The notes under the pieces: model-generated
Seen by the model: the letters and a program-made list of their open reading frames with translations, nothing else
Databases searched by the model: none
Told to the model about the DNA's origin: nothing
Program-made: the position numbers and the translations under genes
Shown: piece by piece, positions 1 to 64,000 of the stretch
Layout of the letters: each line of letters starts with the position of its first letter
How positions within the stretch are numbered: the first letter of the stretch is position 1
NCBI RefSeq assembly: GCF_000169195.2
Contig: NC_016023.1
Coordinates: forward strand, 2,418,001 to 2,482,000
Direction: 5' to 3'
DNA length: 64,000 nucleotides
Source of the DNA: Heyndrickxia coagulans 36D1
GTDB lineage: Bacteria > Bacillota > Bacilli > Bacillales > Bacillaceae_C

Positions 1-2
1 AG

Positions 3-272
3 ACCGGAAAAGAAGAGATGGAGAAAATCATCCGTGGGCATGCAGTCGGCGAAGCGTTCGGGTACTATTTTAACGAACAGGGTGAAATTGTTCACAAGGT
101 CCGGACGATCGGCCTGCAACTCGAGGATTTGCACCGGATCCGCCATGTTTTTGCGGTTGCCGGCGGGGCATCCAAGGCAAAGGCCATTAAAGCCTACATG
201 AACACGAAACCGGAATCCACTGTTCTGATTACGGACGAAGGGGCAGCAAAACAAATTCTCGCTTGGCGCTAA
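3..272 (+). CDS. cggR: Central glycolytic genes regulator CggR, C-terminal end (partial)
   Basis: This is the last 89 codons of a gene that begins before the window. CggR is a SorC/DeoR-type repressor of the gapA operon whose C-terminal sugar-phosphate-binding domain responds to fructose-1,6-bisphosphate. The visible part carries the end of that domain (GHAVGEAFGYYFN, then VFAVAGGASKAKAI near the end). It stops 65 bases before gapA, the B. subtilis arrangement. The operator and the DNA-binding domain lie outside the window. Identification rests on the sequence plus its position directly before gapA. Confidence 0.93.
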   Translation, partial: TGKEEMEKIIRGHAVGEAFGYYFNEQGEIVHKVRTIGLQLEDLHRIRHVFAVAGGASKAKAIKAYMNTKPESTVLITDEGAAKQILAWR

Positions 273-281
273 CCTGTTTTT

Positions 282-299
282 AAAAGGGATAACCCTTTT
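282..299 (+). promoter_or_regulatory. Hairpin between cggR and gapA (candidate mRNA processing or stabilising stem)
   Basis: A perfect inverted repeat (AAAAGGG, 4-base loop, CCCTTTT) lies just after the cggR stop and before the gapA ribosome-binding site. No T-run follows, so it is not a terminator. In B. subtilis the cggR-gapA mRNA is cleaved near the end of cggR and a stem-loop then protects the gapA message. The same role is inferred here from position. Confidence 0.55.
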
Positions 300-301
300 G
301 A

Positions 302-1345
<1,044 letters not shown>

Positions 1346-1366
1346 TTTGAACGATAAAACGTTGCA

Positions 1367-1399
1367 GGGGGGTGGGGAAGAATCCCCTCTCCCTTTTTT
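1367..1399 (+). terminator. GC-rich hairpin plus T6 between gapA and pgk (partial terminator)
   Basis: A G-rich arm at 1367-1378 pairs with a C-rich arm at 1383-1393 around a short AGAA loop, with one mismatch, and six T follow. This is the form of an intrinsic terminator inside the operon. It would let gapA be transcribed more than pgk and the downstream genes, as is known for B. subtilis gapA. Its strength in vivo cannot be judged from sequence. Confidence 0.65.
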
Positions 1400-1434
1400 C
1401 AATGCCTGTAAAACAAAAGGAGGTTCGTTTTGCC

Positions 1435-6459
<5,025 letters not shown>

Positions 6460-6475
6460 TGCCATTCTGCTGCAG

Positions 6476-6504
6476 ACTGCCCGGTTTTCACCGGGCAGTT
6501 TTTT
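6476..6504 (+). terminator. Intrinsic terminator after eno
   Basis: A perfect 9-bp stem (ACTGCCCGG/CCGGGCAGT) with a 6-base loop is followed by a run of T. It marks the end of the gapA operon. Confidence 0.93.
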
Positions 6505-6556
6505 GGTTGTACGGGAAAAATGAGGCTATCCGTTTTGCGTCTGGCTGACAAAAACG

Positions 6557-7492
6557 CGGAACGGGGTGAGGGACATGAAGGACAAAACAGGGACCGGTAA
6601 CTAGAGAAATGTTCTTCACGGGGCTTATGAAAGACAAAACGAGGGGCCGAGGTGAAAGAAATGTCCTTCATAGGGTTCATGAAAGACAAAACGGGGAGTC
6701 GGGGCGAAAGAAATGTCCTTCATAGGGTTCATGAAAGACAAAACGGGGAGTCGGGACGAAGAAAATGTCCTTCACTGGGCCTATGAAAGACAAAACGAGG
6801 CGCCTGGATGAAGAAAATGTCCTTCATCGAGCTTATGAAGGACAAAACGAGGCTCTGGAACGAAGAAAATGTCCTTCATAGGGTTCATGAAAGACAAAAC
6901 GGGGAGTCGGGACGAAAGAAATGTCCTTCATTGGATCTATGAAAGACAAAACACGGGCTGAGAAACAAGGAAATGTCCTTCAACAAGGTCATGAAGGACA
7001 AAACAAGGATCGATAACCAGAGAAGTGTCCTTCATCAAGCTTATGAAAGACAAAATGAGGCACCAGGGCGAAAGAAATGTCCTTCATTGGATCTATGAAA
7101 GACAAAACACGGGCTGAGAAACAAGGAAATGTCCTTCATAAGGTTCATGAAAGACAAAAAGAGGCGCCGGCACGAAGGAAATGTCCTTCATAGGGTTCAT
7201 GAAAGACAAAACGGGGAGCCGAGACGAAAGAAATGTCCTTCATTGGATCTATGAAAGACAAAACACGGGCTGAGAAACAAGGAAATGTCCTTCAATAAGG
7301 TTATGAAAGACAAAACAGGGACCGATAACCAGAGAAGTGTCCTTCATCAAGCTTATGAAAGACAAAACGAGGCGCCGGGATGAAAGAGATATTCTTCATT
7401 AGCCCCGTGTAAGACAAAACAGGTACCCGGAAACCAAAAAACATCCTTCATCATCGAGCCCATAAAAGACAAAACGGGGGCCGGACCAATAA
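6557..7492. repeat. Hairpin array 1: 18 units at exactly 52-bp period
   Basis: Units start at 6557 (right half only), 6609, 6661 and then every 52 bases to 7441 without a single insertion or deletion. Each unit holds arms TGTCCTTCAT and ATGAAAGACA around a 7-base variable loop (AGGGTTC, TGGATCT, CAAGCTT and others), then AAAAC and a variable purine-rich spacer. Three units with loop TGGATCT (6921, 7077, 7233) are 156 bases apart, so three-unit blocks were duplicated. The period is not a multiple of three, so no reading frame runs through. The array fills the gap between the eno terminator and the secG promoter. Confidence 0.95.
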
Positions 7493-7528
7493 GATACTGT
7501 TCATTTTCGGACAATTATTCCAATGTAG

Positions 7529-7557
7529 TTGAACCCTGCCCCCCAATATGGTACACT
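7529..7557 (+). promoter_or_regulatory. Candidate sigma-A promoter of secG
   Basis: TTGAAC, 17 bases, TACACT, located 39 bases before the secG start and just after the hairpin array. The -10 is weak. Confidence 0.45.
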
Positions 7558-7595
7558 CAAGATTAGGTATTGCCCGTCTCAGGAGGTGTGCAGTT

Positions 7596-7829
7596 GTGCA
7601 TACATTGTTATTAACATTACTAATCATCGATTCAATTCTGTTGATTGCAGTCATACTGCTTCAGCCCGGGAAAAGCACGGGATTGTCCGGCGCCATTTCC
7701 GGCGGCGCTGAACAGCTTTTCGGGAAACAAAAAGTGCGCGGAATTGACCTGATTTTACACAGGATTACGATTGTGCTCGCTGTTTTATTTTTCCTGCTGG
7801 CCATCGGACTTGCATATATAAACCTATAA
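7596..7829 (+). CDS. secG: Preprotein translocase subunit SecG
   Basis: A 77-residue inner-membrane protein with two transmembrane helices (residues about 3-22 and 54-76) separated by the conserved loop [18 protein letters not shown]. It assists SecYE in protein export. The GTG at 7596 is chosen because AGGAGGTG lies 8 bases upstream and the length matches SecG proteins; an ATG further upstream would precede the ribosome-binding site. As in B. subtilis, est, rnr and smpB follow. Confidence 0.93.
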
Positions 7830-8023
7830 GGGTATGCAAATCAGGCAACTTATAAAGAAGCCTTATCCGCACATGCCTGTAAACTTTATGACTTCCATCC
7901 CGGTCCCAAAATCCAGGCCGGGTATTTTTATGCGGATTGCTGGCATTTCCGAAACGACTTTGTTACAAATAAAATGAACAAAGGCCCCAAAGAAAAACAG
8001 CAGGAAAGAGGCGTTTTTTACGG

Positions 8024-8773
8024 ATGATGAGAATTGTACCACCAAAACCGTTTTTATTTGAAGCCGGCAAAAGGGCTGTACTGCTTTTGCACGGATTTAC
8101 CGGAAGCAGCGCCGACGTCAGGATGCTCGGGCGCTTCCTTGAAAAAAAAGGATACACTTGCCATGCGCCGCAATACAAAGGGCACGGGGTACCGCCTGAA
8201 AACCTTTTGCATACGGGTCCAAGCGACTGGTGGCAAGATGTTATGAATGGCTACCAGTTATTAAAAGAAAAAGGGTATCATGAAATTGCAGTAGCCGGAT
8301 TGTCATTGGGCGGGGTATTTTCCTTAAAATTGGGTTACACTGTACCTGTAAAGGGAATTATCACCATGTGCGCGCCCATGAACATAAAAAGCGAGCAAAC
8401 GATGTATGAAGGCGTGGTTGCGTATGCCCGCAAATACAAACAGTTCGAAGGGAAAAGCGAAGCGCAAATCGAACAGGAAATGCGGGAATTCAAAAAGACG
8501 CCGATGCATACGCTGCAATCGCTGCAAGAGCTTATTCAGGATGTGCGCAACCATGTCGATCACATTTATGCGCCCGTTTTTGTCGTACAAGCGCGCCATG
8601 ACGAAATGATCCGCCCGGAAAGCGCCAATATTATTTATTCAGAAGTGGAAACAGACCATAAGCAACTCAAATGGTATGAGAACTCCGGCCATGTTATTAC
8701 ACTCGACGACGAAAAAGATCAACTTCACGAAGATGTGTACACGTTTCTGGAGTCACTTGACTGGTCGGTTTAA
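8024..8773 (+). CDS. est: Carboxylesterase (Est30/YvaK family)
   Basis: The 249-residue alpha/beta hydrolase cleaves short- and medium-chain esters. The predicted catalytic triad is S94 (GLSLGG), D193 (ARHDEM) and H223 (SGHVITLD), the same numbering as Geobacillus Est30, which supports the start at 8024. LLHGFTG near residue 21 forms the oxyanion region. It lies 194 bases after secG and 27 before rnr. The natural substrate is unknown. Confidence 0.92.
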
Positions 8774-8800
8774 AATTTTCCCGAAAAAGGAGGGAAATAA

Positions 8801-11089
8801 ATGGAACAAGACCAACTACGGCAAGATGTTGAAAAAATTTTATCTTATATGAAAGAAGAGACGTACAAGCCGCTGACGGTTCAGGAACTGGAAAAAGCGT
8901 TCGGTATTGACGATTCTTCCGAGTTTAAAGCATTTGTGAAAGTGCTCGTTTATATGGAGGAAAAAGGCCTCATTGTCCGCACGCGAAGCAACCGTTACGG
9001 CCTGCCGGAAAAAATGAATCTCGTACGGGGAAAACTGATTGGCCATCCAAAAGGTTTTGCTTTTGTCGCCCCCGATGAGCCTGGGATGGACGATATTTTT
9101 ATCCCGCCGCATGAAACTAACCATGCGTTAAATGGAGACACCGTTATTGTCCGTGTGTCCACCAAAAGCTCAGGCCAGCGCCAGGAAGGAACCGTTGTGC
9201 GTATTCTTGAGCGGGGCCAGACAGAACTTGTCGGCACATACGTCGAAAGCAAACATTTCGGATTTGTCGTACCCGATGACAAACGGTTCGGCAGCGATAT
9301 TTTTATACCGAAAACAGCAAACGGCGGTGCTGTCGAAGGCCATAAAGTGATTGTCCATATTACCGCCTACCCGGAAGGCACGAAAAATGCGGAAGGCGAA
9401 ATCATCAAAATTCTTGGCCATAAAAATGATCCCGGTGTTGATATTTTGTCGATTATCCATCAGTATGGGCTGCCCCAAGCCTTTCCGGAAGAAGTGCTCG
9501 AACAGGCAAACCGGGTGCCGGAAGAAATTGATGAGAGTGAAATTGGCAGCCGTCGCGATTTGCGCGGGGAAATGATTGTAACGATTGATGGGGCTGATGC
9601 AAAAGATCTCGACGATGCTGTTACCGTGAAAAAACTGGCAAACGGTCATTATAAGCTCGGCGTCCATATTGCAGATGTCAGCCATTATGTAACGGAAGGA
9701 TCGCCGATTGACCGTGAAGCATTTGAACGCGGGACGAGCGTGTACCTTGTTGACCGCGTCATTCCGATGATCCCGCACCGTTTGTCAAACGGCATCTGTT
9801 CCCTGAATCCACAAGTCAACCGGTTTACGCTGTCGTGCGAAATGGAAATTGATGAAACAGGCCGCGTTGTTAATCATGAAATTTTTGAAAGCATCATCAA
9901 AACGACCGCTCGTATGACGTATGCGGACGTTAATAAAATCCTTGTCGACCGCGACGAAGCGCTTAGAAAACACTATGAGCCGCTCGTTCCAATGTTTGAA
10001 CAAATGGCCGAACTCGCGGAGATTTTGCGCAAAAAAAGGATGGAGCGCGGCGCTATTGATTTTGATTTTAAAGAAGCAAAAGTCATTGTCGATGAAAAGG
10101 GCAAACCAACGGATGTTGTGTTGCGTGAGCGGTCGGTTGCAGAAAAGCTGATCGAGGAATTTATGCTTGCTGCCAACGAAACGGTTGCCGAACATTTTTA
10201 CTGGCTGGACGTGCCGTTTATTTACCGGATCCACGAAGAGCCGAAAGCGGAGAAACTGCAGCGGTTCTTTGAATTTATTACCAATTTTGGTCTGATCGTA
10301 CGCGGTACAGCCAATTCAGTGCATCCGCGTGCGTTGCAGGAAATCATTGATACGGTTTCCGGACGGCCTGAGGAAATGGTCGTGTCGACGGTCATGCTGC
10401 GGTCGATGCAGCAGGCGAAGTACGATCCGGAATGCATTGGCCACTTCGGCTTATCAACGAAATTTTACACACATTTCACCTCACCGATCCGCCGTTATCC
10501 GGACCTGATTGTCCACCGGCTGATCCGCACGTATTTGATCAGCGGAAAATTGGATGAAAAGACGAAAGAAAAATGGAAAGCATTACTGCCGGAAATTGCG
10601 GACCATGCCTCGAAAATGGAACGCCGAGCAGTAGAAGCTGAACGGGATACGGATGAGCTGAAAAAAGCCGAATTTATGGAAGACAAAATCGGGGAAGAAT
10701 TCGACGGGATTATCAGCTCAGTTACGAATTTCGGCATGTTTGTCGAACTGCCGAACACGATTGAAGGGCTTGTCCATGTCAGCTATATGACAGATGACTA
10801 TTACCATTACAATGAGCGGCAATATGCCATGATCGGCGAACGGACAGGAAATGTATTCCGCATTGGTGATGAGATCCGCGTCCGCGTGCTCAATGTGAAC
10901 AAAGACGAACACAATATTGATTTTGAAATTGTCGGCATGCAAAACAACCGCCGAGAAAAAACAGAAGAACGCCCGAAAAAGATCGTCAAAGTGCGCGGCA
11001 CCCATTCTACTAGGCCGCAAAAATCGCACCATGCCGACGAAGACTGGGCGACGAGGCCGCCGAAAAAGAAAAAAGCAAATCGAAGGTAA
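8801..11089 (+). CDS. rnr: Ribonuclease R
   Basis: The 762-residue 3'-5' exoribonuclease of the RNase II superfamily degrades structured RNA and, with SmpB-tmRNA, defective messages. The order is an N-terminal winged helix (1-70), two cold-shock domains (75-220), an RNB catalytic domain with the acidic cluster D263, D266, D269, D271, D272, an S1 domain (about 640-720) and a lysine/arginine-rich tail. AAAGGAGGG precedes the ATG. It is 39 bases from smpB, so the two are probably co-transcribed. Confidence 0.97.
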
Positions 11090-11128
11090 CCGGATTTTTT
11101 CGGCTGCCTTCACCGGAGGGGAAATGAA

Positions 11129-11593
11129 ATGCCAAAAGGCGAAGGGAAAGTGCTGGCGCAAAACAAGAAAGCAAGCCATGATTATTTTATCGAAGAAACA
11201 TATGAAGCAGGCATTGTTCTGCAGGGGACAGAAATCAAATCGATCCGGGCTGGCCGTGTAAATTTGCGTGATTCGTTTGCCCGTGTGGAAAATGGGGAAG
11301 TCTTTGTCTACGGGATGCACATCAGCCCGTACGAGCAGGGAAACCGGTACAATCATGACCCGCTCCGCCCGCGGAAAATTTTGCTGCACAAGAAAGAAAT
11401 TGACCGGCTGGCCGGTGTGACAAAAGAGAAAGGTTATGCTTTAATCCCGCTCAAAATCTATATTAAAAATGGGTATGCAAAAGTGCTCGTCGGCCTGGCC
11501 CGCGGGAAAAAGAATTATGACAAGCGTGAATCCCTGAAGAAGAAAGAAGCCGCCCGCGAGATTGAACGTGCCTTTAAAGCACGCCAGCACTAG
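11129..11593 (+). CDS. smpB: SsrA-binding protein SmpB
   Basis: The 154-residue RNA-binding protein carries tmRNA to stalled ribosomes. Conserved stretches visible are [34 protein letters not shown], and the basic C-terminal tail [16 protein letters not shown] that acts in the decoding centre. GGAGGGGAA precedes the ATG. Unlike B. subtilis, where ssrA follows directly, the tmRNA gene is here displaced by about 3.6 kb. Confidence 0.97.
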
Positions 11594-11620
11594 AAAAACA
11601 GGATGACGGCTCTTTGAGCG

Positions 11621-11661
11621 AAAAAAGGGAAAGCGCCGGATTGAAGATTGCGCGCTTCCCT
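11621..11661 (-). terminator. Possible minus-strand terminator after the Rpn-type gene
   Basis: Read on the minus strand, GGGAAGCGC pairs with GCGCTTTCCC around a spacer and a run of T follows. It lies about 130 bases beyond the stop of the minus-strand nuclease gene. Confidence 0.45.
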
Positions 11662-11792
11662 TAAGAAATGGCTTTTTCAATTGAGGGAAAGAGGGGTCTA
11701 ACGGCTTTTGCCTTGCCATTGTTCCAACTGTTGCATTTGGCAAGTCTAAGACAACTTCTTTTCCATCCTCACCAGGGAGCCTGACTTCCATC

Positions 11793-12710
11793 TTATAAAT
11801 TCTCCAGTTGCTGTTTTATTTTTTCCACTTCCGTCTGGCTCAGACCGGTTTTTTCTACAATTAATTGAAGATCCATACCCGAAAGCAACATTTTGATGGC
11901 AATTGGAATCGTTTGCAGCAATTCTTTTCTCTCTTCTTCTCTTCCTTCCTCTTTCCCCTTCTTATACCCGCGGTCAAAGTAAGAATTCGGCAGCTTTAAT
12001 ACTTGCTCTGCTTCGTTCGGATCCAGCATTTTAATGTTTTCCATTACTTCCGCCTCCTCTTTTTCGTTCAATTTTAAATAATAATCAAAGAAACCATATA
12101 GCAGCCTCATTTTTGCAGGGTCAAGCTCCATCCGGGCCAGCATCCGCAGAAACTCCAGTTTGACCTGCACCCGTTCTTTTTCTGTATACCCCATTTTGCT
12201 TAATAATGCTGCGGCAACTGGGTTGTTGCTCCGGATATAATTTCTCCAATTTTGTTTCATCAGATGAATGGATAAATAGTGAAAACGAAGAATTTCAATG
12301 TTGTGGAACGCAAAGATGTATGTATCAGGGGTTTCTGTTTTCTCCTCATAACTAAAAACAGCAATCGGCAATACCGGTTTCCGGTGCCGGAGATTGATCA
12401 TCATGTAATAACGAAACATGCGTTCAGGAAAAGATTTCTCGTAATACGACTGCGGCTCTACATGGATGAGAATCACCGTGTCTTTCCCTTTTACCTTTGT
12501 TTCGGCAAGAATATCAACCCGTTTTTGCTCACCGCCCGGAAAGTCCGTAAACTGTTCCTGCGACAAAAACCGCACCCGGCGGTAGTCGAGATCAGCTGAC
12601 ACATCCGGGAAAAACGCCTCCATAAACTCCTGAAAAAAGTTTTGGATCAGCTCCTTAAAAAAACGATCATGCACGTGATAACCGGCATGTTTTTCCATTA
12701 CCAGTTCCAA
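11793..12710 (-). CDS. Rpn-family PD-(D/E)XK nuclease / transposase-like protein
   Basis: A 305-residue protein of the Rpn (recombination-promoting nuclease, formerly transposase_31/PDDEXK_2) group. The nuclease core shows D66 (RVDILAE), then E85 and Q87 (IHVEPQ), a D-E-Q version of the catalytic motif. The C-terminal third is charged, with GYKKGKEEGREEERKE and a predicted helical end, typical of these proteins. I chose the TTG at 12710 because AAGGAG lies 8 bases before it; a GTG at 12719 is inside that site and an ATG at 12698 is possible. Such genes are multi-copy and mobile, but no terminal repeats are seen. Confidence 0.82.
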   Translation of the reverse strand: MELVMEKHAGYHVHDRFFKELIQNFFQEFMEAFFPDVSADLDYRRVRFLSQEQFTDFPGGEQKRVDILAETKVKGKDTVILIHVEPQSYYEKSFPERMFRYYMMINLRHRKPVLPIAVFSYEEKTETPDTYIFAFHNIEILRFHYLSIHLMKQNWRNYIRSNNPVAAALLSKMGYTEKERVQVKLEFLRMLARMELDPAKMRLLYGFFDYYLKLNEKEEAEVMENIKMLDPNEAEQVLKLPNSYFDRGYKKGKEEGREEERKELLQTIPIAIKMLLSGMDLQLIVEKTGLSQTEVEKIKQQLENL

Positions 12711-12921
12711 TGGCAGCACTCCTTTTCTTATTTTTCAGTTTTATTATAAAGGACAAACGTTCGTTTTTCAATACCGGCTTATCTTTTTTTATAAACAAAA
12801 CCGACTTTCACATTGTTTGCCTCCCTGCTTTCAAAACTTCAGACTACCCTGCAGAATGAGCTTTTTTTACCGTTACCAGAATCAAGAAAGTACCACTGCT
12901 TGCAAGTCTTTTAATTGAACT

Positions 12922-13449
12922 TTACTTTTTTCGACGAACGAAAAATTTTTTCGATTCCATAACCCATAAAGCAAAAATAAGCCCAAAAACGAATGCGTTC
13001 ATAACCGGAATATCAAGAAAGCGCAGCATGCGGAATTTTTCGTAAAAGAAAAAATGATGCCAATAAAAGCCGAAATTCATTCCTACAACCAGTCCAAATA
13101 GAATCCCTGTGAGGCTGGCCTTTTTCTTTGGAGGTGAAATCCCTTTCTGTTCCAAATGCCAATTGATTTCTTTTGCCCGGTTAAAAGCTTGCCAAAGACA
13201 AAAACAGAGTACGGATGGATAAAACATGCCCCATTCATAATTAATCACATGATGCCCATTTTCAAAGTTCTCTTGGAATGCATAAATAATGGCCAAATTC
13301 AAACGGGACTGATGGTTAATGGTCAATTCCAAAGCCATAAAAAGAAAACCGAGCAAATAGTCACCGTTATAAAATTGACCAAATCCAGGCAATGCAAAAG
13401 ACCACAAGAGTGCCGCAACCGGGGACTTATAATTTGTTGGCTTTTCCAA
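12922..13449 (-). CDS. Predicted membrane protein, paralogue 1 of a tandem pair
   Basis: A 175-residue protein with at least four hydrophobic segments. The N-terminus YKSPVAALLWSFALPGFGQF, then YNGDYLLGF, resembles TM2-type membrane proteins, and PKKKASLTGILFG recurs in its neighbour. The function is unknown. The start is TTG, with AAAGGAAG 8 bases upstream. It is clearly homologous to the next upstream gene (YKSP.aALLWS, PGFGQ.YNGDY, LCFCLWQAFN, MNFGFYWH), so the pair arose by duplication. Confidence 0.75.
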   Translation of the reverse strand: MEKPTNYKSPVAALLWSFALPGFGQFYNGDYLLGFLFMALELTINHQSRLNLAIIYAFQENFENGHHVINYEWGMFYPSVLCFCLWQAFNRAKEINWHLEQKGISPPKKKASLTGILFGLVVGMNFGFYWHHFFFYEKFRMLRFLDIPVMNAFVFGLIFALWVMESKKFFVRRKK

Positions 13450-13517
13450 AAAGCATACTTCCTTTATTTCAATTTCTTTTTTATTTCTTGTTGAGTATGT
13501 ACGAAACGCTAAAGGAT

Positions 13518-14045
13518 CTACTTTTTATCGTGTTTATCACAAAGAGACTCAATCCAGTGGCCCAAGGCGGCACAAATAGAACCGATCACTAGCCCGTTAA
13601 TCACTGGCAAATCGAGAACACGCAAACATCCGAGCAACCTGAAAAAAGAGAAATGCCAGAAGAGGCCAAAGTTGAAACCCGCCAACATGCCGAAAAAGAA
13701 ACCGGTTAAATGTGTTGCTTTTTTTGGCTTTTTTACCCCTAATGATGCCAATCTCCGGTTAATGGATACCGACTGGTTAAAGGCTTGCCACAGGGAGAAG
13801 CAGTAAACGGCAGGGAAAAAAATCCCCCACTCGGGATGGAATCGTTCGCTGGCCAGGCCAAAATTTCCTTTAAACGCAACGTAAACCGACATATTCAGGT
13901 TCGAACCGAAATTGATGGCTGCCGTACAAAGCATGAGCAGAAATCCGATAAAATAATCACCGTTGTAAAGCTGCCCGAAGCCCGGAAAGGCAGCCGACCA
14001 CAGCAGGGCAGAAAGGGGGGACTTATACAGTTTTCTTTCATTCAT
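13518..14045 (-). CDS. Predicted membrane protein, paralogue 2 of a tandem pair
   Basis: Another 175-residue multi-span protein, homologous over its full length to the gene 68 bases downstream (YKSPLSALLWSAAFPGFGQL, YNGDYFIGF, FSLWQAFNQS, FNFGLFWH). The ATG at 14045 is preceded by AGGTGA. The function is unknown. The conserved PGFGQ-YNGDY signature suggests a TM2-like fold. The two genes and the nuclease lie in one minus-strand run, opposite to the housekeeping genes around them. Confidence 0.75.
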   Translation of the reverse strand: MNERKLYKSPLSALLWSAAFPGFGQLYNGDYFIGFLLMLCTAAINFGSNLNMSVYVAFKGNFGLASERFHPEWGIFFPAVYCFSLWQAFNQSVSINRRLASLGVKKPKKATHLTGFFFGMLAGFNFGLFWHFSFFRLLGCLRVLDLPVINGLVIGSICAALGHWIESLCDKHDKK

Positions 14046-14234
14046 TATTTTCACCTATAGGTATTGTATGTATTTTCTGCTGTATCATACTGTCAGGAAA
14101 ACGCGGCACAGTCTTTTTTCTAAATTGTCATTATATGAGAATGCTTTCATAGTATTCTAATTGGTACAGTGGACCAACTACTAGGACGGTAAAAATGCTG
14201 TGAACGATATGCTGAAGGGGCAACAGAATTGGAA

Positions 14235-14345
14235 ATGAAACCGATCAAAAAGATAAAGGGGTTACCAACACAGTTTTTTCCTATAATGATATTTCCCTTC
14301 ATTGGTGGCATCAGCGGTTTAATCCTCGTCAAACGGCGGAATTAA
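14235..14345 (+). CDS. Possible 36-residue single-span membrane peptide
   Basis: This open frame has a basic start (MKPIKKIKGLP), a hydrophobic segment of about 20 residues (FFPIMIFPFIGGISGLILV) and a basic end. AAGGGG lies rather far (about 15 bases) upstream, so translation is uncertain. It lies in a gap of roughly 480 bases between the membrane-protein pair and the coiled-coil gene; the rest of that gap shows nothing I recognise. Confidence 0.25.
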   Translation: MKPIKKIKGLPTQFFPIMIFPFIGGISGLILVKRRN

Positions 14346-14522
14346 GCTACAGGACCATAACGGCCAGGTTGGTTGCCACTTGGCTTCTTCCTTTTTAAGA
14401 AAATAATCATCCCGCTTGCCAAAGACACGAAAGATAGATCAGTGAAGTGTAAATATAGGGTATAGTAAAGAAAATAGCCTCTATGTTATACTTATCCTAT
14501 CCGCAACAAAGGGGGAAAGACG

Positions 14523-14873
14523 ATGGATGAAATTTTGAAGCAAATTCTTAGTGAACTAAAGGATTTAAAAAGTGATGTCTCCGGTTTAAAGAACGACGTC
14601 TCCAGCTTAAAAGCAGGCCAGGATCGATTGGAAAGTGATGTCTCCGGCTTAAAAGCAGGCCAGGAACGCATCGAAACCAAAGTTGACAATCTTACGTTAG
14701 AATTACGAAGCAATTTTAAATTTACAAATGATAAACTGGAAGAGCACAAAAAAGTTTTTACTGTTGTTTCAAATGAACTGAAAGGCGTAAAAGGCGATAT
14801 CGAATTTCTAAGTGGAAAAACCGGCAGGCATGATACTAAAATTAATCATATTTTGAATATGCTGAGAGATTAA
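14523..14873 (+). CDS. Coiled-coil protein of unknown function
   Basis: A 116-residue hydrophilic protein that is almost wholly coiled coil. Residues 8-55 contain a repeated motif (SDVSGLK, NDVSSLKAGQDRLE, SDVSGLKAGQERIE), followed by a less repetitive helix and an ending HDTKINHILNMLRD. AAAGGGGGAAAG precedes the ATG. Similar short coiled-coil proteins are common in Bacillaceae without known function. No partner is evident. Confidence 0.7.
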   Translation: MDEILKQILSELKDLKSDVSGLKNDVSSLKAGQDRLESDVSGLKAGQERIETKVDNLTLELRSNFKFTNDKLEEHKKVFTVVSNELKGVKGDIEFLSGKTGRHDTKINHILNMLRD

Positions 14874-15140
14874 AGGACATGCACTCCGCATTTGCCGGAT
14901 GTTTTTATGTGCGCCTGTTGACCCGCTACCATTCTTTCCGTACGATCGAGATTTTTAATGATTGAGAAAGACCTTCTGAAAAAGCCTCCGAGAATGAATT
15001 TTTAACTAGCGGATTACCGACAACGAAAGAAAAGGTGTGGGATATAAGATTGCAATGGATCATGACGTAACAAATCTTCATCTCTTATTCAGCTCATTTG
15101 AAAACTAGAAAAACTTTACACGTACGGGAAAATTGATCAA
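14874..15140. other. Gap before the tmRNA promoter
   Basis: I see no gene here. A weak CCG/CGG stem followed by five T at about 14887-14905 could end the coiled-coil transcript. The rest is featureless. Confidence 0.4.
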
Positions 15141-15168
15141 TTGCATCTTGCGGAATTCATGTTATAAT
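15141..15168 (+). promoter_or_regulatory. Sigma-A promoter of ssrA
   Basis: TTGCAT, 16 bases, TATAAT. Transcription would start near 15175, about 44 bases before the mature tmRNA 5' end, so a leader is trimmed. Confidence 0.75.
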
Positions 15169-15218
15169 AGGATATGCAAGACCAGTAATAAGTAAAATCT
15201 GAAGCGCCCTTTTATATC

Positions 15219-15578
15219 GGGGACGTTACGGATTCGACAGGGATAGATCGAGCTCAAGTTGCGAGCCGGGGGGTCGTCCCCGTAACAACGCAACGCCTAA
15301 AAATAACTGGCAAATCTAACACTAAACTCGCTTTAGCTGCCTAATAAGCGCTAAGCGGATCCTCCCTCCATCGCCCACGTGGTAGGGTAAGGGTCTCAAC
15401 TTCAGTGGGATACGCCGGCTGTCCTCCGCCTGGGGACGAAGGAAGAGACCAATCAGGCTAGCGCACCGGACGCCCGCCGATAGGCAGATGGCTGCGCGAA
15501 ATGCGAATATATCGGCTACGCTCGTAGACGCTTGAGTGGCGATATTTCTGGACGTGGGTTCGACTCCCACCGTCTCCA
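15219..15578 (+). ncRNA. ssrA: tmRNA (transfer-messenger RNA)
   Basis: The 5' end GGGGACGTTACGG pairs with the 3' acceptor strand GTCTCC, and a T-arm with GGGTTCGACTCCCAC is present. The tag frame starts at the GGC at 15309 and reads GKSNTKLALAA before TAA (15342-15344); with the alanine carried by tmRNA itself the tag is AGKSNTKLALAA. It ends in ALAA like other Bacillus tags. The terminal CCA is not encoded, so it must be added after transcription; B. subtilis encodes it. SmpB, its partner, lies 3.6 kb upstream. Confidence 0.96.
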
Positions 15579-15610
15579 TTTTAAGAAAAATAAAGAACGG
15601 GATAAAAAAT

Positions 15611-15651
15611 CCGTGAACCCTTGATATGACTGGGTTTGCGGGCTTTTTTTT
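15611..15651 (+). terminator. Intrinsic terminator of ssrA
   Basis: The 10-bp stem CCGTGAACCC/GGGTTTGCGG (with G-T pairs) has an 11-base loop and is followed by eight T. Confidence 0.88.
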
Positions 15652-16049
15652 GTGGAGAATAGGGAAGAAAACAGGCGTTTTGGAAAACTTTTTGCATTCA
15701 TTTTATGTACGGGAATGGGCGGTACGCTTGTGCAAGATGTTGTCAACAATGTTTTGCACAAGCAAACTTTCTCCAGTTTTATGAATCTATTAAAAAATTC
15801 CGGCGCCAATTACGTTAATCTTAAGATTGCAGTAATTCCTGCAAATGACGCAGGCAAATCATACGGTGGAACCCAACGCTCGGCAATGCAGTTAAAACAG
15901 CCAGGCAGCCAAGTCAGCAGGATTGAAAGTCAATATTAATACTTTTGAACATAAAAATGTGATGAGAACCGTATTGATTTCCAGACCGGAATCCTGCACT
16001 ATTAAAGTAAGGTTCCAAATTTTTATGATGGGAAAAGGTGGTCATTGAC
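15652..16049. other. Gap between the tmRNA terminator and the YdbC-like gene
   Basis: A 95-codon open frame (15652-15939) begins inside the terminator tail, has no ribosome-binding site and resembles nothing I know, so it is not called as a gene. The position directly 3' of tmRNA is a common integration site, but no integrase or attachment repeat is visible. Confidence 0.4.
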
Positions 16050-16271
16050 ATGGCAGATTTTAAATATGAAATCAAAGAAACAATCGGAACAATTTCTGAA
16101 TCTCCAAAAGGATGGACAAAAGAACTGAACTTAGTCAGCTGGAACGGAAAGGCGCCGAAATTTGATCTGCGTGACTGGGCGCCGGAACATGAGAAAATGG
16201 GGAAAGGGATTACGCTGAATACGGATGAACTGAAGGCGCTGAAGGACTTACTGAATCAGATGGAATTATAA
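16050..16271 (+). CDS. PC4/YdbC-family ssDNA-binding protein
   Basis: A 73-residue protein of the transcriptional coactivator PC4-like (YdbC) family, which binds single-stranded DNA or RNA as a dimer. Conserved features are GWTKELNLVSWNGKAPKFDLRDWAPEH (residues about 22-48) and GKGITLNTDELKALKDLL. The ATG at 16050 (MADFKYEI) is preferred to an upstream GTG, which lies in the GGAAAAGGTGG ribosome-binding site. Its cellular role in Firmicutes is not settled. Confidence 0.9.
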   Translation: MADFKYEIKETIGTISESPKGWTKELNLVSWNGKAPKFDLRDWAPEHEKMGKGITLNTDELKALKDLLNQMEL

Positions 16272-16322
16272 AGGATGCTCTTAAAAGTCTGAAACGTCAT
16301 TTGGGCGGCTTCTTTTCAGTAC

Positions 16323-16352
16323 GGCTGTCCCGATCCTGCTTTCGGGACAGCC
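16323..16352 (+). terminator. Hairpin terminator after the YdbC-like gene
   Basis: A perfect 11-bp stem (GGCTGTCCCGA/TCGGGACAGCC) with an 8-base loop, followed after six bases by TTTTTATTTT. It separates two convergent genes. Confidence 0.7.
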
Positions 16353-16361
16353 TCAGGATTT

Positions 16362-17561
16362 TTATTTTGTTAATGAAAGTGCTGGCACAATTTTATCTGC
16401 AATCGGGCTACCGATGCCGGTGACGAGATCATAACCGGCTGCTGCGGCATAACCGTTGCTTCCGGTTTGAATATCATGGTAATTCGCAGTATAGCCGCTG
16501 CTTCCGGTTGTGCCGGCGGTATTATAAACAGTGCTAAGGACTTGTGCACTTGATAAGGATTGCGTGCGTCCTTCATTTGCCAGTGCGATGAGCGCTCCCC
16601 AGGCAGGTGCACTAAAGCTTGTTCCGCCAACTTGGAACCAGCCGGATTGGCCATTGTCTTTTGTGCTGGAGTAGACATAGACACCTGTGTTCGGATCCGC
16701 ATCAAAAGATACATCCGGGATACCGCGTTTTGCGCCGACGATACTTGTCCAACCGGATTGATAGGAAGGCCGGCTTTCGTAAGTGCTGGTAGCCCCTCCA
16801 GAACCTGACCATGCAGATTCACTACCGTACTGGCCAGCGCTGGTCAAATTTAAAGTTGTGCCGCCCACCGCAACAACATTCGGTGAGGATGCAGGCCACG
16901 AACTGCCACTCCCGTTATCTCCGGAAGAAGCGAGGTAAGTAATGCCGGTATGATTAAAATGACTGTTATAGGAAGATTCGGTTGAAAATTCTGACCCTCC
17001 CCAGCTGTTAGAGACAACGGTTGCTCCATGACTTGTTGCGTAATCTTCTGCTGCCAGTAAATTAGTGATTGAAGCGGATTTAGCAGCAACTACCATAATT
17101 TTTGCACTCGGGGCAAGCGCGTGTGCCCATTCAACATCAAGGGCTATTTCGAGCGCCCAACCCTCGTCTTTTTTAGGTTTGCCGCCTGGATAAGCGACTT
17201 CAATGTTGGCGCTTGGAAGTCCGAACTGCTGGTCGAACGTGTTGAGGTCGCTGGTAATGGTCGGGCTGCCATACGCTTCGATCAGCGCGATGGTCTGGCC
17301 GGCACCTGTCTTGCTTAATTGATCAATGCCGTAAGCCTTTTTGATTTGTGCTGGTGAGTAAACAGTTGAGACAGCATTTGGATGAATCCCGTTTGAGTTG
17401 TGTTTGTAATGAAGCGGATGATGTGCAACCCAGCCTTTTACCCTATCGGCTGCTGCTATTGTTTTTGCACTGGCAGTCGTGGCTGTGGCAGCTGTTCCCG
17501 CAAATAGCGTAATCGATGCGGCAATAAAGCAAATTTCCAGTTTTTTTACCAGTTTTTTCAA
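16362..17561 (-). CDS. Sedolisin (S53) family serine-carboxyl peptidase, secreted
   Basis: A 399-residue protein with an N-terminal signal peptide (KKLVKKLE, hydrophobic core, cleavage near ATTASA-K). The S53 catalytic set is visible: E138 and D142 (EIALDVEWAHALAP), oxyanion D215 (SSGDNGS) and nucleophile S315 (GGTSFSAPAW). The C-terminal GYDLVTGIGSP belongs to the calcium site. Kumamolisin-type enzymes carry a long activation propeptide; here only about 60 residues separate the signal peptide from the catalytic domain. The TTG at 17561 is chosen because AGGAGG lies 7 bases before it. It probably acts outside the cell, perhaps at acidic pH as family members do. Confidence 0.88.
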   Translation of the reverse strand: MKKLVKKLEICFIAASITLFAGTAATATTASAKTIAAADRVKGWVAHHPLHYKHNSNGIHPNAVSTVYSPAQIKKAYGIDQLSKTGAGQTIALIEAYGSPTITSDLNTFDQQFGLPSANIEVAYPGGKPKKDEGWALEIALDVEWAHALAPSAKIMVVAAKSASITNLLAAEDYATSHGATVVSNSWGGSEFSTESSYNSHFNHTGITYLASSGDNGSGSSWPASSPNVVAVGGTTLNLTSAGQYGSESAWSGSGGATSTYESRPSYQSGWTSIVGAKRGIPDVSFDADPNTGVYVYSSTKDNGQSGWFQVGGTSFSAPAWGALIALANEGRTQSLSSAQVLSTVYNTAGTTGSSGYTANYHDIQTGSNGYAAAAGYDLVTGIGSPIADKIVPALSLTK

Positions 17562-18093
17562 CTTGATCCCTCCTGATTTTGTAAGAATGGCAGCAAAAAA
17601 GAAAAAAATCCTCACCTCCTTGCTTGAACCTGCTATTTTTGTTGAAGGATGGAAGAATCATAGATTGCGGGGAATACCACGTATCCTGTTGCGGCGGTTT
17701 TTTTCTTGTTTCAACATCAATAGTAAAATCAATCTTAGCATGCGAAATATAAAATTATTGACGAAATATGGTGAATTTACATAAAAAATAAAAAAATAGT
17801 AAAATGTAACTAGTCTATTAGCCTGATGATAGCGCTTTTTTCCCATTCAACGAATCTGTAAAAATCTATACCGAATCCTAATGCTTACAGCTATTGAACT
17901 TTTAAAATCTGCCGGCAAGGAATTGAAGCGTATTTTATCAATATATTATGGTTAACACCATGCTTACTTAAAGAACAAATGGGTGAAGAAAAAAACAGAG
18001 AAGTGTCTTATAGAAAGATCTAAAGGACACTGCGTTGATGAAAAAGCAGAGAATTTCTGGATTATTATCTGTCTGTACCATCGTAAACTTTAG
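17562..18093. other. Gap upstream of the protease
   Basis: AT-rich DNA that must contain the minus-strand protease promoter. I cannot choose one set of promoter elements with confidence, and no gene is seen. Confidence 0.4.
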
Positions 18094-18168
18094 ACTCCGT
18101 GTACCGAACCGTACGCACGGCGGGGTTATCCAGAAGTCTGGATAAGTGGTGTGAGAGGCCGGCTAATC
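18094..18168 (+). mobile_element. Remnant of a group II intron 3' end (domain V-like hairpin and part of domain VI)
   Basis: CCGTG-TAC, a short loop, GTA, a two-base CG bulge and CACGG form a domain V-like hairpin. A stem TTATCCAG/CTGGATAA follows, then GTGTGAGAGGCCGGCTAATC, which resembles the 5' strand of domain VI in bacterial group II introns. Its complementary strand and the 3' splice site are missing; the sequence joins directly to an FAH-family fragment. No reverse transcriptase is nearby. The call rests on remembered consensus, not a model search. Confidence 0.5.
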
Positions 18169-18462
18169 AAATAAAGCTCGATTATGAAGTTGAAATTGCA
18201 GTTGTAATAGGCAAGAACGGAAGAAGAACTCCTGAAGAAAAAGCTTTTGAATATATTGCAGGTTATCCTATTTACAATGACGGCTCGGTTCGTGACTGGC
18301 AACAACACACTTTCCAATGGGGATCAGGTAAAAACTTTGAAAGGACAGGGGCATTAGGGCTTGGATGGTGACAAAAGATGAAATCCAAGACGGGGATGTG
18401 CTGACACTGGAAACACGATTGAACGGCGAAGTCATGCAACATGCAACTACAGACATGGTATG
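18165..18462 (+). pseudogene. Fumarylacetoacetate hydrolase (FAH) family fragment, broken
   Basis: The first reading frame gives LDYEVEIAVVIGKNGRR and YIAGYPIYNDGSVRDWQQ, the core of FAH-superfamily proteins with metal-binding acidic residues. Near 18360 a single missing base shifts the frame; the second frame continues MVTKDEIQDGDVLTLETRLN and stops matching after TTDMV. The 5' part is replaced by the intron remnant and the 3' part is cut off by the adjoining ISLre2 element. FAH proteins often act on sugar-acid derivatives, which would fit the uronate cluster nearby, but this copy cannot be functional. Confidence 0.75.
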
Positions 18463-18567
18463 TGTAAAATTTTACTCGAAGGGGCAAATGAGTGGAAAAA
18501 AATGGGAAGACGCTCTATCATCTAATTGTACACTTCAAGATGAACATCTAGAGAGAGAGGTCTTCCC

Positions 18568-19983
18568 ATGGATATTATATCAATAATTGCTGGATTATTA
18601 AAGGATACAAAGAGTCTTATCGAATTTGAAGAACAGCTTAAACTTCTGATGCAGAAGGCTTTTACACAATGGGTTGGGGAAATATTTGAAGAGTTAGATA
18701 AAACAATTAAACAGGAGAAGTTAGAGGAGGGCTGGGTGTACTGCCGGAGTGATAACAGAAACATTCAGTTTCTATTTGGAAGTGTGACCTTTAAACGCTC
18801 ATTAATGCATGACAAGAGAGGAAATTCCCATTATCCTCTGGATGAATGGTTAGGGCTGGTACCACACCAACGATACAGCCCGTTAGTGGAATTAAAGGTG
18901 GCAGAGTTGGCAAGTGAGAACACCTATCGGGAAGTAGCTGATATTTTAAAAGAGTGGACAGCAGTGAGTCTTAGTCACACAACTGTAGGGAACATGGTAA
19001 AACACGTAGGGAAAACTCAGGCGGAAGCCGATAAGGCACTTGTAGAAGAGCTAGAAATAGCTGTTTCCCTGCCTGAGGGGAAGAAGGTAGACTACCTGTT
19101 TTCTGAAGCAGATGGTGTATTCGTTCGGGGACTAAAAAAGAAACAGAGTATGGAAGTCCACCACGCCATTCTCTATGAGGGATGGGAAACCAATGGTAAA
19201 AGGGTCTCCCTGCGTCAGCCCACAGTCATCATGACGACGGAAGACATTCAGACATTTTGGGATGAAGTCCAAGCCACAGCTGCCAACACCTACTCCCTCG
19301 AAAAAACGCATGTCATTACAAACAGTGATGGAGGTGCGGGATACACAGCTGAACGGTTTCAAACAGCTTTCTCACAGTCGGAATTTCCGGTGCTCAACCA
19401 GCTGGATACCTACCACGTTGCACAAGCCATCATAAGGACATTTGGGGGCGGAAAGAGCGAGATCAAGGAGCAAATTAGAAAAGCGATTAGAACGCATGAC
19501 CTGGACCAATTCACGTTATATTTGGATACGCACGAAAGCACCTTGACGGATAAAAAGGCTCTCAAGAAAATCAAGGAATTCCGTTCGTATATCTTGAAAA
19601 ACTGGGACCGCATTTTTGACTGGAGAGACAGGGTGAAAAACGTGCCGGAAGGTGCGAGAGGCCTAGGAGCGATGGAATCGAATCAAAGGCATATCTCCTT
19701 CAGGATGAAAAAAAGGGGCATGCATTGGAGTGAACTTGGCGCAGAAGCCATGGTGAAAATCAAACAAGGCATACTCAATGGGACATTGAGAGAAGCCTAT
19801 CTGAAACACCGTTCAAGAAGCGAGAGAAAGCAACGGAACTTGAAACAATTCATCAGGATGTCTCAACTACTCAAGCAGCCTGTACGCCCGTCAGTGGGCG
19901 TAAAGCACGGATCAGTTGCCCTGCATTCAAGCAGTTCATCGGCAATGGGACATTTAAGCAAAATATTAGAGCTTTCGTTTTAA
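18568..19983 (+). CDS. ISLre2-family transposase (UPF0236)
   Basis: A 471-residue transposase with no interruption. Visible family features are an N-terminal helical region (FEEQLKLLMQKAF), VTFKRSL, the conserved LVELKVAELASENTYREVADIL, the acidic YLFSEADGVFVRG and THVITNSDGGAGY, and QLDTYHVAQAI, which supply the likely catalytic acidic residues. GAGAGAGG precedes the ATG. As the frame is complete, the element may still be active. Confidence 0.92.
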   Translation: MDIISIIAGLLKDTKSLIEFEEQLKLLMQKAFTQWVGEIFEELDKTIKQEKLEEGWVYCRSDNRNIQFLFGSVTFKRSLMHDKRGNSHYPLDEWLGLVPHQRYSPLVELKVAELASENTYREVADILKEWTAVSLSHTTVGNMVKHVGKTQAEADKALVEELEIAVSLPEGKKVDYLFSEADGVFVRGLKKKQSMEVHHAILYEGWETNGKRVSLRQPTVIMTTEDIQTFWDEVQATAANTYSLEKTHVITNSDGGAGYTAERFQTAFSQSEFPVLNQLDTYHVAQAIIRTFGGGKSEIKEQIRKAIRTHDLDQFTLYLDTHESTLTDKKALKKIKEFRSYILKNWDRIFDWRDRVKNVPEGARGLGAMESNQRHISFRMKKRGMHWSELGAEAMVKIKQGILNGTLREAYLKHRSRSERKQRNLKQFIRMSQLLKQPVRPSVGVKHGSVALHSSSSSAMGHLSKILELSF

Positions 19984-20007
19984 GCCTGGCTCAGTGGGGA
20001 CTGATCG

Positions 20008-20132
20008 TTGAGGCGCGCGAAATTTACGAGACTCCTGCGGGAAAAGCGAGCCAGGAAAGACCCCGCAGCGAGGTACGAGCGAGGAGGCTCGCCGGCCGCC
20101 CGCGGAAAGCGAGTGAATTTCGCGCGCCTCAA
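20008..20132. repeat. Long GC-rich palindromic repeat of a type dispersed in Bacillaceae
   Basis: Perfect 17-base arms (TTGAGGCGCGCGAAATT at 20008-20024 and its complement at 20116-20132) enclose ACTCCTGCGGGAAAAGCGAG, GACCCCGCAG and GGAGGCTCGCCGGCCGCCC. I recognise this core as a dispersed, highly structured repeat in many Bacillus and Geobacillus genomes; its function is unknown. Here it lies between the transposase stop and the inferred right end of the ISLre2 element, so it may ride on, or have inserted into, that element. Confidence 0.8.
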
Positions 20133-20296
20133 CATCCCCGTTATCCATCTTTATACGGAAATATTACATCTTTTCCGAAAATTACACCGAGCAAGTAAAG
20201 CACGGTAGCCGAAAGTGTACAAAAAGAGTGTCTTGGAATACCCGATATTTAAACCTTGTCGAGAAAAACTTGACACATACATCCATCACGTCCCGT

Positions 20297-20325
20297 TTTA
20301 CAACCTTTTTAAATTATGTTATAAA
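20297..20325 (+). promoter_or_regulatory. Candidate promoter of the IclR-family gene
   Basis: TTTACA, 17 bases, TATAAA, about 55 bases before the chosen start. Confidence 0.5.
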
Positions 20326-20380
20326 GAGGGTATTCAAAGTTTCTTATTTGGCTACTTCAAAAAGACGGGAGCATAAAAAG

Positions 20381-21151
20381 ATGGAGACGACAACGGAAAA
20401 AAAACCGTACGGCACGGTGCTGATCCGTGCGAAAGATATACTGGACTATCTGGAATACCGGGTGGACCCGGTGAGCCTGCAGGAAATTTGCACGGCTTTA
20501 AATACGAGCAAATCCACGGTCTTAAAAATTTTAAATACCCTTTGCTCGATTGATTTTGTGAAACGGGATGAAGAGACAAAGAAATATACGCTCGGTACCG
20601 CGCTTATCCGTTACGGGGAAACCGCCCGCAAATCTTTTAATATTGTAAACGTGGCGGAAGCGGTGCTCGAAGAACTGAATGACACCATTGGCGAAACCGT
20701 CCACCTTGGTATTTATGAACAGGATCATGTGGTGTACGTGAAAAAGCTGAACGGAAAAGGGCAAATCATTTTAAGCTCGCAGGTCGGGCATACGCTGCCG
20801 CTGTATTGTTCTGCGATGGGAAAAGCGTACTTGGCTGAACAGAGCGAGAAAGATGTGCGTGATTATTTGTCCCGGATTACGATTGAAAAAAGGACTGAAA
20901 ACACGATTACGGACCCGGAAAAACTGATTCAAGATCTCCAGGAAGTCAAACAGCGTGGGTATGCAATTGACAACCAAGAAAATGAAAAAGATATTTACTG
21001 TATTGCGGTGGTTATCAAGCGGAACGGAAAGATCGAAGGCATGATGAGCGTTAGTGCCCCGCGGTTCCGGATCACAGAAGAAAAGAAGCAAAAAATGATT
21101 ACAAGCATCTTAGAGGCACGACAAAAAATTGAAAGCAAATTGAATGGCTAA
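20381..21151 (+). CDS. IclR-family transcriptional regulator, probable uronate/KDG regulator
   Basis: A 256-residue regulator with an N-terminal winged helix (residues about 18-75, SLQEICTALNTSKSTVLKIL) and a C-terminal IclR effector domain (LGIYEQDHVVYV, LPLYCSAMGKAYLA, GYAIDNQENEKDIYCIA). The ATG at 20381 is preceded by GGGAG; an earlier in-frame codon would add about 50 residues foreign to the family. It lies directly before eda-kdgK. Pectin-degradation repressors of the KdgR type in proteobacteria are IclR proteins, so control of this cluster by KDG or a relative is inferred. Matching palindromes occur at three promoters in the cluster. Confidence 0.85.
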   Translation: METTTEKKPYGTVLIRAKDILDYLEYRVDPVSLQEICTALNTSKSTVLKILNTLCSIDFVKRDEETKKYTLGTALIRYGETARKSFNIVNVAEAVLEELNDTIGETVHLGIYEQDHVVYVKKLNGKGQIILSSQVGHTLPLYCSAMGKAYLAEQSEKDVRDYLSRITIEKRTENTITDPEKLIQDLQEVKQRGYAIDNQENEKDIYCIAVVIKRNGKIEGMMSVSAPRFRITEEKKQKMITSILEARQKIESKLNG

Positions 21152-21158
21152 TGGAAAA

Positions 21159-21188
21159 AACTTGTTCCGACACGGGGCAAGTTTTTTA
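21159..21188 (+). terminator. Terminator after the IclR-family gene
   Basis: AACTTGTTCC pairs with GGGGCAAGTT (including G-T pairs) around GACAC, followed by TTTTTTATTTT. Confidence 0.8.
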
Positions 21189-21200
21189 TTTTCTCTTTCA

Positions 21201-21237
21201 TGAAATGGTTTACATAGGAGAGAGTGTGTTGTAAAAT
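21201..21237 (+). promoter_or_regulatory. eda promoter with overlapping CcpA (cre) site
   Basis: TTTACA (21209-21214), 17 bases, TAAAAT. The 14-mer TGAAATGGTTTACA at 21201 matches the cre consensus at all but one position and covers the -35 element, so carbon catabolite repression is predicted. Confidence 0.65.
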
Positions 21238-21265
21238 GAAATTGAATTTATTATTCATAAATAAA

Positions 21266-21282
21266 GTTTATTATATAGAAAT
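21266..21282. promoter_or_regulatory. Candidate IclR-type operator before eda
   Basis: GTTTATTATATAGAAAT has the 5-7-5 layout of two better palindromes in the cluster (at 23061 and 31151), with an intact right half GAAAT and a degenerate left half. Confidence 0.35.
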
Positions 21283-21299
21283 TAAAAGGAGCGTGCACC

Positions 21300-21977
21300 A
21301 TGAAAAAAATGCAGACTTTGCAGGCGTTAGAAAAAAATGGAATTGTGGCCGTGCTGCGTGCAGACTCCGTTGAAAAAGCTTTGCGTATTACGGATGCACT
21401 GATTGCCGGCGGGATCAAAAGCATCGAACTAACTTTTACCGTTCCGAATGCGGATGTTGCCATCAAAAAATTGACGGAACTGTACCAAGACCGTGATGAT
21501 GTCCTCGTTGGAGCTGGCACTGTCCTGGATGCCCAGACCGCCCAGACCGCGCAAATGGCCGGGGCAAAATTCATCGTCGCGCCGACATTTGATCCGGAAA
21601 CGGCTGCTTTTTGTAACCTTTATCAAATCCCTTATATCCCGGGCTGTATGACGGTAAATGAAATGAAAGCGGCCATGCAGGCAGGGGCAGAAGTGATTAA
21701 ACTGTTCCCGAGCAATATTGTCGGGCCGGCATTTGTAAAAGACGTAAAAGCTCCGCTGCCGCAACTTGAAATCATGCCTTCAGGCGGAATCAGTCTGGAC
21801 AATATGGGAAATTGGATCAAAGCAGGCTGTAAAATCCTTGGCGTAGGCGGAAGCTTATTGAAACCTGCCGAAACCAATGATTTTGCGAAAGTGACCGAGA
21901 CAGCAAGAGCGTTTGTGGACAAATATCAGCAACTAACAGAAGCCGTGCATCAGCAATCGAGGGGTCAATATGCCTAA
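21300..21977 (+). CDS. eda: 2-keto-3-deoxy-6-phosphogluconate (KDPG) aldolase
   Basis: The 225-residue class I aldolase of the KDPG/KHG family cleaves KDPG to pyruvate and glyceraldehyde-3-phosphate, the last step of uronate breakdown. The Schiff-base lysine is K134 (AEVIKLFPS), with R20 and E43 (SIELTF) in the active site and GTVLD and PSGGI for phosphate and pyruvate binding. AAAAGGAGC precedes the ATG. It overlaps the next gene by 8 bases. Confidence 0.95.
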   Translation: MKKMQTLQALEKNGIVAVLRADSVEKALRITDALIAGGIKSIELTFTVPNADVAIKKLTELYQDRDDVLVGAGTVLDAQTAQTAQMAGAKFIVAPTFDPETAAFCNLYQIPYIPGCMTVNEMKAAMQAGAEVIKLFPSNIVGPAFVKDVKAPLPQLEIMPSGGISLDNMGNWIKAGCKILGVGGSLLKPAETNDFAKVTETARAFVDKYQQLTEAVHQQSRGQYA

Positions 21978-22974
21978 AATTTTAACACTTGGAGAGATTT
22001 TGCTGCGCCTTTCCACCTCCCCGGGAGATCTTTTATCCTGCAGCCATTCTTTCAATGTAAACTACGGCGGGGCGGAGGCGAATGTTGCCACAACGCTTGC
22101 CAGTTTCGGGCATGACGTTGCGTTTGCGAGCAAAGTGCCGGATTCCCCTTTGGGAGCGGCTGCAGTGAGAAGCCTCCGGGCAAGCGGTATTGATACTTCC
22201 CGTCTTCTAATGGGCGGCAACCGGCTCGGCATCTATTTTTTGGAACAGGGGGGCACATTGCGCAATTCCAAAGTGATCTATGACAGGGAAAGTTCCAGCT
22301 TTTCACAGATGGATATTGGCGAGTGGGATTTTGACCGGCTTTTTGCGGATGTGGCCCTTTTCCACCTGACTGGCATTACCTTTGCTGTGTCCGAATCATG
22401 GAAATATTATGGGCAAATTCTCGTTAAAGCGGCTTTTGATCGCGGCATTCCGGTCAGCTACGACATCAATTACCGGCCGGCAATGTGGACGATGGAAGAG
22501 GCGAGGGCAGCCATTATCCCGATCTTGCCGATGCTCACTTACTGCTGTGCCAACTATCTTGATGCCCGAAACTTTTTTGGCATTGATGCATCGGTGGCTG
22601 TGCCCGGCAATATGGAAGCATGTTACCGGGAAATCAGCCGCAAGTACCCGAATCTCCGCGCACTCTATGCGACAGACCGGAACGTCATCTCCCCGACCTG
22701 CCATGAATTGCAGGGCATGCTCTGGACTGGCGGTGTTTTTATACAATCCAGGCGTTACCGTATGGAGCAGATCGTAGACCGGATCGGCGGCGGGGATGCC
22801 TATGCGGCGGGGATGCTCCACGGCTTCTTAACCGGGATGGATCCGGAAGAAACCGTACAATTTGCGACTGCCACCTCTGTGTTGAAACATTCTGTGAACG
22901 GGGATGCGCTGCCGCTTTCAGCAGACGAAGTCCGATCATGGGAAGGCGCTTCCGGCCGGGAAGTCGTTCGGTAA
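21970..22974 (+). CDS. kdgK: 2-keto-3-deoxygluconate kinase, PfkB family (copy 1)
   Basis: A 334-residue sugar kinase of the ribokinase/PfkB family. The N-terminal GGAEANVATTLASFGHDVAF and the C-terminal active-site motif DRIGGGDAYAAG (catalytic aspartate) are present. Its overlap with eda points to KDG as substrate, giving KDPG. A second PfkB kinase of similar annotation lies at 31186; the two differ markedly, so one may serve a related ketodeoxy acid. The kinase class is certain, the substrate is from context. Confidence 0.85.
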   Translation: MPKILTLGEILLRLSTSPGDLLSCSHSFNVNYGGAEANVATTLASFGHDVAFASKVPDSPLGAAAVRSLRASGIDTSRLLMGGNRLGIYFLEQGGTLRNSKVIYDRESSSFSQMDIGEWDFDRLFADVALFHLTGITFAVSESWKYYGQILVKAAFDRGIPVSYDINYRPAMWTMEEARAAIIPILPMLTYCCANYLDARNFFGIDASVAVPGNMEACYREISRKYPNLRALYATDRNVISPTCHELQGMLWTGGVFIQSRRYRMEQIVDRIGGGDAYAAGMLHGFLTGMDPEETVQFATATSVLKHSVNGDALPLSADEVRSWEGASGREVVR

Positions 22975-23003
22975 ACAAGTGCTCAAAAAAACCAAAAAAA
23001 CTA

Positions 23004-23031
23004 TTGAATAAATTTGAAAGCGGATTATAAT
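23004..23031 (+). promoter_or_regulatory. Promoter of the uxaB-uxaA-uxaC-transporter genes
   Basis: TTGAAT, 16 bases, TATAAT, about 60 bases before uxaB. A partial cre-like sequence (TGAAAGCGGATTAT) overlaps the -10 region. Confidence 0.65.
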
Positions 23032-23060
23032 AAGGAGTGTAAGAACAAATAAGAAACTTG

Positions 23061-23077
23061 ATTTCCAAATAGGAAAT
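23061..23077. promoter_or_regulatory. Candidate IclR-type operator before uxaB
   Basis: A 17-base palindrome ATTTCCAAATAGGAAAT lies just downstream of the predicted transcription start, where repressor binding would block initiation or elongation. It has the same ATTTC-N7-GAAAT form as the site before the second KDG kinase. Confidence 0.6.
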
Positions 23078-23092
23078 AAAGGAGGGGCGAAT

Positions 23093-24529
23093 TTGAAAAA
23101 ATTATCTTATTCATACGTGAAAGACCTGCAACGGTATCCAACCAAAGCCATCCAGTTTGGAGAAGGAAATTTTCTTCGGGCTTTTGTCGACTGGCAGATT
23201 GAGCAAATGAACAAACGCGGACTTTTTCAAGGTGGGGTGACAATTGTACAATCATTGCCACGCGGTAGAGTAGGGCAACTTGCTGGACAGGACTTTTTAT
23301 TCACAGTCATGCTGGAAGGAATGCAAAATGGAAAAGCAGTCCAGTCCCATGAGATTATTTCATCTGTAAATAGCGGGATCAATCCTTATGAAGATTATGA
23401 CGCCTATTTACAACTGGCCCATGATGACAACATCCGGTTTATTTTTTCCAATACGACGGAAGCCGGCATCGTCTATCGTGAAGGAGATGCATTAACCGAC
23501 CGGCCTCCTGTCAGTTTCCCGGCAAAACTTACGGCACTGCTCTATGAAAGATATAAGGCCGGAAAAAAGGGGTTTTACATCATTCCTTGCGAGCTCATTG
23601 AAAATAACGGCAAGGCACTGAAAGAAATTGTGCACCGCTATGCGGATGAGTGGAAGCTTGGCGAAGATTTCAGCAGCTGGCTTGAATCAGAAAATACTTT
23701 CTGCTCCAGCCTGGTCGACCGGATTGTCCCGGGCTACCCGAAAGACCGCGCAGAAAAACTTTGGGAAGAATGGGGCTATGAAGATACGTTAATTGCAAAA
23801 GCAGAACCATTTCTCATTTGGGTGATTGAAGGGCCCAAGGAGCTGGAAGAAGAACTGCCGCTCAAAAAAGTGGGGCTGAATGTCGTGGTCACCGATCATT
23901 TAAAACCGTACCGCGACAGGAAAGTATACTTACTAAACGCCCCCCATACAACAATGGCCTGCCTGGCGCGACTTGTCGGCATTAAAACAGTCGGCGGGGT
24001 AATGGAAGATCCCGATTTTTACCGGTTGATTGACCGCGAAATGTTTGCGGAAATCATCCCGTCATTGGATTTGCCAAAAGAAGAGTTGACAAGTTACGCG
24101 GCGGGAATTCAGGAACGTTTCAGAAACCCGTATATGGAACACCAGCTGGACGCGATTGCTTTAAACAGCGTTTCAAAATTTAAGGCACGCCTCCTGCCCA
24201 TATTGGCGGAGCATGTAAAAAGGTTCCACAAAATCCCGTCAAGAATTGCGTTAGCTTTATCCGGGCTGTTGAAAATTTATGGAGAGCAGAATCCTGCCTC
24301 TGCTAAAGCAATTGATTTGCCGGATGTTTTGAAAGAGTTTTCAATGGCGTATCACTCCGATCGCTATGTTTGGGACATTTTAAGCAACGAAACCTTATGG
24401 GGAATGGATTTGACAAAAATTGACGGCCTGCCCGCTCAAGTTGAAAAAGGCTTGCAGTTGATAGAAAAAGAGGGCGTTCGCAGGGCAGTGCAGCAGGCCA
24501 ACGAGGAGGCATTACCGATTGAAAAATAA
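23093..24529 (+). CDS. uxaB: Tagaturonate reductase (altronate oxidoreductase)
   Basis: The 478-residue NAD-dependent enzyme of the mannitol dehydrogenase family reduces D-tagaturonate to D-altronate. It has IQFGEGNFLRAFVDWQI (nucleotide site, residues about 20-36), CSSLVDRIVPGYP, and the active-site region VYLLNAPHTTMACLARLVG. The start is TTG, with AAAGGAGGGG upstream. It overlaps uxaA by 11 bases. The polyol dehydrogenase family is broad, but the uxaA-uxaC context settles the substrate. Confidence 0.94.
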   Translation: MKKLSYSYVKDLQRYPTKAIQFGEGNFLRAFVDWQIEQMNKRGLFQGGVTIVQSLPRGRVGQLAGQDFLFTVMLEGMQNGKAVQSHEIISSVNSGINPYEDYDAYLQLAHDDNIRFIFSNTTEAGIVYREGDALTDRPPVSFPAKLTALLYERYKAGKKGFYIIPCELIENNGKALKEIVHRYADEWKLGEDFSSWLESENTFCSSLVDRIVPGYPKDRAEKLWEEWGYEDTLIAKAEPFLIWVIEGPKELEEELPLKKVGLNVVVTDHLKPYRDRKVYLLNAPHTTMACLARLVGIKTVGGVMEDPDFYRLIDREMFAEIIPSLDLPKEELTSYAAGIQERFRNPYMEHQLDAIALNSVSKFKARLLPILAEHVKRFHKIPSRIALALSGLLKIYGEQNPASAKAIDLPDVLKEFSMAYHSDRYVWDILSNETLWGMDLTKIDGLPAQVEKGLQLIEKEGVRRAVQQANEEALPIEK

Positions 24530-26009
24530 AACCATTCAGCTAAACCCCCGGGATAATGTACTCGTTGCTCTTCAGGATTTAGAGCCGGGTGATGTCCTTA
24601 CATCAGGGGATAGGGCGATCACCGTAAATGAGGCAATAAAAAGAGGACACAAAATTGCTTTAGAAGATATCGAGGAGAACGCGGACATTATAAAATACGG
24701 GTCACCCATTGGACATGCGACAAAAAAGATTGAACAAGGCAGCTGGGTCCATACCCATAACGTGAGCACCAATCTTTCCGGAAAAGTGGAATACGAGTAC
24801 AAGCCGGAACTGCATCCCCGCATCTTTCCGAAAGACAGCCGCACTTTTAAAGGTTATTTGCGGAAAAACGGAAAAGCCGGGATACGCAATGATTTATACA
24901 TCATTCCGACTGTTGGGTGCATCAATATGATCGGTGATCTCCTCGTTGACCAATTTAAGGCGAATCACCCTGATAACGGCGCATTTGATGAAATTATATT
25001 GTTTAAACATCCATACGGCTGTTCCCAGCTGGGGGATGATTTGCAGAACACCCGCAAGATTTTAATGGATGCGGCCGCCCATCCAAATGCCGGCGGTGTG
25101 CTCATCTTCGGGCTTGGCTGTGAAAACAACCAGCTAGATGAAATGAAGGCACAAATGGGAGAGTTTGATGAAAAGCGCGTAAAGTTTATGATTTGCCAGG
25201 ATGTTGAAGATGAAGTGGAAACAGGCTTCCAACTACTGGAAGAATTGAATGAAGCTGCAAAAGAGGACAAGCGGATCGATCTGCCTCTATCAGAATTGAA
25301 AATTGGATTAAAATGCGGCGGCTCAGACGGATTTTCGGGCATTACCGGCAATCCACTGCTTGGAAGATTTTCAGATTTTGTCATTTCTCAAGGCGGCTCC
25401 ACTGTTTTAACGGAAGTCCCGGAAATGTTCGGTGCCGAAAAAATGTTAATGGCACGAGCAAAAGATGAAATCGTATTCAATAAAATTGTGAAGCTCATTA
25501 ATCAATTTAAAGATTATTTTGCTTCTTACGGGCAGCCAATCTATGAAAATCCTTCTCCGGGCAATAAGGCCGGCGGGATCACCACTTTGGAAGACAAATC
25601 GCTCGGCTGCACGCAAAAAGCGGGGACATCGGCAGTGGTCGATGTGCTGGAATACGGAGAAAAACTAAAGGAAAAAGGGTTATCCCTACTTCAGGCACCC
25701 GGAAATGATCTTGTTTCCTCAACAGCGCTTGCAGCGGCGGATTGCCAGATGGTCCTGTTCACAACCGGCAGGGGCACACCGTTTGGAACCTTTGTGCCAA
25801 CTGTGAAAGTATCGACGAACACCGAACTTTATGAAAAGAAAAAGCAGTGGATTGATTTCAACGCGGGACGGCTGCTTGATGAAGAAATGGACGAAGTAGT
25901 AGAACAATTTATTTCTTTTATTCTTGAAGTCGCGAGCGGGAAGAAGACGAAAAATGAGATCCGCCATCTGCATGAGATTGCGATATTTAAGAACGGCGTT
26001 ACTGAATAA
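24519..26009 (+). CDS. uxaA: Altronate dehydratase
   Basis: The 496-residue Fe-dependent enzyme dehydrates D-altronate to 2-keto-3-deoxygluconate. An N-terminal SAF domain (residues 1-90, ending WVHTHNVSTNLSG) is followed by the catalytic UxaA/GarD domain with YLRKNGKAGIRNDLYIIPTV, HPYGCSQLGDD, LGCENNQ and LKCGGSDGFSG. The start is TTG inside the end of uxaB, with AGGAGG 9 bases before it. Translation is coupled to uxaB. Confidence 0.95.
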   Translation: MKNKTIQLNPRDNVLVALQDLEPGDVLTSGDRAITVNEAIKRGHKIALEDIEENADIIKYGSPIGHATKKIEQGSWVHTHNVSTNLSGKVEYEYKPELHPRIFPKDSRTFKGYLRKNGKAGIRNDLYIIPTVGCINMIGDLLVDQFKANHPDNGAFDEIILFKHPYGCSQLGDDLQNTRKILMDAAAHPNAGGVLIFGLGCENNQLDEMKAQMGEFDEKRVKFMICQDVEDEVETGFQLLEELNEAAKEDKRIDLPLSELKIGLKCGGSDGFSGITGNPLLGRFSDFVISQGGSTVLTEVPEMFGAEKMLMARAKDEIVFNKIVKLINQFKDYFASYGQPIYENPSPGNKAGGITTLEDKSLGCTQKAGTSAVVDVLEYGEKLKEKGLSLLQAPGNDLVSSTALAAADCQMVLFTTGRGTPFGTFVPTVKVSTNTELYEKKKQWIDFNAGRLLDEEMDEVVEQFISFILEVASGKKTKNEIRHLHEIAIFKNGVTE

Positions 26010-26043
26010 ACCATTATTCCATTCCAAAAAGAAGGTATAGAAC

Positions 26044-27456
26044 ATGTTCTTAAATCAAGATTTTCTTTTAACAACAGATTTTGCCAAGAAATTATTTCAC
26101 AACCATGCCGAAAAAATGCCGATTATTGATTACCATTGCCACCTGAACCCGAAGGAAATCTACGAAAATAAAAATTTCAGAGATTTGGCACAAGTGTGGA
26201 TCAATGAAGGGCATTACGGTGACCATTATAAATGGCGTTTAATGCGCGCAAACGGTGTCCCGGAAAAATATATTACGGGTGATGCTGACCCTTACGAAAA
26301 GTTTTTAAAATGGGCGGAAACGATTGAAAAATCAGTGGGCAATCCACTTTATGAATGGACGCATTTGGAGTTGCGGCGTTTCTTTGAAATTGATACGATT
26401 TTAAACCGCAAAACGGCACCGGCCATTTGGGAACAGGCAAATCAATTGCTGGCGACAGATGATTTTAAACCACGGAATTTAATTAAAAACAGCAATGTGA
26501 AAGTGGTTTGCACAACAGATGACCCGGTGGATGACCTTCAATACCATAAATTGTTACAGGAATCCGAGACGGAAAATGGTTTTAAGGTGCTGCCGGCTTT
26601 CCGGCCCGATAAGGTGCTGAACATCCAGAATAAAGAATACGCTGATTATGTCCACAAATTAGCAACTGTTTCAGGCGTTTCAATCCAAAATTTCTCGGAT
26701 CTCGTTTCGGCTGTTCGAAACCGAATTGAATATTTCCATGAAAGAGGCGGACGGTTATCCGACCATGCCCTGGATACTTTTACGTATGCAGAGGCGGCGC
26801 CGCAACAATTGGATGCGATCGTTGAGAAAGCGTTATCACAAGAAGCGTTGAGTTTAAATGAAATCAATCAATATCACACAGCGCTGTTAATAGAACTTAT
26901 GCACATTTATCACGAAAAAGGCTGGGTCATGCAATATCACATTCATGCTTACAGGAACTTAAATGGGCCCATGTTTGAAAAACTGGGGCCTGATACGGGG
27001 TATGATGCATTGAATGATCGATGTATTGCAGAATCTTACGGGAAATTATTTGCCCGTGCAGAAAATGAAGATATCATTCCAAAAACGATTCTTTATTCTT
27101 TAAACCCGAACGACTGGCTCCCGCTTGTCACAATGATGGGCTGTTTCCAAAAAGATACGGTTCAGAAATTGCAGCTGGGATGCGCCTGGTGGTTTAACGA
27201 TACAAGAAGCGGGATGCGCAGGCAATTGGAAATGTTTGCAGAAGAAAGCCTCCTGCCAAATTTTGTCGGCATGTTAACCGATTCACGCAGTTTCCTGTCA
27301 TACCCGCGCCACGAATATTTCCGCAGGGTACTATGCGAGCTATTTGGCGAATGGGCAGAACGGGGACAAATCCCCGAGGATGAAGAACAGATCGGGAAAA
27401 TCATTGAAGATATTGCTTACCATAATGCTTATCGATATTTTGGTTTTTTTGAGTAA
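26044..27456 (+). CDS. uxaC: Uronate isomerase
   Basis: The 470-residue amidohydrolase-superfamily enzyme isomerises D-galacturonate to D-tagaturonate and D-glucuronate to D-fructuronate. Signature elements are IIDYHCHLNPKEI (the HxH metal motif), VVCTTDDPVDDL, WVMQYHIHAYRNLN and LTDSRSFLSYPRHEYFRR. It lies 34 bases after uxaA with AAGAAGG before the ATG. As only uxaB, not uxuA/uxuB, is present here, the galacturonate branch is the one encoded. Confidence 0.96.
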   Translation: MFLNQDFLLTTDFAKKLFHNHAEKMPIIDYHCHLNPKEIYENKNFRDLAQVWINEGHYGDHYKWRLMRANGVPEKYITGDADPYEKFLKWAETIEKSVGNPLYEWTHLELRRFFEIDTILNRKTAPAIWEQANQLLATDDFKPRNLIKNSNVKVVCTTDDPVDDLQYHKLLQESETENGFKVLPAFRPDKVLNIQNKEYADYVHKLATVSGVSIQNFSDLVSAVRNRIEYFHERGGRLSDHALDTFTYAEAAPQQLDAIVEKALSQEALSLNEINQYHTALLIELMHIYHEKGWVMQYHIHAYRNLNGPMFEKLGPDTGYDALNDRCIAESYGKLFARAENEDIIPKTILYSLNPNDWLPLVTMMGCFQKDTVQKLQLGCAWWFNDTRSGMRRQLEMFAEESLLPNFVGMLTDSRSFLSYPRHEYFRRVLCELFGEWAERGQIPEDEEQIGKIIEDIAYHNAYRYFGFFE

Positions 27457-27524
27457 TAAGGCTTTTGTATGTTCCGGAATTGGAGGATTTCGCACTTTTT
27501 AATAAAAATAGGTGGTGCAGAAAC

Positions 27525-28949
27525 ATGGCTGAAAGCGTTGTAAAAACGACCGCGGAAAAGATAATTGATCCGCAGCATGCATCCAAGCGTATTTCGTTAA
27601 AAGAAAAAGTGAGTTACGGTTTTGGTGATTTTGGGAATGGTTTTATGTTTGATTTGGGGCAATCTTATTTGACCAATTTCTATACGGATGTCGCAGGCAT
27701 TAGCGCTGCGGCAGCCGCCGGTGTTTTTTCGATTACAAAAATCTTTGATGCATTTATGGACCCATTAGCCGGATCCATCATTGATTCGAGAACCCCCGGA
27801 AAGCGCGGTAAGTTTCGTCCAGTTATGATGGTTTCTTCTGTATTGCTAGCGATTATGACAGTCATTATCTTTATAATGCCGTCCGGTTTATCACCAACGA
27901 TGAAGATCGTTTACGCATATGCAACATATATGGCTTGGGGTGTTTTGTATTCGTTTACAAATGTGCCATACGGGTCTTTGGCTTCTGTCATGACAAGAAA
28001 TGTAGATGACCGATCCTTCATGGCTTCTACACGGCAGGCCGGCTCAATTGGCGCCCAATTGGTAACTGGTGTTGCTTTTGTTCCAATTATGCTGTTGTTC
28101 TCAAATACAAAAGTAGGTTATGCCGTTACTGCAGCTATTATGGCTTTCATTGGTATATGCGGTTTCTTTATATGCTATATCAATACAAAAGAACATATTC
28201 ATGCTGAAAATTCACGAAGCAAAGAACGCGAAACGATGAAAGATTATCTTCGGGTCGTATTTACGAACAGGCCGCTGTGGAGCCTGATTTTAATGACATT
28301 ATTTACAATTTCTGCTATGAATACAAACAACCAAATGATGATTTATTTCTGTAAATACAATCTGAATAACATCGGTTTGCAACCAATTATTAATTTTATC
28401 ATGATGGGCTGCTCTGTTGCAGGGATTACACTCATCCCATTTTTGGTAAAAAAGTTTGGCAAGAAAAAAACAGCAATTGGCGGGCTTATCATTGGAGTCG
28501 TTGCGGACGCATTGAATTTTGTCATTCCAACAAACATTGTAACATTCATTATTTTAGTTACGATCGGGTATGTGGCTTTAGCCATTCCGAACGGTGTTAC
28601 CTGGGCTTTTGTATCTGATACGATTGACTACGGCCACTGGCATACAGGTGTACGTAAAGAAGGGATTACCTATGCTGCCTTTAACTTCTCGAGAAAAATT
28701 GCCCAATCTATTGCAGCATTGGTTTCAGCAGGTATTCTTGCTGCAACGGGATATATTGCGAATGCCCATCAATCATCAACAACATTGCTTGGAATTAAAG
28801 GGGCAATGACGATTTATCCGGCTGTCGCTTTACTACTTGCTGCAATTATTATCACCCTTTTATATAATTTGCCTGATGATAAATTTAAACAAATTGCAAA
28901 TGATTTGGAAAACGGTCGTTGGGAAAAGGGTACATTTATTCAAGGATAA
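27525..28949 (+). CDS. GPH-family sugar/uronide cation symporter
   Basis: A 474-residue membrane protein with about 12 transmembrane helices of the glycoside-pentoside-hexuronide:cation symporter (MFS_2) family. Seen are LKEKVSYGFGDFGNGFMFDL at the first helix, ITKIFDAFMDPLAGSIIDSR and the loop PGKRGKFRP. The position after uxaC indicates uptake of a hexuronate or an oligouronide. The ATG at 27525 is preceded by AGGTGG; an earlier in-frame start would add 20 polar residues before the conserved part. Specificity cannot be read from sequence. Confidence 0.9.
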   Translation: MAESVVKTTAEKIIDPQHASKRISLKEKVSYGFGDFGNGFMFDLGQSYLTNFYTDVAGISAAAAAGVFSITKIFDAFMDPLAGSIIDSRTPGKRGKFRPVMMVSSVLLAIMTVIIFIMPSGLSPTMKIVYAYATYMAWGVLYSFTNVPYGSLASVMTRNVDDRSFMASTRQAGSIGAQLVTGVAFVPIMLLFSNTKVGYAVTAAIMAFIGICGFFICYINTKEHIHAENSRSKERETMKDYLRVVFTNRPLWSLILMTLFTISAMNTNNQMMIYFCKYNLNNIGLQPIINFIMMGCSVAGITLIPFLVKKFGKKKTAIGGLIIGVVADALNFVIPTNIVTFIILVTIGYVALAIPNGVTWAFVSDTIDYGHWHTGVRKEGITYAAFNFSRKIAQSIAALVSAGILAATGYIANAHQSSTTLLGIKGAMTIYPAVALLLAAIIITLLYNLPDDKFKQIANDLENGRWEKGTFIQG

Positions 28950-29363
28950 AAAGAAACAGGGGATAGAAAACACAGCAGTTTACTTGGTATAATCATAAAA
29001 TTTTGATAAGCGGCTGCTTTCTTAAAATTCAAGAAGGCAGCTCTGTTCATTTAGTAATGAGGTTTTATAGGTGTATTTATTGGTTCCATTTAGATCATCT
29101 TTCGCTGTGTTTCGACGAATAAGCTGTGAATGCAAGTGTACTATTCTGTCATACTCTGCCGCATGTCGTTTTACAGGGCTTCCTTTTAGGAACGGGAGAT
29201 CGGGATAAGGAACGGCTGTCATGATTTATCTTTCTATATTGCTCTAAGTTATTGTTGCGTCCAGCATAGCGCGGGAAATGACAGATGATCGTGAATTCGC
29301 GGGGCAGATTGTACTGTCGGCATTCAGTTTTTTTTATAATTTCAATTATTAGGAGGCTTTCAC
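28950..29363. other. Gap between transporter and kduD
   Basis: A stem GCTGCTTTCTT/AAGAAGGCAGC (29013-29041) may terminate the uxa transcript, although the T-run after it is poor. A TATAAT at 29335-29340 without a convincing -35 and an ATTTC half-site at 29339 precede kduD. No gene is seen. Confidence 0.45.
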
Positions 29364-30140
29364 ATGGATCTAGACGATTTCACCCTTGACTTTTTCAGTT
29401 TAAAAGGCAAAGTGGCGGTGGTAACCGGGTCGGCGACAGGGCTTGGGCAGGCATATGCCGTTGCGCTGGCGAAAGCGGGGGCCGATTTGTATTTGCCGGT
29501 GCACCGGTCGAGCGGCGAGGAGACGAAGTCTCTCATTGAAAAACAGGGCAGGAAAGCCGTGCTCGTAAAGGCAGATTTGAGCGGGAAAGAAGCAGCAAAG
29601 AAAGTGATTGATGGCTGCATTGAAACGTACGGCAAGATTGATATTCTTGTGAACAACGCTGGCATTATTAAACGGGCGCCGCTGTTGGAGTATAAAGATG
29701 AAGACTGGGAGAACGTTCTTGATGTGAATTTAAATGGCGTCTACTACTTAAGCCAGGCAGCCGCAAAAGAAATGGCGAAACAAAAAAGCGGGAAAATCAT
29801 CAATGTTGCTTCTATGCTTTCTTTTCAGGGCGGGAAGTTCGTTCCGTCCTACACGGCCAGCAAGCATGGTGTTGCAGGCCTTACGAAAGCGTTTGCCAAT
29901 GAATTAAGCACGTTCAATATCCAGGTCAATGCGATTGCCCCAGGATATATTGAGACTGCTAATACTGCCCCGATTCGTGCGGACGAAAACCGGAATGAAG
30001 AAATTTTAAGCAGAATACCGGCGGGCAGATGGGGACAACCTTTCGATTTAATGGGCGCCATCATTTTTTTAGCAAGCCCTGCATCTGACTATGTGACCGG
30101 CCATATTCTTGCAGTAGACGGTGGCTGGCTCGTGCGGTAA
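29364..30140 (+). CDS. kduD: 2-deoxy-D-gluconate 3-dehydrogenase / 2-keto-3-deoxygluconate 5-dehydrogenase
   Basis: The 258-residue short-chain dehydrogenase reduces 2,5-diketo-3-deoxygluconate to KDG in the pathway for unsaturated pectin products. It has the cofactor motif TGSATGLGQAYA, LVNNAGI, catalytic S (VASML), YTASK and N residues, and the family ending DGGWLVR. AGGAGG precedes the ATG. KduI follows 41 bases downstream, which supports KduD over other SDR roles. Confidence 0.92.
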   Translation: MDLDDFTLDFFSLKGKVAVVTGSATGLGQAYAVALAKAGADLYLPVHRSSGEETKSLIEKQGRKAVLVKADLSGKEAAKKVIDGCIETYGKIDILVNNAGIIKRAPLLEYKDEDWENVLDVNLNGVYYLSQAAAKEMAKQKSGKIINVASMLSFQGGKFVPSYTASKHGVAGLTKAFANELSTFNIQVNAIAPGYIETANTAPIRADENRNEEILSRIPAGRWGQPFDLMGAIIFLASPASDYVTGHILAVDGGWLVR

Positions 30141-30181
30141 ATCAACTTTGATTTATAAAAAATTCACAAGGAGTGATTGAA

Positions 30182-31024
30182 ATGTCCCAAACCATGGAAA
30201 CAAGATATACCCACAGCCCGGAAGACATCCGGCATTACACTACAGAACAGTTACGGAAAGAGTTTTTAGTGGAAAAGATTTTTGTTCCCGGCGAAATCAT
30301 GCTGACTTATACCCATAATGATCGGCAGATTTTCGGTGGGGTTACACCGACAAATGAGCCGCTAGAGATCCGGCTTTCAAAAGAACTTGGTGTAGACTAC
30401 TTTCTGGAAAGAAGGGAACTGGGCGTCATCAATATCGGAGGGCCCGGCAGTATCACGATAGAAGACAAAAAAGACCCGATGAAAAAACAGGACGGCTATT
30501 ACATAGGAAAAGGGACAAAAGACGTCGTGTTTGAATCGGACGACCCCACTAACCCGGCGAAGTTTTATGTTGTTTCAGTGCCCGCGCATCACAAATATCC
30601 AAATGTGAAGATCAGCATTGACCAGATTACGCCGCGTGAAACAGGCGAAGATCTGTCTATGAACAAGCGGAAAATCTATCAATATATTCATCCGAATATT
30701 TGCGAGTCCTGCCAGCTGCAAATGGGTTACACTGTGCTTGAACCGGGCAATGCCTGGAACACCATGCCAAGCCATACGCATGATCGGCGTATGGAAACGT
30801 ATTTGTACTTTGACATGGAACCGGATACACGGGTATTCCATTTTATGGGCAAACCGGATGAAACCAAGCACCTTATCCTATCTTCAGAACAGGCGGTGAT
30901 TTCCCCGAGTTGGTCGATCCATTGCGGGGTAGCGACGAGCAATTACACGTTCATCTGGGCAATGTGCGGGGAAAATATCACCTATGATGATATGGATTTT
31001 GTCCCAATGGAAGAGTTGAAATAG
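30182..31024 (+). CDS. kduI: 5-keto-4-deoxyuronate isomerase
   Basis: The 280-residue cupin enzyme converts 4-deoxy-5-threo-hexosulose uronate, the product of unsaturated galacturonate, to 2,5-diketo-3-deoxygluconate. Predicted zinc ligands are H198, H200 (SHTHDRRMETY), E205 and H247 (WSIHCG), close to the known E. coli set. The ATG at 30182 has AAGGAGTG upstream; an alternative start 9 bases earlier lies within that site. No pectate lyase is in the window, so the substrate must come from elsewhere. Confidence 0.95.
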   Translation: MSQTMETRYTHSPEDIRHYTTEQLRKEFLVEKIFVPGEIMLTYTHNDRQIFGGVTPTNEPLEIRLSKELGVDYFLERRELGVINIGGPGSITIEDKKDPMKKQDGYYIGKGTKDVVFESDDPTNPAKFYVVSVPAHHKYPNVKISIDQITPRETGEDLSMNKRKIYQYIHPNICESCQLQMGYTVLEPGNAWNTMPSHTHDRRMETYLYFDMEPDTRVFHFMGKPDETKHLILSSEQAVISPSWSIHCGVATSNYTFIWAMCGENITYDDMDFVPMEELK

Positions 31025-31037
31025 AATGTATAGCAAT

Positions 31038-31072
31038 AAGCTTCTCTTCTCCAAAGAGGAGCTTTCTTTTTT
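31038..31072 (+). terminator. Terminator after kduI
   Basis: AAGCTTCTC pairs with GAGGAGCTT with one bulge, followed by CTTTTTTT. Confidence 0.75.
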
Positions 31073-31095
31073 TACAAAAACAATACCGGAATTTC

Positions 31096-31123
31096 TTGAC
31101 CAATCGCCATAATCCTCTATAAT
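31096..31123 (+). promoter_or_regulatory. Promoter of the second KDG kinase
   Basis: TTGACC, 16 bases, TATAAT. The operator-like palindrome at 31151 lies shortly after the predicted start of transcription. Confidence 0.7.
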
Positions 31124-31150
31124 GAAATTGTAATACAAATAGTAAACTTA

Positions 31151-31167
31151 ATTTCTTATTTAGAAAT
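31151..31167. promoter_or_regulatory. Candidate IclR-type operator before the second KDG kinase
   Basis: ATTTCTTATTTAGAAAT, with one further matching base pair outside it, has the same half-sites and 7-base spacing as the uxaB site. It lies between the promoter and the ribosome-binding site. Confidence 0.6.
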
Positions 31168-31185
31168 TATATGGAGGCGAATCAA

Positions 31186-32157
31186 ATGAGCGAGATCATC
31201 ACTGTCGGTGAGCCGCTTGTGTTGTTTATTGCGGATGAAAAGGGGCCGCTCCATGCTGTCCGGCATTATACCCGTTATATGGCCGGTGCGGATGTGAATG
31301 TATCTGTCGGGGTTTCCAGGCTCGGGCACACGGTTTCGTTTTTGACTCAGATTGGGGAAGACCCTTTCGGCGTATATGTGAAAAATTTCTTAAACAATGA
31401 GAACATTGATACCACCTATGTTTTTTCAACACCAACATATCCAACGGGTTTCATGTTAAAAGGGCTGTCGGAGATTGGCGATCCGGAAACCGTTTATTTC
31501 AGGAAGAACAGTGCTGCTTCTAAACTAACAAAAGAAGCTGTTCGCCAGGTTGATTTTTCAGAAGCAAAGATCCTCCATCTTGGCGGTATTTTGGCGGGAT
31601 TAAGCGATAGTGGTTACGAGACAACTTTGGCGCTGATTGAAAAAGCCCGGAAATACGGCCTTACGATTACGTTTGATCCGAATTTGCGTCCGGTAATTTG
31701 GGAATCGGAAGAAAAGATGATGGAACGGACAAATGAAATCGCTTGCCTTTGTGATGTCGTCATGCCAAATGCAAAAGAAGCACAGATTTTAACCGGCGAG
31801 CATGAAAAAGAAAAGATGGCGGATTTTTACTTATCCAGAGGTGTGCGGCAGGTGATCATCAATTTAGTGGAAAAAGGTTCGTATTCAAAGAAAAAATTCG
31901 AAGATGGTTCATTTGCTGAAGCGGCAGTGCCAAAATATGAAGTGAAACATTTGGTTGACCGCATTGGGGCAGGTGATGGTTTTGTATCTGGCATTCTGGC
32001 CGGCATGCTGGAGCATCTTGACGATCAGGCGCTTTTAATGCAGGGCAATGCGATTTGCTCCATCCAGATGCAAAGCCTCGGGGACAATGACGGCCTGCCG
32101 ACGCGGGCAGCATTGGATGCGTTTATGAAATCGGCCGCCTTAGTAGCCACACGGTAA
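31186..32157 (+). CDS. kdgK: 2-keto-3-deoxygluconate kinase, PfkB family (copy 2)
   Basis: A 323-residue kinase of the ribokinase family. It has GADVNVSVGVSRLGHTVSFLTQIG near the N-terminus, TFDPNLRPVIW and the catalytic LVDRIGAGDGFVSGILAG. It resembles Firmicutes KdgK more closely than copy 1. It has its own promoter and operator-like site. The ATG at 31186 follows GGAGG by 8 bases. KDG as substrate is inferred from context. Confidence 0.88.
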   Translation: MSEIITVGEPLVLFIADEKGPLHAVRHYTRYMAGADVNVSVGVSRLGHTVSFLTQIGEDPFGVYVKNFLNNENIDTTYVFSTPTYPTGFMLKGLSEIGDPETVYFRKNSAASKLTKEAVRQVDFSEAKILHLGGILAGLSDSGYETTLALIEKARKYGLTITFDPNLRPVIWESEEKMMERTNEIACLCDVVMPNAKEAQILTGEHEKEKMADFYLSRGVRQVIINLVEKGSYSKKKFEDGSFAEAAVPKYEVKHLVDRIGAGDGFVSGILAGMLEHLDDQALLMQGNAICSIQMQSLGDNDGLPTRAALDAFMKSAALVATR

Positions 32158-32201
32158 AAAGCCTAGCATTCCTGTTTCAGGAGCCTCATAGAATAGAAAT
32201 C

Positions 32202-32241
32202 GTCCGGCACTCTTGTTTTTTCCTGGAGTGCCGGGCTTTTT
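32202..32241 (+). terminator. Terminator after the second KDG kinase
   Basis: An 11-bp stem GTCCGGCACTC/GAGTGCCGGGC (with a terminal G-C and a G-T pair) with a T-rich loop is followed by five T. It ends the uronate cluster. Confidence 0.88.
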
Positions 32242-32281
32242 CCCTTTTCAAACCCTTTTGTGTGAGAAATACAAAAAGTAC

Positions 32282-32346
32282 TTGACCAAAAATGAAACTG
32301 TCATATAATTTTTAATGTAAACCATAAATTATTTTAGGTTGACATA
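32282..32346 (+). promoter_or_regulatory. bioB promoter with BirA-type operator
   Basis: TTGACC, 16 bases, TATAAT (32304-32309), followed by ATGTAAACC and GGTTGACAT (32315-32345), an inverted repeat like the biotin repressor BirA site. The spacer is 13 bases here, slightly shorter than the 14-16 I remember for the consensus. The site covers the likely transcription start. Confidence 0.7.
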
Positions 32347-32364
32347 TAAAAAGGGGTGACGGTA

Positions 32365-33381
32365 GTGGATTGGTCGAAATTGGCAGAAAAGGTGATTGAA
32401 GGGTATGTGATAAGGGAAGAAGAGGCCAAGGAAATTTTAATGGTTCGTGATCATGAAGTATTGGCACTTGTCCATGGAGCCTATCAGATTCGCCGGCATT
32501 TTTATGGAAAAAAGGTAAAGTTGAATTTGATTATTAACGCCAAAAGCGGACTTTGCCCTGAGGATTGCGGCTACTGTGCACAATCGATTAAGGCAGCAAC
32601 AAAAATCGACCGGTATCCTTTGGTCAACAAACAAACGATTGTGGAAGGGGCAAAGGAAGCGAAAAAGAATAAAATTGGTACATATTGCATTGTGATGAGT
32701 GGGCGCAGACCAACCAACCGTGAAGTGGATGCAGTGATTGCGGCAGTTGAGGAAATTAAACGTGATGTGGAACCATTAAAAATTTGTGCCTGTTTGGGAC
32801 TCGTTACTGAAGAGCAGGCGTTTAAGCTGAAGGCAGCGGGTGTGGACCGATTTAATCACAATATTAATACGAGTGCAAATCACCATCCGAATATTACAAC
32901 CACACATTGTTATGAAGATAGGGTCAACACCATTGAAAACGTAAAAAAAGCAGGAATCTCCCCGTGTTCCGGTGTGATTTGTGGCATGGGGGAAACGGAT
33001 CAGGACATAATTGATATGGCATTCGCGCTCAAGGATTTGGACGCTGATTCCATTCCGGTCAACTTTCTGCATCCTGTTAAGGGAACAAAACTTGAAAATA
33101 TGGACGAATTGACACCGATTCGTTGTTTAAAGAATTTGTCCTTGTTCCGGTTTATCAATCCCACAAAGGAAATTCGGATTGCTGGCGGGCGGGAATATCA
33201 TTTGCGCTCTTTGCAGAATTTAGGGCTATTTATTGCCAACTCCATTTTTATTGGTGATTATTTAACGACAGAGGGCCAGGACGCAAAAGAAGATTACCAG
33301 TTAATTGAAGATCTCGGATTTGAAATAGAAGAAAATCCGTTCGAAACAGAAGGCCAGCAGTTCACTTTGTATCATTCGTAG
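32365..33381 (+). CDS. bioB: Biotin synthase
   Basis: The 338-residue radical-SAM enzyme inserts sulfur into dethiobiotin. The 4Fe-4S cysteines are C64, C68, C71 ([14 protein letters not shown]); further cluster ligands lie in [14 protein letters not shown] and [13 protein letters not shown]. The GTG at 32365 is chosen because AAAGGGGTGA lies 5 bases upstream; a GTG at 32356 is part of that site. It stands alone, without other bio genes, behind a BirA-like operator. Confidence 0.95.
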
Positions 33382-33825
33382 ATACGCTTCACTCTTAAAC
33401 ACCCCTAATTCACGCTTGGCGACCTTTTTTCATAGCAAATGAAAAGCATTCTTTTTTTGGTACTGATCCACTTGCCAAAGGAAAGGAATGCTTTTTAGCT
33501 ATGGAATGGTAAAAACTGTGGCGCCCCCCAAACCATTCTTTTTATCATTCTCTCGTGATCTCGCGGAAATATTTCAGTCTAAATGGTTTAAATCTCAGTT
33601 GCTGCGGATAAATTTCTTCTCTCAATCCAGGCAATTCTCCGTTTTGGAGTGGTTTTTGCAATTTTTTTGATCGATCCCCTTTCAAATAGGCAAAATGTAA
33701 CCCTGTATAGGTATATAGACTCATTTAGAATGATTGTTCACTATTTTTTTCAAATTCGGGATAAAATTTACGAGATTTATTGATTATAATGGTGTTTGAT
33801 ACATAGAACAAAAGGAGGAGACAGA
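33382..33825. other. Gap between bioB and the lysozyme gene
   Basis: A large hairpin AAAAGCATTC/GAATGCTTTT (33442-33495) with a T-rich interior and T-run after it is a plausible bioB terminator. TATAAT at 33785-33790 is the likely -10 of the lysozyme gene; no good -35 is found. No gene is seen. Confidence 0.5.
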
Positions 33826-35646
33826 TTGCGAAGATTGATTTTTTTGGGGGGTGCGGGTTTTTTATTGCTGTTTGCGCTAAGTTTTGTGAAGCCTGCTTCA
33901 GCCGCCTCGTCTACCATGTATACGTGGACACCGTCGAAGCTTTATAAAACGGCGTCCGGCGCGGCTTACTCCAGAAATGTGAACAGCGGGACAGCGGTAA
34001 CCGTCTACAGCAAGTCAGGCAAGCGCTATAAGGTGAAAGCAGGTGGGAAAACAGGTTACATTTATGCTGATAACCTGACAAGGAGCAAAGTGAAAAAAGA
34101 GGACTATTTTGGTTCGAAAATTTATAAGCAGGCGGCAGGCGGCCCGTATGTTGCTTCCGTACCGGCGGGGAAGATGATGTATATCAAAATGGAAGCAACG
34201 AAAAACGGCATGTATCTGGCCCACGTGATCGGAACCGGGTACAGCGGCTATGTTGACAAAACCCATTTTATTAAACCGGTTGTAAAATATACGTGGATGC
34301 CGTCTAAATTATACACATCCGCAACCGGAAATTCGTATAACAAGACGATTAAAGATGGGCAAAAGGTGTCGGTTTTTAATGGGTCGCACGGTCGTTACCA
34401 AGTGAAAGCAGGCAATAGCTCCGGATATATTTATGCGAACAACTTAACCGGCTTGCTCGCGAAAAAAACGGTCTATGCTTCTTCCAAACTGTATACATCT
34501 GCATCCCATACAAAATATACGGCTGTTATTAGACCGAATCAGCAGGTGTATGTGAAAGAAAGCACCCAAAATATGTCCCATATCTGCGTCGTTGGGACAA
34601 CCCAAAGTGGCTGGATTTATACGAGCCACTTCACAAAACCTGCACCGGCAGCGGGTGGGAAAACGACGGGAACGGCAACCGGCAGCACGTCCGGATCTAC
34701 AGGGTCTGCCGCAGCAACAAGTGGCACGACCACAACGGGCAACACTGGATCAGGTTCTGCATCCGGAACGACTACAACGGGAAACACCGGATCGGGTTCT
34801 ACGTCCGGAACGACCACAACGGGCAACACTGGATCAGGTTCTGCATCCGGGACAGCTGCAACAGGCAACACCGGATCAGGTTCTGCATCCGGAACGACCG
34901 CAACGGGCAACACTGGATCAGGTTCTGCATCCGGAACGACCGCAACGGGCAACACCGGATCAGGTTCTGCATCCGGAACGACCACAACGGGCAGTACCGG
35001 ATCAGCCACTGCATCCGCCACGACGACAAAGGGACTGGATGTCAGCCATTATCAAACTCTGACACAAGACAGTTTTAACCTTATGAAGAGCCAGGGCTAC
35101 AATTTTGTCATTCTGAAAGCAACAGAAGGAAGCGGATATACGGATTCGAAGTTTTATACCTATTATAAGTATGCCAGAAACGCCGGCTTGTCGGTCCATG
35201 CTTATCATATGATCGGCAATTCCACCACCACTTCCGCACAGCATATTGCAGAAGCCAAGCATTTTTATCAAGTGCTGGCCCAAGCAAAGGCGAAAACCGG
35301 CTATGCGTTTACGGGCTACGCTTTCGAAGATATAGAACCTACCGGGACGAATAGCATTACAACAACTTGGTGGGCAAATGCGGCCCCGGCTTGTGCTGGC
35401 TATTTCTTAAATGAAATGCAGACGCTCGGGCAGGCGAAAGTGGGCATTTATGCCGGCTACTTTAATTGGAAAAGCTATCTTGAGGGCCATACAGATTCTT
35501 GGCCTAGCAATACCAAAATCTGGCTGGCACGATATAACATCACGCTCGGTACGAATGCAGACGTTTGGCAGTACACCGAAACCGGAACGATCGATGGCAT
35601 CACCGGCCATTTTGACCTTGATATCAGCTATGATCCTGATTTTTAA
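33826..35646 (+). CDS. Secreted GH25 lysozyme with SH3-type repeats and a Gly/Ser/Thr repeat linker
   Basis: The 606-residue protein has a signal peptide (MRRLIFLGG, cleavage near PASA-A), four SH3-like repeats (residues about 38-265, each with S-KLY and a GYIY or equivalent ending), a low-complexity linker, and a C-terminal GH25 muramidase (from GLDVSHYQ at 403). The catalytic acidic pair is probably D502 and E504 (FEDIEP). Its role would be peptidoglycan cleavage at the cell surface, with the SH3 repeats binding the wall. The TTG at 33826 has AAAGGAGGA upstream. Confidence 0.9.
   Translation: MRRLIFLGGAGFLLLFALSFVKPASAASSTMYTWTPSKLYKTASGAAYSRNVNSGTAVTVYSKSGKRYKVKAGGKTGYIYADNLTRSKVKKEDYFGSKIYKQAAGGPYVASVPAGKMMYIKMEATKNGMYLAHVIGTGYSGYVDKTHFIKPVVKYTWMPSKLYTSATGNSYNKTIKDGQKVSVFNGSHGRYQVKAGNSSGYIYANNLTGLLAKKTVYASSKLYTSASHTKYTAVIRPNQQVYVKESTQNMSHICVVGTTQSGWIYTSHFTKPAPAAGGKTTGTATGSTSGSTGSAAATSGTTTTGNTGSGSASGTTTTGNTGSGSTSGTTTTGNTGSGSASGTAATGNTGSGSASGTTATGNTGSGSASGTTATGNTGSGSASGTTTTGSTGSATASATTTKGLDVSHYQTLTQDSFNLMKSQGYNFVILKATEGSGYTDSKFYTYYKYARNAGLSVHAYHMIGNSTTTSAQHIAEAKHFYQVLAQAKAKTGYAFTGYAFEDIEPTGTNSITTTWWANAAPACAGYFLNEMQTLGQAKVGIYAGYFNWKSYLEGHTDSWPSNTKIWLARYNITLGTNADVWQYTETGTIDGITGHFDLDISYDPDF
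34723..35016 (+). repeat. Seven in-frame 42-bp tandem repeats in the lysozyme linker
   Basis: Each repeat encodes the 14-residue unit GTTTTGNTGSGSAS or a close variant. The copies are nearly identical, so copy number may vary between strains by slippage or recombination. The unit resembles flexible O-glycosylatable linkers of surface proteins. Confidence 0.92.
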
Positions 35647-35664
35647 AAGATGTTCTCAAAAAAA

Positions 35665-35692
35665 AACGGCGAGAAACTGCTCTCGCCGTTTT
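35665..35692. terminator. Bidirectional terminator after the lysozyme gene
   Basis: A perfect 10-bp stem AACGGCGAGA/TCTCGCCGTT with a 6-base loop is flanked by a run of A before it and T after it, so it can act on both strands between convergent genes. Confidence 0.85.
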
Positions 35693-35879
35693 GATTTGGC
35701 TTCCATCAGCATTGGAACATCCGGGCCAGCGCGCGGTATGATCGCAGAAATTTTCCCCGCCCGCTGGTTCAGGCCTCCACAAGCTTCCCGTTTGTTGCCG
35801 GCTCAGGTCTTTCGCATCTGCCAACTTTTCTATTGGTCAAGCGCCGGGCTGCCAAACGGCTCAGGCGGGGAGATTTTGA

Positions 35880-38111
35880 TCAGGCATCCGCAAATTCGCG
35901 GATTTTTTTAGCTGCTTTTCTGCTTGCCCCTCCCGGCAGGACAGTAAGCCCATAGAGTAAAAGCATAAAGAAAGCACATCCAAACAGCCATCTGTACAGG
36001 TGCCGGTTTATATGGGGACCGGTAATCTGTTTTGATACGGTAAACGTAAGGTCTGTTTTTGCCATCGGTTTGCCGTTTTGGTAAAATTGGCCCCCTCCGT
36101 ACAAATCCATCTGCTCAAAATGTCCGCTTGGGCCGTTCGCATGAAGGAACATCCGGGCATGCGCCGGTCCGTAGAGTTGTTCGACCCGGAGTGCATAATG
36201 CCTGTTTTCACCGGGCAAGGCTTTTTTCAAAAGAAATGCCTTATAGCCGTTTGTTTTTCGCTTATGGTTTGTAAATTTTCGTTCAAACACCATTTTTTGC
36301 CGCCCGCCGCTTTTATGCCATAAAGAAACGCGGTATGCGGCTTTACCGTGGAATCGGGCAGGCATAAAAGCGACCCGGTCGAAAGCTTTGTCTGCGATAA
36401 ACGTTTGGGTAACGGTATGATGCCGGTCAACAAGCGCAACAGGTTTTCCTCTGGCCGCCTGCTGGTTGACGATATAATCCTCGTATTTTTCGGTTGTTCC
36501 TGTGAATGCTTTTTCATTCCATTTGGCGCAAACGGCGAGCAGGACAATAAGGCTTAAAACGAGCAGCCAGTTTCCTGCTGTTTGCAGTTTCCATCTTTTT
36601 TGTGCCGGCAGCCATTTTTTTGCTTCCAAGAACTGATGCATCTTTTCAAGACCCCGTGCAGCGCAAAAAATCATCAATGGCGTGAACAGGAGGGAGTAGC
36701 GCGGTTCTGCTTCCCAAATAAAAATGAAAAACAAGTAGCTGCCAAATAAGCAAATTTGCATGAGTAATTGAACATCAAATCTTATTTTACGGAAGAACGT
36801 TAAGCCCGAAACGGCCAGCAAAAAGAGCGTTGCGATATGAAATACCTGGATGATAAACAACAGCACTTGATTCTGGTCTCCGTAAACATAACGGTATGCG
36901 GCGTTGTAATGGTCCATCCGCTGATTGTACTTGGCGTAGGCCTGATCGCCTTGTGAAAATGTGCGGAAGGCTTTTACCGCCCAAAGCTTGAGCAGACCGG
37001 ATGTACCCCTCGTTTCGATCCGCTGTTTGATCAGTGCATAATCCGCCTGTTTTTTTGCCTGTTGGGTGGGAAGACTTTCTGACAATCTCGTATCCGCGAC
37101 ATTGTATCGGCCTTCATTTGAAAGGCCAAGCGCCAGCCAGTGGGTTACCGGTGCCTTGATGGTCGCGTTTTCCCGGTAGCCGAGATGATGGTAATACGCC
37201 TCTGCCCCAAAAGTGACAGGCAAAAAAACAAGCATAATGAACGCTATTCGCAGCACGGTTTGTTTCAGCCGGAGCGTGTAGAGCATGTAGATCAAAAGGG
37301 CAGGCAAAAGCAATACCATATTTTCCCTTAATTGGCATCCAACAGCAAGCACTGCACCAAGCAGAAAAAGGTATACCGGGCGCCCCGTACGGCTGTGGCA
37401 GTACCAAAAATACACCGCCATGGACGGAAAGGCGATCGCAAGGCTTTCTGTATAAAAATACGGGATATAAAGAAAGAGCGGCAGCCATGTGATTGTGAAA
37501 ACAAGCAGTAAATTTCCCGTTTTGCGGCCGGATGTTTTCACCGCTAGCAGCCAGAGAAAAAAGATCCCAATATTCAGGAACAAAGCCGCTGCCAGCTTAT
37601 CAACAATCAAAAACCAGTCCGGATTTCCAAACGCAGCATAACGGTAAAGCAGGTAACGGGCAATGGTAATCGGTACATTGTTCGGGTACAGCTGTAAATA
37701 GTACTCATTTCCGAGCAATGTCCCGTGCTTTAATAAATACAAAGCTTCCAGATAAATATGGCCACCATCCACCTTGGGCGGCTGCACCCCGTGAAACAGG
37801 ATAAGAATCGCCGTTTCAATAGACAAAATAACGGCAAACAAAAAGGCTGCCATTCTTTTCAGCCCTTTGTCTGAAAGCCTTGCAAAAATGCGGCAACAGC
37901 CAAGATAAAACAGGATGGCCACTACGGAAAAGAGGAACAGCGCTGCCATCTGCCCCGTTGAAATATTCCATTTTCCATCAAGCAGCACGAAATGCGGGTC
38001 ATCTTTTTTGGCCCACAGCGGTGCGATAAAGAAACTGCCGATTGTGATAAGAGCGCATGACACCGTAAATATGATACTAAAAAGACTAATGGTTATCTTC
38101 TTCACGAACAT
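35880..38111 (-). CDS. Multi-span membrane glycosyltransferase, GT-C (PMT/ArnT-like) class
   Basis: A 743-residue protein with about 12 transmembrane segments in the first two thirds. A large extracytoplasmic part follows (residues about 520-700), then a final membrane span and a basic tail. GVQPPKVDGGHIYLEAL after the second or third helix and EAEPRYSLLFTPLMI are typical of lipid-linked sugar transferases of the GT39/GT83 kind. The acceptor is unknown; wall polymers or lipoteichoic acid are possible given the envelope genes nearby. GAGGTGA precedes the ATG. Confidence 0.75.
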   Translation of the reverse strand: MFVKKITISLFSIIFTVSCALITIGSFFIAPLWAKKDDPHFVLLDGKWNISTGQMAALFLFSVVAILFYLGCCRIFARLSDKGLKRMAAFLFAVILSIETAILILFHGVQPPKVDGGHIYLEALYLLKHGTLLGNEYYLQLYPNNVPITIARYLLYRYAAFGNPDWFLIVDKLAAALFLNIGIFFLWLLAVKTSGRKTGNLLLVFTITWLPLFLYIPYFYTESLAIAFPSMAVYFWYCHSRTGRPVYLFLLGAVLAVGCQLRENMVLLLPALLIYMLYTLRLKQTVLRIAFIMLVFLPVTFGAEAYYHHLGYRENATIKAPVTHWLALGLSNEGRYNVADTRLSESLPTQQAKKQADYALIKQRIETRGTSGLLKLWAVKAFRTFSQGDQAYAKYNQRMDHYNAAYRYVYGDQNQVLLFIIQVFHIATLFLLAVSGLTFFRKIRFDVQLLMQICLFGSYLFFIFIWEAEPRYSLLFTPLMIFCAARGLEKMHQFLEAKKWLPAQKRWKLQTAGNWLLVLSLIVLLAVCAKWNEKAFTGTTEKYEDYIVNQQAARGKPVALVDRHHTVTQTFIADKAFDRVAFMPARFHGKAAYRVSLWHKSGGRQKMVFERKFTNHKRKTNGYKAFLLKKALPGENRHYALRVEQLYGPAHARMFLHANGPSGHFEQMDLYGGGQFYQNGKPMAKTDLTFTVSKQITGPHINRHLYRWLFGCAFFMLLLYGLTVLPGGASRKAAKKIREFADA

Positions 38112-38412
38112 GGAGGACTCACCTCATGTAATGTTCTTTACGCATAGAATCCATTCTCTGGCATGTAATGGGTTGGTGGTGCATGAAAACAGTCTTTTTT
38201 ATCATGCCCCGCCGCCTGCACTTCGTATTCTTGCATAATTTTCCAGATTTCTCAAGGGACCAGTATAGCGACTTATTCTGAATAAACCGTGAGAATTCAA
38301 TGAAAAAACCCACAGTTTTTCAGCGACCAATGCGGCACGCGGGAAACTGGCGACAAGCCGGCCGGTGATTTACGTGAAAGGTTTTCCGAGCGAAATACCG
38401 CGCAGCACGGTT
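38112..38412. other. Gap between divergent envelope genes
   Basis: Apart from the dispersed repeat copy that follows at 38413, I see no gene in 38112-38777. The promoters of the two divergent genes must lie here but are not clear. Confidence 0.4.
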
Positions 38413-38490
38413 CTATATAAGTTTTTACATCAAGCCCGAGCACCAAATTGCACGATGACTGTTTTTTACAGCAGGCAACAGAACTGTGAT
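38413..38490 (+). repeat. Dispersed non-coding repeat, copy C
   Basis: This copy shares an extended segment (CTATATAAG, GTTTTTACATCAAGCCCGAG, CACCAA, TTGCA, GATGACT, TTTTTACAG, AGGCAACAGA) with copies on the opposite strand at 45461-45569 and 53418-53528. No terminal repeats or gene are seen. Confidence 0.75.
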
Positions 38491-38777
38491 ATATTCAGAA
38501 AAAATTATCGGCTGATTTCCATCCTTTTGCCAGGCTTGCATACAAAACAGCAAGGTGATGAAATGCTGGTCAAAACGCCCTTTAAAAGCCGTGCAGGCGG
38601 CTGCTGCTCAAAATACGGCCAATATTGGCAAAATACTTGTTGTAAGACATCCATTCGGTATACAATTCAATTGTTTAAAATCTGCTTTTTTGGTAAAAAA
38701 CAGAATGAACTTCCCGGCAATTGCGGAAGTCTATTTATTGTAAAAAGAACAGGCTTCCGGAAAAGGAGGAAGACAGC

Positions 38778-39947
38778 TTGGCTAAAGTGCTCATTTTACC
38801 GCTTTTAAAAATGCCGTCCGGCCATCATCAGGTCGCAGAGGCGTTAATGCATAAATTGAAATGTATGGACAGTACCATTGAAATGAAAAAAGTTGATTTG
38901 ATTTCCTATACGAGCGGGACGCTGGAGAAAATCGTCACGAAAATGTATTTGAAATGGATCCAGAAAGCACCGCGGACATACCAATGGGTGTACAAACATT
39001 TTATTTATGCGGATGCCGACCAGACCGCATTAATGAAACTCTATGAACTCTCTTTTATTAAGCAAATGGAAAAACTGATTGCCGAGGAAAATCCGGATCT
39101 TGTCATTTGCACGCACAGTTTTCCGTCGATGCTGCTCAGCCGGCTGAAGTCAAAAGGAAAAATTGATGTCCCGGTTATCAATGCGTACACTGATTTTTTC
39201 GTCAACGGCTTGTGGGGAAAGAAAGAAATTGACATCCATTTTGTGCCGAACCAAACGATCAAAACGACGCTCATCTGTAACGGCGTTCCCGAACAAAACA
39301 TTTTTGTCACCGGCATTCCGATTCATGAAGCGTTTAAAGAAAGAACGGTTTTGCGCCATACATCACGGAAAAAAATCTTAATATCCGGTGGCAGTAGCGG
39401 CCTCGGCGATCTGTACCGCCTTCTGAAGGCATTAAAACGGGAACAGCCGGGCAGGGCCGATTATTATGTGTTATGCGGAAAAAACGAAAAGCTGTATAAC
39501 AAGCTGAATGGATGGGGGATGAAACATATCATCCCGGTTCCCTATATCCAGTCCAGAAAGGAAATGAGCCGGCTGTACGATGAAGCGGATGCGATCATTA
39601 CAAAGCCGGGCGGTGTCACGATCAGCGAAGTGATTCAAAAAAAGTTGCCGATTTTTATCCACTCCGTCCTCCCCGGTCAGGAAGAAATCAATCTTGCTTT
39701 TTTGAAACAACACGGGCTTGTCTTTGAACTGGACTTCACCAAACCGGTGGAGGAACAGGTGATGGAAATTTTGGAAGACGGGAAGCAACTGGCCCGGTTT
39801 TACCGGCGGCTGCGCCAATACGGGAGCGAAATCGAACTCAGGGGGAAAGAATTTGATGTATTGATCCGCGGTCTGCTCGGCCGCAAAGCAAACCAAACGC
39901 CGGATAAAGTGCTGAAGGACCAGTACTATGTTTCAACCTCTTATTGA
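38778..39947 (+). CDS. Diacylglycerol glucosyltransferase-like protein (UgtP/MGDG synthase family, GT28)
   Basis: A 389-residue GT-B enzyme. The N-terminal MGDG-synthase domain starts VLILPLLKMPSGHHQVAEAL, and the C-terminal UDP-sugar site shows ILISGGSSGLGD, DAIITKPGGVTISE and LPGQEE. It probably transfers glucose from a UDP donor to a membrane lipid at the inner leaflet. The TTG at 38778 has AAGGAGG 9 bases upstream. A second member of the family lies at 42527. Confidence 0.88.
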   Translation: MAKVLILPLLKMPSGHHQVAEALMHKLKCMDSTIEMKKVDLISYTSGTLEKIVTKMYLKWIQKAPRTYQWVYKHFIYADADQTALMKLYELSFIKQMEKLIAEENPDLVICTHSFPSMLLSRLKSKGKIDVPVINAYTDFFVNGLWGKKEIDIHFVPNQTIKTTLICNGVPEQNIFVTGIPIHEAFKERTVLRHTSRKKILISGGSSGLGDLYRLLKALKREQPGRADYYVLCGKNEKLYNKLNGWGMKHIIPVPYIQSRKEMSRLYDEADAIITKPGGVTISEVIQKKLPIFIHSVLPGQEEINLAFLKQHGLVFELDFTKPVEEQVMEILEDGKQLARFYRRLRQYGSEIELRGKEFDVLIRGLLGRKANQTPDKVLKDQYYVSTSY

Positions 39948-40286
39948 TTTTTTTGCGGGGCGTCTATGGGGCCGTATTGCTGGAAAGGACTTGTCGTTTT
40001 TGTTTCCGGGTACTTTTACCATCTTCCTGCCGTGGAGTTCGGGCGCATGTTTCAGGCCGGCCCAACGCTTGCATCGGCTTTTTGCCGCCCGTTTTCCGGC
40101 CGGTATGGGGTACTCCTATCCAAATGAGGCGCTAAGCGGATGAAAAAAACTTCCTGATGGCGGAAAGGAAAATATGCCATAATGAACATGGAATGAAATG
40201 GGCAAGTGCACCTGCAATTTCCCGGCCGCTTTTGCACATGCCCGGGCAACGACAAAAGATCGCGTTGCTTAAGCAGGGAGTTGAAA
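39948..40286. other. Gap before the sigma-factor gene
   Basis: Several short frames run through 39928-40143 but none has a ribosome-binding site and recognisable product. A promoter for the sigma-factor operon is expected; no convincing ECF-type promoter was found. Confidence 0.35.
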
Positions 40287-40820
40287 ATGGTGGAGCAGGA
40301 TTTAACACAGTTGATCCGGCAGGCAAAAGCAGGAGATACAGATGCGTTTGCCGTGCTGGTGGCCCGGTTTAAAGGGGAGGTGTTCCGGCATGCATATGCC
40401 ATGACAGGCGACAGGATGGAAGCGGAAGATATCGCCCAGGAAGCATTTGTGAAAGCCTGGTACGCCCTGGATAAACTGGAACATGCCTATGCTTTTGCCT
40501 CCTGGATGTCGAAGATCGTCTCTCATTTATGCTATGACCGGCTGAAAAAAATGCGAAAAAAAGTGGATCTTCAGGCGGAAATAGAAGAGGAGCCACTTAG
40601 GAGGCCAACTTCCAATATCGACAACGCCAATTTGAGATTTGACATCCGCAGCGCGATGGAAAAATTGTCGCCGGAACACCGGGCAGCGATCGTATTGCGC
40701 GATATCCAGGGCTATTCCTATGAAGAGATCGCAGACATCTTGAACATCCCGCTTGGTACCGTCAAGTCGCGCATCAACACAGCGAGAAATATTTTGAAAA
40801 AAGAACTTTCAAGAGGGTGA
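40287..40820 (+). CDS. ECF-type RNA polymerase sigma factor
   Basis: A 177-residue sigma-70-family factor. Region 2 (residues about 12-78: RMEAEDIAQEAFVKAWYALDK, FASWMSKIVSHLCYDRLKK) and region 4 (about 118-172: MEKLSPEHRAAIVLRDIQG, YSYEEIADILNIPLGTVKSR) are both present. AGGGAG precedes the ATG. The anti-sigma gene starts 4 bases after its stop. The group (SigW, SigV or another) cannot be fixed; the neighbours suggest an envelope-stress regulon. Confidence 0.93.
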   Translation: MVEQDLTQLIRQAKAGDTDAFAVLVARFKGEVFRHAYAMTGDRMEAEDIAQEAFVKAWYALDKLEHAYAFASWMSKIVSHLCYDRLKKMRKKVDLQAEIEEEPLRRPTSNIDNANLRFDIRSAMEKLSPEHRAAIVLRDIQGYSYEEIADILNIPLGTVKSRINTARNILKKELSRG

Positions 40821-40824
40821 TCAC

Positions 40825-41331
40825 ATGGAAACACACGTCCGGGATTTATTGCCGGCCTTCATGGATGATGCGTTAAGTGAAACGGACCGAAAAATGGTTG
40901 AAGCCCATCTTGCCCTTTGCCCGGATTGCCGCCGCGAACTGGAAGAACTGGAGACGGTGAAGACGGAAATCAGCCGTTTTTACCATTCGGTTGATGTACC
41001 GGGGATCCAGTTTGAAAAGGCGGTTCTGGCTAAAATTATGCCGCAGGAAAAAATGGCGATGCATTACCGCGTTTTTGTCTGGTTCTTTGCGGTTTGCTGT
41101 GCCGCTTCTGTGCTTTGCGCCTACCCGGTGATGAGAAAACCGTTTTATGTCGGCATGAATATTTTTCAGGCCCTCTGCAATATTCTTTCAAGCGGCTTTC
41201 ATATTGCGCTTTCCATTCTTTCCGCGCTCCCGGCTTTGTCTGCGGGGATTATGGTGGTGATGGCGGTGATTTTGGCCGTTTGTATCTGGATTTTGTTTGG
41301 CCTTCTCACCATGAAGCCGGTGAAGGAGTAG
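40825..41331 (+). CDS. Anti-sigma factor with zinc-finger domain
   Basis: A 168-residue protein. The N-terminal anti-sigma zinc domain (residues 1-45) has H28, C32 and C35 (AHLALCPDC). Hydrophobic segments at about 80-103 and 108-160 anchor it in the membrane. It lies directly behind the sigma factor and should hold it inactive until an envelope signal triggers release. No cleavage partner is visible nearby. Confidence 0.88.
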   Translation: METHVRDLLPAFMDDALSETDRKMVEAHLALCPDCRRELEELETVKTEISRFYHSVDVPGIQFEKAVLAKIMPQEKMAMHYRVFVWFFAVCCAASVLCAYPVMRKPFYVGMNIFQALCNILSSGFHIALSILSALPALSAGIMVVMAVILAVCIWILFGLLTMKPVKE

Positions 41332-41334
41332 GGG

Positions 41335-42213
41335 ATGGAGAAAAAGATGAAAGCCGCAAAAATATTGATTTGCCTATTGTCCTTGCTCCTGCTTTTTCTG
41401 AGCGCAGGGGCGGGTTTCCACCCTGCGTTTGCAAAGGAAAAAAGAATGAGAATTATCATCCACGACCGGCATACGGTCATCCCGAAAAATGAAAAAGTCG
41501 AAAATGTCGTTGTGATCGGGAATAACGCGACCGTCAGCGGATATGTCAAAACAGCCGTCATTGTGATCAATGGGAATTTGAATATTCGTAAGTCAGCGGA
41601 TATCCGCGGCTCTGTATTTGTGCTCGGTGGAAATATCAAACAGCAGCCGGGTGCCCGTGTAACGGAACATGTCCTATCTATAAATATGAACAATAAAACG
41701 CTTGACAGTATGATTTTTGCCGCTGTCATGCTTCTTGCCCTCTGGTTTTTCCGGCTTTCCGCAAGCCTACTGTTGATTGTGTGCACTGTTTTGTTCGGCT
41801 TAGTCGCGAAAAAACCGTTTTTTTCTGGGATTCGGTCCTTCTACACGCGGCCCGGAAGGATGATCATTACCGGCTGCCTGCTGTCGCTTGTCGTCCTTGC
41901 GCTCAGCCTGTTTTTGACGATTACAGTGGTATTAATACCGGTTGTCCTTCTGTTATGCCTTGCTGTTTTTGTATCCCTCCTGGCAGGACTCGTGTTTCTT
42001 GGCCGGGAAATCGGTAGCACCTTTGCCGTTTTAAACGGCAGGCAGGAATGGCTGAAACTGTTAACGGGTGTGACGATCCTGATTGCCCTTTGCAGCATCC
42101 CACTCGTCGGGGAAGTCATTTTCCTGATTTTGTTCTGGTACTCGCTCGGGCTTTCGGTCACATGGCTATTTCAAAAATGGAGAAACAGGAAAAAACATGC
42201 GGCCGCAAAATAA
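41335..42213 (+). CDS. Membrane protein with extracytoplasmic bactofilin-like beta segment
   Basis: A 292-residue protein: signal-like helix (8-32), a beta-rich stretch (40-112) with repeated valine/isoleucine-glycine turns (VVVIGNNATVSG, VIVINGNLNIRKSADIRGSVFVLGG) as in polymer-forming domains, then several transmembrane helices (126-280). It is third in the sigma/anti-sigma operon, 3 bases after the anti-sigma stop, so it may be part of the sensing or response machinery. The function is unknown. Confidence 0.75.
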   Translation: MEKKMKAAKILICLLSLLLLFLSAGAGFHPAFAKEKRMRIIIHDRHTVIPKNEKVENVVVIGNNATVSGYVKTAVIVINGNLNIRKSADIRGSVFVLGGNIKQQPGARVTEHVLSINMNNKTLDSMIFAAVMLLALWFFRLSASLLLIVCTVLFGLVAKKPFFSGIRSFYTRPGRMIITGCLLSLVVLALSLFLTITVVLIPVVLLLCLAVFVSLLAGLVFLGREIGSTFAVLNGRQEWLKLLTGVTILIALCSIPLVGEVIFLILFWYSLGLSVTWLFQKWRNRKKHAAAK

Positions 42214-42231
42214 GGAGCCGCATGTTTTTTT
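42195..42231 (+). terminator. Terminator of the sigma-factor operon
   Basis: The stem ACATGCGGC/GCCGCATGT overlaps the stop of the last gene and is followed by seven T. Confidence 0.88.
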
Positions 42232-42526
42232 GTGAGTACCCGGTTGCGTTTTTTTGCCTGTCCTTGTTGAAAAAAAATTCCAAACGGGGTTTTTGTTTCC
42301 GAAAAAAGCCTTGCCTGTTTCTTTTTTTCGAAGCAAATTTTTACAGTGTTTTCCATAATTCGTTTAAATGGAAGAGTAGGAAAACAATGACCGCAAATTT
42401 TTATCGCCTATAAATGAACTTTTCTTTTACCCTCAAAGTCTATTGTATTGTATCGAAAGAGGCCGCATGAGAAGGAGAAGCGGCGCGTTTTCTGTAAACA
42501 GACCGAAAAGCAGGGGGGAAAAGAGA
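42232..42526. other. Gap before the second GT28 gene
   Basis: TTTACA, 17 bases, TTTAAA at 42340-42368 is a weak promoter candidate. No gene is seen. Confidence 0.35.
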
Positions 42527-43810
42527 ATGGCCAACAAGAAAAAAGACAAAGTGTTGATATTAACAGGCGCTTTTGGGGAAGGGCATTTGCAGGCCGCCCG
42601 GGCAATTGAACAGGCGATGAAAATTCGTTCCCCAAAAGCAGACCCGGTTGTCGTCGATTTCATGGAATGGGTCCATCCCACCTTATTCCCGGTCAGCCAC
42701 TATGTTTATATGAAAGGTATTGAAAAGTTCCCGAATCTTTACGGGTATTTGTACCGTAAAACGTATGGAAGGAATGCCCTGTCAAAAACATTGACCGGCT
42801 TATTTTCAACGGGGATGAGAAAGACGCTGCGGATGCTCGAAACGATACGCCCATCCGTTATTGTCAGCACCTATCCTTTTGCGTCTTCTATGATTTCAAA
42901 ATTAAAGGAATACGGGCTTACGGATATTCCGCTCGTTACCGTCATTACCGACCATACGCACCACAGTTCATGGCTGCACCCGTACACAGATCACTATGTC
43001 GTTGGTTCGCATATGTTGCGCCGGCAGTTGATCAGGCTCGGCATTCCCGGCCGAAAAATTTCCTGTACAGGGATCCCGATTAAACCGAGTTTCCTGAAAC
43101 CGGTGAACAAGCAGGCTTTGTACAAAAAATACGGCCTCGATCCGGCGTTGCCGGCCGTGCTTGTCATGGGCGGCGGGGAAGGCCTGTTCGGGGACGGGCT
43201 GTTCACGGCTGAAAAACTGGACGAGGTACCTTTCCGCATGCAGCTGTTGATCGTGTGCGGGCATAATGAAAAACTACGCGCCCGCCTGATGGATGATCTG
43301 AAAGGGACGAAGCACAAGGTTTTCGTGCTCGGCTATATTGATTATGTGCGTGATTTAATGGCTGTCTCGGACGTGATGATTACGAAACCGGGCGGCGTGA
43401 CAACAGCGGAAGCATTGGCCATGGAACTGCCGATGATTTTATACAAAGCGCTGCCGGGCCAGGAAGAAGATAACGCAGCCTTTTTAACACAAGCGGGCGC
43501 AGCAGTTGAGGCAGCAGATGAAGGCACGTTAATCCGGTGTTTAGCCCGCCTGAATGAAAACAGGGCACAGCTTGCGAAGATGAAAAGAAACACGCTATCG
43601 ATTCAAAACAGAGAGGCCGCTTTTCGGGTGCTTTCCGTTATTGACCAGGCGAAATATGCACGGCTCATTCATGCGTCTGATCCGGAAATGCCGGATACCG
43701 CGCACGGAAAGTATGCAAGGATGCGAAAAAAGGCTTTGCTTGTGCATCACCCGCATGAATCTTTGGATGAAAGGAGCGGCACGGTTTGGAAGTCATCATC
43801 TGGGTATTGA
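42527..43810 (+). CDS. Diacylglycerol glucosyltransferase-like protein, second copy (GT28)
   Basis: The 427-residue GT-B enzyme begins KVLILTGAFGEGHLQAARAI (MGDG-synthase domain) and has VITDHTHHSSWLHP, VMGGGEGLFGDG and MITKPGGVTTAEALAM in the donor-sugar domain, then an extra basic C-terminal tail (about 50 residues). The ATG at 42527 is preceded by GGGGGGAAAAGAG; an earlier in-frame start adds 28 foreign residues. It overlaps the deacetylase gene by 25 bases and heads a three-gene unit. Confidence 0.88.
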   Translation: MANKKKDKVLILTGAFGEGHLQAARAIEQAMKIRSPKADPVVVDFMEWVHPTLFPVSHYVYMKGIEKFPNLYGYLYRKTYGRNALSKTLTGLFSTGMRKTLRMLETIRPSVIVSTYPFASSMISKLKEYGLTDIPLVTVITDHTHHSSWLHPYTDHYVVGSHMLRRQLIRLGIPGRKISCTGIPIKPSFLKPVNKQALYKKYGLDPALPAVLVMGGGEGLFGDGLFTAEKLDEVPFRMQLLIVCGHNEKLRARLMDDLKGTKHKVFVLGYIDYVRDLMAVSDVMITKPGGVTTAEALAMELPMILYKALPGQEEDNAAFLTQAGAAVEAADEGTLIRCLARLNENRAQLAKMKRNTLSIQNREAAFRVLSVIDQAKYARLIHASDPEMPDTAHGKYARMRKKALLVHHPHESLDERSGTVWKSSSGY

Positions 43811-44529
43811 TTTTATTCATTCTCATATATGCTATTATTCCATATGTTTTAGCGGCCAAACTCGGTTTTTGGGTATGTTGGAAAGGAAAAAAAGATGCGG
43901 AGATTGCGCTCACCTTTGATGACGGGCCGGACCCGGTCTATACGCCGGTACTGCTTGATCTTTTAAAGCGGGAAAGAATTAAGGCCACTTTCTTTCTCGT
44001 CGGGGAAAGGGCGGCCCGGTATCCGGAACTCGTTTTGCGCATGTCGCGTGAAGGGCATTGTATCGGCCTTCATAATTATAAGCACCAGTGCAACTGGCTG
44101 ATCAGCCCTTGGAAAAATGCGCGCACGCTTGAGCAGTCGGCACGGATTATTGAAAACATCACCGGCGAGAGACCGGTTTTTTACCGCCCGCCGTGGGGAA
44201 TGATGCATCTGCTGGACTTTTTTCTGCACAAGCAGTTCCGCATGGTGCACTGGTCGAAAATGTTCCGCGATTGGAAGAGAAAAGGCGGTTCGAAAAAGGT
44301 TTCAAACGGCCTGATCACCCGGGTGGAAAGCGGCGATGTGATTTTGCTGCATGATTGCGGCGTCACGCCGGGCGCAGATGAGGATGCCCCGCAGTATACA
44401 ATTGAAGGTTTGCGGGTTGCGATTCCGGCATTAAAAGCGCGCGGCTTCCGGTTCGTGCGGATGGACGAGATGTTTGACAAACATTTTTCTATCAAAACCA
44501 GCCATAGAAGAAAGGAAATAGAGCCATGA
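43786..44529 (+). CDS. Polysaccharide deacetylase (CE4), membrane-anchored
   Basis: A 247-residue protein. An N-terminal membrane helix (3-24) is followed by a NodB domain: D45/D46 (TFDDGPDP), H96 and H100 (GLHNYKH, metal ligands), RPPWG and the late LLHD motif. It would remove N-acetyl groups from a wall or capsule polymer. The start is TTG within the end of the preceding gene, with AAAGGAGC upstream. It overlaps the next gene by 4 bases. Confidence 0.9.
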   Translation: MEVIIWVLILFILIYAIIPYVLAAKLGFWVCWKGKKDAEIALTFDDGPDPVYTPVLLDLLKRERIKATFFLVGERAARYPELVLRMSREGHCIGLHNYKHQCNWLISPWKNARTLEQSARIIENITGERPVFYRPPWGMMHLLDFFLHKQFRMVHWSKMFRDWKRKGGSKKVSNGLITRVESGDVILLHDCGVTPGADEDAPQYTIEGLRVAIPALKARGFRFVRMDEMFDKHFSIKTSHRRKEIEP

Positions 44530-45104
44530 ATGAGAACGCCAGATTGTTTTTTATGGTCCACAACTTGTCAGGGCATGAAAAATTACTGGATGACATCATG
44601 ATTTTTTTTACACAGGATGCCTTGCCGCTTTTTGCCGCTGTTTTATTGATTGTGTGGTTTTTAGGCAATGATAAAATGAAAAACATGGTGCTTTATGCCG
44701 GCATTGCCGGTGTTGCCGCTTTGCTGGTCAATTATGTGATTACGCTTGTTTATTATGAACCGCGGCCATTTGTCACGTATCATACCAGCATTTTAATTCC
44801 GCATGCGGCCGACGACTCATTTCCGAGCGACCATGCGACAGGCACGTTTGCCATGGCTTTCGCCTTATGGGTGCGGAACCGGAAACTCGGATTAGCGATG
44901 ATGCTCTGTGCCGTTTTGACCGGCATTTCCCGTGTATGGGTCGGGCACCATTATCCGGGGGATATTGCGGCAAGCATTATTGTTGCCTTGTTCACAGTAT
45001 GGACCATCCAAAAAATGAAAGGGTTGTTTGACCCGGCTTTTAGCACGCTGATCGGCTGGTATCATGACATATGGGCGAAAATTACAAAAAAAGGATATAA
45101 ATGA
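44526..45104 (+). CDS. PAP2-family phosphatase, probable undecaprenyl-diphosphate phosphatase (BcrC-like)
   Basis: A 192-residue membrane protein with about five helices and the three PAP2 motifs: YYEPRP, PSDHAT and SRVWVGHHYPGD. BcrC-type enzymes recycle undecaprenyl diphosphate on the outer face and protect against bacitracin. The ATGA overlap with the deacetylase shows co-expression. A role on a different lipid phosphate cannot be excluded. Confidence 0.85.
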   Translation: MNENARLFFMVHNLSGHEKLLDDIMIFFTQDALPLFAAVLLIVWFLGNDKMKNMVLYAGIAGVAALLVNYVITLVYYEPRPFVTYHTSILIPHAADDSFPSDHATGTFAMAFALWVRNRKLGLAMMLCAVLTGISRVWVGHHYPGDIAASIIVALFTVWTIQKMKGLFDPAFSTLIGWYHDIWAKITKKGYK

Positions 45105-45174
45105 CCCGGCAAAATCTATCGAAAAGAGGGCGGGACACCATCTAGCACTGTGCCCTGTCACTCTAAATCAATTT

Positions 45175-45219
45175 AAAAGACGTTGCGGCACGAATCGAAA
45201 TGGTGCCTCAACGTCTTTT
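45175..45219 (+). terminator. Terminator after the PAP2 gene
   Basis: Arms AAAAGACGTTG-C-GGCAC and GTGCC-T-CAACGTCTTTT form a 16-pair stem with one mismatch; TTTTGTATTTT follows. Confidence 0.85.
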
Positions 45220-45237
45220 GTATTTTATATCTATATA

Positions 45238-45460
45238 GGGCTTGCTGAATAAGCGAAATTCCTAGATTTGGAAAGGATGCTGACAGCTTTGGCAACCATT
45301 TAAATGCAAAGGTTTTACAACAAATCCAGGGAAATGCCTGCACGCGAAAGCCGATTCAACGTATGGAGAAGACAAACTCACGCATTTTCGCATATATTTT
45401 GCGATGGAGTTTGCAGACAAATTGGGTACAAATTCAGAACCGGATTCGTTCAGCAAGCCC
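45238..45460. mobile_element. MITE-like element, copy 1
   Basis: The ends are inverted: GGGCTTGCTGAAT at the left and its near complement TTCAGCAAGCCC at the right, each flanked by TATATA (likely target duplication at TA). The interior encodes no full protein. Its right-hand 50 bases are nearly identical to one end of the copy at 49352, and its left end matches the other end of that copy and the remnant at 49800. No transposase for it is in the window. Confidence 0.75.
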
Positions 45461-45569
45461 TATATAAAGTGAACAAAATGTTGCCGCTCTTTTGCCTGCC
45501 GCAAAAAGTCATCATCCGGCAAATTGGTGCGCGGGCTTGATGCAAAAACTGAAGAGCATTTTATAAATG
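45461..45569 (-). repeat. Dispersed non-coding repeat, copy A
   Basis: Homologous to copies at 38413 and 53418. On the minus strand it lies just after the katA stop. The MITE-like element abuts its end, inside the TATATA that the copies share. Confidence 0.75.
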
Positions 45570-45604
45570 TGCATTTAGCGGCACCGCAAACCTTCATCCG
45601 CCAG

Positions 45605-47101
45605 TTATTTCCTCGAAACAGCCGCCTCTACTTCGCTCATCGGAATGCCGAGTGCGCGCGCGACGCCCTCGCCGTATGCCGGATCTGCATAATAACAGTT
45701 CGTAATATGGCGGAGCTGGACTTCTCTTGTCGTTCCCTGCATATTGCGGGCGGTGTTTGCAAACAGTCGTTGCTGTTCTTCCGGCGCCATCAGCCTGAAC
45801 AGTTTGCCGGGCTGTTCATAATAGTTGTCGTCATCTTCACGGAAATTGTGATAGTCAGCCGTACCTAAAATATCGAGTGCCGGTTCTGCGTGCTCCTTGC
45901 TGTCTTCCCATTCGCCGTAACTGTTCGGGCTGTATGAAACGGAACCGCCTTCAGCCGGATTGAAAACCCGCATTGCGCCATCGCGGTGGTACGGATGGAA
46001 GTGTTCCGCTTTTTTCGGATAGTTGACAGGAATTTGCCAGTGGTTGACGCCTAACCGGTAACGCTGCGCATCGCCGTAAGAGAAAAGGCGGCCCTGCAGC
46101 ATTTTATCCGGCGAGAACCCGATGCCCGGCACAATATTGGTCGGGGCGAACGCGGCCTGTTCGACTTCTGCAAAATAGTTTTCCGGGTTGCGGTTCAGTT
46201 CCACGATACCCACTTCAATCAACGGAAAATCTTTATGGTACCATACCTTTGTTAAATCGAACGGATTATACGGAAGGTTTTTCGCCTCTTCTTCCGTCAT
46301 CACCTGGATGTACATCGTCCAGCGCGGATAGTCGCCGCTTTCAATCGCTTCGTACAAATCGCGCTGATGGCTGTCGCGGTCGCGGCCGATGATTTCCTGT
46401 GCTTCTTCATCCGTCAGGTTTTTGATGCCCTGTTGTGTTTTAAAGTGGAATTTGACCCAGACGCGTTCATTGTTTGCGTTGAACATGCTGTACGTATGGC
46501 TGCCGAACATATGCATATTCCGGTAGCTTGCCGGAATGCCACGGTCGCTCATCGTAATCGTTACTTGGTGGAGCGCTTCAGGAAGCAGCGTCCAAAAATC
46601 CCAGTTTGCCTGTGCACTGTGCATATTGGTGCGCGGGTTGCGTTTGACGACATGGTTCAAATCCGGGAAACGTTTCGGGTCTCTGAGGAAAAATACAGGC
46701 GTGTTGTTCCCGACAAGGTCCCAATTGCCTTCTTCTGTGTAAAATTTCATGGCCGTTCCGCGGATATCGCGTTCGGCATCCGCCGCGCCGCGTTCGCCGG
46801 CAACGGTTGAGAAACGGATGAACATATCGGTTTTTTTGCCGACTTTTGAGAAAAGTTTTGCCTTCGTATATTTCGTTATATCGTTTGTCACCGTGAATGT
46901 CCCGTAGGCGCCGGAACCTTTTGCATGCATCCGCCGCTCCGGGATCACTTCTCGGTCGAAGTGGGCCAGCTTTTCAATAAACCAGACATCCTCCATCAAT
47001 AACGGCCCTCTTTTGCCGGCGGTTTTTGAATCTGTGTCATTCGGAACCGGGGCACCGAATGCAGTTGTCATTTTTTTGTTGTCTTTTTGATCACTCATCA
47101 T
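45605..47101 (-). CDS. katA: Catalase (monofunctional, haem)
   Basis: The 498-residue clade 3 catalase decomposes hydrogen peroxide. The active-site H59 ([12 protein letters not shown]), [20 protein letters not shown] and the haem-tyrosine region [14 protein letters not shown] are present. AAAGGTGGG precedes the first of two ATG codons. PerR control is usual for vegetative catalase; the promoter region is AT-rich, with only a degenerate PerR-like half-site. Confidence 0.97.
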
Positions 47102-47131
47102 TTTCCCACCTTTTGCTATTTTGATGTCTAT

Positions 47132-47159
47132 ATTATAACTGATTCATTATAAAAATCAA
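47132..47159 (-). promoter_or_regulatory. katA promoter
   Basis: On the minus strand: TTGATT, 16 bases, TATAAT. The spacer lies in the inverted repeat TTATAA-N8-TTATAA (47133-47152), which might be a divergent PerR or Fur-type site; only one half fits the PerR consensus well. Confidence 0.55.
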
Positions 47160-47405
47160 TATTTATTTATAATAAATTTAAAGTAAAGTTTTTTATATCA
47201 AAAGAAAAGGGGTGGAAATAGAAGTGAGATAGAAATTTTCTATTTTCATTTTCGATATTTAATTCTCAATTGCGGAATAGGAAAGGGAGAAAAAGCGCTT
47301 TTGGACGCTTTTTCCGGCCGGGATGATGCCGCCTGCTTTTAATAGTGGCTTTGCCGGGCATTTTTTGGTATAAATAAGTTAAACGACTGGATAAGGATGA
47401 ATCAT

Positions 47406-48437
47406 ATGCTGAATGAGAAGCCAAACCTGGAGAACGATGCATCTTTTTATATTCCGGAAAGCGGTTTATTATACATACAAAAAACACAGGCTGTCATTGA
47501 ATATATGACGCAGAAATCCTGTGTATACGAAGTCCTTTCCGAGCATTTAATGGTTCCGTTTGAAGAAAAGGATACTTTATTTGATATCATAAAAGATATG
47601 CCCGAAACGGTTGATCTGTTCACCAGTGTCCATCCGTCCGGGTCCGGATTTTCGGTGCTCTCCCTGCCGCTTTCTCAATTAAAAGAGCGCATCCGCTATG
47701 AGATGCTTGTAAAAGTGATTATTTCCGGCAGCCTGACGAGTTATTTTCAGCCGATCATCCGCATTCAGGACAACCAAATATACGGCTATGAATCTTTGCT
47801 GCGCACCCGTTTGCCGAACCGGAACATTCCCCCGGGCCTATTATTTGATGTCGCCCATAAAACCGGACTGCATTCGTTATTGGATTTGCGCGCCAGGGAA
47901 GCGGCACTGAAAGCCCGTGCTGAGAAACTTCCCCGCGGCGTGAAGAGCTTTATCAATTTTTTGCCCGCTTCGATTTATGATTACAAGTTTTGCTTGCGGC
48001 ATACGTTTACTTTGATCGAACAGTACGATATTTCCCCGGAGGACCTTGTCTTTGAGGTTGTGGAAACCGAGAAGATCAATGATGTCCACTTTTTAAAAAA
48101 GATACTCGGGATCTACCGTGATCTTGGCGTCGGCGTGGCGCTTGATGATCTCGGTTCAGGGTACGCAACGCTTGAAACTTTGAAAATTTTAAATCCGAAC
48201 TATGTGAAAATCGACCGTTTTTTCATTTCCCATTGCGACGAGAATAAGGTCAAACAGCGCTTTTTGCAGGAAGTCATGGAAATTGCGGGAGAAACCGGTA
48301 TTTATGTGCTAGCGGAAGGAATTGAACGCGAAGAAGAACTGCTCTATTGCAAATCGATCGGCATGCATTTGGCGCAAGGGTACTATATTGGAAAACCCGC
48401 TCCCGAACCCGCTGCGATCATTCTTGGGGGAAATTAG
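47406..48437 (+). CDS. EAL-domain protein (cyclic-di-GMP phosphodiesterase or sensor)
   Basis: A 343-residue protein with an N-terminal part of about 100 residues that I cannot assign and a complete EAL domain (about 103-340). Key residues appear intact: E129 (YESLLR in place of EALLR), N in INFLP, E in EVVET, DD in ALDDLGSG, K in VKIDR, E in AEGIE and Q in AQGYY. Hydrolysis of cyclic-di-GMP is therefore likely. I chose the ATG at 47406, since AAGG ends 9 bases before it; the ATG at 47397 directly abuts that site. No GGDEF domain is present. Confidence 0.88.
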   Translation: MLNEKPNLENDASFYIPESGLLYIQKTQAVIEYMTQKSCVYEVLSEHLMVPFEEKDTLFDIIKDMPETVDLFTSVHPSGSGFSVLSLPLSQLKERIRYEMLVKVIISGSLTSYFQPIIRIQDNQIYGYESLLRTRLPNRNIPPGLLFDVAHKTGLHSLLDLRAREAALKARAEKLPRGVKSFINFLPASIYDYKFCLRHTFTLIEQYDISPEDLVFEVVETEKINDVHFLKKILGIYRDLGVGVALDDLGSGYATLETLKILNPNYVKIDRFFISHCDENKVKQRFLQEVMEIAGETGIYVLAEGIEREEELLYCKSIGMHLAQGYYIGKPAPEPAAIILGGN

Positions 48438-48611
48438 GGGCTTTCGGGTTTTGCAATGGCCGTTTTTGTAGCGTTTGCTAAAAAATGAATCTTCATTGCG
48501 TTTACGAGGCTGGACCTGAAAGATAGGTCGGCTTTTTTAATTTCTTCAGCAAGGATGCGAATCAGCGGACCTGGCAAAAAAAGAGAAACTAGCCGTACAG
48601 TGAGGTCAAAT
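48438..48611. other. Gap between the EAL gene and array 2
   Basis: No gene or clear terminator is seen. Confidence 0.4.
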
Positions 48612-49350
48612 TGTTCTTTTGCGTGATGTAAAAGGACCAAAAGGAGTCGCGTTTGGGTCCGAAATGTCTTTTTGAAGCTGTCAAAAGGACAAAACACGTT
48701 GCATCCGGGTCTGAAATGTCCTTTTGAAGCTGTCAAAAGGACAAACGGAGCTGAATCCTGGCTCGAAATGTCCTTTTGAAGCCGTCAAAAGGACAAATTG
48801 ACCTCCACCCGGGCCCAAAATGTCTTTTTGAAGCTGTCAAAAGGACAAAACACGTTGCATCCAGACCCGAAATGTCCTTTTGAAACTGCCAAAAGGACAA
48901 ACGGAGCTTCAGCCGGGCTCGAAATGTCCTTTTGAAGCTATCAAAAGGACAAAAGGAGCAGCATCCGGGTCTGAAATGTCTTTTTGAAGCTATCAAAAGG
49001 ACAAAAGGAGCAGCATCCGGGCTCGAAATGTCCCTTTGTAGCCGTCAAAAGGACAAAACACGTTGCATCCGAGCCCGAAATGTCCTTTTGAAGCCGTCAA
49101 AAGGACAAATTGACCTCCACCCGGGCCCAAAATGTCTTTTTGAAGCTGTCAAAAAGACAAAAGGAGCTGAATCCGGGTCTGAAATGTCCTTTTGAAGCTG
49201 TCAAAGGGACAAAAGGAGCAGCATCTGGGCTCGAAATGTCCCTTTGTAGCCGTCAAAAGGACAAAACACGTTGCATCCGAGCCCGAAATGTCCTTTTGAA
49301 TCTGCCAAAAGGACAAAAGGAGCTGCATCCTGGCTCGAAATGTCCTACTT
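48612..49350. repeat. Hairpin array 2: 15 units at exactly 52-bp period
   Basis: Units start at 48612 (degenerate), 48664, 48716 and every 52 bases to 49340, where the last is cut by the MITE-like element. The arms are TGTCCTTTTGA and TCAAAAGGACA around a 5-base loop (AGCTG and variants), with a 25-base spacer that varies as a small set of types (CACGTTGCATCC, GGAGCAGCATCC, TTGACCTCCACC). The flanks GAAATGTCCTT and GGACAAA recall array 1, but the inner arms and spacers differ. No indels occur despite many substitutions. The array lies between two convergent genes. Confidence 0.95.
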
Positions 49351-49351
49351 G

Positions 49352-49495
49352 GGGCTTGGTGAACGAATCCGATTCTGAATTTGTACCCAATTTGTCAGCA
49401 AGCTCTTTTTCAAAATATAGAAGAATCCATCTTTAACCCTTGCACATTGTATTAAGTTTTTCCAAATCTAGGAAGTTTGGTGATTCAGCAAGCCC
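49352..49495. mobile_element. MITE-like element, copy 2
   Basis: The ends are GGGCTTGGTGAACGAATCC and TGATTCAGCAAGCCC. They match the ends of the element at 45238 (inverted orientation), including GATTCTGAATTTGTACCC and CCAAATCTAGGAA. The interior is shorter and different. It interrupts the last unit of array 2, and array 3 begins three bases after its end. Confidence 0.75.
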
Positions 49496-49498
49496 TAT

Positions 49499-49798
49499 GT
49501 TAAGGAAGCGTGGAAAAACGAAGTCCTTCCTCAACATAGACCCCGTCTACGTTAAGGAAGCATGGAAAAACGAAGCCCTTCCTTAACATAGACCCCGTCT
49601 ACGTTAAGGAAGCAAGCAAAAACGAGGGTCTTCCTTCACATAGGGCACGTCTACGTTAAGGAAGCGTGGAAAAACGAAGGCCTTCCTTCACATAGAGCGC
49701 GTCTACGTTAAGGAAGCGTGGAAAAACGAAGGCCTTCCTTCACATAGAGCGCGTCTACGTTAAAGAAGCACGAAAAAAAACCGGCCTCCAGCATTCTT
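49499..49798. repeat. Hairpin array 3: six units at exactly 52-bp period
   Basis: Units start at 49499, 49551, 49603, 49655, 49707 and 49759 (the last degenerate). Each unit has arms GTTAAGGAAG and CTTCCTTAAC (or one-base variants) around CGTGGAAAAACGAAG, then a second small hairpin TAGAC/GTCTA in most units. The sequence is unrelated to arrays 1 and 2 apart from the period and the hairpin design. Confidence 0.92.
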
Positions 49799-49799
49799 A

Positions 49800-49830
49800 C
49801 CAAATCTAAGAATTTTGCTTATTCATCCCT
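49800..49830. mobile_element. Remnant of a MITE-like end
   Basis: CCAAATCTAAGAATTTTGC followed by TTATTCATCCCTA matches the left-end region of copy 1 (complement), with the GCAAGC of the terminal repeat lost. It closes array 3 on the right, so array 3 is framed by two related ends. Confidence 0.6.
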
Positions 49831-49936
49831 ACTTGAAAGAAGCTAAATCGAACAGGAACCGGGGTTTGCAGGTAAATCCCGGCTTTCCCAAGTTTTACCT
49901 CTCCGACGCAAGCGCTGGTGCTGCTTCCACATGCAG

Positions 49937-49970
49937 AAAAAAGAGGTTGCCCCTGGGCAACCTCTTTTTT
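49937..49970. terminator. Terminator of the RND exporter gene (bidirectional)
   Basis: A stem GAGGTTGCC/GGCAACCTC with loop CCTG is flanked by A6 on the left and T6 on the right. It adjoins the stop of the minus-strand gene. Confidence 0.88.
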
Positions 49971-52900
49971 CATACTTCTTCCGGATGTTTTTCTTTTTTC
50001 CTGAACTTCATTAAAAATTCGTAAACAACCGGAACGATGATAAGTGTCAGTAAAGTGGAGCTGGTCAAGCCGCCGATTACTGTGATGCCGACCCCTTTCG
50101 AAATGAGCCCGCCGCCGCCGTAGCCCAGAGCAAGCGGGATCAGTGCAAAGATTGTTGCAAAAGCGGTCATTAAAATCGGACGCAGCCTTGTCGCGCCTGC
50201 TTCAAGCAATGCTTCGCGTGTGGACAGCCCCGCCTTTTCTTTATGCACCACCCGGTCGATTAGCACAATGGCATTCGTCACCACGATGCCGATCAGCATC
50301 AGGGCGCCGATCATGGCGGTGACGCTGATCGTTTCATGCGCCAGGTACAGGGCGACCAGTGCACCAATTACGGCAAATGGCAGTGAGAAAAGAATGGTAA
50401 ACGGCGCGAGGGCCCCGCCGAATGTAATCACGAGCACAAGATAAACGATCGCAACAGCAGCCAGCATCGCATAACCGAGCTTTGTAAACGAGTCATTGAT
50501 GTCTTCCGTTACGCCGCCGGTTTCGACATGGATGTATTTTGGAATATCGAGTTTATCCACTTTGTTTTGGACTTGTTGTGTCACTTTCGCAACGTCAGCT
50601 GTCTTGATCTTGCCGGTTACACTGGCATAGATTTTGCCGTCCCGTTTCGTAACCGCATCCGGTGTTTCGCCTTTTTTCACGTCCACGACATCTTTTAGCG
50701 CTACTTTTGTGCCGAGGGGCGACGTGACTTTTTGATTGGTCAGATCGCCAATATTGTCGTAATGCCCGGTTTTGTTCTGTTCGTAAACATTTAATTCTTC
50801 TCCGCCTTTTTCAACGGTTGTAAGCACGGTCCGGTTGCCGGTTTGCGCAAGGCCGGTTCCGAGCTGGCCGGCTGTTAACCCGAGAGCAGCCAGTTTGTTC
50901 TGGTTGGCGACAAGCGTGTATTGCTGATAAGTTTCGGAAAGGCTGGTTTCAACATTTTTCAAGTTGTCGTTGTTTTTCATGACTTTTTCAATTTTATGGA
51001 TGACCGGTTTGATTTCATCCAGATTGTTGCCATAGACATACATCGTTAAATCATCATTCGACATAGATGCGAAGTCCTGTGATTTCCATGTACCCTGGTC
51101 CGTCCTTTGTTGCAGGGCTTTAATGACTTTTTCCGGTTCGCGGTCGAAATTTTTGGTATCCTGGTCATATTCGACAACAAAGATGGCGGAGTTGCTGTTG
51201 GTGCTGAAAGCCGACTCCCCAATGGAATATTGCACATTTTTTACATTTTTACGGTGGATTAAGTAATCCTCCGCTTTTCCTGCTATCTTCTTCACATCGG
51301 AAAGGGTTTCCCCTGGTTCCGGCGCATAGGTGGCATACACGACTTTCTGGCCTTCGTTTTCAATAAAGCTGACGCCGATAAGCGGGATTAAAAACAAACT
51401 ACCGATAAGAAGCAGGCATGCGATGCCGAACGTGACCAGCTTATGGTTGAGCGACCAGTTCAGAATCTTTTTGTAAAATAAAGCGATCCGGCCGTGCCCT
51501 TCGTTCGTAGTCCGCGTGTTTTTCTTCAACCCGTTCTTAAATAACGAATGGGCAAACATCGGCACCACCGTGATCGCCACAAGAAGCGATGCTAGCAAGG
51601 CAAAAATTAGCGTCAGGGCAAACGGCATGAACAGTTCCCCGACCATCCCTCTCACAAGTGCAAGCGGGACAAAGACGATGACGGTTACGATCGTGGAAGA
51701 CATAACCGGTTTAAAAACTTCAACCGTCGCTTCACGAATCAGCGCTTTTCCGCGCAGTTTTTCTTCCCGCAACGTCAGGCGTCTGTAGATATTTTCAATG
51801 ACGACAATCGAGTCATCAATAACGCGCCCGATTGCCACCGTCATGGCTCCGAGTGTCATCACGTTTAATGTGATGTCAAGCTGGTGCAAAATAATAAAAG
51901 CAATCAGCACCGAGAGCGGGATCGAGATGACCGCGATAATGGTGGAACGCACATTCCGCAAAGACAGCAGGATGACCACAATCGCAAATACGGCCCCGAT
52001 GATTGCTTTTTCGAACATCGTTTTGACGGAGTCTTTGATAGGTGTTGCCTGGTCCAGAATGGTGGAAATTTGTGTGCCTTTATAGTCCGCTTTAAACTGT
52101 GCGGCTTTTTTATTTACTGCATCGGCAACATCCACCGTGTTTGCATCCGGAGCTTTTGTAATTTGGATGCCGATTGAATCTTTCCCGTTCGTTTTAGAAA
52201 TCGATTCATGCTTGCCGACAACTTTGATATCGGCAATCTCTTTTAACGCAACGGTTGGCATACCGACGTTGGCTTGCGTCGCTTGCGTTCCGGCATTCGC
52301 CGGTTGCTGCGCCCCTGAAGCGTGCGCACCCGAGGCCTGCGTTCCTGAAGTCTGCGCCGCATTTGGGGATTGTGCCCCTGAAGCCTGCGCGGCTGCGGAC
52401 GAAGCGGAAGCTGCACCCGTTTTCGGGGTGTACGGGATTTTCAGATTCTCAAAATGCTTCAGCGATTTCACGTTTCCATCGATTTCTACCGATTTGTTTT
52501 CTTTTCCGAAGTTGATGAGGCCGAGCGGTACCGAAACGTTTGCGCCCTGGATCGCTTTTTTGACAGTGTCCTCATCGAGCCCCAGTGCATTCAACTTGTC
52601 CTGTTTAAAGGTCAGCTGGACTTCCTGCACGTACTGGCCGGAAGCCTGCACATCGGACACGCCGTCAATGCTCTGCAGTTTTGGAACAAGATCCTCTTCG
52701 ACAATTTTCGTTAAGTGCTGAAAAGACCGGCTTTTATCCGACACACTTAAAGACAGGATCGGAAAATCATTGATGCTGATCCTTGTTACGGACGGCTTGT
52801 CAATATTATCCGGCAGGTCCACTTTTTCGAGCGCATCCTGGATGTCTTTTTTCGCTTGATCCATATCCGTGCCATATTTATACTCAAGCTGGATCTGGGA

Positions 52901-53167
52901 ATTGCTTTCCGTCGAGGAAGTGGAGACCGTATTGACGCCGGTGAGGTTTTTCAGCCGTTGTTCGATCGGTTGCGTAATTTTATTTTCGACTTCTTCCGGT
53001 GTGGCACCCGGATCAGAGGCTGTCACCAGCATGTATGGCGCGTCGATATTCGGAATGGTTTCCATTTTCATATTCATGCCGGCATAAATCCCAGCACCCG
53101 CCACAATGAGGGTCATCAGCCAAATGGCAAATTTGTTGTTTAGGCAAAACTGGATGATCTTCTTCAC
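49970..53167 (-). CDS. swrC: RND-family exporter, SwrC/YerP (AcrB-like)
   Basis: A 1065-residue protein with the RND plan: N-terminal helix, two large extracytoplasmic loops, and twelve helices in two halves. GAMTVAIGRVIDDSIVVIENIYR in helix 4 carries the proton-relay aspartates. SwrC in B. subtilis exports surfactin and promotes swarming. Residues about 250-305 form an alanine/glutamine/serine-rich insert (QASGAQ repeats). The start is GTG; AAAGGAGT is 13 bases away with a small hairpin between. No regulator gene adjoins. Confidence 0.93.
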   Translation of the reverse strand: MKKIIQFCLNNKFAIWLMTLIVAGAGIYAGMNMKMETIPNIDAPYMLVTASDPGATPEEVENKITQPIEQRLKNLTGVNTVSTSSTESNSQIQLEYKYGTDMDQAKKDIQDALEKVDLPDNIDKPSVTRISINDFPILSLSVSDKSRSFQHLTKIVEEDLVPKLQSIDGVSDVQASGQYVQEVQLTFKQDKLNALGLDEDTVKKAIQGANVSVPLGLINFGKENKSVEIDGNVKSLKHFENLKIPYTPKTGAASASSAAAQASGAQSPNAAQTSGTQASGAHASGAQQPANAGTQATQANVGMPTVALKEIADIKVVGKHESISKTNGKDSIGIQITKAPDANTVDVADAVNKKAAQFKADYKGTQISTILDQATPIKDSVKTMFEKAIIGAVFAIVVILLSLRNVRSTIIAVISIPLSVLIAFIILHQLDITLNVMTLGAMTVAIGRVIDDSIVVIENIYRRLTLREEKLRGKALIREATVEVFKPVMSSTIVTVIVFVPLALVRGMVGELFMPFALTLIFALLASLLVAITVVPMFAHSLFKNGLKKNTRTTNEGHGRIALFYKKILNWSLNHKLVTFGIACLLLIGSLFLIPLIGVSFIENEGQKVVYATYAPEPGETLSDVKKIAGKAEDYLIHRKNVKNVQYSIGESAFSTNSNSAIFVVEYDQDTKNFDREPEKVIKALQQRTDQGTWKSQDFASMSNDDLTMYVYGNNLDEIKPVIHKIEKVMKNNDNLKNVETSLSETYQQYTLVANQNKLAALGLTAGQLGTGLAQTGNRTVLTTVEKGGEELNVYEQNKTGHYDNIGDLTNQKVTSPLGTKVALKDVVDVKKGETPDAVTKRDGKIYASVTGKIKTADVAKVTQQVQNKVDKLDIPKYIHVETGGVTEDINDSFTKLGYAMLAAVAIVYLVLVITFGGALAPFTILFSLPFAVIGALVALYLAHETISVTAMIGALMLIGIVVTNAIVLIDRVVHKEKAGLSTREALLEAGATRLRPILMTAFATIFALIPLALGYGGGGLISKGVGITVIGGLTSSTLLTLIIVPVVYEFLMKFRKKEKHPEEV

Positions 53168-53417
53168 AGTGTTTACAACACTCCTTTGTCTTTTCGTTCT
53201 AGAGCCGGATAGAAATGGGCTAGCCTATCTCCATTATAGTTATACCTTTAAGCCCAAAAATGCGCCAGTATTTTCCGGCATCTTCTATAGATACAGGATA
53301 GAATTGCAGTACTTGATGGATCGCTTAGAAAAAGAGCGGAGCTTTCGGAAGGAATATTGGATAAAGAAAGGGTTGCCTAAAAAAAGAAGGTTAAAGCCTT
53401 TGGTGCGGCTCAACCTT

Positions 53418-53528
53418 CTATATAAAATGAACAAAATTTCTTTAGCTCTGTTGCCTACTGTAAAAAGTAGTCATGATGCAAATTGGTGCTCGGGCTTGAG
53501 TAAAAACTTAAGTTTATTTTATATATCT
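53418..53528 (-). repeat. Dispersed non-coding repeat, copy B
   Basis: Homologous to the copies at 38413 and 45461. On the minus strand it begins 14 bases after the stop of the small membrane protein gene. Upstream on the plus strand, a stem AGAAGGTT/AACCTTCT (53387-53420) abuts it. Confidence 0.75.
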
Positions 53529-53541
53529 ATACCCTCAGCCT

Positions 53542-53697
53542 CTATCGGCTGTTATTTCCGCGCATGCCTGAAAAAATTTTAAACAGCAGCACAATGGCGG
53601 CGATGACAAGCAGAAGGTGCACAAAAGCGCCGGCGATGTGAAAAACAATGCCTAAAATCCAAAGTACGAGCAAAATCCCAATAATTGTCCAGATCAT
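53542..53697 (-). CDS. Lmo0937-family small membrane protein
   Basis: A 51-residue protein, too short for many gene finders: MIWTIIGILLVLWILGIVFH, a short linker IAGAFVH, then a second hydrophobic helix and a basic end (MRGNNSR). This pattern is typical of the Lmo0937/YtjA-like family, often induced by stress. AAAGGAAAAGG precedes the ATG. The function is unknown. Confidence 0.85.
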   Translation of the reverse strand: MIWTIIGILLVLWILGIVFHIAGAFVHLLLVIAAIVLLFKIFSGMRGNNSR

Positions 53698-53821
53698 ATA
53701 GCCTTTTCCTTTCTAAATTAAAGTACTTTTATGTTACCCGTTCCGTTGCTTTTCAAACGCTTGCCTGCATGTTTGCCAGGCGTGGTGTAAGGGAAAGATA
53801 CAGGAAAACGGGAGGGTTATA

Positions 53822-55261
53822 ATGAAAAAAAGCGGAAAGAAATGGCTGTCTTATGGGTTGCTTGTCTTAATTGCCATTTATGCGGCTGTCATGCTGTACC
53901 ATACATATAAGCCGCTGCCAAAAGGGATTTCCTATGAAGGCAGAACATATAACGTTCACGATCAAGACATCCGTTTTCTTTCGGATTTAACATACCGGGA
54001 AAAGGGGACAGGAAAAAGAAAGGTGGAGCAGACCGTCTATCCTGAAATTTACCGGATGATTGACCAAGCCCATCAATATATCGTCGCCGATCTCTTCCTT
54101 TTTAACGGCTACCATGATCAAAAGATGAAAGTGCCGCCGCTTGCTGAGAGGCTTGCAGACCGGCTGATTGCCAAAAAAGAAAAAGAACCTGGTATCCGCA
54201 TCATCGTCATCACCGATCCGATCAATACTTCTTACGGGTCCCATGAAGCTGGCATTTTAAAACGGCTAAAGGAACATGGCATCCGTGTGGTCTTTACGCA
54301 TTTGGACTCGCTGCGTGACCCGACGCCGCTTTATTCCGGGATTTGGCATATGTTTTTCCAGTGGTTCGGCCAGGGCGGGACCGGCTGGCTGCCAAATGCT
54401 TTCGGGGACAATGCGCCGAAGATGACGCTCCGCTCGTATCTTGAACTTTTTAATATTAAAGCGAACCACCGCAAAACGTTTACGACTGAAAACGGCACGG
54501 TCATTGCATCCGGCAACCCGCATGACGCAAGCGGCTGGCATTCCAATATCGCTTTTCTTGTAAAAGGGCCGGTCATTCGGGATGTTCTGGAATCGGAGCA
54601 GGCGGCTTCCGATATGTCGGACGGCCCGGAGCTGCCGCAATACAAAGGGAAAGAGAGGGGAAAAGGCAGGATTGCCGTCCAGCTGTTAACGGAGGGGAAA
54701 GTTTACGACCGGATGATGAAAGAAATCAAGGCGACAAAAAAAGGCGATTCGATTTCGATGGCGATGTTTTATTTGGCTGACCGGAAAGTGGTCCGTGCGC
54801 TTGAGAAGGCATCTTCCCGCGGCGTCCGCATCCGGCTTATCCTCGACCCGAATTTAAACGCGTTCGGGCATAAAAAAATCGGGCTTCCCAACCAGCCTGT
54901 TGCACAGGAACTCGTAAAGAAAACGGATGGAAAGATCAAAATCCGCTGGTATAATACCGGGCTCGAGCAATTCCATCCGAAGCTGGTCTGGATTGAAAAG
55001 CCCGGCCGCTCGCTCTTTTTCGGCGGGTCGACCAATTTAACGCTTCGCAACCTGGACGATTATAATTTGGAGACCGATTTATTTGTGAAGGCACCGAATG
55101 ATGCGGCCATCACAAAAGAGATCCGCCGGTACTTCGGGCGGCTGTGGAACAATGAAGACGGCGCTTTTACCGTCCCGTACAAAAAACACGAAGGCTTCTC
55201 CACTTATTTGTTAAAAGTCCTTTACCGCCTCCAGGAAGTGCTGAAACTGACAACGTATTAA
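53822..55261 (+). CDS. Phospholipase D-family protein (cardiolipin synthase-like)
   Basis: A 479-residue protein with an N-terminal membrane helix (8-27) and two PLD half-sites: H216/K218 (NHRKTF, with ASGNPHD) and H385/K387 (FHPKLVW, with GGSTNLT). This HxK pair forms one active site for phosphodiester transfer or hydrolysis. The substrate may be a phospholipid. It is not a close match to ClsA, so the exact reaction is open. GGGAGG precedes the ATG. Confidence 0.85.
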   Translation: MKKSGKKWLSYGLLVLIAIYAAVMLYHTYKPLPKGISYEGRTYNVHDQDIRFLSDLTYREKGTGKRKVEQTVYPEIYRMIDQAHQYIVADLFLFNGYHDQKMKVPPLAERLADRLIAKKEKEPGIRIIVITDPINTSYGSHEAGILKRLKEHGIRVVFTHLDSLRDPTPLYSGIWHMFFQWFGQGGTGWLPNAFGDNAPKMTLRSYLELFNIKANHRKTFTTENGTVIASGNPHDASGWHSNIAFLVKGPVIRDVLESEQAASDMSDGPELPQYKGKERGKGRIAVQLLTEGKVYDRMMKEIKATKKGDSISMAMFYLADRKVVRALEKASSRGVRIRLILDPNLNAFGHKKIGLPNQPVAQELVKKTDGKIKIRWYNTGLEQFHPKLVWIEKPGRSLFFGGSTNLTLRNLDDYNLETDLFVKAPNDAAITKEIRRYFGRLWNNEDGAFTVPYKKHEGFSTYLLKVLYRLQEVLKLTTY

Positions 55262-55265
55262 AAAA

Positions 55266-55303
55266 GACCCGGAACGCCTTCCCCGGCTCCGGGTCCTTTT
55301 TTT
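55266..55303. terminator. Bidirectional terminator between convergent genes
   Basis: GACCCGGA/TCCGGGTC with a 14-base loop, A5 before it and T7 after it. Confidence 0.85.
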
Positions 55304-55622
55304 ACAATACGACATGATTTAAAAATTCGCGTACTTCTTCCGGCGACTTTGCATTTGCACTGTGCAGATGCGCTTTTTTCTCGCCGTTTTGGAAAACGAG
55401 CAGGCTCGGAATCCCCATCACCTGGTTTTCATCCGCAATCGCTTGGAACGCGTCGCTGTTGATTTCATACCATTTATATTGCGGATAGTCCTTGATCACA
55501 TCACCAATAAACAGATTCATCACTTTGCAATCCGGACACCAATCTGCATAAAATTTCACGATAACCGGTGCTTCTCCTCCCGTTACCGTTTTAAATTCTT
55601 CCGCACTTTTAATCGCTTCCAC
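55302..55622 (-). CDS. Thioredoxin-like protein (YdbP type)
   Basis: A 106-residue cytoplasmic thioredoxin-fold protein with the redox pair C29 and C32 in DWCPDC and the cis-proline loop MGIPSLLVF. I chose the GTG at 55622 (MEAIKSAEEF) because GGAG lies 10 bases upstream and the size then matches YdbP; an ATG at 55649 would add nine residues. Its redox partner is unknown. Confidence 0.85.
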   Translation of the reverse strand: MEAIKSAEEFKTVTGGEAPVIVKFYADWCPDCKVMNLFIGDVIKDYPQYKWYEINSDAFQAIADENQVMGIPSLLVFQNGEKKAHLHSANAKSPEEVREFLNHVVL

Positions 55623-55730
55623 TCCAGACCATCTCCATCCTTTCATCATTCTTTCTTATTGTATATAGAGCGGCAGAGGAATTTCAACATTTTTCAACCT
55701 GCCAAAGAAATATTTCCAAAACGAAAAGGA

Positions 55731-55758
55731 TTGTGCTTCTTCACGTATGATGTATAAT
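55731..55758 (+). promoter_or_regulatory. Promoter of the RodA/FtsW-family gene
   Basis: TTGTGC, 16 bases, TATAAT, about 100 bases upstream of the gene. Confidence 0.6.
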
Positions 55759-55858
55759 AAAGCTTGTATGAAAAAATGATGGGGGTCAGTTGTTTTGAAG
55801 GATCCGTATCATTTATTTTATTTTACGGCCGGCGGTTCCGGCATTGAGAAGTCAGGTG

Positions 55859-57013
55859 ATGGAATTGTCTTCGCGGGATGAAGGTTCTAAAATTGATTAC
55901 GGGCTGGTTTTAACGCTGATGTTGTTCTGCATTGTCAGCCTTGTTGCCATTTATACGGCTGACAGCAGCTTTCTGATAAAACAAGTCATCAACTATGTGG
56001 TCGGCGCGATCATTATCGCATTGGTGATCCGCCTTGACTCCGACCAGCTGAAAAAAATATCGTGGTACGGTTACGGGTTCGGGATTTTGCTGTTGATTTT
56101 GCTGATCCTGGCACCAGCCAGCATTGCCCCGGAGCGTAATGGGGCGAAAAACTGGTTTGTGTTTCCGGTAATTGGGACATTCCAGCCTTCTGAAATCATG
56201 AAGCCATTTTTAATTTTAGCAATGGCGCGCCTTATTTCCGATCATAATGAAAAAGTGCTGAACCGGTCAGTAAAATCGGATTTCTGGCTGTTTGTGAAAC
56301 TCGGCATCTGCTTGTTTGTGCCGCTCATGTTGACCATTGGGCAGGATTTGGGAACGTCACTTGTGTTTATTGCGATATTTTTCGGGCTTGTATTTGTGTC
56401 AGGCATCACATGGAAACTATTGCTTCCGATTTTTAGCAGCGGCGCGGCACTGGCAGGATTGATTTTTTATCTCGTCCTCTGGCAGCCGGCACTTCTCGAA
56501 AAATATCTTGGCGTCCGTTCGTACCAGTTTGGCCGGATCTATGCCTGGATTGATCCTTATAACTATTCCAATACAGACGGCTACCACCTGATTCAGTCCC
56601 TTTTGGCCATTGGTTCCGGCCAGACGTTTGGAAAGGGGCTTGGCACAACTGAAGTGAGCCTTCCGGAAAACCAGACGGACTTTATTTTCAGCGTGATCGG
56701 CGAGCAGTTCGGCTTTATCGGCGGGAGCATTGTTATTGGCCTGTTTTTTATGCTTATTTACCATATTATAAAAGCAGGGCTTGAGACGAAAAATGATTTT
56801 TATTCCTACATTTGCGCAGGCGTCATTGCGATGATTACGTTCCATGTGTTTGAAAATATCGGCATGACGATCCAGGTGCTGCCGATTACCGGGATCCCGC
56901 TGCCGTTTATCAGCTACGGTGGGAGTTCGCTGATGGGGAATATGCTTGCGGTCGGATTTATTTTTTCAATCCGTTACCATTACAGAAAATATATGTTTTC
57001 TAACGAAAAATAA
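55859..57013 (+). CDS. SEDS-family peptidoglycan polymerase (RodA/FtsW/SpoVE)
   Basis: A 384-residue protein with about ten membrane helices. SEDS signatures are NWFVFPVIGTFQPSEIMK, TIGQDLGTSLVF, PENQTDFIFSVIGEQFGF and GIPLPFISYGGSSL. SEDS proteins polymerise lipid II with a class B PBP. The QSLLAIGSG and PENQTDFIF forms fit RodA-like members. The start is uncertain: the ATG at 55859 has little spacing to AGGTG, and a TTG at 55844 is possible. No partner PBP is adjacent. Confidence 0.9.
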   Translation: MELSSRDEGSKIDYGLVLTLMLFCIVSLVAIYTADSSFLIKQVINYVVGAIIIALVIRLDSDQLKKISWYGYGFGILLLILLILAPASIAPERNGAKNWFVFPVIGTFQPSEIMKPFLILAMARLISDHNEKVLNRSVKSDFWLFVKLGICLFVPLMLTIGQDLGTSLVFIAIFFGLVFVSGITWKLLLPIFSSGAALAGLIFYLVLWQPALLEKYLGVRSYQFGRIYAWIDPYNYSNTDGYHLIQSLLAIGSGQTFGKGLGTTEVSLPENQTDFIFSVIGEQFGFIGGSIVIGLFFMLIYHIIKAGLETKNDFYSYICAGVIAMITFHVFENIGMTIQVLPITGIPLPFISYGGSSLMGNMLAVGFIFSIRYHYRKYMFSNEK

Positions 57014-57015
57014 AA

Positions 57016-57045
57016 AACAGGCGGCCCCGTGCCGCCTGTTTTTTG
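57016..57045. terminator. Bidirectional terminator between the SEDS gene and the coat gene
   Basis: AACAGGCGG/CCGCCTGTT with a 7-base loop, A-rich before it and T6 after it. Confidence 0.88.
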
Positions 57046-57048
57046 CGG

Positions 57049-57396
57049 CTATTGCACCTGCCCGCCGTACGGGAATTGCGAAGCGTAGCCTTGGTGCTGC
57101 TGGAAAGACTGTTGCAGTTTTTGCTGTTCTGCCGCTTCCATACTGTACCAGCCTTTTTGGAACATCGTCTCATACAATTTGCGCTGCTCATTCTGCGTTT
57201 CCGTAAAAATGGTCAGAAGATCGCGATACAGTTTTTCGTGGCTCGCTTCGTTCATAGCAGTATTATAAGAAGCGGTCATATATTTTTCCATCGAAAGCAG
57301 GTCATTGGCAAGATCGCGGTCGTTCATTTCTGGTGTTTCAGGAAATTGTGTCTTCGGGTTTTGAATTTTTTGCTGCTGCTGTTGTTGGGAATCCAA
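57049..57396 (-). CDS. CotF-like spore coat protein
   Basis: A 115-residue protein: a glutamine-rich start (DSQQQQQQK), then a helical CotF/ferritin-like bundle (NDRDLANDLLSMEKYMTASYNTAMNEASH, ENQRKLYETMFQKGWYSMEAA) and a Gln/Gly/Tyr-rich tail. The start is TTG with GAGGAGGTAC 8 bases upstream. The adjoining upstream gene, overlapping by 59 bases, seems to be a second coat-type protein. It should be expressed late in the mother cell. Confidence 0.88.
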   Translation of the reverse strand: MDSQQQQQQKIQNPKTQFPETPEMNDRDLANDLLSMEKYMTASYNTAMNEASHEKLYRDLLTIFTETQNEQRKLYETMFQKGWYSMEAAEQQKLQQSFQQHQGYASQFPYGGQVQ

Positions 57397-57577
57397 ATGT
57401 TGTACCTCCTCGTATAATAAGTTTAAATCCAAAGTGGATGTCAATTTCCAGTTCATTCTGCTGCTCATTGACAAGTGAATATAAGATTTTGTATTCCGGG
57501 CTCGCCCGGAATACAAGTTCGGACTTGGACGCTTCGCGATGTTCCCGGATAATGGTCTTAGGATCGTTTGGGTCAAT
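57338..57577 (-). CDS. Small coat-associated protein with ATT in place of a start codon
   Basis: The frame reads DPNDPKTIIREHREASKSEL, then VFRASPEYKILYSLVNEQQNE, 79 residues in all, with protein-like composition and codon use. AAGGAGG ends 6 bases before the first codon, which is ATT rather than ATG; no other start lies upstream before stops in this frame. It could be an ATG-to-ATT change or a rare start. Its size and place before a CotF-like gene recall the B. subtilis yraG-yraF pair. The left end of the IS110 element lies about 14 bases further upstream. Confidence 0.55.
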   Translation of the reverse strand: MDPNDPKTIIREHREASKSELVFRASPEYKILYSLVNEQQNELEIDIHFGFKLIIRGGTTFGFPTTAAAKNSKPEDTIS

Positions 57578-57609
57578 GCTTCCCCTCCTTGTAGCCTGAC
57601 TACTCGAAA

Positions 57610-57765
57610 AGTCTGCATCCCCAGGTTCTTGCTTGAACGTCTAACCCGTAGGCCGTTCCTCCGGATCTCCGTGCTGGAAATGAGCAGTTCCAGGCAGCCC
57701 ACGGCCCGGATGAGTTCTCATACGCGAGGCTGACAGATCGGCAAGCCATCTGGGGATATCCCGAA
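57610..57765 (+). ncRNA. Candidate bridge RNA of the IS110 element
   Basis: The left non-coding end can fold as a closed structure: outer stem ATCCCCAG (57617-57624) with CTGGGGAT (57750-57757); an inner stem GGCCGT (57651) with ACGGCC (57701) that encloses an internal loop and a capped hairpin CTGGAA/TTCCAG (57674-57693); and a further hairpin GGCT/AGCC (57728-57747). IS110-group elements encode a bridge RNA with internal loops in this position. The fold is hand-made; loop-to-DNA matches were not established. Confidence 0.5.
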
Positions 57766-57808
57766 GCGTCCGATTCCATCGATCCCAATACAGAGAGGAG
57801 GAAATCAT

Positions 57809-59032
57809 ATGCCCTTATTTGTCGGTATTGACGTGAGCTCCAAAAACCTCGATGCCTGCCTGATGGATGGAATGGGGGAAACGTTGGCCACCCAAACGGT
57901 GACAAACAATCTTCCCGGTGCCTCTGAGTTAAGAGACGCCATCCTCCAACATGCGGAGGCGGATGACACCATCCAGATCGCCATGGAGGCCACATCTGTG
58001 TATAGTTGGCACCCGGCAATGTTTTTCCATGAAGATCCCGAGCTGAAACAGCGTCGTACAAAGGTGTTTACCCTGAATCCGAAGCTGGTGAGAAATTTCA
58101 AAAAGGCTTATGCCGAGATGGACAAGACCGATCCCAAAGATGCCTGGGTAATTGCGGACCGCTTGCGTTTCGGGAGATTGCCGAAATCCGTGATTCAGTC
58201 AGAACAATACCTTGCCCTTCAACGGTTAACACGGATGCGCTATCACCTGATTCAAAGTTTAACCCGGGAACAACAGGTATTTTTGAATCATCTGTTTTTC
58301 AAATTCAGTGCCTTTAACCTTGAAGTGGATACACCGGTCTTCGGCCATGCCATAACGGAATTTTTGCTTGAGGCCTATAGCCTCGATGAAATTGCCCAAA
58401 TGCCTCTAGAGGACTTAGCGATGTATCTCCAGACCAAAGGCCATGGCCGCTTTAGCGATCCCGAGGATTTGGCCGCATCCATCCAAAAAGCTGCCCGGTC
58501 CTCTTACCGGCTTTCTAAATGTGTGGAGGATTCGATTGACTTGGTCCTGGGCAGTTCTATTGAGATCATCCGGCATCTTAAACGCCAAATCAAGGATTTG
58601 GATAAGGCGATTGCCCGCGTTCTTGATGGAATCCCGAATACCCTCCAGACCATTCCGGGAATAGGCCCGGTGAGCTGTGCTGGGATTCTCGCTGAAATCG
58701 GCGACATTGAGCGCTTTGACGACCAAGCCGCGATCGCAAAATTTGCTGGATTGTTCTGGCCCCGCCACCAATCGGGTGATTTTGAGGCTGATGACAAAAT
58801 GCTTGCGCGTACAGGCAATCGTTATCTCCGGTATTACCTGGTTGAGGCTGCCAATCTGGTCCGGCGACACGAACCTGAGTACCGCGCCTTTTACCAAAAG
58901 AAATATCGTGAGGTGCATAAGCACTCACACAAACGCGCCCTCGTCTTAACGGCAAGAAAACTGGTGCGCCTGATCGATGCGCTGCTCCGCAACGATCAAA
59001 TTTATGCGCCGAAAAAGAAGGTGACGCGATGA
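57809..59032 (+). CDS. IS110-family transposase/recombinase
   Basis: A 407-residue DEDD recombinase. The RuvC-like N-terminus has D8 (VGIDVSSKN), an acidic residue in AMEATS (about 60) and the pair in DKTDPKDAWVIAD. The C-terminal Tnp_20 domain has IPGIGPVSCAGILAEIGD and FWPRHQSGD, the latter holding the likely nucleophilic serine. AGAGGAGG precedes the ATG. The frame is intact, so the element may be mobile. Confidence 0.95.
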   Translation: MPLFVGIDVSSKNLDACLMDGMGETLATQTVTNNLPGASELRDAILQHAEADDTIQIAMEATSVYSWHPAMFFHEDPELKQRRTKVFTLNPKLVRNFKKAYAEMDKTDPKDAWVIADRLRFGRLPKSVIQSEQYLALQRLTRMRYHLIQSLTREQQVFLNHLFFKFSAFNLEVDTPVFGHAITEFLLEAYSLDEIAQMPLEDLAMYLQTKGHGRFSDPEDLAASIQKAARSSYRLSKCVEDSIDLVLGSSIEIIRHLKRQIKDLDKAIARVLDGIPNTLQTIPGIGPVSCAGILAEIGDIERFDDQAAIAKFAGLFWPRHQSGDFEADDKMLARTGNRYLRYYLVEAANLVRRHEPEYRAFYQKKYREVHKHSHKRALVLTARKLVRLIDALLRNDQIYAPKKKVTR

Positions 59033-59066
59033 GGTAACCAGGTAACCATCATCGATAGCCTGAACT

Positions 59067-59493
59067 TGAAAACTTCCAGATTATTCCAATTATCTGGAGG
59101 CTTAGTTCAGTATTGCCATTTTTACGACATAGAGCCAACAAAATTTCCAATTCACTTGTTTTTAACCCTTGACATCACACCGTAGGACTTTTTTAAAATG
59201 GTCGTATTATGCGCGTTCCGCATTTAGGTATCTCTGCCGCGAGACACGTGCAGATTCGCCTGCCAGGGCTCGGACGGGGCAGCGCCCGTTTTCCGTTAAT
59301 CACGGTTGCCGGGGCGGCCAATTCAGGCCGGGAAGTGCGGTTGCCCCGGACGGACAGCCTGCTTTTTTCTTTGGCCCGAGCTGTGCGCGCATTCCGGAGC
59401 GGGGTGCCTGCCCCTTTCCGGGTGCGAACGCATGCCCTTTATGAACGGGAAAAGCAGGGTTCGCTTTTTGTGGCAGGCTGGCATTCATTTTTG
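59067..59493. other. Gap between the IS110 element and the yusN-like gene
   Basis: A stem CCAGATTATT/AATTATCTGG (about 59086-59106) lies just past the IS end. The second half is unusually GC-rich. Open frames on the plus strand there have no ribosome-binding site and no recognisable product. Confidence 0.4.
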
Positions 59494-59748
59494 TTATTGC
59501 AAGTGGCTTTTCAAATGCCCCAAAATCTGGTTGTAGTGGCGCTGGTGCATTTGCCCGCATGCTTCAAAAACAGCTTTCAATTCATTGTCCTGGCAGCGCG
59601 TTGCCGCATCATGCGCTTTTTTCATCGCCAGCAGATTCCAGGCCAGCATATCATCCACATAGGCCAAATCTTTTGTTGACATGACATCGGGTGGGGCGTT
59701 GTAAACCGTTTGCCCGTTTTGCTGCTGTGAAAAAGGCTGTTGTTGCAT
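59494..59748 (-). CDS. CotF-like spore coat protein, YusN type
   Basis: An 84-residue protein with a Gln-rich start (MQQQPFSQQQNGQ) and a helical CotF-like segment (STKDLAYVDDMLAWNLLAMKKAHDA, HQRHYNQILGHLKSHL). The ATG at 59748 has AAAGGAGG 7 bases upstream. YusN lies near yuzL and fadN in B. subtilis, so position supports the name. It is probably expressed during sporulation. Confidence 0.8.
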   Translation of the reverse strand: MQQQPFSQQQNGQTVYNAPPDVMSTKDLAYVDDMLAWNLLAMKKAHDAATRCQDNELKAVFEACGQMHQRHYNQILGHLKSHLQ

Positions 59749-59818
59749 TCCATTTCCTCCTTTATCCAAGTCTTCCTTTATTGTTTGAATGAGCTGCGGA
59801 TCCTATGCAGCCGCCTGC

Positions 59819-59950
59819 TTATTTTTTGTACTGGTTGTTTTGGCTGTTTACTTTTCCGCCGCCGTCACGCTCCACTGTCGGGCCGGCATTGCCTTTTACG
59901 CTTGCCGCGCTCACACCCGCTTTTGACGGATTTTTCTTTAGCTTTGCCAT
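59819..59950 (-). CDS. yuzL: YuzL family small protein
   Basis: A 43-residue basic, glycine-rich hydrophilic protein (MAKLKKNPSKAGVSAASVKG, then NAGPTVERDGGGK). It matches the YuzL family, which in B. subtilis lies next to fadN. GGAGGTGA precedes the ATG. Such small proteins resemble small acid-soluble spore proteins, but the role is unknown. Confidence 0.85.
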   Translation of the reverse strand: MAKLKKNPSKAGVSAASVKGNAGPTVERDGGGKVNSQNNQYKK

Positions 59951-60043
59951 TGGTTCACCTCCCCACGCTTTTCGTTTAGCTTGCCCAAAACGGCTAGACA
60001 TATAAAAAATTTTAAAAAATGGCGATTTTTTGAGATGAAGTGA

Positions 60044-60072
60044 TTGATAGAATGAAAAAATTCGTATATATT
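60044..60072 (+). promoter_or_regulatory. Promoter of the fadN operon
   Basis: TTGATA, 17 bases, TATATT. Confidence 0.65.
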
Positions 60073-60083
60073 ATTATTAAAGA

Positions 60084-60097
60084 TGAAAGCGTTATTT
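60084..60097 (+). promoter_or_regulatory. Candidate CcpA (cre) site before fadN
   Basis: TGAAAGCGTTATTT matches the cre consensus except for the last two bases and lies just after the predicted transcription start. CcpA repression of fadN is known in B. subtilis. Confidence 0.5.
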
Positions 60098-60111
60098 TTT
60101 TAAGCGCTTAA

Positions 60112-60129
60112 TGAATGAGCATTCATTCA
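60112..60129. promoter_or_regulatory. FadR operator before fadN
   Basis: TGAATGAGCATTCATTCA is a near-perfect palindrome of the Bacillus FadR (TetR-type) consensus TGAATGA-N-TCATTCA. It lies between promoter and gene, so long-chain acyl-CoA should derepress the operon. Confidence 0.85.
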
Positions 60130-60148
60130 AAAAGAAAGGGGATGCACT

Positions 60149-62533
60149 ATGCGGTATACCATTCAAAAAGCGGCTGTCATCGGTTCCGGTGTAATGGGAT
60201 CGGGCATCGCCGCACATCTGGCAAACATCGGGATTCCGGTACTTTTGCTCGACATCGTCCCGAATGCACTCACGGAAGCAGAGAAAGCAAAGGGGTACAC
60301 ATTGGAGGACAAAGCCGTCCGAAACCGCTTCAGCCAGTCTGCACTGCAGAAGCTTTTAAAACAGAAACCGGCCCCGCTCACATCGAAAAAGAGCCTGGCG
60401 CTTATTGAAGCGGGCAACCTGGAAGACGATCTTGAACGGCTGAAAGAAGCCGACTGGATTATTGAAGTGGTAACAGAACGTTTGGATATTAAAAAATCAG
60501 TATTCGAAAAAGTGGAACGCTTCCGCCGGCCGGGAACCATTGTAAGCTCAAACACGTCCGGCATTTCGATCGAAGCGATGGCGGAAGGGCGGAGCGAAGA
60601 TTTCAGAAAGCATTTTCTCGGGACCCACTTTTTTAACCCGCCGCGCTATTTGAAATTGCTCGAAGTGATTCCGACCGCTGACACCGACCCGGACGTCACT
60701 TCATTTATGAAACAGTTCGGCGAAGATGTGCTCGGAAAAGGTGTCGTGCTTGCAAAAGATACGCCAAACTTTATTGGCAACCGCATCGGTACATACGGCC
60801 TGCTTGTCACCGTGCGGGAGATGATGAAAGGCGGCTACACGGTCGGCGAAGTCGATTCCGTGACAGGCCCGGTGATCGGCCGGCCAAAAAGCGCAACGTT
60901 CCGGACGCTCGATGTGGTCGGGATCGATACGTTCGTCCATGTTGCGAATAACGTGTATGAAAAAACGGAAGGCGAAGAAAAAGAAGTTTTTAAAGTGCCG
61001 GCATTCATGCACAAGCTCGTTGAAAACGGCTGGCTTGGCAGCAAAACCGGCAAAGGCTTTTATGAAAAAAAGGGAAAAGAAATCTATGAATTAAATCCGG
61101 AAACGCTGGAATACGGCGAACGCACGAAAATGAAAGCGGCTTCTTTGGAAGCGGCCCGGCAGGCAAAAGGAACTGCCAATAAAATCAAAACGATTGTGTA
61201 TGCGGATGACCGTGCCGGACGGCTGCTCTGGAATATTCTCGCGCCTTGCCTTGTGTATTCGGCAGAACTTTCAGGCGTGATTGCCGATGATATTCTCGCC
61301 ATCGACCAGGCGATGAAATGGGGCTTCGGCTGGAAATTCGGCCCGTTTGAAACATGGGATGCAATCGGCGTTGAAAAATCCGTGCAAAAAATGGAAGAGG
61401 ACGGCCTTCAAGTGCCCGGCTGGGTGAAAGGCATGCTGGAAAAAGGCTTCACGTCTTTTTACAAAGAAGAAAACGGCGTTGTCTCGTACTATGACAACGG
61501 AGCATACAAGCCGCTTCCAGCCAATCCGAAAGAAATCAATCTCAAAGCTTTGAAAACGCAGGGCAAAGTGCTGAAAGAAAATGCCGGCGCAAGCTTAATC
61601 GACATCGGCGACGGGGTGCTGCTGCTTGAATTCCACTCAAAGAGTAACACAATCGGGCTCGACATTTTGCAAATGATCAATTATGCCGTGGACGAAGCAG
61701 AAAAGCATTACAAAGGAATTGTGATCGGCAACCAGGGCAAAAACTTCTGTGTCGGCGCAAACCTTGCTTTGATGCTGATGGAAGCGCAGGATGACAATAT
61801 TTTTGAACTTGACATGGTCGTCCGCCAGTTCCAGAACACGATGATGAAGATCAAATACAGCCAAAAACCGGTTGTCGCGGCACCGTTTGCGATGACTTTG
61901 GGCGGCGGCGCGGAGGTGTGCCTGCATACGGCGCATATCCAGGCGGCAAGCGAAACGTATATGGGCCTTGTCGAAACCGGTGTCGGCCTGCTTCCGGGCG
62001 GCGGCGGTAACAAAGAGCTGTACATCAAGCATTTGAAAAACATTCCGGAAGGCGTACAGTTTGACTTGCAAAATGTCGTGAACAAGGTATTTGAAACGAT
62101 TGCAATGGCGAAAGTGTCCACTTCTGCTGAAGAAGCGCGCGAGTCCGGCTTCCTTGACCGGACGGACGGCGTCAGCTTTAACCAGGACCATTTGATTTAT
62201 GATGCAAAACAGGCTGTGCTACGCCTTGCTGACGCAGGGTACAAACCGCCTGTCCGCGAAAAAGTGCCGGTCACAGGTGAATCCGGTTATGCGGCGCTGT
62301 TGCTCGGGGCACAGCAAATGCATCTGTCGGGCTATATTTCCGACTATGACCTTGAAATCGCGAAAAAGATCGCCTTTGTGCTTTCAGGCGGGAAAGTGCC
62401 GTTCGGGACAAAAGTGGATGAACAATACTTGCTCGATTTGGAAAGGGAAGCGTTCCTGAGCCTGATTGCACAGCCGAAAACACAGCAGCGGATGCAACAC
62501 ATGCTGTTAAAAGGAAAACCGTTACGGAATTAA
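60149..62533 (+). CDS. fadN: 3-hydroxyacyl-CoA dehydrogenase / enoyl-CoA hydratase
   Basis: The 794-residue bifunctional beta-oxidation enzyme. The N-terminal dehydrogenase has the NAD motif GSGVMGSGIAAHLANIG (12-28) and FFNPPRYLKLLEVIP. The C-terminal part (about 490-690) is an enoyl-CoA hydratase/crotonase fold with GKNFCVGANL and PFAMTLGGGAEVCL. AAAGGGG precedes the ATG at 60149; an ATG 7 bases earlier is out of frame. It is the first gene of the fadN-fadA operon. Confidence 0.96.
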   Translation: MRYTIQKAAVIGSGVMGSGIAAHLANIGIPVLLLDIVPNALTEAEKAKGYTLEDKAVRNRFSQSALQKLLKQKPAPLTSKKSLALIEAGNLEDDLERLKEADWIIEVVTERLDIKKSVFEKVERFRRPGTIVSSNTSGISIEAMAEGRSEDFRKHFLGTHFFNPPRYLKLLEVIPTADTDPDVTSFMKQFGEDVLGKGVVLAKDTPNFIGNRIGTYGLLVTVREMMKGGYTVGEVDSVTGPVIGRPKSATFRTLDVVGIDTFVHVANNVYEKTEGEEKEVFKVPAFMHKLVENGWLGSKTGKGFYEKKGKEIYELNPETLEYGERTKMKAASLEAARQAKGTANKIKTIVYADDRAGRLLWNILAPCLVYSAELSGVIADDILAIDQAMKWGFGWKFGPFETWDAIGVEKSVQKMEEDGLQVPGWVKGMLEKGFTSFYKEENGVVSYYDNGAYKPLPANPKEINLKALKTQGKVLKENAGASLIDIGDGVLLLEFHSKSNTIGLDILQMINYAVDEAEKHYKGIVIGNQGKNFCVGANLALMLMEAQDDNIFELDMVVRQFQNTMMKIKYSQKPVVAAPFAMTLGGGAEVCLHTAHIQAASETYMGLVETGVGLLPGGGGNKELYIKHLKNIPEGVQFDLQNVVNKVFETIAMAKVSTSAEEARESGFLDRTDGVSFNQDHLIYDAKQAVLRLADAGYKPPVREKVPVTGESGYAALLLGAQQMHLSGYISDYDLEIAKKIAFVLSGGKVPFGTKVDEQYLLDLEREAFLSLIAQPKTQQRMQHMLLKGKPLRN

Positions 62534-62711
62534 AGCCACACGGATTGGCGAATGCCGATCCTCTGGCAGGAAAAGATTCCGTCCAAATTTTTCGCATACA
62601 ACATAAAGGGGTTCTCCCAAGGAAAGCGGCTGTATATGGGAAAACCCCGATTCATCACCCCATGCGGTGATGAAGGGGCCTTTTACAAAAACACGGAAAG
62701 AGGGGAATGTG
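62534..62711 (+). promoter_or_regulatory. fadN-fadA spacer with hairpin
   Basis: A perfect 9-bp stem TTCATCACC/GGTGATGAA (62651-62674) precedes GGGGCCTTTT. It could attenuate or stabilise the message between the two genes; the T-run is too short for a strong terminator. Confidence 0.4.
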
Positions 62712-63890
62712 ATGAGGGAAGCTGTCATTGTTGCAGGGGCGAGAACACCGGTCGGCAAAGCAAAAAAAGGGACGCTCGCACAAACACGGCCGGATGATTT
62801 AGGTGCACTTGTCGTAAAAGAAACGTTAAAACGCGCCGGCAACTATGAAGGAAATATTGATGATTTGATTATCGGCTGCGCCATGCCGGAAGCGGAACAG
62901 GGGCTCAATATGGCACGCAATATCGGGGCCCTAGCAGGATTGCCGGATACGGTGCCGGCGATTACGATCAACCGCTACTGCTCATCCGGGCTGCAGGCGA
63001 TTGCTTACGGCGCCGAAAGGATCATGCTCGGCCACGCTGACACGATCATTGCCGGCGGTGCGGAATCGATGAGCCTTGTCCCGATGATGGGGCATGTCGT
63101 CCGCCCGAATGTACGACTTGCAGAAACTGCGCCGGAATATTATATGGGCATGGGGCATACGGCCGAAGAAGTCGCCAAAAAATTCGGCGTCAGCCGCGAA
63201 GACCAGGATGCCTTCAGCGTGCGCAGCCACCAAAAAGCGGCAAAAGCGATTGCAGAAGGCAAATTCAAAGACGAAATTGTGCCGGTTGAGGTCACATTAC
63301 GTTCGGTCGGCGAAGACAACAAACTTGTTGAAAAGAAAGTCGTCTTTTCGCAGGATGAAGGGGTCCGGCCGGATACAAATGTAGAAACGCTCGGAAAACT
63401 GCGCCCGGCATTCTCGGTAACCGGAACCGTAACGGCCGGGAACTCGTCGCAAACAAGCGACGGCGCGGCTGCAGTAATGCTCATGGATAAAGAAAAGGCT
63501 GAATCACTCGGGCTTAAGCCGCTGTTGAAATTCCGCTCGTTCGCCGTTGCCGGGGTGCCGCCTGAAATCATGGGGATCGGCCCGGTGGAAGCCGTGCCGA
63601 AAGCTTTGAAACTGGCAGGGTTGAGCCTTGAGGATATCGGGTTGTTCGAACTGAATGAAGCTTTTGCTTCCCAGTCCATCCAGGTTATCCGCCAGCTCGG
63701 CCTTAATGAAGACATCGTCAATGTTAACGGCGGCGCAATTGCCCTCGGCCATCCGCTCGGCTGCACAGGCGCCAAGCTGACTTTGACGCTTGCCCATGAA
63801 ATGAAGCGCAGAAACGTGCAGTTCGGCGTCGTCACGATGTGTATCGGCGGCGGCATGGGTGCAGCAGGTGTGTTTGAGCTCGTGTCCTGA
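62712..63890 (+). CDS. fadA: Acetyl-CoA C-acyltransferase (3-ketoacyl-CoA thiolase)
   Basis: The 392-residue thiolase cleaves 3-ketoacyl-CoA with CoA in the last step of beta-oxidation. Catalytic residues are C90 (NRYCSSGLQ), H347 ([10 protein letters not shown]) and C377 (TMCIGGGMG). The ATG at 62712 follows GAGGGGAATGTG; an earlier in-frame ATG adds 15 residues not typical of thiolases. It follows fadN as in B. subtilis. After its stop, 63891-64000 shows no gene start; fadE is expected beyond. Confidence 0.96.
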
Positions 63891-64000
63891 TTGCAGTGAG
63901 CCGAACCAGGCGGCTAGCCGGTTTCAAATGGCAACGTCAGATACCGGATCATGAAATGGATAGATGCCGGGGCCAAAAGCAGAGCAGCCGGTTCCGAACG

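What the first reader, a model, noticed from the sequence alone, without database searches (positions are those of the whole stretch)
6557..49798. Three hairpin arrays, one with unrelated sequence, share an exact 52-bp period
Arrays at 6557-7492, 48612-49350 and 49499-49798 repeat every 52 bases with no indel over 18, 15 and 6 units, although many substitutions separate the units. Array 3 shares no sequence with arrays 1 and 2; only the period and the one-main-hairpin-per-unit design are common. 52 bp is close to five helical turns, so every palindrome would face the same side of the DNA. Fixed spacing with drifting sequence suggests selection on geometry: an ordered protein array, a nucleoid or terminus-type element, or a multi-hairpin RNA. 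The alternative is that unit-length copying alone keeps the period. I know of no described family with this form.
Basis: partly seen in the sequence, partly recalled or inferred. Interest (0 to 1): 0.85.

Follow-up and report, generated by a model that had tools for sequence, protein, structure and literature searches.

The report
Known 52-bp palindromic tandem repeats
These are members of an already published class of bacterial tandem repeats that keep a 52-base spacing while their sequence changes; the new detail here is that units often carry a palindrome whose two arms change together, but the function is still unknown.

Summary
In detail: three non-coding arrays with a 52-bp period. The claim that no such family is described is wrong. 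Subirana and Messeguer (PMC8161180, main text read) report 52-nt and 20-21-nt repeats of constant length and variable sequence in Bacillus. Their B. coagulans families match arrays 2 and 3 (48/50 and 46/49 positions) and, less closely, array 1 (35/51).

Added here:
- In a sister genome (inferred DSM 1) arrays 2 and 3 are absent from an otherwise collinear site.
- In the own stretches examined, 232 of 246 steps are exactly 52.
- Length changes are at least ten times rarer, relative to substitutions, than in ordinary intergenic DNA.
- Outer palindrome arms differ between genera but stay complementary.
- Dyad and spacer lengths differ between arrays (27+25, 35+17) but sum to 52.
- A/T content has an excess at five cycles per unit, about 10.4 bp.
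- No strand bias; convergent gene pairs favoured.

Best reading: double-stranded DNA with dyads held five helical turns apart, probably for a protein array. Function unproven.

The parts
6575..7461 (+). Array 1: 17 in-register 52-bp units (M type, dyad TGTCCTTCAT-N7-ATGAARGACA, 27 bp, plus 25-bp A-rich spacer); a degenerate 18th unit, shifted by 3 bases, follows to about 7500
   Evidence: partial match (35 of 51) to published family 8_52_18
48628..49355 (+). Array 2: 14 in-register 52-bp units (K type, dyad TGTCCTTTTGA-N5-TCAAAAGGACA, 27 bp, plus 25-bp spacer)
   Evidence: 48 of 50 positions match published family 2_52_35
49495..49806 (+). Array 3: 5 clear 52-bp units plus one degenerate unit (J type, dyad CTTCCTTAACATAGA-N5-TCTACGTTAAGGAAG, 35 bp, plus 17-bp spacer)
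   Evidence: 46 of 49 positions match published family 1_52_139
48539..49929 (.). Stretch carrying arrays 2 and 3 that is replaced by 33 bp in the sister genome G032 (inferred DSM 1)
5164..6459 (+). Enolase gene upstream of array 1
47397..48437 (+). EAL-domain gene upstream of array 2
49970..53167 (-). AcrB/AcrD/AcrF-family transporter gene, convergent with the EAL gene across arrays 2 and 3

Best explanation
The arrays are members of the published 52-nt tandem-repeat class of Bacillales. Shown: the window units, and most but not all arrays examined elsewhere, are an inverted repeat (dyad) plus a spacer, and the unit-to-unit distance of 52 bp is what stays constant, not the dyad or spacer length nor, between genera, the sequence. 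Inferred: the feature under constraint is double-stranded DNA in which dyads recur every five helical turns (5 x 10.4 bp), so that all dyads face the same side and can carry an ordered array of a DNA-bending or bridging protein, placed preferentially between convergent genes. Arrays are gained, lost and resized; shown are presence/absence at one site and unit-length gaps between two species at another. Inferred: that new arrays copy existing families of the same genome, the protein itself, the bridging role, and any effect on the nucleoid or on transcription.
For: (1) Own stretches and window: 232 of 246 tracked steps are exactly 52; the 14 others are 50 (1), 51 (5), 53 (7) and 54 (1) (a 54-period array inside an open frame was left out). 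(2) In 397 genomes of the order, pairs of TTCAT-N7-ATGAA were sought with any gap of 20-50; 56 genomes of 28 genera match. In the 30 fetched loci 90 of 97 single steps are exactly 52. Of 398 genomes drawn from the phylum only this genome and one single 62-nt match were hit. (3) Outer arms differ between genera but remain complementary: summed pairing at outer positions 2-5 is 3.26 against at most 2.78 in 2000 partner shuffles over 27 loci. (4) 27+25, 35+17, 25+27 and 19+33 all total 52. (5) Length changes against substitutions: 14 to at least 969 in own arrays, 42 to 184 in gaps between genes of four relatives (Fisher p 5e-21; a looser first version gave 70 to 489). (6) A|T power at five cycles per unit is 0.079 against 0.040 (sd 0.007, maximum 0.061 of 300) in non-array DNA of the same loci, 27 arrays. 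(7) No strand preference: G.U 126 against A.C 135 mismatches in 223 distinct units; tandem gene contexts 12 same and 8 opposite (p 0.50). (8) Convergent gene pairs 17 of 42 against 115 of 815.
Against: No protein was identified and none was tested. The stem pair next to the inner arm pairs no better than chance within arrays (0.448 against 0.460 expected) or between genera (0.70 against 0.65). Some arrays show no clear hairpin (L124, L138). Power at seven cycles per unit is also raised, so the helical signal is not exclusive. Distances between dyads across array boundaries did not clearly follow whole turns (105, 73, 98, 147 and 241 bp). Among 60 arrays of other genomes no period near three or six turns was seen, which a pure phasing rule does not explain. 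Copying by whole units and homogenisation could also hold the period. The paper states that the repeats are transcribed in B. coagulans. Convergent enrichment was not seen in one of the three samples (2 of 10, p 0.64). Array counts vary widely between relatives, so an essential role is unlikely.
Confidence: 0.4

Rival explanations
1. Selfish or neutral satellite: arrays grow and shrink by unequal exchange and copy themselves to other intergenic sites; the period is inherited and kept because only whole-unit changes keep the units recombining. There is no cellular function.
For: Sporadic distribution (56 of 397 genomes) and widely different counts within one genus label (g17: 0 to 131 pairs). 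Arrays 2 and 3 absent in the sister genome. Array 1 reduced to under two units there. At one shared locus the in-array alignment gaps, apart from one of 1517 bp that holds a transposase insertion, are 51, 52, 1 and 52 bp. Several loci in one genome share families.
Against: It does not explain why arrays of unrelated sequence in many genera share 51-53 bp and almost never another length in that range, nor the outer-arm covariation between genera.
Confidence: 0.33
2. RNA function: the arrays are transcribed into multi-hairpin RNAs that act as sponges, small RNAs or 3'-end structures.
For: PMC8161180 states that the 52-nt repeats are transcribed in B. coagulans and proposes this. Two-unit pieces of arrays 2 and 3 fold better than shuffles on both strands, z -6.3 to -7.6. 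Divergent (promoter-side) gaps are few: 1 of 20 own, 1 of 10 and 3 of 22 elsewhere.
Against: The two-unit piece of array 1 folds well only on the strand opposite to its neighbouring genes: z 0.27 on +, -4.43 on -. G.U and A.C mismatches are balanced, 126 to 135. Orientation to neighbouring genes is mixed, 12 to 8. RNA gives no obvious reason for a constant 52. No Rfam family reaches its threshold over the arrays.
Confidence: 0.15
3. REP/BIME-like elements spread by a Y1 (RAYT) transposase, with gyrase or supercoiling roles.
For: Intergenic palindromes enriched between convergent genes.
Against: The only Y1 match in the genome is a 40-position fragment with an internal stop. REP dimers and clusters are described with variable distances (PMC3733652, passages read). 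Head tags (GTAG, CGTC) were not tested here.
Confidence: 0.05

Closest known systems
52-nt constant-length tandem repeats of Bacillus (Subirana and Messeguer 2021, PMC8161180; their 2020 J Bacteriol paper is cited there but was not held)
   Same: Period 52 with 51 or 53 occasionally, variable sequence, several families per genome, species specific, non-coding, strain variable. B. coagulans families 2_52_35 and 1_52_139 match arrays 2 and 3, and 8_52_18 partly matches array 1. Their Table 4 lists a 3.55-Mb coagulans genome with 57 arrays of 51-53 nt.
   Different: The main text holds no word beginning palindrom, hairpin or convergent, although it notes that short signals and their reverse often occur in one repeat. 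The arm covariation, indel depletion, 10.4-bp signal, gene-context bias and sister-genome empty site are additions here.
20-21-nt (and 40-41-nt) tandem repeats of Bacillus (same paper)
   Same: Constant length, variable sequence, non-coding; period about two or four helical turns. Seen here in other genomes.
   Different: Listed units are direct repeats; the dyad-plus-spacer plan was not examined for them. Not found in the window by TRF except one weak 21-bp row of 2.3 copies at 14564-14612.
REP/BIME elements
   Same: Intergenic palindromes.
   Different: No intact RAYT in this genome; fixed head-to-tail spacing here.
CRISPR arrays
   Same: Regular spacing, partly palindromic repeats.
   Different: Spacers are related between units. 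A search for cas genes was not made here; PMC8161180 says there is no evidence of a Cas-like partner.

Membership tests
52-nt constant-length tandem repeats (PMC8161180) | Repeat length 52 (51-53) with variable sequence | tested here: met
52-nt constant-length tandem repeats (PMC8161180) | Several families per genome, non-coding | tested here: met
   52 is not a multiple of three
52-nt constant-length tandem repeats (PMC8161180) | Sequence match to published B. coagulans families | tested here: met
   48 of 50 (array 2) and 46 of 49 (array 3); array 1 only 35 of 51
52-nt constant-length tandem repeats (PMC8161180) | Transcribed in B. coagulans | not testable with these tools
   stated in the paper; no RNA data here
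REP/BIME | Associated Y1/RAYT transposase in the genome | tested here: not met
   only a 40-position fragment with a stop
REP/BIME | GTAG or CGTC head tag | not tested
   no test was run
CRISPR | Unique spacers between constant repeats | tested here: not met
   spacers recur with substitutions
CRISPR | cas genes nearby | not tested
   no cas search was run
Known structured RNA family | Rfam match over the arrays | tested here: not met
   only tmRNA in the window at gathering threshold

The most novel reading that the evidence does not exclude
A structure-defined chromosomal scaffold: dyads whose arm sequence is free to drift as long as both arms drift together, held exactly five helical turns apart, with A/T content phased to the helix, so that a protein reads geometry and symmetry more than sequence. 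The 20-21 and 40-42 bp classes would be two-turn and four-turn versions of the same principle.
Probability: 0.25. Interest if true: 0.8.

Novelty: already known. Interest (0 to 1): 0.42.

Why it matters
The class is published but unexplained. The evidence added here narrows the question to a testable one: the conserved quantity is unit-to-unit (dyad-to-dyad) distance, not sequence, dyad length or strand. If a protein requires that spacing, it would be a new kind of chromosomal scaffold in Bacillales; if not, the arrays are an unusually length-stable bacterial satellite.

Tried and rejected
Rejected: coding repeats (52 is not a multiple of three; arrays with a period that is a multiple of three inside an open frame of at least 120 codons were set aside). 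Rejected: Rfam RNA. Not found on plasmids or phages: no match at E 1e-5 for array 1 in plasmids or arrays 2 and 3 in phages; the crossed combinations were not searched. Rejected: an extant RAYT origin. Inconclusive: helical phase across array boundaries. Inconclusive: strand orientation, 3 same and 5 opposite in own tandem contexts (read by eye) and 9 same and 3 opposite.

Counts that need care. The first indel calibration let some unlisted reading frames count as intergenic and counted steps against TRF consensus length (35 of 246 non-modal). One search repeats both with stricter gaps and a fixed 52 reference: 42 indels to 184 substitutions outside arrays, 14 of 246 steps not 52 inside. The substitution count in arrays is a lower bound; compensating indels inside a unit are missed. 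In one search some species were sampled twice (for example L032/L128, L095/L125) and 20 loci come from outside the order. Of the 30 loci fetched, three (L258, L277, L280) held no array, so 56 genomes is an upper figure. In some searches some near-symmetric arrays were matched on both strands. One search dropped L128 (same species as L032) and L203 (coding); several of its 27 arrays share the TTCAT core and are not independent. Global alignments are unreliable for four of the five pairs. By flank distances one pair differs by 1673 bp, insertion included; two differ by 7.8 and 6.9 units; three pairs failed to anchor. One J-type array (988650-989020) is not directly beside an M or K array.

Literature: the ten searches were made; the class paper was listed only in the last. 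Main text read in full: PMC8161180 (supplements not available). Passages only: PMC4892684, PMC1590033, PMC3733652, PMC2267715. The 2020 J Bacteriol paper was not held, so it was not seen.

Recalled, not from a call: B-DNA pitch 10.4-10.5 bp, BIME/gyrase links, secG downstream of eno, and the identity of NC_016023.1 with this genome (the paper gives 3.55 Mb, coagulans).
Full report
WHAT IS THERE. The window is part of a one-contig 3,552,226-bp genome. A carboxylesterase-like protein at 8024-8773 is 99% identical to one of Heyndrickxia coagulans DSM 1, and the three long DNA matches to that record are 94.6-96.1% identical. The three arrays are confirmed with period 52. Array 1 lies downstream of enolase; arrays 2 and 3 lie between an EAL-domain gene and a convergent AcrB-family gene. 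Rfam finds nothing but tmRNA in the window.

GENOME-WIDE. A loose unit pattern has 76 forward and 102 reverse matches against 2 for the control (100 rows listed). In the 19 fetched own stretches TRF shows many further arrays at 52, of the same M, K and J types, on either strand and sometimes back to back. J arrays (like array 3) were seen beside M or K arrays at 485 kb, 1,299-1,300 kb, 2,594 kb and in the window; one at 988.7-989.0 kb is about 900 bp from the nearest. Of 246 non-coding steps tracked, 232 are exactly 52.

BEYOND THE GENOME. In loci from other genomes (80, 60 near smpB, 40 at fixed positions, 20 outside the order), non-coding arrays of at least 80 bp have periods 20-21 (12), 40-42 (7) and 51-53 (27). 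There are none at 22-39 or 54-70 and two at 43-50, in a total of 60 arrays with periods from 16 to 269 (a few species sampled twice). With a pattern that allows any gap of 20-50 between two TTCAT-N7-ATGAA cores, 56 of 397 genomes in the order match (28 of 135 genera), and 90 of 97 single steps in the 30 fetched loci are exactly 52. Of 398 genomes drawn from the phylum only this genome and one single 62-nt match were found. Three of the 30 fetched loci held no array.

ANATOMY. The compact hairpin is arm-loop-arm: 10-7-10 for M, 11-5-11 for K, 15-5-15 for J. Dyad and spacer are 27+25, 27+25 and 35+17; other species have, for example, 25+27 and 19+33, summing to 52. Not every array has a clear hairpin: L124 and L138 do not, and its frame-based analysis failed for L148. 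Within own arrays, loop-side pairs 10-12 pair above a within-array shuffle (0.863 against 0.755, sd 0.010), but the middle pair does not (0.448 against 0.460). Among 223 distinct units, 85 have M arms on both sides, 68 have K arms on both sides and none mixes them; 70 could not be classed on at least one side. Between genera, outer arms change but remain complementary in 27 loci; some of these loci are related, so the count is not of independent events.

CONSTRAINT. Own arrays show at least 969 substitution events against 14 length-changing steps. Gaps between genes in four relatives show 184 substitutions and 42 indels (p 5e-21). A looser first calibration gave 489 and 70. Homogenisation between units could contribute, and compensating indels inside a unit would be missed. 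A|T power at five cycles per unit over 27 arrays is 0.079 against 0.040 in non-array DNA and 0.039 in shuffled units; the seven-cycle component is also raised, at 0.063.

STRAND AND CONTEXT. G.U and A.C mismatches are balanced (126, 135). The A-rich strand agrees with the gene direction in 12 of 20 tandem contexts (p 0.50). Convergent contexts are 10 of 20 in this genome against 11 of 63 other gaps (p 0.007), and 2 of 10 against 104 of 752 in the other stretches (p 0.64). In the loci they are 7 of 22 (p 0.028), and pooled 17 of 42 against 115 of 815 (p 5e-5; the pool uses own and contexts and leaves out the 10). Gene calls are simple longest-ORF calls.

TURNOVER. In genome G032, inferred to be DSM 1 because its smpB lies on a contig numbered 33 as in the DSM 1 record, the 1391 bp holding arrays 2 and 3 are replaced by 33 bp between matching flanks. 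In the DSM 1 record array 1 is reduced to under two units; that assembly is fragmented, so collapse cannot be excluded, though flanks are continuous. A shared array at 979 kb carries in this genome an insertion with transposase genes (HTH_Tnp_1; HTH_21 plus rve). Apart from the 1517-bp gap that holds it, the in-array gaps are 51, 52, 1 and 52 bp. Two other shared arrays differ by 7.8 and 6.9 units by flank distance, so not every difference is a whole number of units.

KNOWN OR NEW. PMC8161180 (main text) describes exactly this class: 'constant size (either 52 or 20-21 nt), but a variable sequence', 1886 arrays of 51-53 and 781 of 20-21 in 176 genomes, species-specific families, partial conservation between B. 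coagulans strains, and hypotheses of nucleoid protein binding or small RNA. Window arrays 2 and 3 match its families 2_52_35 and 1_52_139; array 1 resembles 8_52_18. The finding is therefore already known. The dyad covariation, the distance rule, the indel depletion, the 10.4-bp signal and the gene context are refinements that I did not see in that text; its supplements and the 2020 paper were not seen.

MECHANISM. Taken together, a double-stranded-DNA element with dyads five turns apart, read by a protein array, fits best (0.4). A length-stable satellite without function (0.33) and an RNA role (0.15) remain open. No protein, binding or phenotype has been shown.

Noticed in passing
L158:11327-11608, L223:8642-8786, L248:5263-5665, L138:10731-11030 and others: Direct-repeat arrays of 20-21 bp, or 40-42 bp made of two such halves; the 20-21-nt class, and 40-41 nt as related to it, is in PMC8161180.
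   Followed up: partly
L175:4921-6140 (own genome 979920-981139): A two-gene transposase insertion (HTH_Tnp_1; HTH_21 plus rve) sits inside a 52-bp array; the sister genome has the array without it.
   Followed up: partly
window 34726-35033: A 42-bp tandem repeat (7.3 copies, score 441) inside the 616-aa open frame 33796-35646, probably a protein repeat.
   Followed up: no
L148:8946-10081: A 52-bp array that also gives TRF periods of 20, 124 and 176, as if a 20-bp extra step occurred in places; this would fit a two-turn sub-step.
   Followed up: no
own genome 987338-987609 (L175:12339-12610): A 62-bp tandem repeat (4.3 copies) near the 52-bp arrays, about six helical turns; whether it is coding was not checked in detail.
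   Followed up: no
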